Below, in pieces: positions 1 through 64,000 of a DNA stretch of 64,000 nt. Source of the DNA: Magnolia sinica (taxonomy: Eukaryota > Streptophyta > Magnoliopsida > Magnoliales > Magnoliaceae); NCBI RefSeq assembly GCF_029962835.1, contig NC_080583.1:65643158-65707157 (forward strand), read 5' to 3'. The notes beneath the pieces are model-generated. The model searched no databases. It saw only the letters and a program-made list of their open reading frames with translations, and was not told where the DNA came from. The position numbers and the translations under genes were made by a program. How positions within the stretch are numbered: the first letter of the stretch is position 1; each line of letters begins with the position of its first letter.

Positions 1-59
1 CTCTCTTACACACCATTACATGTCAAGTACACATCACTCACCTTTTCACCCATCACACC

Positions 60-93
60 CATCTCTCTCCCTCTCTCTCTCTCTCTTACATCC

Positions 94-127
<34 letters not shown>
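60..127. repeat. (CT)n microsatellite
   Basis: Nearly pure CT dinucleotide tract with a short interruption. Another short tract lies at about 420-443. The same tracts recur in the 3' LTR copy. Confidence 0.9.
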
Positions 128-132
<5 letters not shown>

Positions 133-439
133 CAAACTTCATCTCCAAGTAACCCAACATCCAAGCTATCTTCATGAGAGAAGCCATGTGTGGCCCACTT
201 TCCTGCCTCCTATCTTCACCATCAAAGCATCATCTCAACCGTTGGATCAATTTCTTTAGAGCTATATAACGCGTTGATGGAAAAAGGAAGAAGAGATCTT
301 GAGGTGAGTGCTCATCATCTCGTTGTTCTGATTTAGGGCCCACATATGGTGGGACGCATCTTGATGTATGCATTGTATTGAGGGGCCCATAGTGGCGGGG
401 CCCCTCCTCCATCCATTTTCCCTCTCTCTCTCTCTCTCT

Positions 440-1311
440 CTCTTTATGGTGATGATGTGTGGCCCACCGTGATGTATCCATGCCATCCTTCCAGTGGGCG
501 AGGCCCACCTGGCTGTCCGTTAGGACAGGCCTGGGCGAATGGAAAAATACAAATATCTGCTTGGTCCTGTGGGACCCACCATGTTGTATATGTAAATATC
601 CACACCGTCCATCCAATCTACTGGACTGGTGGGCCACACGTGTGGACCCACCTTAGGATGGAAGCGGATTGGCTGGATGTACCTCACACCAGCTATATAG
701 CTGGTACATAAACACCAGCAAGTTTTGTGGGCCCCACCGTAAGGTATGTTCTATATCCAAACCATCAGTCCGTTTTTGGCAGCCGTGGGACCCACTCCAC
801 ACATGCTGCATGTGTGGAGGCGGGGCTCACATTAATGTATGCGTTCTATATCCACCGTGTCCATTGGAGGGCGGTGGGTTCCAGCAGCAACGCTGCTGTT
901 TGACGTCAGCAGGTCCTGTGGGGACCTGATGTATATGTTGTGGCATCCACGCCATCCGTGCTGCCTCTAGCACGTCGGGCCCTCTTATGATGTGCAGGAT
1001 CCACACCGCTAGACCCTGGACGGTGGGTCCCACACAGCTTAAGCTGCTGACTGACGTCAGCCAGTTCTAAGGGTTTGATCATGGGTACGTGATATATCCA
1101 ACCGTCCATCAGTTCACTAGCTAGCAGCTACTGTTCCTAATCATGAGGTATTTGTTATATCCTAACCATCCATTCTCTGTACATGGCCCCACCATGGCAG
1201 CGTGTGGGGCCCACCTTGATTTAATGTAACCCATCCACACCGTCCAGATCTTGGACGGTGGGAGTGGATTGACTAGTGTACCTTACGCCAGCAATGCTAT
1301 GTGGCTGGGCA

Positions 1312-1380
<69 letters not shown>

Positions 1381-1900
1381 CATTGTATTATATGGTGGGC
1401 CCCACGTGGGACTCGCCTCTGTGTATACAGATTGGCTGGAGTACCTTCTCACCAGCTACATAGCTGTTGACGTCAGCAATTATGTGGGACCCACCTTGTT
1501 GTATATCCACACCGTCCATTTGGATGGTGTGCTGTTGGCTGCACCATGCTCTACAGCCACACCGTCCATCTGACGTGTGCTGGGTGGGCCACACATGTTA
1601 TATATGAGTTTTATCCATGCTGCATAGCAGCCGTGGGACCCACCCACGTGTGGACTCCACATGATGCATGTGTTTATCCCAACCATCCATCTGTTCATTT
1701 AGCTAATGGGCGTGGGTCCACCATGATGTAAATGTTTTATCCACTCTGTCCAATCCATGGACGTGGACCACACCGTGATGTATGTTTTGTATTCCAGGCC
1801 GTCCGTGCTTGGACGGTTCTGTGTGACCCCACCATGTTGTATGCATTTCATCCACACAGTCCACACCTCTAGACGGTGCTGGACAATGTTTGGATGGTGC
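440..1900. repeat. Degenerate array of about 50-60 bp GTGGGNCCCAC units inside the LTR
   Basis: A short phrase recurs in varied form: GTGGGNCCCACC, then a TGATGTATGT-like stretch, then ATCCACACCGTCCATC, then GGACGGTG. The spacing is irregular at about 50-80 bp. The same phrase recurs at 34860-37100 in the solo LTR, at 41500-44950 and at 47040-47720. Each unit contains a near palindrome. Confidence 0.75.
1317..1378. repeat. (TA)n microsatellite
   Basis: About 60 bases of pure TA/AT repeat within the family A LTR. Confidence 0.95.
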
Positions 1901-2037
1901 TGATTTACATGGACAATGTTTGGACAGTTCTGATCATCATTAGTGGGCCATGTGCCCTATGGAATGATAGTGTATAGTGATACACATGTTACACCTTCAA
2001 CTATTGAAATGATTTAAGATGTAATCCAAGCTCCCAT

Positions 2038-2470
2038 CTGTGAGGCCCACTTTGATGTATTTTGTGGCTCACTCGAGAGGCCCACTTTGATATACTTGTG
2101 ACCCATCTGTGAGGCCCACCTTGATATATTTGTAGCCCATCTATGAGGCCCATTAGTGCAGCCCATTGATGTAGCCGACTTGATGTGTATGAGGCTCATT
2201 AGTGCGGCCCATTGATGCAGCCCACTTAATGTGTATGAGGCCCATGTGCAGGGCCCACCTATAATGTATATTAGGCTCATGTGTAGGGCCCACCTATTGT
2301 ATATTTGAAGCCCATGGGTTGTGGCCCATTGTGATGTATGTGAGGCCCATATGACGAGGCCCGATGTGATGTAATCATGGCCCATGTGCCAAGGCCCACT
2401 ATGATGAGTATTTGGCCCATGAATGAGACCCATAGTGATGTATTAAGTCCTTGTATGAGGCCATGGGCCT
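2038..2470. repeat. Degenerate GAGGCCCA...TGATGTAT tandem array
   Basis: About 30-base units of the form GAGGCCCA(T/C)...GTGATGTAT repeat with substitutions. A second block of the same units lies at about 3145-3450. The homologous place in the solo LTR is about 37260-37730. Confidence 0.7.
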
Positions 2471-2589
2471 ACGATACGTTTGGCTCTATGTGGGCCACTC
2501 CTTGGGAGCAATGATGGTTAAATGTCCATATTGATGGACGATGATGGTTGAATGTACACATTGTGACCTTCCCTTAGGACTTGTTAGGC

Positions 2590-3140
2590 CCATCGAGGCC
2601 GATTCTGATTGTTGAGGCCGATTGTCGAGGTCAATTTCAATTATCGAGGCCAATTGTTGAGGCCGATTCCGATTGTCGAGGCTGATTATTGAGGCTGATT
2701 CCGATTATCGATACCGATTTCGATTGTTGAGGCCAATTGTTGAGGCCGATTCCGATTCTGAATGTCGATACCGATTCCGATTGTCGATTCCGACTTCGAT
2801 TGTCGAGACCGATTCCAATTACGATTGTCGAGGCCGATTATCAAGGATTCCGATTGTCGACACCGATTCCGATTGTCAAGGCCGATTCTGATTCTGATTG
2901 TCGAGGACGATTCCGATTGTCGATACCAATTCTAATTGTCGAGGCCGATTCCGATTGTCGAGGCCGATTGTTGAGGCCAATTGTTGAGGCCGATTCCGAA
3001 TATTGAGGCCGATTCTGATTCCGATTGTCGAGGCCGATTGTTGAGGCTGATTCCAATTCCGATTGTTGAGGTCGATTATTGAGGCCGATTTCGATTGTCG
3101 ATACCGATTTCGATTGTCGATTCCGATTCCGATTGTCAAG
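2590..3140. repeat. Minisatellite built on GATTCCGATTGTCGAGGCC
   Basis: Short units of about 18-21 bases (CGAGGCCGATTCCGATTGT and variants) repeat about 28 times with variation in length. It occupies the same place in the LTR as a 37-base minisatellite in the solo LTR at 38033-38625, but the unit is different. Confidence 0.85.
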
Positions 3141-3144
3141 GCTT

Positions 3145-5148
3145 AATGAGATGCATATGCGGCCCGTATTTGAGGCTCATTGTGATGTGCATTCGGCTCG
3201 TGTTTGAGGCCCAATGTGATGTATATGCAGCTCGTATTTAAGGCCCGTTGTGATGTGTATTCAGCCCGTGTTTAAGGCCCAATTTGATGTATATGAGACC
3301 TATGTGATGAGGCTCATTGTGATGCATTTGAGGGCCAGGCGATGGAGCCCATTGTGATGTATGTTAGGCCCATGTGAAAGGCCCATCGTGATGTGTATTA
3401 AGCTCTTGAGTGAGGCCTATGGTGTTGTATATTTGGCCCTTGTGTGAGGCCATGGATCAACTGTATGTTAGGCTCTATATGGGTCATTCCTTAGGGGCAG
3501 TGTTGGTTAAATGTCCACATTGTCGAGGTCGATTGTCGATGATAGTTATTGATACCGATTATGAGTATGTGACAGCATAGCATCATGATACATGCCCATA
3601 CATATCATTTGCATGTTTGTTATGAGATATGATTGACCATTGCATATGCCATAGTACCGGTTGTTATGAGACTCCCTGATAGGCGAGATTGTCTCACATG
3701 AGCGTACGATATACGCAGGATTGATGCATGATTGAACTATGTGACTCATGCATCTCGCATTGTGTGATTATGATTACCGTACGCCCTAGTGACATCAGGG
3801 TCGTAGCCTCCACAGGCATATTGTGGATGACCAGATGAGATACTAGAAATCCATTTTACATGAGGTGCTATAGATATCCCTAGGTGAAAGTCCTTAAACC
3901 CTCTTGGTTCCAGAAGTTGCTCCAACATCTATACCAACTGGATGCATGAGCGCATGAAGGTCGTGTACCGTTAGGCCGCGTCTCCCACTGTGTCGTGATC
4001 CGTTGGAAGGGGGTACGGCCTTACCTGCCCGAGAGGAGGGGGCAATGCTAGGCTGAGTCTTACCAGTTCGAGGAATGAGTCCGCATCGACGAGCCGGGCC
4101 TGATATTGCAGGCGGATAGTGAGGTCTCTTCCACTCACCTTGTTGCGCGCGATCGGGCTGCAATCTAATTTGGAGTGTAATAGACCCCGGTAATTTTCCA
4201 AAGAGGATCCATACTGATATGTGGACTTATTGAGTAGGAGTTGCATATTCATTCATTCATTCACTATCCACACAGGCTGGTGGTTTGCAACTATTCGTTA
4301 CATGTACCTTCGCATGACTAGGATTTCGGATAGGCGCGCGACCAACCTGAGATCAAGAGTTTACTACATTGTTTCTAACTATCCAAATTTAGGTATGGGA
4401 TTGGTTTGGATAGAATTCTCTTGTGATGGACCCCATAGCCTGCGATACTACGTACTATCAGCCCGACTTCACACTCCAGCTTGGTCATTTTATTCGCATC
4501 ACATATTGCATTGCATCCTCAGCACATAGTATTTGACTTACTATCTTTGCATTGCATAGTTAATCTACATTGCTTTCTCAGTATATGATATTGGTTTATT
4601 ATATTTTTGCATCGCATAGTCTGGATAAGGCTGATAGTATTTATGGGCCTATTAGCATGTTTTCGCATTATTCTGATATTTTATGATTCATTATCTTATC
4701 AATATTTCTGCTTACTCTGATTACTCTGATATTGCTTACTTGACACTTACTTCGTGCACACACTTTCACCACCCATCAAGCTTTCTATAAGCTTATGCAC
4801 GATAGATGCGTGCAGGTGACGTTAGGTTGCAGTAACATTGGGCTTGGAGCATGCAACGGACCTCTAGAGCTTTGATTTTCGATATATGTATTTCCCTTTT
4901 AGTATTGTATTCAAATTATTATATTAGTGGATATGTGATGATGATGTTGCCTTTGTGATTTGGGTAAACTTGTGGTTATGCTCCTTATGAAATAAATGTA
5001 CGTTGAAAAATCCTCCTTGTAGGATCCCAGGATCGAAATCTGGCGTATGGGCGTTAGGGGCTGAGAATGGGGTATTATGGAGGCTGTCGGCACCGGATTC
5101 GGTGATCAGAATTCCTGTGAGTCCGATCTCCCGGTTTAGGGCATGACA
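3145..5148 (+). repeat. 3' portion of family A LTR, non-coding
   Basis: The sequence from about 3540 on is closely similar to 38860-40470 of the solo LTR. Shared landmarks are a GATACATGCCCA block, a TAGATATCCCTAGGTGAAAG block, a CTTTCTATAAGCTTATGCACG block and the end GGTTTAGGGCATGACA. Open frames here are short and not conserved between the copies, so I do not call genes. Confidence 0.7.
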
Positions 5149-5186
5149 GAAGAGTCCGATCTCCGGGTTTAGGGCATGACAGAAGA

Positions 5187-5198
5187 TGATATCAGAGC
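5187..5198 (+). other. Primer binding site (initiator tRNA-Met type)
   Basis: TGATATCAGAGC lies a few bases after the LTR end TGACA. It differs by one base from the standard plant TGGTATCAGAGC site. This fixes the element as plus strand. Confidence 0.75.
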
Positions 5199-5574
5199 AT
5201 AACTTGGGAATACCTGAAGATAACATCACATATCTGCTGATAGCTACCCTTCACTGTATGATTGTTGAGAACTTAGAATAATTAGATTCCCAAGTTCAAA
5301 TAACTTAGAACTTTTTGACATAGCTCCCTACCGTTGAGATTGTGATACTGCTTAGTGTTTCAGTCTCGATCGTTTCTGACCGGAATCCAATATTCAGTAG
5401 GATCACCATAGTGTTGATGATGCGTCTTGGGAGGGGCGAGGTTGAGATTAGAGAACACTATCTTCATCCTTTTGAAGATTGATTAAACCTTGACATATAT
5501 ACTTGATGATGTTTCCTCTTCCCTTGTCTGTTCTGGAAATTTCGAGGATGAAATTTTTATTAGGTGGGGAGAGC
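5199..5574 (+). other. Internal remnant of family A with purine tract at its end
   Basis: About 0.38 kb lies between the primer site and the next LTR. It ends in TTCGAGGATGAAATTT, then a GGTGGGGAGAG purine tract and the new LTR at 5575. No protein domain is visible. Confidence 0.65.
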
Positions 5575-6760
<1,186 letters not shown>

Positions 6761-9700
6761 TGTAACGCCCCGTGTTTTCAGGACTCGAGTATATAACCCG
6801 TTTCCCAAAAACTCGAGTGTTAGCATATAAAATCCAGTGTAAATTTGAACCGCTTATCATTAATCAGAGTTAACACCAACAAAGCTAGAATAAACCATGC
6901 ATTGAATAAAAACATTCTGATCATTTCAAAATTCCAAATGTAGAGCCCATACAAGACTTATACAATCCCAAATAACAAAGTTCGTGTAAGCAGAAACAGG
7001 AATCTATCAGCTAGTGGTGGAGCTCAATATGGGCTGCAAGGACCCCGCCTAGCTCCCTAGCTACTCGATCTGCTCCAGCAACCTAGCGAACGGCATCGGC
7101 TCGCCCTATACCTGCATCAACTGTTACGGTTTGATATTGTCAATGGCTATCGCAATGAGGAGCACCCTCTAAGTTACGCACTCATCATTCATAATCCAAT
7201 ACAGATTACAAGTCATGAAATTAAATACACTAAACATGGTATTTCATGGTCATACTCATATTAAGAAAATCAACCAATCAACAGAATTTCATCATAAGCA
7301 AAATATAATGGCAGCTGCAATATGAGGAACACGTCTAGATAACTAAACAATCAATCATACAACTTTCTATTACACCCGAGAATCACATTTGTATGCGAAC
7401 TCTGTAAGAAGGCTAGAAAATCAATAAGCGAACTTTAGCTCCACCCGAAAATCATGGTACAAGCGAAATCCATGAGGTAAATAAAAAATCAACCCTCAAA
7501 CCTCTTCTTCATCCGGAGATCATGTCGTACGTGAACTCGGCAACATGGCTAGAAAATCGATATGCGAACTTCAGCTCCACCCGAAAATCATGGTACGACT
7601 GAACATCGCAGATGAAGAGACAAACAACATACAAACCCTAAATCACCCTGAAATCATGTCGTACGTGAATACCGCAAGATGACTAGAAAATCGATAAGTG
7701 AACTTCAGCTCCACCTAGAAATCATGGTACGACTGAACACCGCAAGGTGGCTAGGAAAACAAACATACAACTCTAGACAACTCAGAAATCATATCGTACG
7801 TAAACACCGCAAGATGGCTAGAAAATCGATAAACGAACTTCAGCTCCACCCGAAAATCATGGTACGACTGAACTCCACAAGATGGCTAGGAAATAAAATG
7901 GTATGTAAATATAACCAATAAGCCACAAAGGGCATCAATGACCCATCTAAGGCACAAGGGCAAATGTGCAATTCAAGCCGTGTAAGGCAAATGTGGAGCG
8001 CAGGATAATAAGTCCAAGGTAAGTTCCATTCAATTCATCATTCAAGCACAAGTAGTAGTATATAAATAAATTAATACATATACAATAAATGATAGCATGT
8101 TATTATCGAACCATTCATACATGTTATAATTAAAAAGAAACGTTTATCGTCCAACACATGAATTAACTATACAAGTTAGCATATTTAATAGTAAAGTAAC
8201 TAACTCAGTTAAAGGAATCAGGCCATCATCTATATATAGATTGATGAAATCAAGTGGGAAGCTCAAAGGGTGAGTCCTCACCTGAGGGGGTTGTATTAAT
8301 GCTCTTAATCCAAGTTCCCCCGAGCACTTTGCAGACCCAAAATCAAACAAGTAATCTCCTAAAGTCACATTTTGTATTAGTCAAATGTTCTGAAGGCTTT
8401 AACTAACTAACACCTTGAAGTCGTGTGGTTTTGAGAGGTCTCATGGATAAGCCATTTGGGCCAGCATTAGAGTGACCAAGCCCACCAGATTTTTGGTCCA
8501 ACAAGGGCCCAAATTTACCCCTAACTAAGTACTGAACTGGGCCTTTGTTTTGGGCCCAACAATAGGATCCAATACAAGCCCAAAATGGGGCTGGCTTAGG
8601 TCGCTTCTGGCCCAAGAAATGGAAGGCCCAGCCGAGTGCTGGTTGAAGGTTGGTGTCTAGCTCGCTTCAAGGCCCAGTTGAGGCCTGATTTTGGTCTCAT
8701 GTGTGGCCCATTTGAAGGCCTGTTTCAGCCTAAATAGTGGGCCAACTGAAGAATGTTTTCAGCTAGATTGAAAACCGGTCTAAAGGCCTTTTTTTTTTTT
8801 TTTTTTTATAGCATTTTTCCCAATCCATCTGAGAGGTGTTGCAACTCAGATGTGGCCCAACTGGAAGCCTAATCAAGGCCCGGTTGAGGCATGCCTTTTA
8901 ACTCAAATCAGGGCTCTGCCCGAGGGTGCTTTTAGCCCACACTTTTGGGCTAGTTTCAGCTCACAGCAGGTTTCACGACCCAGTTAAACGTGCCAGCAGA
9001 GACTGGTTTCACGGTCCGACCAGAGATCGTTTTCAGTTCTGGTCGCAGCCCAAATGAAGGCTTTTCTTAGCCCACATTACTGATGTATAGTGTGGCCCAC
9101 TGAGTTTGAAGGGACGGTGGGTTCTCGAGTTGTACTTGTCGGTGGAGTGCATGGTGCGGCCCACTGAGTTTGAAACTCAGGTGCAGCAATAACAGTAGGT
9201 TGGCAACGAGAAGAAATAACGTCTCCCTCTCTCTCTCGTGCTTTATTTCTTCCTTTTCTTTCTGATTTTCTTCTTCCCTTCCTCCTGTAGGAGGATGTTC
9301 AGCAACAAATTCGGCAAAAAAAAACCAGGTTGACTCGATAGCGAGTCGAGCTCAGCTCGGTTCAGGCCGGTGCGACAGTGCACTCACTTCCTTTTCTCAG
9401 ATTTTCTTCCCTCTCTAACTCTCGACTCTCCTTGAAGGCCAACAACTCCACCGGACTCAACGAGCTCGCCCAACCTGTTCGAAGTCACCTCAACTCGTCA
9501 TGGTGCGGCTCCTCTTCAATGAGGAAGATAATGGCAGATTTTTAATCTGCACCTGTTTCTTTGAAACAAGAGCATGTGGCGCTTCATAATGAGGTCATGA
9601 AGCTTGAAGAAGAAGGAGAATGAAGCTTCTATGGGGTTTTGGTGGTGGGTTCGGAAGGAGAAGCTGGCAGTGGGTTTTTTTTTCTTTCTTTCTCATTCTC

Positions 9701-10817
9701 TTTTATCTCAAAGAAAACCTAGCTAGGACGGCTGGGATTGATTTGAAATGGACGGTCAGAATAGGGGGATTCGGCCTCACGCGGATTGCCAAGGTGGAGT
9801 GGAGACAGTTTCCCAATTTCGGAAACAATTTGTTTCTAGGCCTGATTTGTGGCTGAATTTGCGTGCGCATGCGTGCAATCCAATGGTGGATTGACCATGA
9901 TGTTGTTCGTCCTTGGGCCCTCTACAAGATGGACGGATCGGATTGATCCATCAAGCAACATAGGTGGGCCATGGTTCAATGAGAACGGTCCCTATTCAAC
10001 CGTCTGACAGAAATTCAAAAGAAAAGAGGGAGAGGGAATTCCTTTCCTCTTTCAGGCGGGCACGGGTTAGCGCCTGTCTGACCGTGCCAGTGGCCTGATG
10101 CTCCACGGGTACACGCACCCAGTGTACACACGCATCAAGGATGGGGTCCACAGTGGTGTCCGTGATGTAATCCACTCTGTTCATCTGTTTCGTCGGGTTA
10201 AACTAGGGCTTGGCCCAAAGAATGGGGTAGATCTATGGCTTAGGTGGGTCGTATCAATTGAAATATGGCCATTTAGTGTCCATTGTCATTGATTCGATGG
10301 AGATCCGGGATCCACATTCACAATCAGGGTCGTTCATCTAACTGGCGAGCCTATCAGGGCCACTTTCTATTTTAGATTATATAATAAAAATATACAGACA
10401 TATTTGCTTAGTATAATAAATTATAGTTACGGATAAGTATTAATTAATATTTATAATGTATTTTTTTTTTTTTTATGATTATTCATGCATATATAGTATG
10501 GTAAGATTAATATTAAGTGATATGTATGTTATATGTGTAGTCTAATACGACAATATGTAGTTAAAATTATAAAATGCAAGCATTAATTAATATGCATCAA
10601 TTATATTGTAATGAGTTGGGATACAATTTATTTTATATATGGTTTAAATAATATAAAATAAATAATATACGTAATTTGAATAATTTAAGCAACATGTGTA
10701 TTATTACAGATAATTACAAAATTATTTATATAATATATGTACTATCATATCATATTTAAAATGAACCATTTGGTCTTCCCGGATACACCCGAGTAGTGAA
10801 AAGTACGGGCTGTTACA
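6761..10817 (-). repeat. LTR of family B (about 4.06 kb)
   Basis: The ends are TG...CA in minus orientation: TGTAACAGCC and GCGTTACA. It holds a period-133 tandem repeat at 7411-7895, T-rich tracts and an AT-rich end at 10370-10780. No coding sequence is supported. An LTR this long is seen in some plant chromovirus lineages, but I did not assign a clade. Confidence 0.7.
7411..7895. repeat. Tandem repeat, period about 133 bp, about 4 copies
   Basis: The phrase GGCTAGAAAATCGATAAGCG...CTTCAGCTCCACCCGAAAATCATGG starts near 7411, 7547, 7680 and 7813. Copies differ by scattered substitutions. Confidence 0.85.
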
Positions 10818-11600
10818 ATCTAGCCCCCTTAAAGAGAATTTTGCTCTCGAAATTCAATATTTCTACCTTAAATGGGAGTGAGGATAATGTATTCTACCAT
10901 GTCTCTTAGCATTCACCAGCTTCCTCGTGAAGTATGTCTATATGCTTGAGGGCTCGTGACTGACTACCAGGACCAAGGTTGTTATAATCTACCCCCCCTT
11001 AAAGAAGAATCTCGCCCACGAGATTCGATCATGTTTATCCCAATTTCTTTCGGTACTCAAGGGTTTGCTCATACGACTTAGAGGAGTTTTATTATGATTA
11101 TCCCATTTATATAAGTTCGAGATTCATGATGAGAGTTCTATGTCATGCTAAAGAAGAGTAATTGTCTTATGTTTCAATGTTCGAGTTAACACAAATAGAC
11201 AGTTATGGTCGGCCTGAGCCTCATACGCCAAACTTCTGTCTGGCCAGGCAGTGAGTTTACTAGTATCCTTCTCAATCCCGGTGAGTATCGATCTTCTGCT
11301 TGATCATGGCATTGAGATCGTTGTAATCATTAGGATTTAAAATTTACATCAAACCGCATATACTTTGCTTAAACATAGTTCCGTCTATTCATGTTCCCGA
11401 TCATACTATTCATTTGAGATATGTTATCTAATTTCCTATTTCCCCAAGGAATAGGTCTAAATGATTCATTATGCTTCAACATTACAACTTAGCTATCTAG
11501 GGTGCTATCCTAGAATCTGTAATTTTAACTATTTCTAATTGTTTTAGTCACATTACTATGCATTCTCAAAATTTTATAATCCTTGCGAACTACGTTATAA
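10818..11600 (-). other. 3' interior remnant of family B
   Basis: Purine-tract-like blocks occur twice, at about 10818-10855 and 10980-11030 in minus orientation. The second reads CGAGATTCTTCTTTAAGG followed by a G run on the minus strand. No pol motif was recognised in the rest. Confidence 0.5.
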
Positions 11601-12082
11601 CTAAGAAGATTTACAAAGGTCATACCTTGGTGGTTGAAGTCGTTGTACTGAAGGGAAGATCCTCTCATCTCGCCGTTTCTTAAAACACTGCTTCAAGAAG
11701 TGACCTGGCCTTCCACAATAGTCACAAAGCTTATCCTGAATCGAAGAATGAGTTGGGTGAGATATTAATTCGAAGTCGTTGTACTGAAGGGAAGATCCTC
11801 TCATCTCGCCGTTTCTTAAAACACTGCTTCAAGAAGTGACCTGGCCTTCCACAATAGTTGCAAAGCTTATCCTGAATCGAAGAATGAGTTGGGTGAGACA
11901 TTAATTCCATCCTCTCTTCAGTCGTATGAGATGCAATTGGTGCCGCCTTGGCTTTGCTCGCTGAACCTCGAATAAGAGCACGTGTTTTGGCCCTACGCTC
12001 GAAGTCCTTCTCTATTCGCATGGCTTTATCTACGAGATGAGCAAAGTCAGTAAAGTCGAATGTGCACAATCTCGACTGGATT
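11601..12082 (-). pseudogene. Ty3/gypsy gag remnant with zinc knuckle (fossil)
   Basis: Minus-strand translation shows the end of a retrotransposon gag core (FDFTDFAHLVDKAMRIE) followed by a CCHC knuckle, CNYCGRPGHFLKQC, and basic residues. The knuckle segment is present twice because of a tandem duplication of about 136 bases (11636-11771 and 11772-11907). The knuckle identifies gag; the family assignment rests on the adjoining LTR end. It is a broken remnant. Confidence 0.75.
11636..11907. repeat. 136-bp direct tandem duplication in the gag remnant
   Basis: GAAGTCGTTGTACTGAAGGG starts at 11636 and again at 11772. The two copies differ at only a few positions, so the duplication is fairly recent. 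Confidence 0.85.
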
Positions 12083-12167
12083 TGAATAGTTCATTACAGA
12101 TTGATTAGACTTACAGGATGCAAAACTGCATCCTTTTACATTACAGATTAATTGAATAGTTCATTAC
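12083..12167. repeat. 70-bp-spaced direct repeat at the gypsy/host junction
   Basis: TGAATAGTTCATTAC occurs at about 12083 and again at about 12153. Between them lie two ACAGATT(G/A)ATT-like copies and a small inverted repeat (GGATGCA/TGCATCC). The first copy abuts the gag remnant and the second lies just past RRP45 exon 8. This looks like a junction repaired by local copying. Confidence 0.6.
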
Positions 12168-14389
12168 CAGTTGAGGGCAGATGACCTTTAAAGGAATCTG
12201 AAACAATCCCCTTCGAGTATGGATCCCTACAGAAAAAACATAGTTCGAAGTTCCAACATATAGATAAAAGTAAACATCCCCCGATGAAACAAATACTAGA
12301 CTAGTTCCATCACAATTAAACAGAAACAGCAATATAAAGACATACCAACTTGAAGACCCACGGATGAAATTTTTATCACTTCTGCCAGTTCCATTGGTAT
12401 CTCCTTGTTGTGATGAACCCATTTCAGCTCTACAAACATTGCTCTCACTACTATGGCTGTCATCTAGGTCATCCTGTAAGCTCTTCACATGATCTCTTGA
12501 CAATTCACCAACCACATTTTTAGTAATGGATTGCTCTCGGGGCTCCCTCATTTTGATGTCTGGTCTATCAACATCTACAGCAACCAATGATGAGTGACGC
12601 TTGACCTTTCTCAGTGCTCTTTCTGTATTGTAAGTTTCTACCTGCACAGGTTTGCAATAGAATGAAACAACCATCGACATAGTATGTAATGACTACAGAA
12701 ACCATCAACCTTGACATAAGATACAAATATTATTTATTGAAGCATTTGGCGCAAATAAATATTCTTACCGTTTCCACATTGTCTTCTAACTCGTATTTTT
12801 AGACATATAATAAATAATTGGCTGCTTAAACTCCTGAATGTGTACCCTAGTGTTTTGAGAATCTAATCAGACACTGCATCATAGTTTGATACAACTCGCT
12901 AATCACCATCCAGCAACAAGGACACAGTAGGAAATCCAAAAGACACGTGATTGAATAAATAGAGAACTGTCCACAGAGTTCACCTAGTCAAATCAGCATC
13001 CATGCTCATTATATGGGAATTTCAGGGGAGCAGGCCAAGTGCATGAAAACAGAGCATAATAGAAGGCTTCCTAGGTTGTAAAGGACGGTGTTACCAGAGA
13101 AACCTACAGCATTTTTTATTTTGCTTGTCATATCAGCAGCTTTTACAGAAGCAACACGCAGACACTGCATGATAACACTTTGCATGACGCCCTCTCCTCC
13201 AGCCTTCTGGACAGCACAAACATCAGAATTTGCATTCATTGTTACAGTCATCCTTCCTCCCATAATAGCCTCTTCATTGTGAGTAGGATCGATCACCTAC
13301 GCAGCACATCATAATGTCAGAATAAGGTGCTTGCAACTAAATTTCACAAGCATTTAGTAAGAGAAATTAAAGTCACGAGTCACAACAGTATGTCTTAGGA
13401 CTCAATTTGCATACCACAATGTTGCCATTACCAAAAAATGCAAAGGTTACTGCTATGGGAAGATGATGTACTATCAGCGGAAGTGGCTCCTTGATCTGTC
13501 AAAATCCAAGAAGAAGGATCACTAAGTACAAAAGCAGAAACAGTAAATGAAATCAAGCTGCACAGACAAACAACATGGTTTACCAAGGTCATGTCATCAG
13601 GAATACATAAAGCAAGCATAAATGAATATCTGCCATTCAAAGTTATACATGTAGGTGCTGGTTGGAAGAGATACAGATATATGGCGTGGTAGGGGTGCAA
13701 CTTGGGCAGGTTGGGTCGGGTTGAGGGTCAACCTGAGCCCGACAAGACCTCAAGAGGACCCAACCCACAACCTGACCCTACCATTCCAACGAGATTCGCA
13801 ACCCAAATTCCCTTATCCCTAAACTGACCCAACCCAACCAGACCCAAATATGTGGTGATTATTCCCAACACAACCTGAATTTGTTCAACCTAAACCCTAC
13901 CCTATATCAAATCAGGTTGGAGTTTCCAACCCTAACCCATGCTGAGGACCCTGACAACCTGATACAAACTCGGGTTGGGTCAGTCAGGTTTAGAGTTGGG
14001 CATCGAATCGAGTCGGACCGAGTTAGGGCTGACCCGACTCAATCCAGTTTTGAAATAGGCCTAACCCGAACTCGATCCGACTCAGTACCGAGTCCAGCAC
14101 GCCTGATCTGATCCGAGTCCGGCCTGGCCTGGACTGATCCAGACCGAATCCGACCCGGTCAGAAGTATCGAGTCAGGTCGAGTTGTAACCGAGCCAGATT
14201 GAGAGACGAGGGAGGGAAGGAGTGGAGAGGAGAGGGAGAGGGAGGAGGAGGAGGAGGAGGAGGAGGAGGTTGGTGGTGGTGGTGGGTGGTTGCCGGGCTT
14301 GGAAGAGGAGGATGAGGGAGGGAGAGTTTGGGATTGGGTCGGGGTCGGGTGCAGCGGGTAGGGTTAAAGATGTTAGAAAATAGGTTTTT

Positions 14390-14444
<55 letters not shown>

Positions 14445-17400
14445 CAAACCCGAGTCGAGTCGGATTTCGAATCGAGTCGAGTCTAACCGGATTAAGTTTT
14501 GGGTCGAGTTGGGTCGAGTTACTGGGTAACTCAAACTCGACTCGGTTTTGGGTGAAGCCTACTCAGTTCGGACCGACTCACCCATTCAGTTCGGTTTGGG
14601 TTGAGTCGGGTCTGAACGAGTCGAATGAGTTGAGTCAGCCGAGTCGAGTCATCCCATGCCCAGCTCTAGTCAGGTTCCAATTGACCCAAACCCAAATTGC
14701 AGCCTTATGGCTTGGTTCACAGAATAATGCTTAAAAGCAACTAATATACTTCCTTACTATTATTGAAGGTTATACATAATTAAATTATTTTACTAATCTG
14801 CATTTGCAAGTTATTACTGACACCCAGATCAAATAGCTCAACTGGCAGACTGAGTGGAGATACCTCGTTTCAACACTTGAGGTCTTGGTATCGATCCCTA
14901 GCAGGGGTGGCTAACATGGAGTGTGTGTACTGACATGGGTGTGCACTAACAAGCTAACCCCCAAAAAAAAAAAAAAAAGGTTATTACTGGACAAAGCGTA
15001 AATGGCTAACCTCAGGTGGATGCACTGTCACTTCCTGACCATCTTCTCCTGCTACTGTGCATTCAGGTCTCCGGAACGTCAAGAGCGCAGCCAAAGCGGC
15101 AACATTAGCAGCGTCAACAAGATTCCTGGAATATTAGAAGAAACAAAATTACAGGAAAAGACCACGTGGAACTTCATATTCCGATGATACTGAGATCTTA
15201 CAGCATACCCTCCATTATCCAAAATGTGAAGGTCAACACGAATAGACCACACTAACTTCCCAGCAAGGACACAAAGTGATTCCGTATCCACTGCCCTGCT
15301 TTCCCTGCAATTCCGTTTTCAGAAAAGCTTAGGTTCAATACTTAGATACAAAGTGAAAAAAGCACAGGAGATGAATATATTTTCCTAGGACACCTACTAG
15401 TTCCATGGACACATGCACACTGGAATCAAAGTCCTAGTGTCTGACACATGACAGAGTCAAAATAAGCAAGGGAGGGATTTACAAACTTGTCCAAAAAAGA
15501 TGCCTGTGTGCAAGCATGCATCCAGGCATGCATATACACAGGGCGTAGGAGATTATCCAGTCCTCCCAGAGCACTGTAAATTATAGTACCCCTGGTGACA
15601 GCAAGACACTTGACAGTCCAATAGACCAATCTGGACTGTTGGTTAGGTCCAACATACATGCCGTGGACTTCCAAGAAAACAACACAACAATCAGATGATC
15701 TAATCCATGCTTCTTTTTTTTTCTTTTGCCTTTTTTTCTTTTGCCTTTTTTTTTTTCCTTTCTTTTTTGCTTTTTAAAAAAATAAAATAAAAATTATTGG
15801 AAAGGTAACGAAACTTTTACTAAAAGACCGCCTGAGAAAATCTCATCCAGGAAAAAAAGCTACAGCCCCAAAAAAGAGATTAAATTACAAGCATCGATGG
15901 ACTTTACACAAGAAATCCAATCCACTACATCCCTCTTAACCCTTCTCACCACCTCCAATACTGACCCACTTAGGTTTCAGAAGCAACAGTTGTTCCTTGC
16001 ATATGATGGTTAGGATGGTTGTTCCTACATACAATGGTTGTTCCTTTGACCCGCTTAGCAAAATCCACTGTGAGTAGGCCTTATTTTTCTTAACCATCCG
16101 TTTTCCGAGCCTTAATAGTTCAGATGGTCTGATAGGAGTAATCTTTGGAACCATAAGCAATCCACAAGTGGACCCAATAAATGGATGGTTAAAATTGTTG
16201 ATTGGACCTGTTGGCCTTCTTTTTTATAGCCATCACATTTTCTAATCCATGGATAAGATGACTAGGACCTGTTTGGATGACGTTTTTTTCTAAAATGCCA
16301 CCCATAATGGCATTCCACAATTACTCTTCATGTGTGTGGAACTAGGTGGAGATGCTCTTTTACCACTCTCCAAAATGAGGTTCTCGGATGGTAGTTTTCT
16401 GGTACTTCGGACGAGTATGATAGTCTATAGTCAGCCATTTAGAAACTTCACAGTGGCATAAATAATTGACCTTCCACTTGAGCTAAAGATCAGCACTATC
16501 TTCAATCTGGACAATTTAACCACGTATTTCAGACACCATGAAGATGAGAATGAGGAAGAAGAAGCAATTCAAATACTCACTGTTCAGCAACATTGCAATG
16601 AGGTGATAAAAGATGTGTGCTTAGAGATCAGATCAGTATTGGGGTTCATCGCATACAATTGAAGCAATCAGGTACATCCGATTGCATTAGGTGTACCTCG
16701 TAGTATCAAAGTGACCCACAGTCCAGGTAAGCTTGATAAGAGTAAAGAAGTGGTTCTCAAAAAGTACAACAAAAGGGAAATGCTTCTACAAAATATTAAT
16801 AATAGAGAATTTATATATGTATGTACACATGTACATACATCTATGTATGTATATAGCTGACCCCAATTATTTGGGATAACACATGCACGCTGACATGCAC
16901 ACGCACACAAAAATAAATTTTGAAAAATTAACTGGTCTAGTAATCATTTTTTTTTTTTTCTTTTTGAAAGGTAACATTGGTCTAGTAATCATGTCTATGG
17001 AAACTTAGAATTAGAAAAATAGAACCTGTAAATAGTGCAAAACTAATAAAATTAAAGTTGACATTGGTAGAACCATAAATTTTGGAAGATTAACAGGTAT
17101 AGTAATCATGTCCATGGAAACTTAGAAAATAAGGGAACTAGAACCTTTAAACAGGGAAATTAAAGTTGGCATTGGTAGAAACATGATATTTACAATCACT
17201 AGCAGGAGTAAGAGGAGGTTAGAAAGTTCAGCAAAAGCAGGAGCACTCCTTTGACCATTAAAATCATTTTACGTGAACTTCAAAAGCATGGAATTGCAAT
17301 TAGGGGTTTGGGATTATATTAAAAATTAAATGGAGCCACCACCATCTTGGTCATTTCCACATTTAAATAATTTTTTAAATTCAATACAATTGAGTATCCA

Positions 17401-20400
17401 AACAAAACCTCGGGTTCTTCCATGACAGTGACTTACTCATTAAGATTGATAATAAAATAAAAGAAAATAAAATAAATCAAAACATGAATCTCCATTTTCC
17501 AGAACGACAAATCCAAATGAGCATGAAATCAATCTCTAAAAAAATGTGTTGAAGTGGAAAACCTTAGCCCACGGTCTATTATGCGTCCTAGTTCCACTGC
17601 AAATTCTCCAGCACATCCTGCTTCAAATGAAGGATCGGCCATGGGTGAAAATTCAGTGAAAATAGAAAGTGCACCTTCATTTGGCCTGTCTCGATAAGGT
17701 GGAATGAGCTGAGCAGTCACAAAACCCATGACATGAGTCTGTCCAAGCTGCACCTCTGATGCACCGTCTTCTCTACATATGCCACATGCACACCAAAAAA
17801 AGTCAGATGCCATAAACGAAACAAGATCCCATGTCAATCGTATTGATATCAGCAAATCTTTTGCAGCTACTGCAAGGAATTGGTTCTAGAGGAATTTTAT
17901 GATCCACCACCCAAGGCTGTGCAGTACACTCAGATTTCCAGTTCCGAAAAATGGAGCCATCACCCACTGATCCAAACCATTGTTGTGTCCCACCAGGGTC
18001 AGATAATGCCCCAAAAATCCCCTAAAACGAAAGATTCTAGCCACCGATTTTATGTTTTTCATTAGTCGAAGCTGGACCATTGTTGAATTTCTCTTATCAA
18101 CCACTTATTTGTATTAGGGCTGCAACTTGGTTCAACCCAAACCCAATTGACCCAACCCGATCGGGTTGGGTCTGCTTGAAAAGGTCCTCAGGTCGGGTTA
18201 TGGTTGCAAAACGCAAACCCGAAATTGGGTTGAGCAAATTCAGGTCGGACTGGGAATACTCGCATTTATTTGGGTCAAGTCAGGTTGGGTATAGTAATAA
18301 AGATATTTGGGTTGGGTTCGGGTTGGGCACCTGGGGTTGGATTTTGGTCGGGTTGAGCTGCGGATTGTGTCCTCTTGAGGTAGGGTTGGACTCGGGTTGA
18401 CCCACAACCTGGCCCAACCCCCCACCTGAGTTGCAACCCTAATTTGTAGGCCACAAACAAAGTTGTTATGATTCTCCCTTCTAGAATATTTTAATGGCAT
18501 AGTGCATCAACAGTTGGACCAAGCAGACAAATGAAATTGATCAGTTATCTGTGAGCCCAATTATCATAATCAAAACCCAAGTGCAACTTATCAGAATTGA
18601 AACTAAAGTATATTGCAAAGCTTCAGGTTCAAGATAAAACCATTCTTCTTGTTTTTGTATAGGTAAATTGAGCTTGAACCCAAAACCTCAATGTTCAAAT
18701 GCAAGTTGTTTATCATTGAGCAATGGGCTTCAACACCATCATATAATTCCTCTTGGTTCCAACTGAAGGCCTCATAACCACATAAGAATATTGCAGCCAT
18801 AGCAATAACAAAATTGGCTTTGGATGCAAGGGAATAAGCAGTCCCTATGTTGATATTTGCAAAATCAAAACTCTTTGAACAGAACCATGAAACTATGTGG
18901 ACAAGTTCTAGGAGAGATTTGATCATTGTTCAGGGTTCATCCAGTTAAATCTGTTTAATTTAAACCTGTAATGTGTATATAACCAAAACCACAATTGATT
19001 TTTTAATTGTTGTCAGCAATTGATCTATAGTACGATATTTTAGTCGCCTTCATCCACCACTGGTTTAAAAGGTAATAACTTGATATCCTTTAAGTACCAT
19101 GAGCGCCTCATAGAAAGGCAACAAATTGATGCTTTGATGCCAATTTTAATGCATTGCCTATCAAAAACAAATTTGATTAGGGTAAAGAATGCAGAATGTA
19201 ATGTCAGTTTCGTTTTACTCCCACGGCGTACCATAGCAAGGGATTTGTTACTCGTTCCACTCATGATGCAAGGAGGGGGCTCTAACATTTTTAATAAGAA
19301 GATTAACTGAGATAGAGGGTAGGATATCCGTGAACTCTCCTCTCTTACATCCTCTTTCAGTATTCTATTTCTTATTCTCATTCTCTCCAGTCTCCCCTGA
19401 TTTGTTATTCTTCATATGAGTTAACCATTTGATTAAACCTAGTACCAAAGTGAGTCGCAACATGATGTTTGATGGGTGGGAAGAGAATTCTTATGAAGAC
19501 CATCCGTGAAAAAGATACACGTCCATGAAGCCTCAAAGAGCAAGCAGATGAAAAGTTGATGAACAAACCAAAGGAAGCATCAATAAATGAATCTAAGGGT
19601 GGATCGATGAATTGATCTGTAGATGGATCCATTTATGGATAAACGCCCAAGAAATTGCAGGATAAATCACTGACGAATCAATGGTAGGACAGGGTGAAGG
19701 ATCAACTAAGAGATCAGCAGATGGATAAAAACAAATCAAAGGGTTTATGCTCCTTTCTAATCTAGAGGTCCGATGCCCTAGATCTATCTTCTCTAGCACT
19801 TGGATGCCATAGATTATTCTTTGCCTTTTCTATTCCCTATCTCCTTCAATTCCTATGAGTGTTTAATTCATGCAAGATCCACATTTAGACCCAAATCTTC
19901 TGTGTACAAACGACAATGTCAACGTTGTTTATTTCAATTGGGCGTTTCAGGCTGCATCATTTATTATTTCCATCTTCTTTTGTTTTCCCTCTTAACTATG
20001 GCAACTATTTCGAAATAGAAAAAGAGAAACAATAATAATAACCCTTGTTGGACTTTTACTAATGACGAAACAAACGTAATAAAATAAGACAACTACAGAA
20101 CATGTAATAAAGTCATAGACAAGTAGTAAGTGGAACATCTTCATGAGAGCGAAGCAACAAGCCAGATTGAGACATTTTACTTCATTGACAGCAACCAAAA
20201 GGAGACCAATGAAAATAGGACCAGTTTGACAAAATACATCAAGAAAGTATGGGAAATTACATTACTCACTGAGAGTAGGATCAGTTTGACAATATACATC
20301 AAGAAAGTAACCCAATTCAATTCAAGGGACATGATATATGACAGCAGAAAGTACTTACCTCCCAAACTTGACAGTTAACCGACGATAATCAAAGAGACGG

Positions 20401-20495
20401 CGTCCATCAACCCTCAGGTCAGAAAGCAATGCTTGCTCGATGAATTTCCTCTCATTGATGGTCATTCTCCAACTGTTAGATAATCTTTGCTCCAT
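12168..20495 (-). CDS. RRP45: Exosome complex component RRP45 (RNase PH family), 3' end missing
   Basis: RRP45 is a structural subunit of the six-member RNase PH ring of the RNA exosome, which processes and degrades RNA in nucleus and cytoplasm. In Arabidopsis one paralogue is CER7, which affects wax synthesis. I read eight exons on the minus strand: 20359-20495, 17563-17772, 15209-15304, 15011-15125, 13415-13495, 13104-13296, 12346-12637 and 12168-12226. All borders are GT/AG and the phases join cleanly, giving about 394 codons without a stop. The start ATG is at 20495 (MEQRLSNSWRMTINERKF). Motifs in order are RVDGR, EVQLGQTHVMGFVTAQL, FTEFSPMADPSFE, DLHILDNGGNLVDAANVAAL, FRRPECTVAGED, IDPTHNEEAIMGGRMTV and ALRKVKRH. 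RNase PH domain 1 spans about residues 40-175 and the C-terminal subdomain about 205-275; the tail is low-complexity. The usual family length is near 440, so about 40 residues are missing. If exon 8 were not spliced onward, a stop comes after eight more codons. Family B follows within about 90 bp. Confidence 0.9.
13991..14668. mobile_element. hAT-type MITE (family M2) nested inside M1
   Basis: The ends are TAGAGTTGGGCATCGAATCG and, read inward from the right, TAGAGCTGGGCATGGGATGA. It is flanked by identical 8-bp duplications GTCAGGTT at 13983-13990 and 14669-14676. The interior is made of GAGTCGG-type short repeats on both arms and a (TA)n tract. It inserted after M1. Confidence 0.88.
14392..14442. 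repeat. (TA)n microsatellite in MITE M2
   Basis: About 50 bases of TA repeat near the middle of the nested MITE. Confidence 0.95.
14820..14979 (+). mobile_element. tRNA-derived SINE with poly(A) tail
   Basis: The head carries an A box (TAGCTCAACTGG, 14834-14845) and a B-box-like block (GGTATCGATCC, 14887-14897), the internal RNA polymerase III promoter of tRNA-derived SINEs. The tail is a run of 16 A ending at about 14978. A 10-bp target duplication GTTATTACTG flanks it exactly (14810-14819 and 14980-14989). It lies in intron 4 of RRP45, opposite to the gene. The perfect duplication suggests a recent insertion. Confidence 0.85.
15305..17562. other. RRP45 intron 2, no gene
   Basis: It contains T/C-rich tracts at 15710-15780, an ATGT-rich stretch at about 16810-16860 and a tandem duplication at 16978-17195. 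I see no coding sequence or complete transposon in it. Confidence 0.6.
16978..17195. repeat. About 110-bp direct duplication
   Basis: The phrase AGTAATCATGTCTATGGAAACTTAGAA...GTTGACATTGGTAGAA begins near 16984 and, diverged, again near 17099. Confidence 0.75.
18115..18441. mobile_element. hAT-type MITE, family M1 copy in intron 1
   Basis: The 327-bp element has ends TAGGGCTGCAACTTGG and, read inward from the right, TAGGGTTGCAACTCAGG. The 8-bp duplications are ATTTGTAT (18107-18114) and ATTTGTAG (18442-18449). The interior is GGTTGGGTCGGG-rich, as in the 13690-14707 copy. Confidence 0.87.
18450..20358. other. Rest of RRP45 intron 1, no gene recognised
   Basis: Two open stretches exist on the minus strand (about 18603-18926 and 19040-19381), but neither resembles a known protein. 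A patch at 19560-19700 is rich in GATGAATC-like short repeats. I treat all of it as intron. Confidence 0.5.
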
Positions 20496-21190
20496 TTGAT
20501 GGCTCAAAAAGTTCTCAAATATAATTACCTTAAAAGAAGCTAGGGAACAAATACAATTAGGCCATGTAGATTGCAGGCATCATACCGTTTGGGAAATTTT
20601 CTGGACAGATAAAAAACGAAAAATTCCAAAGGTGTGGTCCATCAGATAAACAGTTTAGGATTTTGGGCGGACCATTTGAGCGGTGCAGGTGGCCCAAAAA
20701 AATAATAATAAAAATAAATAAATTCAAAAGTGGGGCTCATCAGATCATTGATTTGGATTTTGAGGCCGACCTTTTGAAAGGTCCAGATTGCCCAATTATT
20801 AGAAGCTCTAATGAAAGAGTACTGGAAAATAGAGAAAAATACACACACCAACTGACCTATTTCTTCCTCTTTCTACTTCTTCTTTCTTCAAAAGTCACGA
20901 ATGGCCCACTGATGCGATGGAGATGGAGTGAGAGAGAGAGACGCAGACCCGTTGCTAGGGTTTCTGTGGCAGAAAGGAATGCGGAAGAGAGAGACTGAGC
21001 TCTAGGGTTTCTTGTTGGGAATGACTATGCAAGAGAGAGAGAGAGAGTGACGAGAGAGAGAGGGGCCGGAGAGAGAGAGTGAGAAAGAGAGAGAGGCGCC
21101 GTGGACGCGAGTTGCCTTTACCGGGAGCGAATTAGGTCCGGCTCCAGCCTCACCCAAGACGGACACGGAAGTTCCTGCGCCGGGATCTTA
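20496..21190 (-). promoter_or_regulatory. 5' leader and promoter region of RRP45
   Basis: Read on the minus strand, 20880-21110 contains CT-rich tracts and AGAAACCCTAG phrases (21012-21018 and 20956-20962 areas), typical of plant core promoters and leaders of housekeeping genes (telo-box-like AAACCCTA, Y patch). A leader intron between about 20865 and 20530 is possible but I could not fix its borders. No clear TATA box was found. Confidence 0.45.
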
Positions 21191-22030
21191 GGTGGGCCCA
21201 CCGTGATGTTTGTCCGGAATCCACTCCGTTCATCCGTTTTTTGAGCAGGATCAAAGATTTAAGTGGGCCGTATTAAAGGATAAGGTGGTTTGGTAAATTC
21301 CTACCGTTGAAACCTCCCTGGGTTCGACAGCGATGTTTACGTCACATAAATAACCTACAGGGAAGAACTGAAAAAACAAATGTTAGTGATGATTCAAAAC
21401 CTCTGTAGCCCTACGACCATTAAAATCAACCAAAGACCCACTGTACTGTCTATTTGACATCCAATCTGTTGACTAGGCCATACAAGCTAGATGAGGGAAA
21501 AAACACATATCAGCTTGATACAAAACTTTTATGGCCCCCAAAAAGGTTTCAATGGTCAGCGCTCATTCAACACTTTTTCCTGTAACGTGGTCCACTTAAG
21601 ATTTTTATATATCTCATATTTTGTCTTGTGCCATAAAATGATCTGGAAAAATAAATGTACGGCATGGATGAAACACATACATCATGTTAGGGCCCACAGA
21701 GCACCGACCACCAGCCATTGGCTTGGTGTCAGCGGGAGTAGCCAATCCGTTTCCAGTTGCGGTGGGGCGAGATTCACAACTAATGAATGTTATTGTATGC
21801 CCCACCTATCGTGGTACCGATGCTATGTGGGGCCCAATGTTATGTACTTGTCTCATTCACGTCGTTCATCGCACCAATGGACAACAGTGATAATCAAACC
21901 ATTGTTGATAACATGTCATGGTTTGCTATTATTTGGTTTGTTGCCATCCAAATATGTAGCGGGGCACACCCTAAAATCTGGTACCATCAATCAAAGTTGA
22001 TCTCACGTATGACATGTCCATGTATCCACT
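21190..22030. repeat. Dispersed GTGGGCCCACC-type repeat
   Basis: The block from about 21400 to 21710 matches 47400-47700: CCCACTGTACTGT, ATTTGACATCCAA, CAGCTTGAT.CAAAACTTTTATGG, GTGGTCCACTT.AGAT and the ACACATACATCAT end. It holds no coding sequence. It lies just upstream of RRP45 and downstream of the Harbinger ORFs. Confidence 0.65.
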
Positions 22031-22201
22031 AGACTACACCATATGATGGTGGTGTGATACAGAAATAGACGAGAGTAACCGAAGCAGACGTAAATCGAAA
22101 CAATCTACACAGCTCATATGGCCGATGTCGTCATACGTCATATACCACACCAACCCTAAAATCTAAAAGTAATAATCCCCAAGTTACAATACCAGTAATA
22201 T

Positions 22202-22612
22202 CTAGAATTTAAAAATTACAATCAAGGTAAGAAAAATAACCAAGACGACAACCAAAATTGCAATGACTCTCTCTCTATCTGATGGGGCAAGATCATCAGT
22301 CGACGTGGCCTTGGTTACCATGTCTCGGGTCATCTGGGTCATTTGTCGGATAAACGAAGTCGAAGAGTGATGGATGCTCACCTCATCAAAATATGCGGCA
22401 ACCTGAAGCACTGGAGATTTTGTGAGAGGTCTTGACGGTGCACTGGTCTTACTAAAATAATTATCCCAACATGCAACAGCTTCCTTCCAATTCTTGAAGG
22501 CTCGGTATCTCCCCCCACTAAATCTCTCCACTTTTAATCGAGCATCGTCCCATGTCAGATATATACCTAGCCGATTTCCCACCAAGACAACATAGTACTT
22601 CTCCTTTCCCAT
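22202..22612 (-). CDS. ORF with RNase H1 N-terminal/viroplasmin-like domain and C-terminal membrane segment
   Basis: The frame starts MGKEKYYVVLVGNRLG and is open for 136 codons. Residues about 4-48 (KYYVVLVGNRLGIYLTWDDA...GGRYRAFKNWKEAVACW) match the pattern of the small domain that binds RNA/DNA hybrids at the N-terminus of RNase H1 and in caulimovirus viroplasmin. Residues about 114-136 (VIAILVVVLVIFLTLIVIFKF) form one strong membrane segment at the very end, as in tail-anchored proteins. The catalytic RNase H domain is absent. A splice acceptor (TTACAG) lies directly before the ATG, so an upstream exon may exist. It lies in line with the Harbinger genes; whether it belongs to the transposon or to the host is not settled. 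Confidence 0.6.
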   Translation of the reverse strand: MGKEKYYVVLVGNRLGIYLTWDDARLKVERFSGGRYRAFKNWKEAVACWDNYFSKTSAPSRPLTKSPVLQVAAYFDEVSIHHSSTSFIRQMTQMTRDMVTKATSTDDLAPSDRERVIAILVVVLVIFLTLIVIFKF

Positions 22613-22996
22613 CTGTAATGACATGGAGGGAATAGGGACAACATTTGGGAATCGAATTAGGATCACGAAATAGAAAACATGTATTATTGCACTACCGAAC
22701 AGAAGAAGTACATTACAACCTTACCAATTATTAAAAGAAAGAAGAAGTTGTAAGTACGTACCCTTCCTCTAAACGAAGTGTATGGTCCATTCCGTCTTAA
22801 TGTGCATAATACAAGCATGTGAGTACATATATCAAAGATGTTAAATAACAGATATACTCATTATCACAGAAGTCATAATGGTATACACTACGCATATACC
22901 AGCATATATCAATCCAAAAAAACAATCATCATGTCAATTAAAGTTATTACATGCCCGGATAAGAAACAAAATAATAGAACCAGTGACCACACCCTA

Positions 22997-24149
22997 TCAG
23001 ACGGATCCAACACCTCCATCACCGAAGTTATCACAAAGTGTTTTCTTTAACCACTCCACTCGGCGCTCAGGTCGAAGACTGACAAAGAACGATGTCAGCT
23101 TCTCATCCTTACTCAAGATCTGATCAACTTCAAGAAACTCTGAGTTGGTCAAGCCTTCCACCTCTTCTAGTACATCAAGTACTTTGACCGTGCGATTCAC
23201 CTCTTTGCCGATGCCAAAATTAAGCATAGCTTCTGCAACGGTCTGTAGAGAGGTCTTGAGTACATCACAAAGTCGAGGAGGGCGCGATCGTTTCCTTGTT
23301 GTGGTCTCACCTCGGCTACCATCGGAATCAGCAGTGCGAGTAGGAGTGCTACGGGAGCTGCGATGTCCCGTTGAAGGACTGTCCGACGAAAATGGAATGG
23401 TCCCTGTGGAGTTTGTTACATGATCCTCTAAGAGGTCAATCGTTTCATCCATATCATCATCAATTTCTCTCCATGCATCATTAAGATTTCGTTGAAGACA
23501 AGAAGATGATGCTAATGCGGCCATACTCCTACTGCCTTGCACATAACGTCCTGTGGCTTGGTCGGATACGACAATAACTGCAAGGTCATCCATTCTATAG
23601 ATGCGTTTCCCATGGAGTCTTTTGGCACGCGGGTGAGACTATAGCCGTATAAGACAATTGTAGGTCAGTAAGTATTAGATATGGATGTAAAATGAGAATT
23701 TCAACTTTACTAAATCTTACCCTAAGATATTTCTCCCATACTTCATTAAGAGCCGTGACCACTATCCTCTCGTTGTCCCATCCAAACCCATTAGCTGTTA
23801 GCATGTCCTTCATTGCATTATACTCTCTCTTGTAATACCTCAACCAATTCGACACGTTCTGCCACTTGACGACTACGTCAGTATGCTTTGTAACTTCTTC
23901 GGAAGCAATTTGGTACGCCTCCCGCTTCAAACCGCTATCAGCTTTATGTCCTAGTGCAACTTATTCGAGAAATGTGTCGAAAAGAACCTGGTCCATAGCA
24001 ATAGTCCATTTGATTTTTAGGGCTCGGGACTGAGGCTCGGTTAGCGATTTCACCATCTTCCCGCGTGGAGAACATCAAGCGGGCACCACCGGTGTTTTTA
24101 CCAGTGATTGCGTTGGTGTCGATGTATCATTGAACAATGAGTCTGCCAT
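22997..24149 (-). pseudogene. PIF/Harbinger ORF1, Myb/SANT-like DNA-binding protein, two in-frame stops
   Basis: Two exons: 23721-24149 and 22997-23638, with a GT/AG intron between. The start reads MADSLFNDTSTPTQSLVK. The Myb/SANT-like core is in exon 1 (WQNVSNWLRYYKREYNAMKDM, then SGFGWD-like NGFGWDNERIVV, then VWEKYLRSHPRAKRLHGKRI across the junction). The C-terminal part is rich in Ser/Thr/Arg with SRGETTTRKRSRPPRL. In this family ORF1 helps the transposase bind the element ends and enter the nucleus. Two in-frame stops lie in the first 75 codons (after VVPA and after DTFLE), so the copy is probably dead, although an internal ATG at 23930 keeps the rest open. Confidence 0.75.
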
Positions 24150-24387
24150 TTTACCTGAATATCAAATATGTATGATTTTTGGCAATTGTCAACCATAATC
24201 GTGAAAATGGATAAGGCTAAAAAAAAAAGAAAAAAAAAAGGACACAGTAAAAATTCATTGGTCATTAGTTAACCAACGATTAACCCAGTCAGATTTTGGG
24301 TGATCATAATTCCATTGTTTGGAACTTAATATTTTTTGAAACTAAATATTACCAACTAAGTAATGAAAATTAAACATATAAAATCGA

Positions 24388-24986
24388 TTATCTACTCCTA
24401 CTATTCTGCTGCGCATCTGCCCACATTCTGGTTGCAATGTCATCGCGCACTCGAATCCAAGCATTTTTTCACGCTGAGTCACTCGCAGCAACCATTGTCG
24501 CTCGTCATTCATTGATACCTCGTGAGGCGTTGAGATACCCTCCCCATCGGCAACAGATATACCAGCGTATTCGTGGTCTTGAGGAGACTCATTTTCGGTA
24601 CGTATAAAATTGTGTAGAACATAGGAGGCTATTCACAATCTTAACCTGTGTGTGAAATTCATACTGCATAGCGCTCTTCAAGATGGAAAATCTGTCTTTC
24701 AAAACATCGAAACAACGCTCGATTGCATTGCGCAATTGTGTATGTCGGTAATTAAACAACTCCTTCATGTTGGCAGGTGCTCTCCCGGTTCAATACTCCT
24801 GTAAGTGGTATTGAACCCCCCGGAATGGAGCCATAAAATAGGGTGAATGAGTGTATTCAACGTCGACAACATAATATTTTCCTATACATTCAAATCAATG
24901 TTCTATTAAGTGGAAAACTAGAAGAAATCATAGTTATGAAATAGATTGACAATCTTTGAACAGATAACCAGTATCGTGTGGGACAA
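24388..24986 (-). pseudogene. PIF/Harbinger transposase, 3' half
   Basis: The minus strand encodes the second half of the DDE_4 nuclease: KYYVVDVEYTHSPYFMAPFRG (second Asp in VVDV, where the family usually has VDAG), then FNYRHTQLRNAIERCFDVLK (catalytic Glu in IER), LHNFIRTE, and the C-terminus RDDIATRMWADAQQ ending in TAA at 24388-24390. An in-frame stop follows HLQEY and there is at least one frame change in the segment after LLRV. An intron seems to lie between about 24890 and 24975. The upstream half of the gene is at 61629-62438, 36.6 kb away, because of the copia insertion. Confidence 0.85.
24982..24986. repeat. Target site duplication of the copia element, left copy
   Basis: GACAA precedes the left LTR. 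The right copy, GACAT at 61629-61633, differs at one base. This fits the 5-bp duplication made by LTR elements. Confidence 0.75.
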
Positions 24987-26918
24987 TGTAAGTGTTATGG
25001 TCTCATGCTCCTTTGATTGTCAAATTTTGTTGTGCCAAAACTTCTATCTGTGTCTTATGTTTGTATGTTGATATATATATGATCAAGACACTGCATCACA
25101 ATGGTTCAAGACATGTATGGTGCTCTGCTTCAAGAAATGTTAAGTCATGTACTTTAAGCATCAATGTTCAGAGCTACATCGATAAGAAGAGTACATTTCA
25201 AGACTCAAGTACAACTCAAGATGAAGTTTAAGTTCAAGCTTTCGAAGATCTCAAGATCAAGCTACATCAAGTAGAGATCTCAAGCTTCAAAAGGTTCAAA
25301 GGTCAACCATTATCTGAAAAGAATAAAGTTCAATGTTCATACTTAATGATCCAGGTATGATAGACCTTAGATTAACCTTAGGGTAGGTCATTTTGTATAC
25401 ATAATTCAAAATGAATCTATTTATATGAATTGGTCTATTCTAAGACTAGTCCTAGACCTTGTTCGACTAGTCCTAGCACTGGTTCGACCAGTCCAAGAAA
25501 TTCCATGACCAGTCTTAAGTTGTTGAAGATTTTTGAAATTTTTTAGTTACTCTACGACCAGTCCTGGAGACTATTCGACCGGTCATAGGGAGGTCACGAC
25601 TCGACCTTCGACCAGTCCTAGAACTACGACTCAAACTCCAACGACCAAGCCTGGTTGTCTACATCTAGTCCTGGGTCAGCTATGACCGGTCGTAGGTGGT
25701 CCGCGACCAATCGTAGACTCCCTAAGACCAGTCGTAGAACGGTTTTCAAAGATCGCGTTTAATAATTCAAAATGTCGTTGAAGCTACGACCAGTCGAAGG
25801 GTTCTTAAGACCAGTTGTAGACGTGGTCTTTTCATCTATAAATTGAACACGAGTTTCAGAGTTTTTCATCGATTAATTTCAAGAAAATTCAGGCCTCCAC
25901 TTTGAGATAAGTTTGTTTATTTTAAGCTACGTTGTGCATATTTAATATTTTTTTTGTTAGCTTTTCTTATTTGATTTTATTCCTATATTCCAATCTTATA
26001 TAAAAAGAGGAATTGCTATATTCCTTCTTCTTGGAATCAAAATCAAATAGAGCTAAGCCCATTTGATTTAATTTAAAATCAATTAGAACTTAGAACCATT
26101 GTAAAGTGAGTATTAGACATTGAACGTTGATTCGAACATTTACTCCGATTGGTTCTACCGGGTTACTACAAAAAGGAGAAATCCAGGTATTTTACGTTTA
26201 TGTAAAATTTCTATTCATTTGGTTTTTGTTTGAGATTCGCCAGAAAATTCTCATTGTGTAGTTATCTGAGGAGAGTCAGAAAACTCAAAAAGTGTGGGTT
26301 TTTGGATTATGTAAGCCCAAGTTAAAAAGACACAATTGTGAAGGTTTTAGGTGAACCTATGAAACCTATTTTGTTAGTGAACGCTAATATCCCCTGTGTG
26401 AGGATATTAGGAGTGGAGTAGCATTCTGTGTGGCTGTTGTTGAATAGTTAGTGTACACATAGGCGAACCACTATAATTCTGTCTTGTGGTTTGAATGCTT
26501 GCTTAAGTTTTATATCTTTTATCATTCAAATTTGTGCAATGTATGTGTGGATATGAATGTTGTAAAATTTACATTTCAAGCACAGTGGGAATGTTGTAAT
26601 AATTTAGATTTAAATTCCTGCAATTTATTTCAATTCCTTGCTATTTATTTTTCTCTCCGGTTTGAGTTTTTGATACAAAGGACGTTCTAGAAATAAGGTT
26701 GTCCTGCCATAAACTCTTAGTTTTTATAGTGTAAGGTTGTCCTTAGAACTGAATTCGTATCAACCTCTTGATTCTTGTTTATTGAGGTTGCTTTTATTTC
26801 AGCATTGTGAATTGATTTATTTTATTTGATTATCATATTCGTTTATTCCGCTGTTAAAGTTTTATTTTGGTATCGTCCTATTCACCTCCCCTCTAGGACG
26901 TATAACTAGGCCATTTCA
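24987..26918 (+). repeat. 5' LTR of the copia element
   Basis: 1932 bases, beginning TGTAAGTG and ending CCATTTCA before the primer site. The stretch 25440-25830 is crowded with short GACCAGTC/GACCGGTC motifs. It is matched throughout by 59695-61628. Confidence 0.92.
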
Positions 26919-26919
26919 A

Positions 26920-26932
26920 GTGGTATCAGAGT
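26920..26932 (+). other. Primer binding site of the copia element
   Basis: GTGGTATCAGAGT lies one base after the LTR end and contains TGGTATCAGAG, complementary to the 3' end of initiator tRNA-Met. Confidence 0.88.
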
Positions 26933-27002
26933 CTAATAGCTCGCTCTTATTACTTTTTATTTGGATTTATTTCCTGAGCTAACGATCTAAACTATTTAAA
27001 AG

Positions 27003-30000
27003 ATGTCAAATTTTGATAGCCTATCAGTCACTAGGCCTCCACCCTTTGATGGCTCCAACTATGCCTATTGGAAAGCCAGGATGAGGATCTTCTTCAAATC
27101 AATGGATGAGAGTGTGTGGCAAGCCACAGTGACTGAATGGAACCCACCTACCACTAAAGTGACTGGTATCGATGGTTCAAAATCAATGAGAGTAACACCG
27201 TATTTCTCATGGAGCACTCTTCAGAAAAATGAGAGTAGTGCCAATGCAAATGAACTAAATGCAATCACTTGCGCACTATCACCGAATGAGTTCAAAAAAA
27301 TCATATCCTGTGATACTACAAAGCAAGTCTGGGATATATTAGAAATGACACACGAGGGTACTACAATTGTCAAAAAATCTAAAGTCCAACTCCTCACAAC
27401 CAAATTTGAAGAAATTCATATGGAGGAAAATGAAATGTTTATGGACTTTTACACAAGATTAAATGACATTGTAAACTTAATGTAGGTCTTGGTGATAAAA
27501 TTCCAAAAAGTAAAGTGTGTGCGAAGATACTACGCTCTCTTCCTGAACGGTTCAACTCTAAAGTAACCACGATCCAGGAACTTCGTGATACGGACAATAT
27601 GAGGGTAGAAGAACTAGTTGGTTCTTTACAAACGTATGAGTTAAACTTTAAAGCTCTTAAAAGTAAATCTATCGCTCTTAAATCTTCTAAATGTATTTCT
27701 CAAGAAAACTCTGATTCTGAAGATGATATGGCTCTTTTAGCGAAAAAGTTTTACAAGATTTTTAAGAGTAAAAAGAAGGTTGATTTTCAAAAATTAAATG
27801 ATAAGAAAATATCAAAACCTAAATCTAAAACTTGGAAGTCTTTTAAAGATAGTCAATGTTACAACTGCCAAGAATATGGGCATTTAGCAAACAAATGTCC
27901 TAAAGAGGACAAACCCAAAAAGAAGGGTATGTTGGCTACTTGGGATGAATCATCTGATTCTGAAGCTTCTTCTGAATCAGAAGATTCTGAAATCGAGTCG
28001 GGCAGTGAAGTTAAAGCCCTTATGACTCTAGCCAAATGCACTTTTTCAGATCGTGATGATTCAATTAGCGAAGAAAATCTGAATAGTGATTATGAAAATG
28101 AAGATGACCTTCAAGACGCTTACAATGTCCTATACAAGGAAAGTTGTAAAATTACTGTCAAACTTAAACTTCAAAAAGAAAAGTTTTTTAAACTCAAAGA
28201 ATGTTTTCAAGATCTTGTTTTAGAAAAATCTCAAATTTCAGATGGTTTTAAAAAATCAAAATGCGATTTAGAATTCAAAACCTCACTGATTGAAAATCTG
28301 AAATCTGAAAATGAGAAACTTAAAAATGAAGTATCTTCTCTTCTGAGTTTAAAGGATATATGGAGGTATGCCCAAGGAGATCCAAAGTTAGAAAAACTTT
28401 TATCTGGATCTAGAAAATGTGGCGACAGATCCGGGTTGGGCTACGATAAAAATGTTCCTCCTAAACAAAAGTATACTTATCCTAAGTTTGTGAAAGGAGA
28501 GTCCTCTAACTCAAAAGGGAGAAATACTAGTCAAGGTTTTTCTAAAAATACAAAAGCTTTTCAAAAACCTAAAAGCAGCTTTGTCAACTTTAAAAATCAG
28601 AACAAAAATGCACTAGCTGAAAAGATAGTTGATTTACTTAAGGAGCTCTTAAAATCTAACTCAGTAGCTCATTCTTATAACAACAGACAGAAGAAGACCA
28701 ACTATACTCCTAAACCCAAAACATTTATGAAATGGGTTCCTAAGGTTACCTGCTTGGTTGCCCACACTGCTTTCAAAGTAACAAGTAATTCGAAGTGGTA
28801 CCCTGATAGCGGGTACTCAAGGCATATGATAGGCGACAAGACTTTATTCACCGACCTTAAAGATATGACTGATGGAATAGTCACATTTGGTGATGGTAGC
28901 AACTGCAAAATTATTGGTCAAGGTACGGTTCAACTCTATAACCTCCCCTTATTTAAGAATGTTTTATATGTTCAGGGACTAAAACCCAACCTGTTAAGCA
29001 TATCTCAAATATGCAATAACAACCATAGTGTGAAATTTTCCAATCAAGGTTGTGAAATCATAAATAAAAAGGGTTCTGTTATATTAACTGGTCACAGAAC
29101 TTCTGAAAACTATTATATTGTATGCGATGGCAGCTCATCTAATCAATTGTGCTACATAGTCCATACCGACGAGACAGAATTATGGCATAAATGCCTTGGA
29201 CATGTACACTACCATAATTTATATAGATTGAGCAAAGGAGAACTAATTAAAGGTCTACCAAAGTTGTAAAAAGTAAACAAAATATGTAGTGAATGCCAGT
29301 ATGGTAAAAAACTAGGAGCTCTCACAAAAAGGTGAACTCCAATGTCACATTAAGACCACTCGAGTTACTCCACATGGATCTTATAGGACCTACAAGGACG
29401 GAGAGTCGAGGTGGCAAAAAATACATCCTGGTAATTGTGGATGATTTTACCAGATTCACTTGGGTAGCTTTCTTAAGAGATAAATCAGAAGCCCTTGATG
29501 AAGTGAAAAAGATTATCAAACAGATCCAGATTGAAAAAAGTTCTCAAGTCTGTAAGATCCGTAGTGATCATGGATCTGTAGTAGTTTTGAGAAATTCTGT
29601 AGCGATTAGGGAATATCGCATGAATTCTCTGCGCCCAAAACACTACAATAAAATGGAATTGTGAAAAGGAAAATAGAGTGCTTCAAGAAATGGAAAATGT
29701 AATGTTGAATAGTATGAAGCTCCTTAGAAATCTTTGGGTTGAAGCAGTGAATACCGCCTGCTATATTATTAACCGGGTTTATACATGTAAATCTAATAAT
29801 AAAACGGCTTATGGACTTTGGTTTGATAAGAAGCCTACTGTCAAATACTTTCGAGTTTTTGGTAGCGAGTGTTATATTTTGCGTGACTGTGAAAATCTGG
29901 GAAAGTTTGACACTAAAAGTGACGAAGGCATCTTTTTAGGATACTCTTTAAACAGTCGAGCATATCGTGTACTGAACAACTGGACTGGTGTGATTCAAGA

Positions 30001-31756
30001 GTCCATTAATGTGGTCATTGATGATCACTTGAATACACCTGCCCCAAGTTCAGATAATGATGTTCTTTTAATTGACAAACTAGATACTTCATCAAATCAA
30101 GAAAACTCTGAACTGAGGACTGTCAAAGGTCATCCAACCACTCAAATTCTTGAAAACCCTCTCACTGGTGTGCACACTCATAGACAATTAGAAGACATAT
30201 GTAATTATGTGTGCTTTACATCCCAGATAGAACCGGTGAATATAAAAGAAGCACTTTCTGACGAAAACTTGATAGTAGCTATGCAGGAAGAACTTAATCA
30301 ATTTGTTCGAAATGATGTCTGGTATCTTGTTCCTAGACCTAAAGATAAACATATTATCGGAACAAAATGGATTTTAAAAAATAAGTTTGATGAACTTGGT
30401 AACATTATTCGAAATAAGGCAAGACTGGTTGTACAAGGGTACACTTAAATTGAATGCATCGATTACGATGAAACCTTTGCCCCAGTTGCTCACCTTGAAT
30501 CAATCAGACTTTTTATATCCATTGCATGCTATAGAAAATTTAAGATTTATCAAATGGATGTAAAGAGTGCTTTTTTGAATGACGATTTACATGAAGAGGT
30601 ATATGTTGAACAACCTACAGGGTTTGAAGACCCTAAGTTTACTGATCATGTATACCATCTTAAAAAGGCTCTCTATGGTCTAAAATAAGCTCCTAGAGCA
30701 TGGTATGAGAAATTGACTAAGTTTTTACTCAGTCATAATTTTTAAATGGGCAATGTTGATAAGACGTTTTTTGTTAAGAAAAACAATAATGATGTTTTAA
30801 TGGTTCAGATATATGTTGATGATATTATTTATGGATCAACTTGTACTAACATGACTATTGAGTTTGCAGATTTAATGAAATCTAAGTTTGAGATGAGCAT
30901 GGTTGGGGAATTACATTATTTTCTAGGGTTGCAAGTAAAACAACAACCTGATGAAATTTTTATTTCTCAAACCAAGTATGCTTTGAACTTGATTAAAAGG
31001 TTCGGATTTGAGAATGGTAAGAATTTTGATACTCCCATGAGTACATCTTTAATACTCTCAAAGGACTCTACAGGTAAAGATGTGGATCCTAAATTGTGTC
31101 GTAGCATGATGGGCAGTTTGCTTTATTTAACTGCTAGTAGACCTCATATAACTTTCAGTATTGATATTTGTGCTAGATATTAGTCTAATCCTAAAGAATC
31201 TCATTTAAATGTTGTTAAGAGGATTATTAGATATGTTGCAAGTTCTGTGCATTTGGGTCTTTGGTATCCATATGATACTAGTGTCCAGTTGGCTGGGTAC
31301 TCAGATGCTAATTGGGCTAGTAATATTGATGATAGAAAATCAACCAGTGGTGGTTGTTTTTATATTGAAAATTACTTGGTTTCTTGGTTTAGCAAGAAGC
31401 AAAGTTCTATATTGCTCTCAACTGCTAAGGCTGAATACATTGCAGCTGGAAATGCACGTACTTAGCTTGTTTGGATGAAACATATGTTAAGTGATTATGG
31501 AATTACATAGGACTCAATAGTTTTATATTGCGATAATTCCAGTGCAATAAATATTTCTAAAAACTCAATCCAGCATTCACGTACTAAGCACATTGACATT
31601 AGGTATCATTACATTCGTAAATTAATGGAAGAAAAGATAATATCTTTGGAATATATACCGACCGAGACTCAACTTGCTGACATTTTCACTAAACCGCTTG
31701 ACAAAAACAAGTTTAGTAAATTGAAATTTGATCTTGGTATGTGCAATTTAAATTGA
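27003..31756 (+). pseudogene. Copia gag-pol region (broken)
   Basis: Parts in order: gag core from about 27003 (PPPFDGSNYAYWKARM); a CCHC knuckle CYNCQEYGHLANKC near 27858; protease with DSG near 28800 (WYPDSGYSRHMIGD); the GAG-pre-integrase motif LWHKCLGHVHYHNL near 29180; integrase core from about 29350 (LLHMDLIGPTRTESRGGKKY); reverse transcriptase from about 30340 (GTKWILKNKFDELG) with YVDD near 30813; and RNase H with SDANWASNIDDRKSTSGG near 31300. Integrase before reverse transcriptase defines Ty1/copia. It is a fossil with several breaks, so no working protein is expected. Confidence 0.92.
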
Positions 31757-32211
31757 ATATTCTTGCATTATTGTATCATATTATATATATGTTTATTTAT
31801 CTTTTTAGTTGAATTTTGACATTGTTGTAAAATGTAATTTTTGGCCGGTACTCGACCAGTCGTGAGTATACACGACCAATCTTGGTACGACCGGTCATGT
31901 ATATCCATGACTAGTCATGGAACTCATGAAATCACTTTAAATTGAGAAAAAGCTTCTTCTTCTTCATTTCCATTTCACTCTCCAATGAGCCTAAGTCTGA
32001 CCGGTCGAACCCACCATCATTTTCCTTCAAGGTTAGTGGTTCTTTTGCATTTTTCTTGTAGAATCTTGTTTATTGTATCTCATTTTTCACTCTTGTGCAC
32101 TTTATTTGGTCTTTCAGTGCAAGATTGGGGTTCTTCTTTTAAAAAATCTGATCTATCAAAACCCATTTCATATTTTTTGAATCTAGTTGTTTGCTTGTAT
32201 CTGGTATTACA

Positions 32212-33344
32212 AATGGATCCCAAAGGGAAAAAGAAATCCTGCCGTGGTCCATCTTCTTCTAGATTAACTCCTATCACACAACGCCATCTTCGGTCTCCCG
32301 AAAATGATCCATCTGATGTATGGGATTTTTGTATGCGCAATGTCATCGTTGAACGTCCAGTTGATCTTAACCACATTGCTCAATTTGGTGTCCTACCTCT
32401 ACTTTAATCTATAGGTTGGGATAACATCTTACATTGGGGTGGGCCTGCATACCAGTCTATTACTCAATCCATGTTAGCATGCATCTCTGATTTTTCATTT
32501 GAGAATTTAACATTTAAAATTGATACTAAAGAAGGTTTATTTGAAGTAGATCGACATTTAATAGCTGGTCTCATGGGAATCCCTGTTAATGATGAGGGTA
32601 TTACCATTCATACATTATCTGAAAAACCCTCTGAATCAGAAAAACAGATGCTCACTAGAGATTTATGCAATATGGAAGTGCAATGGACCCATAAAGGAAA
32701 TGTGCTCCCCTTAAGGTATTTGTTACCCAGATACAGGGTTCTTCATAGAATCTTTATCTCAAATCTGTATCTGCGGTCTGGCAACAAAACAGAACTAACT
32801 GCCTTTATGGTTCGTGTTTTGTATTGTGTCATTACTGGTGTAAAGATCTGTCTACCTTCTTTAATTTGTTATTCCATCATTCAGTTTCGAATCCATCTTG
32901 GTCATAGTGACCTTCCATTTGCCTATCTTATGACTGTTTTAGCTACTCACATGCTCGTGGCTATGCCTGTTGGAGAGGCCCCTATTCATCATCTTATTTT
33001 TAACAATACAAATATTAATAAGATGAAATTGGGATTGGCTCCTGGCCAAGTGAATGTTGGTAGTAGTGGTACTGAAGCTGGGAATGAAGTAGAAGATGCT
33101 GACAATCTTCTTAATGATGTTGATATGAATGATATTTTCTTGATTCAGATTCTGAAAATGATCCTGAATATGAGCCATCTGAGTTTGATGCTTGTCTTCG
33201 TGCTCTAGAGGAGAAAGTAGAGTATATGAATGTTGCTCATGATCTTCAGTTTAAATATATGCGCAAGTATCTTAGGCGCTTGAATAAGGGGATGCATAAA
33301 CTTGATCCTACCATTCCTGCTCCATCTTCAGGATCTGATTGAGT
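32212..33344 (+). pseudogene. Extra ORF region of the copia element downstream of pol (broken)
   Basis: Open sequence continues after pol on the same strand. It starts MDPKGKKKSCRG and includes DTKEGLFEVDRHLIAGLMGIP and IQFRIHLGHSDLPFAY, then an acidic tail. The middle resembles the 'putative plant transposon protein' type of domain found in 3' extra ORFs of some plant LTR elements; I am not certain of this. Its function is unknown. It is a relic. Confidence 0.5.
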
Positions 33345-33721
33345 GATTTTAATTCTTGGTCTGTATTAAATTTCATACTTATGTTGGATTGTGCACTTTA
33401 GTTTGTTTGCTGACTTTTTAGTTAAACTGATAAATGGATTGTGAACTTTTACTTGCTTATATATTGTTGATTAAATCCATCTATTACTCCATCTTTTGAT
33501 CCTTTACATTGTTTCTTCCTTTGACATTTTGTGACAAAAAGAAGGAGAAGGCTTTTGGAAGCTCTTTTAGAAGCTTTTGGTTTGATTGCTTATGGATATG
33601 AGTAGGACTATAATATATGTAGCAATCATTATATTTTTCATGTGTGCTACTACTCAGGGGGAGTAAGTATAGATGAATATTATGTGCTTGCTAGTTTATG
33701 ACAACTGGTGTATGATTCTTT

Positions 33722-33738
33722 CACTACGTGAAAAATGG
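33722..33738 (+). repeat. CACTA left terminal inverted repeat
   Basis: CACTACGTGAAAAATGG. The first eight bases match the right end perfectly in inverted orientation; beyond that the match is partial. Confidence 0.85.
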
Positions 33739-33744
33739 AAAAAA

Positions 33745-34080
33745 ATGACGGATTTAGAGATGGTTCTGGACCATCTCTAAAATTGCTTGGTTTAAAGACG
33801 CTTTAGAGACGACCGTAAACCGTCTCTATAATTTTAGACGGCCCCTAACCGTCCTTAATATTGTCTTAAAAATTTGAACGTCCACAAGTCATTTAAGACG
33901 GTCGTTGACCGTCTTATATGGGTCATCTGAGATGGTCATTGGCCATCCGCATTAGAGATTGTCCTTGACCGTCTTATATGCGGTCATCTGAGGCGGTCAT
34001 TGGCCGTCTCTATTAGAGACGGTCATTGGCTGTCTTTTACTTGTAATCTGAGACTGTCAAAGACCGTCTCTATTAGCATC
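33745..34080. repeat. CACTA left subterminal repeats
   Basis: About a dozen copies of AGACGGTC / GACCGTCT-like motifs in both orientations, for example ACCGTCTCTATTAGAGACGG-type palindromes near 34000-34030. A leftover patch of the same kind lies right of the solo LTR at 40471-40520. Confidence 0.8.
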
Positions 34081-34859
34081 CAATAGTTTCAGCTTAAAAT
34101 TGTATAGGGCAACCAGTGCTAATACAAATCTGATAGATACCTTCTGGATCACATGTGCAAAAATCTCACTTAAGTCGACTGTAAGACCCGTATCCCAACC
34201 CGTACCGTTCCGTAGACTTCCGCGATTTTCTCGGTCGAATTTCGACAACCTTCGACCCTTAACCGGTATTTGCGCGCGACCTTGAGTGTCATCCTGTAAT
34301 TTCGAGTCAGCTTGACCTAAGACCTATGTCATTGCGACCGCATCGTCGCTGCGGTTCCAACGCCGCGTCTCATACAGCAATCCGAGTTGTACATCAAAGG
34401 ATTTAGATCGCGCTCTATTTGGACCATTGATTGTATTTTGGTGGGACCCACCTATCACATCGGCACTTTTCCCAAGGCTAGGGTGACATCACCCTAAGCC
34501 ATCCATAAATTCTAGTCAAAGCAATAATGACCCTAGCCTATACTTACTACCTTTTTCCCAAAAGCATTTATTACCTAGCTAAGAGAGAGAGAGAGCTATC
34601 ATCATTACTCTCTCTCCTTCATCTCTCTCTTCCCTTTTTCATCCTCCATCTTCCACCATGGTAGCAAGACCTTGGACGTCCCAACTCTCCAAATTCCTAC
34701 CACCTTTCTCACCTTAGATCTCCCATATCCTGCCATCAAAAGCTCATCTCCACCATTGAAGGAGCCCCATTGGAGCTTTGGAGCATCAAGGAGGAATAAG
34801 GAAGGTGGGTGCTTCTTTCTTCCACTCTCTCTTTCCTTACTTCTTTGTGATGGTGTGGT

Positions 34860-37100
34860 CATGTGACCCACTTGAGTGGACCCCACTACAAGGCTTGTAT
34901 CCTATCCAAACCATCTATAGGTGGGACCCACCTTATATGTACTGTATCAACAACACTCATCATTTGGTGGCCCACCTAAACAGGGCCCACCTTATGAGTG
35001 TGATAGGCTCAGACTGTCCAGCGTCCAGGGACGCTGGACGTCCATGGAAAACACATATATAAGCTTGGTTTTCAAGCCTTTTTGGTGGCCCACTTGTGTA
35101 GGCACCACCTTGATGAATGGATTCAATCCACGCCGTTCATTCCTTTCCTAAGATCGTTTTAGGCGTCGATCCGGAAGATGGGACCAATCAGACTTTCAGG
35201 CGGGCCATAACACGGCAAACCGCGGGTTTACCGTTGAAAATCCCCTGTTGTTTTTATACACTGAAACAGGCCCAATATTGGACTTGTTTTGTTTGTTTTG
35301 AGCCATGGAGGGCCATTGAACGGGGTAGATTCACCTTACGTGGGCCCCACATGAGCAACCCTCAGAAAAACCAGATATTCAAAAGAATAAAAGAAAAAAT
35401 TTAAGCAGCAGTTGCTGCTGTTGTAAGTACGGCGGCAGGCGTTGCCTGCGCACGCACGGGCGAGCGGGCAGAAACCCACGGCTCTAGCCGTGGGCCCCAC
35501 CATGATGTTTGTATGACGTCTAAACCGTTCATGAGGTGGGTCCCTGATTGATGTGGGCCCCCTCCAAAATTCAGGCCCATCCAAAGTTCAGATGGCCCAC
35601 ATCACAGGAAACAGTGTGAATTGAACCGTCTGCCATTGAAAACCTTGTTGGTTCCACAGGAGCTTTGGATCAAATGAAATTTGTTTTTCCCTTTCATCCA
35701 GGTACTGACGACCTTATGAATGGGTTGGACGGAAGATAAACGTTATGGTGGGCCCCACGTGGGCCCCACAGGGATGTATGTATCTTTTTTTTTTTTGCAC
35801 CGTCCACTGACGGTGGACGGTGGCAACCCACCAAATGTATGGATCTAATCCACACCATCCACGTGTACTTGGATGGTGGGACCTAACGTATGTGGGCCAC
35901 ACTGTGATGTATGTTTTGATCCACCCATCTAGCCGTGGTACCCACCGTGATTTATGTATTTAAGTTGCACCGTCTAGATGCACCTGACGGTGATACCACC
36001 TTGCTGGATGAAGAACAAACAAGAATATTAGTTTGAATCACGGCAGTGGGCCACGTGTATGTGGGACCCACACGCTGTATGTGTTGTATTCCCATAGTCC
36101 ACGTGGGACCTACCTAATGCCTGGCTCATCCTCACAGTCTAGCATTTCTGGACGGTGGAAAATCCACAAATATCAGTCATATTCACGGCTGAGGTGGGAC
36201 ATACGTGTGAACCCACCTCTGACGAATGCGTTTAATCCATGAGGGAAGCAATGATGAATAAGCCTTATCCAGACCGTCCATCCACCAGCCAGAAAACTGC
36301 TGGATCGACATCTGCAGTTCTGTGCAGCAGATCATATGGGATGCATCACATCCAATCGTTTATCGGTGGGCCATCCCTCAAGTGGACCACACTACAAAAC
36401 AGTGAGGATTGACGTCAACAGGTTACGTAGGACCCACCTCGCTGTGTATCCACATTGTCCATTTAGACGATGTGCTGTGAGCCTCACCGTGCTCTGCAGC
36501 CACACCTTCCATCTGACGTGTGCTAGGTGGGCCACCATGACGTGTGGGTTTGATCCACACCGTCCAGTTTATTGGATGGTAGGCCCCACCTTTGATGTAT
36601 GCCTTTCATCCACCGTCCATCTAGGCATGGGCCACCTAGATGTATATCTCTACCGCCCACTGCCATATGGGGTCCAGAATGATGTATGTCTTTTAACCAG
36701 ATCATCCGTCAGGGCCCTTCCCGTGTTGCAATTCACACCGTCCACTGTTTGGGACAGTGGGACCCACTATAGTGTGTTTTATCCTCACCATCCGCCCAGA
36801 CTGTGGAACTCCACCGTGATGGTTGTATTGCACAGCGTCCATCTGTAGGGCTAGCTGTGATGTATTTGTTATCCATGTCATCCAACTATATGGACCCCCC
36901 ACCAGCAATTCACTTGTGGTGTCAACGTCAGCAAGTTTGGCCTGATCATGGGTATGTGTTATGTCCCAACCGTCCGTCCATATGGACAGTGGGTCCCACG
37001 CTGCATGATGTCAACAAGTTATGTGGGTCCCATTTGATGTATGTGTTCTTCACATCGCCCATCTGTTTTGCCAGGACCCACCATGTTTCATCCACACCGT
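34860..37100. repeat. Array of GTGGGNCCCAC units inside the solo LTR
   Basis: Same type of degenerate unit as at 440-1900, with many GTGGGACCCAC, GTGGGCCCCAC and CACACCGTCCA phrases, including a doubled CCCCACGTGGGCCCCAC at about 35753-35769. Confidence 0.75.
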
Positions 37101-38032
37101 CTAGGGGGTCTGGACAGTGTTGGACAATGTTTGGATAGTGTTGAATTACATGGACAATGTTTGGGCGGTGCTGACCATCGCTGGTGCGTCATGTGCTAAA
37201 TAGAATGATAGTGTATAATGATACACACGTTGTACCTGCCACTATTGAAATGATTTTAGATGTAATCCAAGCTCTCATCCACATCCTAGTGGGACCCATC
37301 GTGATGTATTTAGGCCGTCCTTTGGCTGGACCGTTGGTAGGCCCAGCTATGATGAGTAGGCCCACTTGCTGCATGTACAAGGCCCACTTGTGATGCATAT
37401 CTGAGGCTTGCTTATTGTGTATTTGAGGCCCGTGTGATGAGGCCCACATGATGTATTTGAGGCCCAGGTGCAGGGCCCACCTGTTGTGTATTCATGGCTC
37501 TCTTTGGCGTGGTCCATTTAGCTATATTTGTGGCCCTTGTGAGGTGTATTGGGCCCATTAGTGCGGCCCATGTAATGTAGCCCATGTAATGCGGCCCGCT
37601 TGATATTCAAGGCCCATGGGCGAGGCTCAAAGTGATGTATTCAAGACCCATGGACGTGACCCGTTGTGATACACTCGAGGCCCTTGTATGAAGCCCAATG
37701 CGATGCATGTGGGGCCCAATGTGATGCATGTATATCCGCTGCGTTGCCTATAATTCCCTTATGTGGGCCACTCCTTGGGAGTAATGTTGGTAGATGCCCT
37801 CATTGAGGGGCAATGATGGTTAGGCGTTCTCATTGTGACCTTCCCTTAGGCTTTGTTAGGCCTGTTCTCCTCGTGGGTTACCCAAATAAGTAGGCCCCAT
37901 TCGCCATAGATGGATGACTCTATGCTATCAGATTTGATATGACCACGGCCGAGTGTCGATCTTTATACTATGGTTACTCGGCTGATCACCTATGGACCTC
38001 GCTTTGTTTATCTACTGATTATCGGTGCCAAT

Positions 38033-38625
38033 TATCGAGGCCGTTTATCTTGACCGATCGCCGATTAGCGATCGAGGCCGTTTATCATGACCGATCGCCG
38101 ATTAGCGATCGAGGCCGTTTATCATGACCGATTGTCGATTAGCAATCGAGGCCGTTTATCTTGACCGATTGTCAATTAGCAATCGAGGCCGTTTATCTCG
38201 ACCGATTGCCGATTAGCAATCGAGGCCGTTTATCTCGACCGATTGCCGATTAGCGATCGAGGCCGTTTATCTTGACCGATTGTCGATTAGCAATCGAGGC
38301 CGTTTACCTTGACCGATCGCCGATTAGCGATCGAGGCCGTTTATCTTGACCGATTGTCGATTAGCAATCGAGGCCGTTTATCTTGACCGATTGTCAATTA
38401 GCAATCGAGGCCGTTTATCTCGACCGATTGCCGATCGAGGCCGTTTATCTCGACCGATTGCCGATTAGCGATCGAGGCCGTTTATCTTGACCGATTGTCG
38501 ATTAGCAATCGAGGCCGTTTACCTTGACCGATTGCCGATTAGCGATCGAGGCCGTTTATCTTGACTGATTACCAATTAGCGATCGAGGCCATTTATCGTG
38601 ATCGATTTGCTGATTCCGATTATTG
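38033..38625. repeat. 37-bp minisatellite, about 15 copies
   Basis: The unit is ATCGAGGCCGTTTATC plus TTGACCGAT(C/T)G(C/T)CGATTAGC(G/A), repeated head to tail with one short unit near 38428. The copies are very alike, so the array expanded recently. Confidence 0.92.
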
Positions 38626-40726
38626 ACCGATTTCAATTGTCGAGGCCGATTATCGAGACCTATAGGGTGTTTATGCGACTCGTAGTTAAGGCCCTTTGTG
38701 ATGTGTGTTAGGCCCATGTGAAAGGCCCATCGTAATGTGTATTAAGGTCTTGAGTGAGGCCTATGGTGTTGTATATTTGTCCCTTGTGTGAGGTCATGGA
38801 TCCATTATATGTGAGGATCATTCCTCGGGGGCAATGTTGGTTAAATTTCACATTGTCGAGGTCGATTGTCGATGTCGATCATTGATACCGATTATGAGTA
38901 TGTGATTGCATAGCATCATGATACATGCCCACACGCATCATCTGCATGCTTGTTATGAGAGGTGGTTGACCATTGCATATTTCATTAGACAGATTGTTAT
39001 GAGACTCCTTGATAGGCGGAGGTTATCTCACATGAGCGCATGGTATGCGCAGGATTGATGCATGACTGGATTGTATGACTCATGCGTCTTGCATTATGTG
39101 CCCTAGCGACATCAGGGTTGTAGCCTCCACAGGCATATCGTGGATGGCCAGAAGGGACACCGGAGATCTGTTCTACATGGGGTGCTATAGATATCCCTGG
39201 GTGAAAGTCCCTAAACCCTCTTGGTTCCAGAGGTTGCTCCAACGTCTAGACCGAGTGGATGCACGAGCGCATGAGGGCCATATACCGTTAGGCCGCGTCT
39301 CCCACTGTGTCGTGGTCGGTTGGAAGGGGGTATGGCCTTACCTGCCCGAGAGGAGGGGGCAATGCTAGGCTGAGTCTGACCAGCTCGAGGAATGGGTCCG
39401 CTATCGACGAGCCGAGCCCGATATTGGCAGGCGGATAGTGAGGTCTCTTCCACTCACCTTGTTGCGCGCGATGGGGCGGCAATTTGGTTTGGAGTGTAAT
39501 AGACCCCGGTGATTTCCCAACTGTACTGATATGTGGACTTATTGAGTAGGAATTGCATACTCATGCATTCATTTCATTCACTATCCACTCGGGCTGGTGG
39601 TGCGCAACTAATTATTGTGTACCTTCGCATGGCCAGGATTTCGGTTGGGCGCGCGACTAACCTGAGATCAGGAGTTTACTACATTGGGTCTGACTATCCA
39701 AATTTAGGTATGGGACTAGTTTGGATAGTAGTCCCATGTGATAGACCCCGTAACCTGCGATACTACGTACTATCATCCCGACTTCACACTCCAGCATGGT
39801 CATTTCATTCGCACTGCATATTACATTGCATCTGCAGTACTTAGCATTTTGGGTTACCATGTTTCTGCATTTATATGGCCTAGACGGACTTGACAGGATT
39901 TACGTCTTGCATTGTACCCTCGGTATTTGATATTTGGCTCTCTTTGGCTCCTCATTTATATGGTTGATCTAAATTGCTTACTCTGATTTTGTATCTTGTC
40001 AGTGTTTCTACTTATTCCATTGTCTGATTTATGGCATTGTATTGTATTCTTAACTCTTACCTTGTGCACAACCTTCACCACCCCCTAAGCTTTCTATAAG
40101 CTTATGCACGATAGATGCGTGCAGGTGTTATTAGGTTGCAGTAGCATTGAGCTTGGAGCGTGCAGTTGTATTCTGGAGCTTTGTTTTCGATATATGTACT
40201 TTTCCCTTTTTGCATTGTACTCAAATGATTATATTAGTGGATATATGATGATGATGTTGCATTTGTGAATTGGGTAATCTTATGGTTATGCTTATTATGA
40301 ATTATATGTACCAAAAAAAAAAAAAAAAAAAATCCTCCTGGTAGGATCCCAGGATCGGAATCTGGCGTATGGACACTAGGAGCCGAGAATGGGGTACTAC
40401 GGAGGCTGTCGGCACCAGATTCGGTGATCGGGATTCCTGCGAATCCGATTTCTGGGTTTGGGGCGTGACAGTCCTAAACCGTCTTATAGCCCTGTTAAAG
40501 ACCGTCTCTATTAGCTCAGGTCAAAAATGAAAAAGCTCAAAAAATTTATGAATTTCGAAAGAAAAAAAATAGTTGAGAAGCTTAGAAAAATAATTAACAA
40601 TGTTTAAGAAAAATTTAAATTTTGAAAAAAAAACTGTAATTTTATAAAAATCTAGATTTTGAAAAGAAAAAAATTAAGAACTTTGAATAATGTTGATAAT
40701 TTTGAAAAAAAAATTCGATAAAAATA

Positions 40727-41034
40727 TGATATTTTGAAAAAGAAAATTTTAAAAATTAAACAAAATTGTGAAAAAATTGATAAAATATAAAAAAAATATA
40801 TTTAAAAAAAAAAAAAGAAAACTAGATTTTGTATTTTGACAACAAAAATTGAAAAGTTATATAACAAAAGTGAGATGAAAAAAAAATGATATTTTGAAAA
40901 AAGAAATTTAAGAAATTAAACAAAATTGTGAAAAAATTGACAAATTGTAAAAAAATATATTTTTAAAAAAAGAAAACTAGATTTTGTATTTTGACAATAA
41001 AAATTGAAAAGTTAGATAACAAAAGTGAGATTTT
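40727..41034. repeat. 160-bp AT-rich tandem duplication
   Basis: TGATATTTTGAAAAA starts at 40727 and 40887, and each copy ends in ACAAAAGTGAGAT. The surrounding 40520-41040 is extremely A-rich. Confidence 0.85.
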
Positions 41035-41687
41035 GATGATGTGTTGTATATCCTTGCCACCCATACATTTCTCCAACCCATTTTTGGGCTAGGTATAAAA
41101 AATTGTGTAGATTTAAATCTTAAGTGGACCACACCATTGGAAAGAATGATAATATAGTACCTCGCCATTAAAAATTATAAAGAGCCCATCGTAAGGTTTT
41201 TGTAATGTTTATTTGCAATCCAACTTGTTGATAATGTAAAGGAGATCTAGATGAAGGTAAACTACAAAGATCAAATTGATCCAAAACTTTTGTGGCCTTC
41301 AAAAGGTTTTTAATAGTTATTCATCATTGTTTTGATTGGTATGGCCCACCTGAGATTATTAAGTTCTTGTGATTTGAAATCACATCCTAAAATATGATGG
41401 AAAAATATATGGACAGTGTCGATATACATAAAATATATCAAGGTGGGCCCTATACGGTTAGAGTAACACTCATGAAGGAGTTACCTAAATAGTGAAATGG
41501 TACTATAAGGTCACCTCATGGGAACTTCCCATGAGGTTAATCTGTGTAGGCCCCACCATGATGTGTGTAGAACATCAACACCATGCATTTGATGTGTCCC
41601 CTTTAAGTCCAAAAATCAGTCATATACGAAACTTAGGTGGGCCATAGCATCTAAAACTATGTGAAGACATCCCTAAAACATATAAAA

Positions 41688-44600
41688 GCATTTGGTGGGG
41701 CCCACATGAGTTTTGGATGTGTATGAAACTTGGTCTGACTCCTCATCCAAGTGGGACACACATAATGAATGGGTTGGATCTATGAACCACATCTAGGTGG
41801 GCCCAATAAATGATTATGAATGTTTTAATGGGAGGGTAACCCTCTCAACTATAGTATGTGGTGTGGCCCACCCAAGTCATTGATTGACTTTATTTTTAAG
41901 CTTGTGGCCGACCATGGAATGGTGCATCTGATTGACAGGGCATTTCCAAAGTTCAAGTGGACCCACCATAGAAAAGAGTGGGATAGTGACACCCACTATT
42001 GAAACCTTCTTAGGGCCCGCCGCGATGTTTATTTGAGATCCAATCTGTTTATAAGTTAATACAGACATGGATGCGGTTGAAACTTGGTTTGATCCCTCAT
42101 CCAAGTGGGACACACATAATGAGTGGGTTGGATATGTGAATCACATTTAGGCAGGCCCAATATATATATGATTATAAATGTTTTGAGGAAACCCTTCTCT
42201 ACTACATTTAGGTGAGTTACTTATTACTAGAGTAAACTCTATGGGGTCCACTGTTATTTATTTATTTTATCCAATCCATTCATCCATGTTAACAGATAAT
42301 TTGAGGTCTAAAGAACAAAAAGGAAGCATATCCAAAACTCAAGTGGACCACACCACAGGAAATAGTGTGATTGAACCTCTACCATTTAAAATTTCTTGGA
42401 GGCCTTAGAAGTTTTAGATCAAGCTGAAGTTTGTGTTTTTTATTCATTCATATATTTTTGATATTATGAACAACCTTTAACCATTTTTGGACAGTCGGAT
42501 CAATCCAGAATGAAGAGTAATAACTTCAGATGTTTAAATCAAAATTCACTCAAATCGTTGATCAATCTTGTTTGCCCAATATCTTTCTCATATGTAACAT
42601 GATCGGGGCGAGTAACTAGTTAATTTAAGGGTAATGATCAGTAAAATAGAGTGAATGGACCAAACATGTAAAATGGGTTAAATATTCTAGTCAAAATTGT
42701 GACCCAACTTATTGACACCCTGAGACTAAGAATTAATGTTAGTAAGTTTTGTAGGGCCCATCATGATGTGTGTCGAACATCAACACCGTACATTTGATAG
42801 AAGTTTTGGATTAAGCTGATGTTTGTGTTTTCCCTTCATTCATATCTTTTCGATATTATGAACATGTTGGATGACAAACATTACTGTGGGCCTAAGGAAG
42901 GTATCAACGGTGGAAATCATTATTCCACACTGTTTTGTGTGGCATGGTCCACTTGAGTTTTGGATTTACCGAAAATTTGGGATCAACACACATCGTTCAT
43001 CCATTTTTCAAGATCATTTTACAGAATTATCTAAAAAATGAATCATATTCAAAAATTAAATGGACCACACCACAAATAAGGGGAACAGATTGCTACTCCC
43101 CCTACACCATCAAATGGCTGACTAAATGCATTTGGTGGGGCCCACATGAGTTTTGGATGTGTATGAAACTTGGTTTGACTCCTCATCCAAGTGGGACACA
43201 CATAATGAATGGGCTGGATTTATGAACCACATCTAGGTGGGCCCAATAAATGATTATGATTGTTTTAATGGGAGGGTAACCCTCTCAACTATAGTATGTG
43301 GTGTGGCCCACCCAAGTCATGGATTGACTTTATTTTTAAGCTTGTGGCCAACCATGGAATGGTGCATTTGATTGACAGGGCAGATCCAAAGTTCAAGTGG
43401 ACCCACCATAGAAAAGAGTGGGACAGTGACACCAACTATTGAAACCTTCTTAGGGCCCGCCGCGATGTTTATTTGAGATCCAATCTGTTTATAAGTTAAT
43501 ACAGACATGGATGCGGTTGAAACTTGGTCTGATCCCCCATCCAAGTGGGACACATAATGAGTGGGTTGGATATGTGAATCACATTTAGGCAGGCCCAATA
43601 TATATATGATTATAAATGTTTTGAGGAAACCCTTCTCTACTACATTTAGGTGAGTTACTCGTTATCCTTACTAGAGTAAACTCTATGGGGTCCACTGTTT
43701 TTTATTTATTTTATCCACTCCATTCATCCATGTTAATAGATAATTTGAGGTCTAAAGAACAAAAAGGAAGCATATCCAAAACTCAAGTAGACCACATCAC
43801 AGGAAATAGTGTGATTGAACCTCTACTATTTAAAATTTCTTGGAGGCCATAGAAGTTTTGGATCAAGCTGAAGTTTGTGTTTTTTTTATTCATTCATATA
43901 TTTTTGATATTATGAACAACCTTTAACCATTTTTGGACAATCTGATCAGTCCAGATTGAAGAGTAATAACTTCAGATGTTTAAATCAAAATTCACTCAAA
44001 TTGTTGATCAATCTTGTTTGCCCAATATCTTTCTCATATGTAACATGATCAGGGCAAGTAACTAGTCAATTTGAGGGTAATGATCAGTAAAATAGAGTGA
44101 ATGGACCATACATGTAAAATGGGTTAAATATTCTAGTCAAAATTGTGACCCAACTTATTGACACCCTGAGACTAAGAATTAATGTTAGTAAGTTTTGTAG
44201 GGCCCATCATGATGTGTGTCGAACATCAACACCGTACATTTGATAGAAGTTTTGGATCAAGCTGATGTTTGTGTTTTCCCTTCATTCATATCTTTTCGAT
44301 ATTATGAACATGTTGGATGGCAAACATTACTATGGGCCTAAGGAAGGTATCAACGGTGGAAATCATTATTCCACACTGTTTTGTGTGGCATGGTCCACTT
44401 GAGTTTTGGATTTACTGAAAATTTGGGATCAACACACATCGTTTATCCATTTTTCAAGATCATTTTACAGAATTATCTAAAAAATGAATCATATTCAAAA
44501 ATTAAATGGACCATACCACAAATAAGGGGAACAGATTGCTACTCCCCCTACACCATCCAATGGCTGACTAAAAGCATTTGGTGGGGCCCACATGAGTTTT

Positions 44601-47600
44601 GGGTGTGTATGAAACTTGGTCTGACTCCTCATCCAAGTGGGACACACATAATGAATGGGCTGGATTTATGAACCACATCTAGGTGGGGCCAATAAATGAT
44701 TATGAATGTTTTAATGGGAGGGTAACCCTCTCAACTATAGTATGTGGTGTGGCCCACCCAAGTCATGAATTAACTTTATTTTTAAGCTCGTGGCCCACCA
44801 TGGAATGGTGCATCTGACTGACGGGGCAGATCCAAAGTTCAAGTGGACCCACCATAGAAAAGAGTGGCCACATTCCACCTAAACAATGTGGAAACAATGT
44901 TGAAAGATCATCTTATGGTATGATTATGAATGTTTTAAGGAAACCCTTCTCCACTACTGATGTTTTATTTAAACCAACTTGATTTAAATAATTTTAAACT
45001 CGCAAGTATACGAATCAGATGTAGATATGGTACGTATTACGAGATCGTTCCCACGAGGACTGGTTGTCACAATTCAAAATTAAAGACTCTTCTTAACTAA
45101 TCCAACAAATATTTGCGATAGTAATTAAGTAAACTAAATAAAAATCAATGGAAAAATAACCAAGAGCAATAAGGAAAATTCAATCAAAGAGAAGACTAGG
45201 ACTTTCGAATCCACCTCTAATTATCATAAACCTTGTTTTACCTGTTGATTCATCCTAATTCAGATTGATATCAAAATAAATAGAGCGCACTCTATGTCCT
45301 TGGTCGGGCACACAGAATGTATAATTCCTTAAAGCATATGGATCACATCTTTCCATCCATGGTCAGGCATGGAGAGATGTAGATTCCTGTTTCTTCCTCT
45401 ATAGGAACCTGTTCATGGTCAGACACAAGCACCAAGAATAATATTCCAAACAATATCCATAACTAGATTTTGGTTAAACTCATAGCATGGAGAAGTACGG
45501 AAATTCCAGTCAAGTACACCAGAGAAAGAAACAAATCAATTACATCAACATGAAATCAACACATAACAAGGGTTATTCAAATTAGGGGCTTCATCTCAGC
45601 CCTAGCTAGAAGATTAGCAATCCATGAATTCAAATAAAAAGAAAGAAAAATAAAATTGATACAAGGAAAACATCCCTCTCTCTCTTCTTCTCTTTTCTTC
45701 TCTTTCTCTTCTCTTTTCTTCTCTTTCTCCTCTCTGGATCTGTTCCCTGGCTCTCCTCACTCTTCTCTACGTTTTGCATCCCTTTTTGTAGCTGGTGGAG
45801 TGGCCGGAATGAAGAAAATCGGGTTTGGAAAGCTGTCGTATGCGCAGCGAAAGCCCTTTTCGCAGCAAACTTCTGTATCTACAAAAGTCCCTCATTCTTT
45901 GTACTTTATCCGTAAAATCAACGTCTCTTGGGACATTTTTGGCTGTTCTACATGATGGACGGATCAGATCTTCCATCTGATCGAAGATGGTGGGCCACAA
46001 CCGCCCGGAAGTCGGCTTTTCACGGACGTGCGTAAGCCTTCGCACGTCCGGCGCTGTGATGCTCGGTGGGCCCCACATAAGCATTTTCGGGGAAATCCAC
46101 CCCGTCCATTGGATGCACGACGAAATTTCAGTCAGATATGGATGGTTTTTAACATCCATTGACGCGACCCATAGAAGAAATCACAATAAAATCAATTTTG
46201 AATGTCACCGGACAGTCCACTTATGGCCTCTGTATCTCACACGTGTGCATATATGGGCACAAACTGTAAACATGATTTTGTAGCTCTTGAACCCTTCTAC
46301 ATGATGAACGGCCTGGATCAGACGAACATGTTACCGATGGGGCCCACAGCAGTCCGTAAAAACGGACTTTCCGTCCGTTACGTGCGCCAGAAACGGAAGT
46401 TTTCGTTTTTGAAAGGAGGAAGTCGGGTCAGCGCTGCTGACCGACTTAGGCTCGTTCGGTGCACAGGCAGTGCACATGTGCACCATGCACATGTCACACT
46501 AGGTGGGGTCCACTGTGATGCTTTCGAGAAATCCAATTCGTCCATCCTATTGCTCATCTTATTTAAACCGTCTAAGTCAACTTTGAAGTATATCCAGATT
46601 GTAGGTGGGCCTAAAATTGAAGATTAATGGGTTGATCTGTCCGTTGGCCCACTTCTCGAGATATCCAATGGTTGAAATTTAATATGTACGGTTTATTTAT
46701 GGCCTCCAGGTCATGTATGAAGTTTCGAGTCAATCGGATGGCAGAAACCATGTGATCTTGCATTTTGGACCATTTTCGGGCCTTTTTAACGTGAACGACT
46801 TGATTTCCTCGGGTCCCTGGCATGTAAATTCTTCAGTATTAGTTCCCTTGAGTGCGTCCCTTGCTCTGGTGACTTCGGAGTGTCAAATTCATGCTTGTAG
46901 TACTCTTTTTCCATCAACGCTCCTGATTTCATCCTGCAACAAAAATATAATTAAAATACTCCGTTAAACATTATCATGTACGTAAAATTAGGTAATAATT
47001 GGGGTCTGATATGTAATATTCGACCCTCATCAACTACGTTTAGGTGAGTTACTCGTTACCCTTGCCAGAGTAAATTCTATGGGGTCTACCATAATGGGTG
47101 TCGAACATCTACCTAATCAGTTAGATGCACCATTCCATGGTGGGCCCGGGGCTTAGAAATCATGTCAATCCATGACGTTTTTGGGTCACACCACATACAA
47201 AAGTTGAGAGTGGTTACCCTTCATTAAAATATTCATAATCATTTGTTGAGACCCACCATGATGTATGTGTTTCATCCATTCTGTTTCATCCATTTTTACA
47301 GATCATTTTATGGCTTGATCCTAAAATTGAGAGGGATATAAATCTCAGGTGGACCACACCATATGAAAACAATAGTGATTGGATATCCACCATTAAAATC
47401 CTCATAAGGCCCACTGTACTGTTTATTTGACATCCAACATGTTGATTAGGTCATAGAGGCCCAGATGAAGGGAAAAAACAAAAATCAGCTTGATCCAAAA
47501 CTTTTATGGCCCCCAAAATATTTTTAATGGTCAACGGTCATTCAACACTGTTTCTTGTAATGTGGTCCACTTGAGATTGGGATATACCCCATTTTTCGTC

Positions 47601-47720
47601 TCATACCATAAAATCATTTGTAAAAATAGATGGATGACATGGATGCAACACATACATCATGGTGGGTCCCACAGAGCACCAACCACCATTTCCCAAAATT
47701 GGGCGCACGCTCAAAATAGA
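41688..47720. repeat. 1.44-kb tandem repeat, about 2.5 units, last unit split by a solo LTR
   Basis: GCATTTGGTGGGGCCCACAT starts at 41688, 43128 and 44574, giving periods of 1440 and 1446. The units are nearly identical. The third unit stops at 44957 and related sequence resumes at 47033 (ACTAC.TTTAGGTGAGTTACT). The units are made of the dispersed GTGGGNCCCAC-type repeat; open frames in them are short and I do not call genes. Confidence 0.88.
44958..47032. repeat. Solo LTR (unassigned family, 2.07 kb) with perfect ACTAC target duplication
   Basis: It begins TGATGTTTTATTT and ends ACCCTCATCA, so TG...CA ends with a TGATG/CATCA inverted pair. It is flanked by ACTAC at 44953-44957 and 47033-47037. 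Near the left end is the phrase CGTTCCCACGAGGACTGG. No primer site or coding part is present. I could not assign copia or gypsy. Confidence 0.78.
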
Positions 47721-47741
47721 GCCATGCCCAAAAATCCCTCC

Positions 47742-47745
<4 letters not shown>

Positions 47746-47777
<32 letters not shown>
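47746..47777. repeat. (CT)n microsatellite
   Basis: Pure CT dinucleotide tract of about 32 bases. Confidence 0.95.
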
Positions 47778-47780
<3 letters not shown>

Positions 47781-48129
47781 CCCCAATCCGTCCCTCCCTC
47801 TCTTTCTCTTGCGGTCGGTTGCCGAACGCCCTACCCGTGCAGACACTGAAAGATGGAGGACGAAGGACAACATCTCCATATTTTTCGGTGATACGTGACT
47901 TGCTGATTGGCCGAAATCTCCAGTAGGACGCCGATTAATGGAAGAGAGGGAAGATCGAGAAGAGGGTGGTCAGGCCTAAGATCGAGCTCCTGTTTCCTTT
48001 ATCGTAGTCGAATATCGACGGCAATAGAGGATGAAGGTTCGAGTAAGATCTGGAATCCCTGATGCTGAAATTGGAGTTTGATAATGGCAGTCGGCTCCCA
48101 CAATCGCAGGTAAGAGCAAGCTGAATATA

Positions 48130-48570
48130 CCGATTTTGAATCCCCAAATCTTTGGATTTGGGGTTTAAAGATCCCTAATTGGCATCTAGATTTGGGGATC
48201 TAAATTCAAAATCCCTGATTTCACAATAAGGGATTCGAATCCGAAATCCCTAACAGCTGATTTGGGATGGAAATCCCTAATTCCTGATATGGGGATTCAA
48301 ATCCCTAATACCTGATTCGGGGATTATGGATTCCGAAATACCTAATTGAGTGATTTAAATCCCTAATCCATGAACGAATATAGGGGATTAAGGATCTGAA
48401 ATCCTAATTGCAACTGGATTAGGGATCTGGGTTCCGAAATCCCTAATCGGAATCTGGAATTAGGAATGGGGATCTGAACTTCCCAATTTGGGATTTGGAA
48501 TTCGAAATCCCTAATTGCAGTATCTGGGATTTAAATCCCTAATTTTCTCAATTTGAGGATTTGGGGATTT
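48130..48570. repeat. Degenerate short tandem repeat around AAATCCCTAAT/GGGGATT
   Basis: Units of about 20-35 bases such as GGGATTCGAATCCCTAA and GGATCTGGGTTCCGAAATCCC alternate. Many form small palindromes (GGGATT...AATCCC). Confidence 0.75.
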
Positions 48571-49155
48571 AGGGCGTGTTTGGGCAGTGGGATTAGAAGG
48601 GATTAGGTGGGATGGAATTGCAATTGGTCTTGTGCCTAACACTAGTTCCACACACATGTGTAAGATCTCCGCCGTTCATTTGGTAGGTGGTCAAGTGGTG
48701 AATGTGCATGTCCACATTCAACTGGACTACCTGATGAACTAACCATCAAGATTTTATTTTATTTTTTTGCGGTAGGGAACATACCCATGATGGCCCACCT
48801 AGTGAAAGACCAGGATCTCACGCCATTTCCCCTTGAGGGTTTAAGCAGAGCCTGCAGTTGCAAATTGGTGAATGCTGCTAACAGAGAGGAGAAATGATCA
48901 GATACAACAGCTGAATGTGAACTTCCACAACCATTTCTTTCACTCATTGGGTGGTCTACAATGTCAAAATCTATGGGCAGCTGATGGAAGGGATGAATGT
49001 ACTATTGTGATCTACATCATATAAATGTGAGATGTTGGTGGTAAGGAAACAGTTTGATCAGATACAGATGCTGTATCTGACCATTTCTCCACATAAAAAA
49101 GGAAAGTGTATGCTACTGCCCATGTATGCATGCATATGCATATGAATGCATGTAT

Positions 49156-49209
<54 letters not shown>

Positions 49210-49650
49210 GCATAGACATGTGTATCTATATGTACATACATGTATGTATGTATATCTGAATTGGAGAAGGTTCCTGAAAGCGAGAAGGTTAGCTTATCTG
49301 GAAACTTATGTGAAAAGTAATGTAAGCTTGAAATTTTATTTTCAGAATTAGTGGTTGAATATTGATAATCGTATTTGTAAGTTAGATAATTAGTTACTCG
49401 TTTGAGGATGATGAATGTTTCAATTTCTTGGATGGATGATGAATGTATTTGCGAATGTAAATGAAAATAAAAAACTTATAATATATATATATATATATGT
49501 TATCAATGGAGGATACCTTGTTTAGGGGGACATGAAATTCTTGTAGCTTATGGTATGGTGCCCCAATATTGGTTGTATGTTGCTAGTATGTAGTAGATAA
49601 TACTAGGTTCAATAGTAGATAATACTAGAGAATACCTAAACCCGATCCAA
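48571..49650. other. No gene recognised; simple repeats
   Basis: It contains a (CA)n/(TA)n tract at 49157-49210, a second short TA tract near 49480 and a T-rich stretch near 48755. A minus-strand open stretch at 48759-48947 matches nothing I know. Confidence 0.5.
49157..49210. repeat. (CA)n followed by (TA)n microsatellite
   Basis: About 36 bases of CA repeat merging into about 14 bases of TA repeat. Confidence 0.93.
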
Positions 49651-49665
49651 ACTCGAAACCGAACC

Positions 49666-50098
49666 TGATTCCCTAAACCTAGACCTAAACCTATAGCTTA
49701 AACCTAAACCTAAACCTAAACCTATGACCTATAACCTAAACCTAAACCTAAATAAACCTATAACCTAAACCTATAACCTTAACCTAAACCTAAACTTAAA
49801 ACCTAAACCTAAACCTAAACCTAAAACCTAAATGTATTCTCAAATCCCTAAACCTATAACCTATAACCTAAACCCAAACCTTAACTTATAACACTAACCT
49901 AAACCTAAACCTAAACATAAACCTATAACCTATAACCTATTCTCAATTCCCTAAACCTATAGCTTATAACCTAAACCTAAACCTAAACCTAAACCTAAAC
50001 CTAAACCTATAACCTAAACCAAAACCAAAACCTATGACCTAAAACCTTAACCTATAACCTATAACCTAAACTTATAACCTATAACCTAAAACTTATTT
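49666..50098. repeat. CCTAAA-based satellite, first block
   Basis: Repeated AACCTA hexamers with variants AACCTATAACCTA and a few TTCTCAAATCCCTAAACC spacers, as in the large block at 52223-58468. Confidence 0.9.
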
Positions 50099-50462
50099 GG
50101 TTTTCATGTTTTGACAGGATCAAGTTGACCCAAGTCTTTTTTTTTTTTTTTTGGGTTTATGCATAATGGAAATCAATGAATTTAATTCCCACACTGGTTT
50201 CTACTGAAATCAGTGGGAAATTCTTTTCACGTTGGAAAGCCAAAGCAGTTTGATATAAATGACTGTAGAAAGAATTCATTTATAGAACCAAGCTCAAACC
50301 ATATGATTATGGGCTCAAACAAATGTGACCTCAAATGAGTTCCTTCTTGGAATTTTTTTTTTTATAAAAAAGGTCATGGCGAATCTAACTGGGATAAGGG
50401 GGATGTGTGCATGTGCACTCCACCTTCTTCATCTTCTTTTTTTTTTTTTTGCATTGATTCAG

Positions 50463-50553
50463 GTAGGGGTGCCGTCACTTATGTGCTTTCTGAATAAGGT
50501 TGATGCTATTGATGATCTAGATCTACTGGAACTTGTAGAGATGGAACTCCGTG
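50463..50553 (+). pseudogene. Captured exon of organellar elongation factor Tu
   Basis: The open stretch reads [18 protein letters not shown] then [12 protein letters not shown], matching the part of mitochondrial/bacterial-type EF-Tu that contains the GTP-binding NKVD motif (residues about 180-210 in a mitochondrial EF-Tu). It is bounded by a TTGATTCAG acceptor and a GTATGT donor in the right phase, so the exon was taken with its flanking introns. The rest of the gene (G1 loop, domains 2 and 3) is absent. It lies inside the CACTA element, so I call it a transduplicated fragment, not a gene. Confidence 0.82.
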
Positions 50554-50939
50554 GTATGTACTATGACCATTGTCATTCATTAATTTATTTATTAATGTTT
50601 TGGTTGTGAGGCATCCTATTATGCTTGTTTGAGAGAAACTGCTTTGTTTGTTAAACAGCAGTAGCTACTTGTAATATATGATTTTGTTGATGGTTGTTGT
50701 CACATATTTGAAGATCTGTTGTATTGTATTTATATGTGGTGTCCTCAGGTCTTACATGAACTAATTGATGACTTCAATTGGACATGCCAAATTTGGATCA
50801 TTAATGATTAATATACTATCCTATCAACCATTTCTCAAAGCATTTGCATCCATTAGTAGCTATCTATCATCCTTAGCTTTTAAGCCCTTTCAGTGGGGTT
50901 ACAATTGGTTTTATTTCACAATAAACTAAACTTTACAAC
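50554..50939. other. Captured intron or spacer, no gene
   Basis: AT-rich, intron-like sequence downstream of the EF-Tu exon, probably part of the captured host intron. No coding sequence is seen. Confidence 0.4.
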
Positions 50940-51260
50940 TAAGCTATCAATGAGCTTCTTTCAAAGGATCAAAATTGATAGCACTCTTACCTAAAAAGTA
51001 TTGAAGGTCTTTAAAGTCCTTTAGCTTAAAATTTTGAGAGAGATTTTTCAAAATTTTCACATATCCTACAACACCACTTGTGATGATCAAATTATCTATG
51101 TCAACAACACAAAGTTTCATTTATATATTTCTTCACAAAAGTGCATGTATTAGTAAAAGGGAAATAAAATTACTTGAATAAAGTATTCTCTAACCTTTGT
51201 AACCAAACTTTAGATGATTGTTTTAGATTATGGAGTGCCTTTTTTGGTTTGCATGCATGC
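50940..51260 (-). pseudogene. Ty1/copia reverse transcriptase relic (fossil)
   Basis: Minus-strand translation shows pieces resembling the copia RT: a KALYGLKQ-like region, then NLIITSGVVGYVKILKNL and LKDFKDLQYFLG, comparable to YVDDLIITG...MKDLG.L.YFLG. It is old and badly decayed. It lies between the two captured exons. Confidence 0.6.
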
Positions 51261-51690
51261 CTCAACTTCATATGATCATAAAATTCCATAGGTTGATCAA
51301 TATATATGATGAAACCCTACTCTCGCACAGCAATGTGAGAATAACAGCACCCCAGATATGTATATCTTTTATCTTTCTTGTATGTAGTTACGTGTCGAAT
51401 TTTTTCATTCTTTGATTCATTACACTCAATTCAGGTATGGTTTGCACCAATTCAAGAGACTGTACATTAGGCATTCAATATATAAGACTGGAGTGAGACT
51501 GATTAGGCATTTAAATGTGTTGCAGGATGTTGTTTGAATTGCTTGTCCTAATAGGTGCACACGTTGGGATGGATTAGACTTCTATCTTGAGAAAATGCCA
51601 TGATTTCAGGTAATTATTGTAATGAAAAGTTAAAAAATTAAAAGAGAGAGAGATAATGAATTCATGGAAAGAAATGTTCTTTATCATTAG

Positions 51691-51826
51691 GGCTGCTTTC
51701 GCCGGGTTTGATGCAGAAATTGTCGCCAACTTCACAGAAAGACAGATAACATCAGTGGACACAGATTACAACCTGGATTTAAATAAGGTTCGAGGTGCCG
51801 TCAATAATGCTAACAGAATCCTCCAG
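51691..51826 (+). pseudogene. Captured exon of a TAG-type DNA-3-methyladenine glycosylase
   Basis: The open stretch AAFAGFDAEIVANFTERQI then DLNKVRGAVNNANRIL fits the middle of plant methyladenine glycosylase I (HhH-GPD) proteins, in which FDAE.VAKFTE, then VRGVVDN(A/S)NRIL are typical. A TCATTAG acceptor and a CAG/GTCAG donor bound it. The rest of the gene is missing. It is the second host exon inside the CACTA element and has the same orientation as the EF-Tu exon. Confidence 0.7.
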
Positions 51827-51888
51827 GTCAGATTGTTGATTGGACCTGATTTTATTTAAATGATCTTGATAATCCTTTTTATTTAAAT

Positions 51889-52222
51889 GAGCAGACCTGG
51901 ATGTGCGTCGGAGCTATTTGGATGTTGAGCGGGGGTCCCTGGAAGGTGGGAGCCGCTGTTATGACCATGATGAAGCTGTCCATTCCCTATGGACAGCATT
52001 GGAGTGGCCTGGCCATTTGGACAGACCATGTTTATGTATTTACTCAAAATTGATGGAGCAGACCCGGATGTGCGTCGGAGCTATCCGGATGTTGAGCGGG
52101 GGTCCCTGAAAGATGGGAACCGCTAATATGACTATGATGAAGCTGTCCATTTCCTATGGATAACATTGGAAGGGCCTAGCCAATTGGAGCAGGCCTTGTT
52201 TATATCTGTATTTGCAGGGACC
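51889..52222. repeat. 167-bp tandem duplication
   Basis: GAGCAGACC(T/C)GGATGTGCGT starts at 51889 and 52056. Each unit ends with a GATGAAGCTGTCCATT...GGACAGCATTGGA-like stretch. Its origin is unknown. Confidence 0.85.
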
Positions 52223-55200
52223 ACACCCTTAACCTATAACCTAAACCTATTCTCAAATCCCAAAACCTATAACTACAACCTAAACCTATAACCTAAACCT
52301 ATAACCTAAACTCAATTCCCTAAACTTAAACCTACAACCTAACCTAAACCTATACTTATTCCCTAAACCTATTCTCAAATCCCAAAACCTATAACCTAAA
52401 CCATACCCTAAACCTATAACCTATAACCGGAACCTATAACCTAAACTCAATTCCCTAAACCTTAACCTATAACCTAACCTAAACCTATACTTATAACCTA
52501 AACCTATTCTCAAATCCAAAAACCTATAACCTAAACCTATAACCTATAACCTATAACCTAAACTCAATTCCCTAAACCTTAACCTATAACCTAACCTAAA
52601 CATATACTTATAACCTAAACCTATTCTCAAATCCCAAAACCTATAACCTAAACCTATAACCTATAACCTATAACCTAAACCTATAACCTAAACTCAATTC
52701 CCTAAACCTTAACCTATAACCTAACCTAAACCTATACTTATAACCTAAACCTATTCTCAAATCCTAAAACCTATAACTATAACCTAAACCTTAACCAAAA
52801 ACCTATAACCTAACATAAACCTAAACCTATAACCTTAACCTAAACCTAAACCTATAACTTTAACCTTAACATATAACCTTAACCTAAATGTAAACCTAAA
52901 CCTAAACCTAAACCTATAACCTAAACCTATTCTCAAATCCCTAAACCTAAACCTAAACCTATAACCTAAACCTATTCTCAAATCTCTAAACCTAAACCTA
53001 AACCTTAATGTATTCTCAAATCCATAAACCTAAACCTACACCTAATCCTAATCTCAACTCCCTAACCTAAACCTAAACCAAAACTTGAAAACCAAAACCT
53101 AAACCCGATCCCGAACCCGAACCCGATTTCCTAAACCTAAACCTTAACCTATTCTCAATTCCCTAAACCTATTGCTTATAACCTAAACCGAAACCTAAAC
53201 CTATACCTTAACCTAAACCTAAACCTAAACCTATAACCTATAACCTATAACCTAAACATAAACCTAAAACCTAAATGTATTCTCAAATCCCTAAACCTAA
53301 ACCTACACCTAATCCTAATCTTAACTCCCTAACCTAAACTTAAACCTAAACTTGAAAACTCAAACCTAAACCCGATCCCGATCCCGATCCCGAACCAAAT
53401 TTCCAAAACCTAAACCTTAATGTATTCTCAAATCCCTAAACCTAAACCTACACCTAATCCTAATCTCAACTCCCTAACCTAAACCAAAACCTAAACTTGA
53501 AAATTCAAACGTAAACCCGATCCCGAACCCGAACCCGATTTCCTAAACCTAAACCTTAACCTATTCTCAATTCCCTAAACCTATAGCTTATAACCTAAAC
53601 CTAAACCTAAACCTAAACCTAAACCTTAACTTAAACCAATAACCTATAACCTAAACCTAAACCTAAAACCTAAATGTATTCTCGAATCCCTAAACCTAAA
53701 CCTACACCTAATCCTAATCTCAACTCCCTAACCTAAACCTAAACTTAAACTTGAAAACCCAAACCTAAACCCGATCCCGAACCCGAACCCGATTTCCTAA
53801 ACCTAAACCTTAACCTATTCTCAATTCCCTAAACCTATAGCTTATAACCTAAACTTAAGCCTAAACTTAAACCTTAACCTAAACCTAAACCTAAACCTAA
53901 ACCTGTAACCTATAACCTAAACCTAAACTTAAAACCTAAATGTATTCTCAAATCCCTAAACCTAAACCTACACCAAATCCTAATCTCAACTCCCTACCTT
54001 AAACCTAAACCTAAACTTGAAAACCAAAACCTAAACCTGATCCCGAACCTAAACCCGATTTCCTAAACCTAAACCTTAACCTATTCTCAATTCCCTAAAC
54101 CTATTGCTTATAACCTAAACCTATACCTTAACCTAAACCTAAACTTAAACCTATAACCTATAACCTAAACCTAAACTTAAAACCTAAATGTATTCTCAAA
54201 TCCCTAAACCTAAACCTACACCTAATCCTAATCTCAACTCCTTAACCTAAACCTAAACCTAAACTTGAAACCCAAAACCTAAACCCGATCCCGAACCCGA
54301 ACCCGCTTTCCTAAGCCTAACCCTTAACCTATTCTCAATTCCCTAAACCTATAGCTTATAACCTAAACCTAAACCTAAACCTAAACCATAACCTAAACCA
54401 ATAACCAATAACCTAAACCTAAACCTAAAACCTAAATGTATTCTCGAATCCCTAAACCTAAACCTACACCTAATCCTAATCTCAACTCCCTAACCTAAAC
54501 CTAAACTTAAACTTGAAAACCCAAACCTAAACCTGATCCCAAACGCGAACACGATTTCCTAAACCAAAACCTTAACCCATTCTCAATTCCCTAAACCTAT
54601 ATCTTATCACCTAAACCTAAACCTAAACCTTAACCTAAACCAATAACCTATAACCTAAACCTAAACCTAAAACCTAAATGTATTCTCGAATCCCTAAACC
54701 TAAACCTACACCTAATCCTAATCTCAACTCCCTAACCTAAACCCAAACTTAAACTTGAGAACCCAAACCTAAACCCAATCCCGAACCCGAACCCGATTTC
54801 CTAAACCTAAACCTTAACCTATTCTCAATTCCCAAAACCTATATCTTATAGCCTAAACCTAAGCCTAAACCTAAACCTTAACCTAAACCTAGACCTAAAC
54901 CTGTAACCTATAACCTAAACCAAAACCTAAAAACTAAATGTATTCTCAAATTCCTAAACCTAAACCTACACCTAATCCTAATCTAAACTCCCTAACCTAA
55001 ACCTAAACCTAAACTTGAAAACTAAAACCTAAACCCGATCCTGAACCCGAACCCGATTTCCTAAACCTAAACCTTAACCTATTCTCAATTCCCTAAACCT
55101 ATAACTTATAACCTAAACCTAAACGTAAACCTAAACCTAAACCTAAAACCTAATGTATTCTCAATTTCCTAAACCTAAACCTACACCTAATCCTAATCTC

Positions 55201-58200
55201 AACTCCCTAATCTAAACCTAAACCTAAACTTGAAAACCAAAACCTAAACCCAATCCCGAACCCGAACCCGATTTCCTAAACCTAAACCTTAACCTATTCT
55301 CAATTCCTTAAACCTATAGCTTATAACCAAAACCTAAGCCTAAACCTAAACCTAAACCACTTAAACCAAAACTTGTAACCTATAACCTAAACCTAAACCT
55401 AAACCTAAAACCTAAATGTATTCTCAAATCCCTAAACCTAAACCTATACCTAATCCCAATCTCAACTCCTTAACCTAAACCTAAACCTAAACTTGAAAAC
55501 CAAAACCTAAACCCGATCCCGAATCTGAACCCGATTTCCTAAACCTAAACCTTAACCTATTCTCAATTCCCTAAACCTATTGCTTATAACCTAAACCGAA
55601 ACTTAAACCTATACCTTAACCTAAACCTAAACCTAAACCTATAACCTATAACCTAAACCTAAACATAAAACCTAAATGTATTCTCAAATCCCTAAACCTA
55701 AACTTACACCTAATCCTAATCTCAACTCCCTAACCTAAACCTAAACCTAAACTTGAAAACCAATTCCTAAACCCGATCCCGAACCCGAACCCGATTTCCT
55801 AAATCTAAACCTTAACCTATTCTCAATTCTCTAAACCTATAACTTATAACCTAAACCTAAGCCTAAACCTAAACCTTAACCTAAACCTAAACCTGTAACC
55901 TATAACCTAAACCTAAACCTAAAACCTAAATGTATTCTCAAATCCCTAAACCTAAACCTACACCTAATCCTAATCTCAACTCCCTAACCTAAACCAAAAC
56001 CTAAACTTGAAAACCCAAACGTAAACCCGATCCCGAACCCGAACCCGATTTCCTAAACCTAAACCTTAACCTATTCTCAATTCCCTAAACCTATTGCTTA
56101 TAACCTAAACCAAAACCTAAACCTATACCTTAACTTAAACCTAAACCGAAACCTATAACCTAAACAAAAACCTAAACTTGAATGTATTCTCAAATCCCTA
56201 AACCTAAACCTACACCTAATCCTAATCTCAACTCCCTAACCTAAACCTAAACTTAAACTTGAAAACTCAAACCTAAACCCGATCCCGAACCCGAACCCGA
56301 TTTCCTAAACCTAAACCTTAATGTATTCTCAAATCCCTAAACCTAAACCTACACCTAATCCTAATCTCAACTCCCTAACCATAACCTAAACCTAAACTTC
56401 AAAACTCAAACCTAAACCCGATCCCGAACCCGAACCCGATTTCCTAAACCTAAACCTTAACCTATTCTCAATTCCCTAAACCTATAGCTTATAACCTAAG
56501 CCTAAACGAAACCTAAACCTTAACCTAAATCTAAACCTAAACCTAAACCTAAACCAATAACCTATAACCTAAACCTAAAACCTAAATGTATTCTCAAATC
56601 CCAAAACCTAAACCTACACCTAATCCTAATCTCAACTCCCTAACCTAAACATAAACTTGAAAACCCAAATCTAAACCCTATCTCGAACCCAAACCCGATT
56701 TTCTAAACCTAAACCTTAACTTATTCTCAATTCCCTAAACCTATAGCTTATAACCTAAACCTAAACCTAAACCTAAACCTATATAACATATAACCTATAC
56801 CTAAGCCTAAAACCTAATGTATTCTCAAATCCCTAAACCTAAAACTAATCTCAACTCCCTAACCTAAACCTAAACCTAAACTTGAAAACCCAAACCTAAA
56901 CCCGAACCCGATTTCCTAAACCTAAACCTTAACCTATTCTCAATTCCCTAAACCTATAGCTTATAACCTAAACCTAAGCCTAAACCTAAACCTTAACCTA
57001 AACCAATAACCTATAACCTAAACCTAAACCTAAAACATAAATGTATTCTAGAATCCCTAAACCTAAACTTACACCTAATCCTAATCTCAACTCCCTAACC
57101 TAAACCTAAACCTAAACTTGAAAACCCAAACCTAAACCCGATCCCGAACCCAAACCCAATTTCCTAAACCTAAACATTAACATATTCTCAATTCCCTAAA
57201 CCTATAGCTTATAACCTAAACCTAAACCTAAACCTAAACCTTAACCTAAACCTAAACCTAAACCTAAACCTAAACCTATAACATATAACCTAAACCTAAA
57301 CCTAAAACCTAAATGTATTCTCAAATCCCTAAACCTAAACCTACACTTAATCCTAATCTCAACTCCCTAACCTAAACCTAAACCTAAACTTGAAAACCCA
57401 AACCTAAACCCGATCTCAAACCCGAACCGAATTTCCTAAACCTAAACCTTAACCTATTCTCAATTCCGTAAACCTTAACCTATAACCTAACCTAAACTTA
57501 AACCTATTACCTGCACTTATAACCTAAACCTATAACCTAAACCTAAGCTTAAAACCTAAGCCTAAACCTAAAATCAAAATGTATTCTCAAATCCTTAAAC
57601 CTAAACCTACACCTAATCCTAATCTCAACTCCCTAACCTAAACTTAAACCTAAACTTGAAAACCCAAACCTAAACCCGATCCCGAACCCAGACATGATTT
57701 CCTAAACCTAAACCTTTACCTTAACCTATTCTCAATTCCCTAAAGCTATAACCTATATACTATAACCTGTAACTAAAACCTAAACCTTAACCTAAACCTA
57801 TAACCTAAACCTAAACCTTAACTTAAACCTAAACCAAAACCTATAACCTAAACCTTAACCTATAACCTATAACCCATAACCTATAACCTAAACTTATAAC
57901 CATTAACCTAAAACCTAATCGTAAACCTAAACTTAAACCTATAACCTAAAACCTAATACCTAAACCTAAACCTAAAACCTAAATGTATTCTCAAATCCTT
58001 AAACCTAGATCTACACCTAATCCTAATCTCAACTCCCTAACCTAAACCTAAACCTAAACTTGAAAACCCAAACCTAAACCCGATCCTGAACCCGAACCCG
58101 ATTTCCTAAACCTAAACCTTAACCTTAACCTATTCTCAATTCCTTAAAGCTATAACCTATATACTATAACCTGTAACTAAAACCTAAACCTTAACCTAAA

Positions 58201-58468
58201 CCTAAACCAAAACCTATAACCTAAACCTTAACCTATAACCTATAACCTATAACCTAAACTTATAACCTATAACCTAAAACCTAATCCTAAACCTAAACCT
58301 AAACCTATAACCTAAAACCTAAAACCTAAACCTAAACCTAAAACTCAAATGTATTCTCAAATCCTTAAACCTAGACCTACACCTAATCCTAATCTCAACT
58401 CCCTAACCTAAACCTAAACCTAAACTTGAAAACCCAAACCTAAACCCGATCTCGAACCCAAACCCAAT
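52223..58468. repeat. CCTAAA-based satellite, about 6.2 kb, with a higher-order unit of about 250 bp
   Basis: The base unit is the hexamer AACCTA, often altered to AACCTAT. It is not the plant telomere heptamer CCCTAAA, although CCCTAAAC appears at spacers. A higher-order unit recurs about 20 times from near 53100: TGTATTCTCAAATCCCTAAA, then a CACCTAATCCTAATCTC block, then AAACTTGAAAAC, then CCCGATCCCGAACCCGAAC, then TATTCTCAATTCCCTAAAC and a stretch of plain hexamers. The CCCGATCCC landmark sits near 53107, 53517, 53770, 54287, 55036, 55513, 55774, 56030, 56280 and 57138. No coding sequence is present. Confidence 0.92.
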
Positions 58469-58480
58469 TGCTGTAATAAT

Positions 58481-58681
58481 GTAGCCCAATCACATGGCAA
58501 GAAACAAGAATGTATCCCTTTTAACACATGCCCCTTTTTACAAAGCTTTAATTTTTGTTGTTGTTTCTATTAACTTGAATTGTAGCCCAATCATATAGCA
58601 ACAAACAAGAATGTATCCCTTTTAACACATGCCCCTTTTTACAAAGCTTTAATTTTTCTTGTTGTTTCTATTAACTTGAAT
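58481..58681. repeat. About 100-bp tandem duplication
   Basis: GTAGCCCAATCA(C/T)AT.GCAA...AACAAGAATGTATCCC starts near 58481 and 58582, each ending in CTATTAACTTGAATT. Confidence 0.88.
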
Positions 58682-59104
58682 TGAAACACTTTATTGCATT
58701 ATTTACTTGCATTAGTTTTATTTTTAAAAAGTGCCCACTTTTTTGGAAGAAGTTTATGCAATTCTTCATGATTCTGAATTATAGTGTTTTGTTGGTTTAA
58801 TATTTTTTTTTTAGATGAAAGACATAAAAAAAAAATTGTTGTTGATTTTTTTCATTTTTTTATTTATGATGTTAAACTTATATGTATTTATGCGTGGATG
58901 AATGTAATGTGGATAAGATTGTTTGTGTTTGGATGGATGTAGTTTATGTTTGGATGAATGTAGTTTATGTTGGATTTACGTAGTTTTAGTTTAGATGGAT
59001 ATGAATGTGAATATGATGAAATATATTATATAACAGGTGTATATCAGGAAGAAGATGATGAAATATATTATAACAGGTGTATATTGATCCTCTCAAATTT
59101 GAAA

Positions 59105-59600
59105 ATGTGCTTTGAAGGCTCATAAGGGATGGTCCATGACAGTCCCTTTTAAGGACAGTCTGTGGCTGTCCTTTGAAGGCTCATAAGAGATGGTCCATGA
59201 CAGTCCTTTTTAAGGACGGTCCATAGCCGTCCTTCAAAGCGCCATAAGAGACGATCCATGACAGTCCTTTTTAAGGACGGTCTATGGCCGTCCTTTGAAG
59301 GCTCATCAGAGACGGTTTATGACAGTCCTTTTTAAGGACGGTCGGTCCATGACCGTCATTTTAAAGGACGGTCGATGGCCGTCCTTTGAAGGCTCATAAG
59401 AGACGGTCCATGACTGTCCTTTTTAAGGACGGTCCACAACCGTCCTTTTTAAGGACGGTCCACGACTGTCCTTTTTTCGTCAATAAGAATGATGGTTTTT
59501 GATAGTCCTTTAAGTAATACAACACGTCAAAATTTGACGGCCCATGCGACGGTCCATGACTGTCCTTTTTGGTCATTTGAGACAGTTTTATACCGTCCTT
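59105..59600. repeat. CACTA right subterminal repeats
   Basis: Alternating AAGGACGGTC(C/T)ATG and (C/T)(A/G)TGAC(A/C)GTCCTTTTT motifs, about 20 in total, in both orientations. Neighbouring copies can pair as hairpins. They mirror the motifs at 33745-34080. Confidence 0.85.
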
Positions 59601-59604
59601 TTTT

Positions 59605-59621
59605 GCAGTTTTGACGTAGTG
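59605..59621 (-). repeat. CACTA right terminal inverted repeat
   Basis: Read inward it is CACTACGTCAAAACTGC, followed outward by the TTT target duplication at 59622-59624. Confidence 0.85.
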
Positions 59622-59681
59622 TTTATTATGCATGTGGTGCTTCTCTTATTTTTATATGAGTGTGTTTTGTCACAAATTTGA

Positions 59682-59693
59682 CAAAGGGGGAGA
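59682..59693 (+). other. Purine tract of the copia element
   Basis: CAAAGGGGGAGA lies directly before the 3' LTR, as expected for the second-strand primer. Confidence 0.85.
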
Positions 59694-59694
59694 T

Positions 59695-61628
59695 TGTAAG
59701 TGCTATGGTCTTATGCTCCTTTGATTGTCAAATTTTGTTGTGCCAAAACCTCTATCTGTGTCTTGTGTTTGTATGTTGATATATATATATGATCAAGACA
59801 CTGCATCACAATGGTTCAAGATATATACAGTGTCTGCTTCAAGAAATGTAAAGTCATGTACTTTAAGCATCAATGTTCAGAGCTACATCGATAAGAAGAG
59901 TACATTTTAAGACTCAAGTACAACTCAAGATGAAGTTTAAGTTCAAGCTTTCGAAGATCTCAAGATCAAGCTACATCAAGTAGAGATCTTAAGCTTCATA
60001 AGGTTCAAAGGTCAACCATTATTTGAAAAGAATGAAGTTCAATGTTCATACTTAATGATCCAGGTATGATAGACCTTAGATTGACCTTAGGGTAGGTCAT
60101 TTTATATACATAATTCAAAATGAATCTATTTATATGAATTGGTCTGTTCTAAGACTAGTCCTGGACCTTGTTCGACTAGTCCTAGCACTGGTTCGACCAG
60201 TCTAAGAAATTTCATGACCAGTCCTAAGTTGTTGAAGATTTTTGAAATTTTTTGGTTACTCTACGACCAGTCCTGGAGACTGTTCGACCGATTGTAGGGA
60301 GGTTACGACTCGACCTTCGACCAGTCCTAGAACTATGACTCAAACTCCAGCAACCAAGCCTGGTTATCTATGACCAATCCTGGGTCAGTTACGACCGGTC
60401 GTAGGTGGTCCACGACCAGTCGTAGACTCCCTAAGACCAGTCGTAGAATGGTTTTCAAACATCGCGTTTAATAATTCAAAATGTCGTTGAAGCTACGACC
60501 AGTCAAAGGGTTCTTAAGACCAGTCGTCGACATGATCTTTTCATTTATAAATTGAACACGAGTTTCAGAGTTTTTCATCGATTAATTTTAAAAAAATTCA
60601 AGCCTCCACTCTGAGATAAGTTTGTTTATTTTAAGCTATGTTGTGCATATTTAATATTCTTTTTGTTAGCTTTTCTTATTTGATTTTATTCCTATATTCC
60701 AATCTTATATGAAAAGAGGAATTGTTGTATTCCTTTTTCTTGGAATCGAAATCAAATAGAGGTAAGCCCATTTGATTTAATTTAAAATTAATTAGAACTT
60801 AGAACCATTGTAAAGTGAGTATTGGACATTGAACGTTGATTCAAACATCTACTCCGATTGGTTCTACCGGGCTACTACAAAAAAGAGAAATTTAAGTATT
60901 TTACGTTTATGTAAAAGTTCTATTCATTTGGTTTTTGTTTGAGATTTGCCAGAAAAACCTCATTGTGTGGTTATCTGAGGAGAGCCAGAAAACTCAGAAA
61001 GTGTGGGTTTTTGGATTGTGTAAGCCCAAGTTAAAAAGACATAATTGTGAAGGTTTTAGGTGAACCTGTGAAACCTATTTTGTTAGTGAACGCTAATATC
61101 CCCTGTGTGAGGATATTAGGAGTGGAGTAGCATTCTGTGTGGCTATTGTTGAACAGTTAGTGTACACACAGGGGAACCACTATAATTCTTTGTCTTGTGG
61201 TTTGAATGCTTGTTTAAGTTTTATAACTTTTATTATTCAGATTTGTAGAATGTATGTGTAGATGTGAATGTTGTAAAATTTACATTTCAAGCACAGTGGG
61301 AATGTTGTAATAATTTAGATTTAAATTCCTGTAATTTATTTCAATTCCTTGCTATTTATTTTCCTCTCCGGTTTGATTTTTTGATTCAAAGGACGTTCTA
61401 GAAATAAGGTTGTCCTGCCATAAACCCTTGGTTTTTATGGTGTAAGGTTGTCCTTAGAACTGAATTCGTATCAACCTCTCAATTCTTGTTTATTGAGGTT
61501 GCTTTTGTTTCAGCATTGTGAATTGATTTATTTTATTTGGTTATCATATTCGTTTATTCCGTTGTTAAAGTTTTATTTTGGCATCGTCCTATTCACCCCC
61601 CTCTAGGACGTATAGCTAGGCCATTTTA
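59695..61628 (+). repeat. 3' LTR of the copia element
   Basis: 1934 bases, beginning TGTAAGTG and ending CCATTTTA (the CA end has changed). It is followed by GACAT, the right target duplication. It matches 24987-26918 throughout with scattered substitutions. Confidence 0.92.
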
Positions 61629-62438
61629 GACATGCAAGGGATCATCTGATTGGGTCAATGCGTTATGTAGCACCCTCGCATTCGAAGCAGAACCCTTCCA
61701 ACCGGCCAATACATATGTAAAATTTATATCAAAGGAACATGCCACCAGTACGTTTTGGGAGAGGACCCCTTTCCGATTGTGCAAGCTCGCCTGGTCAACT
61801 GCCAGCACATGTGCTGGAATGTGTGTACCATCAATTGCACCAATGCAATCCTAAATGTGAAGAATCAAATGTCGTCTAGGCTGAAGGTGTAAATGGAGGG
61901 AAGTAAAAATAACATATATAGAAAACAGACCCAATGGAAATAATACCTCAATGTAAGCAGACCAATTTACATTTGCTTGGATCTCAGATGGCGTCTCTGA
62001 TTCGGCTTGTTTAACGAAATCGGGGTACATTGATATAAGTGCATTTAGAACACGGTGAAAGTGTTGACCAACGATTTCATCCGATTGAATAAATCTATGA
62101 CCTATAACCCGATTCTGAATATTGTGCCCTAACGTGTGTAGGAAAATAACTACTTATTCTTCAAGACTAACATTACGAGTATCACGGAGCTGTGTCTTCT
62201 CGCATAGCTTCGTACATAGTTTAAAAAATGTATCTCAATTCATCCTAAGTTAATCAACACAATCTCCATCGCTGGCTTGAATAATAGAATTGATGAACCT
62301 CGCTCGCTCATCATCCCTATGATGGGCCGGTTGTTTGAACATGTATAGACGACAGTATTTCCCAACAGCCTATACGCAAGCTGCCATCGTATGAATAACA
62401 ATAGCCCTCTCCATCTCTTCCTCATCTTCATCATCCAT
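61629..62438 (-). pseudogene. PIF/Harbinger transposase, 5' half
   Basis: The minus strand starts MDDEDEEEMERAIVIHTM at 62438. Then come HNIQNRVIGHRFIQSDEIVG and HFHRVLNALISMYPDF (helix-turn-helix-like region), a short intron at about 61850-61950, then CIGAIDGTHIPAHV with the first catalytic Asp, and VLAGWKGSASNARVLHNAL before the copia target site. Four or more in-frame stops occur upstream of the intron (after TMAACV, DCVD, LRMN and SLEE). The gene resumes at 24986. Confidence 0.85.
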
Positions 62439-64000
62439 CGCTAACTGATAACCTACACTCACACTTGTGGATTTTTTTTAAATATACATCACAAATAACA
62501 GTGTAAATATATATACTGGTAGATATATATTTTCACCTGTAAAAAATTACCCTTCTATTTAAAAAAGCCTCTACAATAAAAGCATACATAAGCTATGGAC
62601 CAATCAAACACAGTTGTCCACCATAAAAGTCAGACGTCTCAAAAATCACAACTTCTATAACCAACATGCTCTATGTGAATTTTTACTTTTTGGGTTTGTC
62701 CAATTTTTCAATGGTGTAGCCACATGATGATTATTAGATAAGTACGATTTTTTAGGCATCCCATGATCATGGTAGGTCTCACTTAATGCATGGCTTGGAT
62801 GACATACAAACAAGAAGGTAGGCCATGTTATAGATACTAGCCCACAATAACCATGTTTTTTTGAAATGACAAGTAGAAATTCCCATATGTTTTGATTATT
62901 AAAGATGTGGTTGGTTGACTAGGCCACCCATGTATTGCGATCTGATCTTAACTGGCCATAGTAAAGTTCATTGATAGCGTGGCTTTGACATCCAATACTC
63001 AATTGCTATCTGATCTGAGCTGTCCATCAAGAGGGCCTTGGAATATTGTTTTCCCTAGTGTAACATAACATCTATCCTCCGATTATGCCACAACATATAA
63101 GATTGATAATTACTTACTAATCGTGGATGCAAACAAATATCATTCAAGCCGTGAAGATCACATCTATTGGACAATCCGAGCTAATAGATTTGAGGGGGAA
63201 ATGAAAGATTGAAGAGAGAAAATGATGGATGTTGTACGCTAGGTGTGTTCGATATGCTAGGTTGATCCAACCATCTTAGTGACCTTGTTGTTTGTTCGTG
63301 CATGGGCCCCACATTGTTTCCTGTATGTCATCCACCTGCACATCAAGTGAGCCCCACCAGGGTGATAGGATGACCCAAAAATCATATCTATTCAATCACC
63401 GGGTGGGCCGCACTATACAAAATAGTAGATAAAATGGCCTACATGATTGTCACATTAAGGTCCAAAAGGTGTGACTTTCAGGGCGTCCCACTTTCATAAT
63501 GTGGAAGCCTTATTGGAAAGGTTTGCGCACCATTTTATAGTGGTGTTTTCCTCAATGGTGAAGGGAGTGTTTGACTTTCTATGTACTTTTTATGGAGGGG
63601 CACATGAAAATTCCTTTTCAAAAGAAAGCTAAAGACTTGACCCAGTACATATTTTGACACTCAGCTATCACATGCGGCAACTCTCGGCTTGCATTATATT
63701 ACAACTGAGGAAACAAAAATTAAGAAATATAGTAACATCAACATTTTAAAGAATGGGTGCTAACCTGTTGTTGATGAGTTTCAATTAACTCCAACTCTCA
63801 CTGTAAGCTAGTCTGTGTCTCGACCACATCGCTCACATGTATAAGACTGATAGGTCCAAGTATGAGTGAGACTGCACGATCCTGGATAAGAATGATGCCG
63901 TGGGTTAAATAGGGGGAACTATTTCCATATGTGTTTCTATAGATAGGAGTATGATACTGCTACCCTATCATCAGTAAATAAACAGAAATAACAAAAGATA
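62439..64000. other. No gene recognised; dispersed repeats upstream of the Harbinger transposase
   Basis: AT-rich sequence is followed from about 62750 by scattered pieces of the GTGGGCCCCAC-type dispersed repeat (for example 63300-63420). The outer end of the Harbinger element should lie here, but I could not identify its inverted repeat. Confidence 0.5.

Follow-up and report, generated by a model that had tools for sequence, protein, structure and literature searches.

A transposon nest in Magnolia sinica and its member of a large CACTA family with telomere-like arrays

The genome of Magnolia sinica possesses a large CACTA family whose right-end module adjoins a (CCTAAA)n array that runs in one direction and differs in length from copy to copy. 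One member lies in the 64,000-nucleotide stretch analyzed here (contig NC_080583.1; "the window"), where it is part of a real nest: a Harbinger gene is interrupted by a copia element, copia is interrupted by the CACTA element, and the CACTA element contains LTRs (Table 1). This full account, a nest of successive insertions together with a large array-carrying CACTA family, is in our view very probably correct. Similar transposon nests are common in plant genomes, and a nest of this kind is ordinary in plant DNA.

The nest was built stepwise. A Sirevirus-type copia element split a PIF/Harbinger transposase gene, a CACTA element without recognizable transposase split the copia 3' linker, and one shown and one probable solo LTR entered the CACTA element, before or after its landing. 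Empty sites were found in the same genome for three junctions (copia/Harbinger, CACTA/copia and solo LTR); the nest is a relative-dating record, with junctions verified against such sites. The first-pass annotation had named the elements Harbinger, copia and CACTA, and domains, LTRs, TIRs, duplications and same-genome empty sites bear these identities out. All three sets of target duplications that it listed (GACAA/GACAT, TTT/TTT and ACTAC/ACTAC) were found. It had also called the insertion order fixed, which is right for Harbinger, copia and CACTA in view of the empty sites, and does not follow for the LTR step: a cut-and-paste CACTA element carries its contents along, and therefore nesting does not give the time of LTR entry relative to the CACTA landing.

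Table 1. Features of the window (positions counted from its first nucleotide).
Feature	Position	Strand	Evidence or remark
Myb/SANT-like ORF	23595..23960	-	PF12776, E 5.4e-11
Harbinger transposase, gene 3' part	24342..24986	-	DDE_Tnp_4 profile 104-149 in 24589-24789, Pfam E 7.9e-08
Harbinger transposase, gene 5' part	61626..62440	-	DDE_Tnp_4 profile 1-61 in 61626-61850, Pfam E 6.2e-06
copia target duplication, left copy GACAA	24982..24986	.	sequence, empty sites
copia, whole element	24987-61628	+	interrupts Harbinger transposase gene
copia 5' LTR, 1932 bp	24987..26918	+	self-alignment, K2P
copia gag and pol pieces, several ORFs	27000..31183	+	Pfam: gag, zinc knuckle, integrase-linked domains, RVT_2
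ORF after pol, Sirevirus env-like gene position	32408..33208	+	Transposase_32 weak, 36 bits, cut-off 45
Extra polypurine tract AGGGGGAG	33656..33663	+	motif search
Terminal polypurine tract AGGGGGAG	59685..59692	+	10 bp ahead of 3' LTR
copia 3' LTR, 1934 bp	59695..61628	+	pairwise LTR comparison
copia target duplication, right copy GACAT	61629..61633	.	sequence, empty sites
CACTA target duplication TTT	33719..33721 (left), 59622-59624 (right)	.	sequence, empty sites
CACTA element, 25.9 kb	33722..59621	+	TIRs, TTT on both sides, genomic empty sites
Probable solo LTR, 6.3 kb, TG...CA	34180..40470	+	self-BLAST, end inspection
1.44-kb unit, ~2.2 tandem copies	41683..44867	+	also in relative L039
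Solo LTR	44958-47032	-	ACTAC duplication (44953-44957, 47033-47037); inferred strand, after L009 gag ORF
Small telomere-like array	49631..50095	+	GC skew -0.87
EF-Tu exon fragment	50463..50553	+	PDB phmmer E 3.5e-08; splice-like borders, set by eye
Methyladenine glycosylase exon fragment	51691..51826	+	PF03352, 27.4 bits, cut-off 25; splice-like borders, set by eye
167-bp repeat module, array left edge	51889..52226	+	same place in 9/20 relatives
Telomere-like (CCTAAA)n array, ~6.2 kb, one direction	52227..58469	+	C 2004 vs G 172
Right-end module: subterminal repeats and TIR	58470..59621	+	present in 20/20 relatives

The transposase gene halves proposed to flank copia proved to be two DDE_Tnp_4 pieces. 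If the flanks are joined with a single copy of the duplication, the transposase frame is intact as far as a GT...AG intron, and 40/40 scored genomic matches to the copia/Harbinger empty site cross the junction uninterrupted. A Myb/SANT-like ORF is the usual second gene in PIF/Harbinger elements. Both this neighboring ORF and the DDE_Tnp_4-type transposase are shared with these transposons, from which the copy differs in being degenerate and in that TIRs and a TWA duplication were not found within the window. Indeed, no TIR pair with a TWA duplication was seen when 15000-22260 was scanned against 62300-64000, and a scan for PIF-like end motifs gave a single, unpaired match on the right side. 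Pfam matches were lacking for the ORFs 61851-62153 and 62240-62440 and for the piece 24793-24882; a match to Adeno_52K was taken as chance. The Harbinger level is a degenerate transposase/Myb gene remnant, with ends possibly outside the window or lost.

Judged by its linker and LTR signals and the additional ORF behind pol, the copia element appears to be of the Sirevirus type (SIRE1/Maximus lineage of Ty1/copia), its reverse transcriptase being read as an RVT_2 domain only. The LTR pair has a K2P of 0.058 (93 transitions and 13 transversions over 1930 sites), and the two target duplications are identical in 4/5 bases. According to the sections of the Sirevirus description used here (PMC2829016), these elements are defined by AGGGGGAG exactly 10 bp upstream of the 3' LTR, followed by AT and TG; their linker contains multiple identical polypurine tracts (four on average), an inverted repeat is present at the terminal tract and a C-rich signal by the LTR ends, and the primer site is TATCAGAGC following ATTGG or its G variant. 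The window copy has the same 10-bp spacing, its 3' junction (59685 to 59695) reading GGGGGAGAT followed by TGTAAG, i.e., AT and then TG. A second tract is present upstream; 33656 and 59685 are the only + strand copies of AGGGGGAG in the window, and the CACTA insertion point lies between them. Furthermore, the terminal tract is surrounded by an inverted repeat (a single mismatch and one 4-base gap over a 25-column local alignment), C-rich signals are located close to the LTR ends (26883 and 61594), and there is a short TATCAGAG-type primer site, AGTGG and then TATCAGAGT, with 8/9 bases of the Sirevirus pattern. In contrast to the cited pattern, there are two tracts instead of the average four, the last primer-site base deviates and the coding region is fragmented.

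The CACTA element starts at 33722 (TTT followed by CACTACGTGAAAA) and finishes at 59621 (TTTTGACGTAGTG followed by TTT), and its TIRs are identical in 21/30 bases without gaps. The window contains 1043 CACTA/TAGTG pairs, four of which have a common 3-bp flank and at least 15/30 matching TIR bases; among these four, 33722-59621 scores 21 and the runner-up 16. The CACTA/copia empty site with a single TTT has 158 matches genome-wide (up to 3 mismatches), the reversed-pattern control 0. Subterminal repeats form GACGGTC/GACCGTC clusters at both ends (33897-34062 and 59215-59548). No transposase was detected (E <=0.01) among 166 ORFs of at least 45 aa in 33722-52236, the part scanned, and matches to YibE_F and ArAE_1 were taken as chance. 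The lack of a recognized transposase fits a non-autonomous copy, which would be mobilized by transposase supplied in trans. Non-autonomous CACTA (En/Spm) elements likewise have CACTAC ends, a 3-bp duplication, direct and inverted subterminal repeats and no recognized transposase.

Coding fragments of host genes inside such an element are a feature of Pack-CACTAs, and protein-level matches of the two fragments suggest that the window copy is Pack-CACTA-like. The EF-Tu fragment reaches 17 bits with Pfam GTP_EFTU, under the cut-off of 26.5; for the methyladenine glycosylase fragment, a PDB search gave nothing convincing. The EF-Tu block occurs at 39 further genomic places and is therefore shared among copies. 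The great size (25.9 kb) and the long unidirectional telomere-like array, a family trait, set the element apart from known CACTA and Pack-CACTA elements. The program packFinder tests Pack-CACTAs via nucleotide BLAST to host CDS (PMC8903248). Neither the gene fragments nor the array had been mentioned in the first-pass annotation.

Both LTRs inside the CACTA element had been described as solo LTRs. For 44958-47032 this is correct: it has TG...CA ends and a 5-bp duplication, its sequence is that of the LTR of two-LTR elements, an empty site is present in two paralogous units within the window, 41 additional match rows were obtained across the genome, and family copies with their own duplications were found in loci L004, L008 and L009. 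The 6.3-kb LTR is probably solo as well, to judge by its TG...CA ends and its kinship to the LTR at 1-5181; a target duplication was not found at its borders (TCGAC vs GTCCT). The LTRs and gene fragments could also have entered the CACTA element before it jumped into copia, which would leave three insertions at the locus and a loaded CACTA. We give this reading a substantial chance, if one short of even: DNA transposons travel with their contents, the EF-Tu block is present elsewhere, and nothing decisive speaks against it, the 26-kb load being big for transposition. CACTA elements of >20 kb are known. Successive insertion accommodates LTR entry on either side of the CACTA landing.

A first look for relatives yielded 1732 candidates, from which 40 near-full-length right-end matches (including the window copy) were obtained. 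We fetched 20 of the other 39; these are the best matches, and the sample is hence biased. In 20/20 fetched copies, the array lies beside the right end in identical direction. Its length varies from 0.6 to at least 8.8 kb, and all six interspersed array phrases are present in 18/20 copies, the two shortest arrays being without 4 and 2 of them. Two elements were viewed end to end, the window CACTA and L039, a complete 8.7-kb relative with an AGT/AGT duplication and the same left TIR. L039 is without both LTRs of the window CACTA, an observation that is neutral on the time of their entry. The right-end motif was found at 2,516 places in the 1.84-Gb genome (control 0). Among 46 array clusters in the first 51.3 Mb of C1, 14 are followed by an exact same-strand motif no more than 15 kb downstream, compared with 1 upstream and 0 on the opposite strand (expected 0.25). 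Conversely, an array 30-mer is present up to 15 kb upstream of 14/38 exact right-end motifs vs 12/20 fetched copies; because the former fraction is lower, part of the family may carry short arrays or none. Arrays of the canonical plant telomere heptamer CCCTAAA were not found (CCCTAAACCCTAAA: 0 in 49601-59621 and in 20/20 fetched copies). A telobox role of AAACCCTA was dropped (1 in the window array, 17 over the 20 fetched loci), as was the use of array age as proof that the array predates copia: nearest neighbors among 24 chunks of 250 bp are 81-96% identical, too mixed a picture.

Could the CACTA elements have landed in pre-existing telomere-like arrays instead of carrying them? Arrays are numerous genome-wide (3,691 exact 30-mers), and 32 of the 46 clusters surveyed on C1 are without a downstream motif within 15 kb, counting exact motifs only. 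However, the window CACTA and L039 each enclose the array within their own pair of TIRs and are flanked by matching duplications, and all 20 copies show it on one side, in one direction and adjoining the same right module, which makes this explanation very improbable. An assembly join mimicking the nest by unrelated adjoining contigs has next to no likelihood: the assembly does have N stretches elsewhere (one contig-end sample is entirely N), but the window contains no Ns, and misjoins create neither target duplications nor a continuous transposase frame nor exact empty sites at other genomic places.

Thus carried, the arrays would be brought by family members to internal chromosome sites as telomere-like satellite DNA, and would grow and shrink by unequal exchange, slippage or gap repair. 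Triticeae CACTA families such as Caspar contain internal tandem repeats. These are likewise tandem DNA inside CACTA, whereas here the unit is telomere-like and of fixed direction next to the right end; the portion of the Caspar account consulted (PMC2756281) describes no array of such kind. The interstitial telomeric-like repeats of seed plants also place telomere-like DNA within chromosomes, but here the carrier is a DNA transposon and the unit CCTAAA, not CCCTAAA; in a review on these repeats (PMC8621592), transposon terms were found in the reference list only. A literature search did not find a CACTA family with such arrays.

The nest is ordinary; the surprise is the array family, which outweighs it in importance. 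Interstitial telomere-like repeats are often taken for traces left by the fusion of chromosomes or the repair of breaks. Here, kilobase arrays are carried by a cut-and-paste transposon, with direction and place fixed beside its end, and an internal telomere-like signal could mark transposition, not fusion. Tentatively, and with more doubt than confidence, we suggest that this family, numbering a few thousand copies at most, is a principal carrier of telomere-like satellite inside the chromosomes, and that its unidirectional C-rich array, instead of being passive cargo, functions as a component of variable length. If so, the array would, e.g., shape replication, chromatin or excision repair beside the CACTA right end.

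The nest of transposable elements proposed in the first-pass annotation is confirmed by target duplications, a frame-keeping join and empty sites. The locus (G000:C11:65643158-65707157; genome of 1.84 Gb in 127 contigs) contains zero Ns. Its outermost layer is a PIF/Harbinger transposase gene, degenerate through stops and frame changes, whose two DDE_Tnp_4 pieces do lie on either side of the copia element, as had been claimed. If the Harbinger flanks are joined with a single copy of the duplication, the transposase frame continues to a GT...AG intron. Furthermore, a 173-base two-flank query revealed the uninterrupted junction in 40 of 40 matches (84-92% identity; best 40 of 234 candidates). 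The top one among the matches scored (92%; G000:C11:65588063-65588235, ~55 kb before the window) is possibly a local duplicate. In the window, no pair of Harbinger terminal repeats flanked by a TWA duplication could be detected. Beside the Harbinger genes, an ORF at 22202-22720 (minus strand) encodes a Cauli_VI / RNase H1 N-terminal domain (E 9.4e-12).

Features of the nested locus (window positions)
Feature	Position	Strand	Evidence or remarks
Myb/SANT-like ORF accompanying Harbinger transposase	23595-23960	-	domain match
PIF/Harbinger transposase, DDE_Tnp_4 profile positions 104-149	24589-24789	-	profile match
Copia element	24987-61628		LTRs 1932 and 1934 bp; duplication GACAA/GACAT
CACTA	33722-59621		between copia's two polypurine tracts; TTT at both flanks
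Second LTR-like stretch	34180-40470		between pieces of CACTA subterminal sequence
Solo LTR	44958-47032		ACTAC on either side
EF-Tu exon fragment	50463-50553		splice-like borders; PDB phmmer 3.5e-8; Pfam below cut-off
Methyladenine glycosylase exon fragment	51691-51826		splice-like borders; 27.4 bits (cut-off 25)
(CCTAAA)n satellite	52227-58469		one direction; C 2004 vs G 172
PIF/Harbinger transposase, DDE_Tnp_4 profile positions 1-61	61626-61850	-	Pfam-type profile match

The copia LTR pair differs by K2P 0.058; a substitution rate of 1.3e-8 would date the insertion to about 2.2 million years ago, and one of 7e-9 to about 4.1 million. The element possesses several Sirevirus motifs as defined in PMC2829016: two polypurine tracts AGGGGGAG, one at 33656 and a terminal one at 59685 that ends 10 bp ahead of the 3' LTR and is followed by AT|TG, an inverted repeat around this terminal tract, and a C-rich signal close to the LTR ends. 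The primer site agrees in 8 of 9 bases.

The CACTA ends rank best among 1043 CACTA/TAGTG pairs in the window, their TIRs sharing 21 of 30 bases without gaps. The empty site sought in the first-pass annotation is present, in other copia copies rather than in other accessions: a 33-base pattern of joined copia flanks with a single TTT has 158 genomic matches (74 + 84) at ≤3 mismatches (1 or 2 in the 100 matches listed; reversed control, 0). As a 36-kb copia RNA carrying a CACTA is very unlikely, the order Harbinger, copia, CACTA is secure. The further claim that the inner LTRs followed the landing of CACTA does not follow from the nesting, since a DNA transposon moves together with its contents. 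The tandem units at 41683-44568 (K2P 0.029) diverged more recently than the copia LTRs.

The LTRs inside CACTA had been regarded as solo. This stands for the ACTAC-flanked one, whose uninterrupted site is carried by two paralogous units in the window; for the second stretch, no target duplication was found at its ends. The solo LTR gave 42 match rows including itself (best 40 scored of 10,126 candidates), and at L009, another locus of this family, a body encoding Retrotrans_gag and aspartyl-protease domains is enclosed by two such LTRs, with TTGAT as the target duplication. A further LTR retroelement runs off the window; its very long LTR (>5 kb, 1-5181) is related to the 6.3-kb LTR-like stretch inside CACTA, and its inner part, between primer-site-like and purine-rich motifs, measures only ~370 bp (5182-5552), with the element continuing from 5553 onward.

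No transposase family was detected among 166 ORFs of ≥45 aa from the 33722-52236 part of CACTA. For the methyladenine glycosylase exon, no convincing PDB match was found. A block of 865 bp that includes the EF-Tu exon gave 41 match rows representing 39 other places (best 40 scored of 204 candidates), counted by sequence match irrespective of CACTA membership; among these places, 14 were full length (89-96%) and 38 covered the exon. In 20 fetched CACTA relatives, only L027 matched, over the first 128 bp and lacking the exon. Two weak copia reverse-transcriptase fragments lie between the captured exons (50950-51316, minus strand; E 0.00073 and 0.00059, below cut-off). A foldback-like repeat with inverted halves (47240-47688, 21416-21713, parts of 41-45 kb) also occurs in fetched relatives.

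The telomere-like array is a family trait. The right end (59000-59621) has 40 near-full-length matches including itself (best 40 scored of 1732 candidates), and of the 39 others, 20 (the top 16 plus 4 of lower rank) were fetched with ~10 kb of surrounding sequence. All 20 copies carry the array, always in the same direction, with CCTAAACCTAAA occurring 7 to 200 times each and its reverse complement 0 times. The array adjoining the right module (subterminal repeats and TIR, which align in all 20) ranges in length from 0.6 kb to at least 8.8 kb; in three copies it runs beyond the fetched DNA. All of the six phrases interspersed in the window array recur in 18 of 20 copies, while the two shortest arrays lack 4 and 2 of them; the 167-bp module at the left edge adjoins the array in 9, was not seen in 8 and was not assessable in 3. 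L039 is a complete relative of 8.7 kb (AGT/AGT, same left TIR, 0.7-kb array). The array resembles the usual plant telomere repeat but is not that repeat: its unit is CCTAAA, and CCCTAAACCCTAAA occurs neither in positions 49601-59621 of the window nor in any of the 20 copies. Among eight 600-bp contig-end samples, one (C1) contained TTTAGGG x14, two had 1 or 2 heptamers, one consisted entirely of N, and no heptamer was present in the others.

Genome-wide, the right-end 29-mer occurs 2,516 times (≤2 mismatches) and the (CCTAAA)5 30-mer 3,691 times (controls, 0). Co-occurrence was counted among the places listed (the first 100 for each motif), on the first 51.3 Mb of C1. There, 14 of 46 array clusters are followed by an exact right-end motif of the same orientation no more than 15 kb downstream (0.25 expected), a lower bound because only exact motifs among the matches listed were counted; the motif was upstream in 1 case and on the other strand in 0. 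Conversely, only 14 of 38 exact right-end motifs in this region have the 30-mer ≤15 kb upstream, versus 12 of 20 fetched copies that contain it at any position, so the fetched sample leans to array-rich copies. If each copy carried an array of average sampled length (about 5.4 kb), the family arrays would total some 13 Mb, an upper guess.

A CACTA family with telomere-like arrays was not found in the open literature searched, which largely excludes subscription papers and thereby does not prove novelty; passages of PMC8978399, PMC8903248, PMC2756281, PMC7136903 and PMC8621592 do not describe such arrays as a CACTA-family feature. A nest of this kind is ordinary; the CACTA family deserves further attention.
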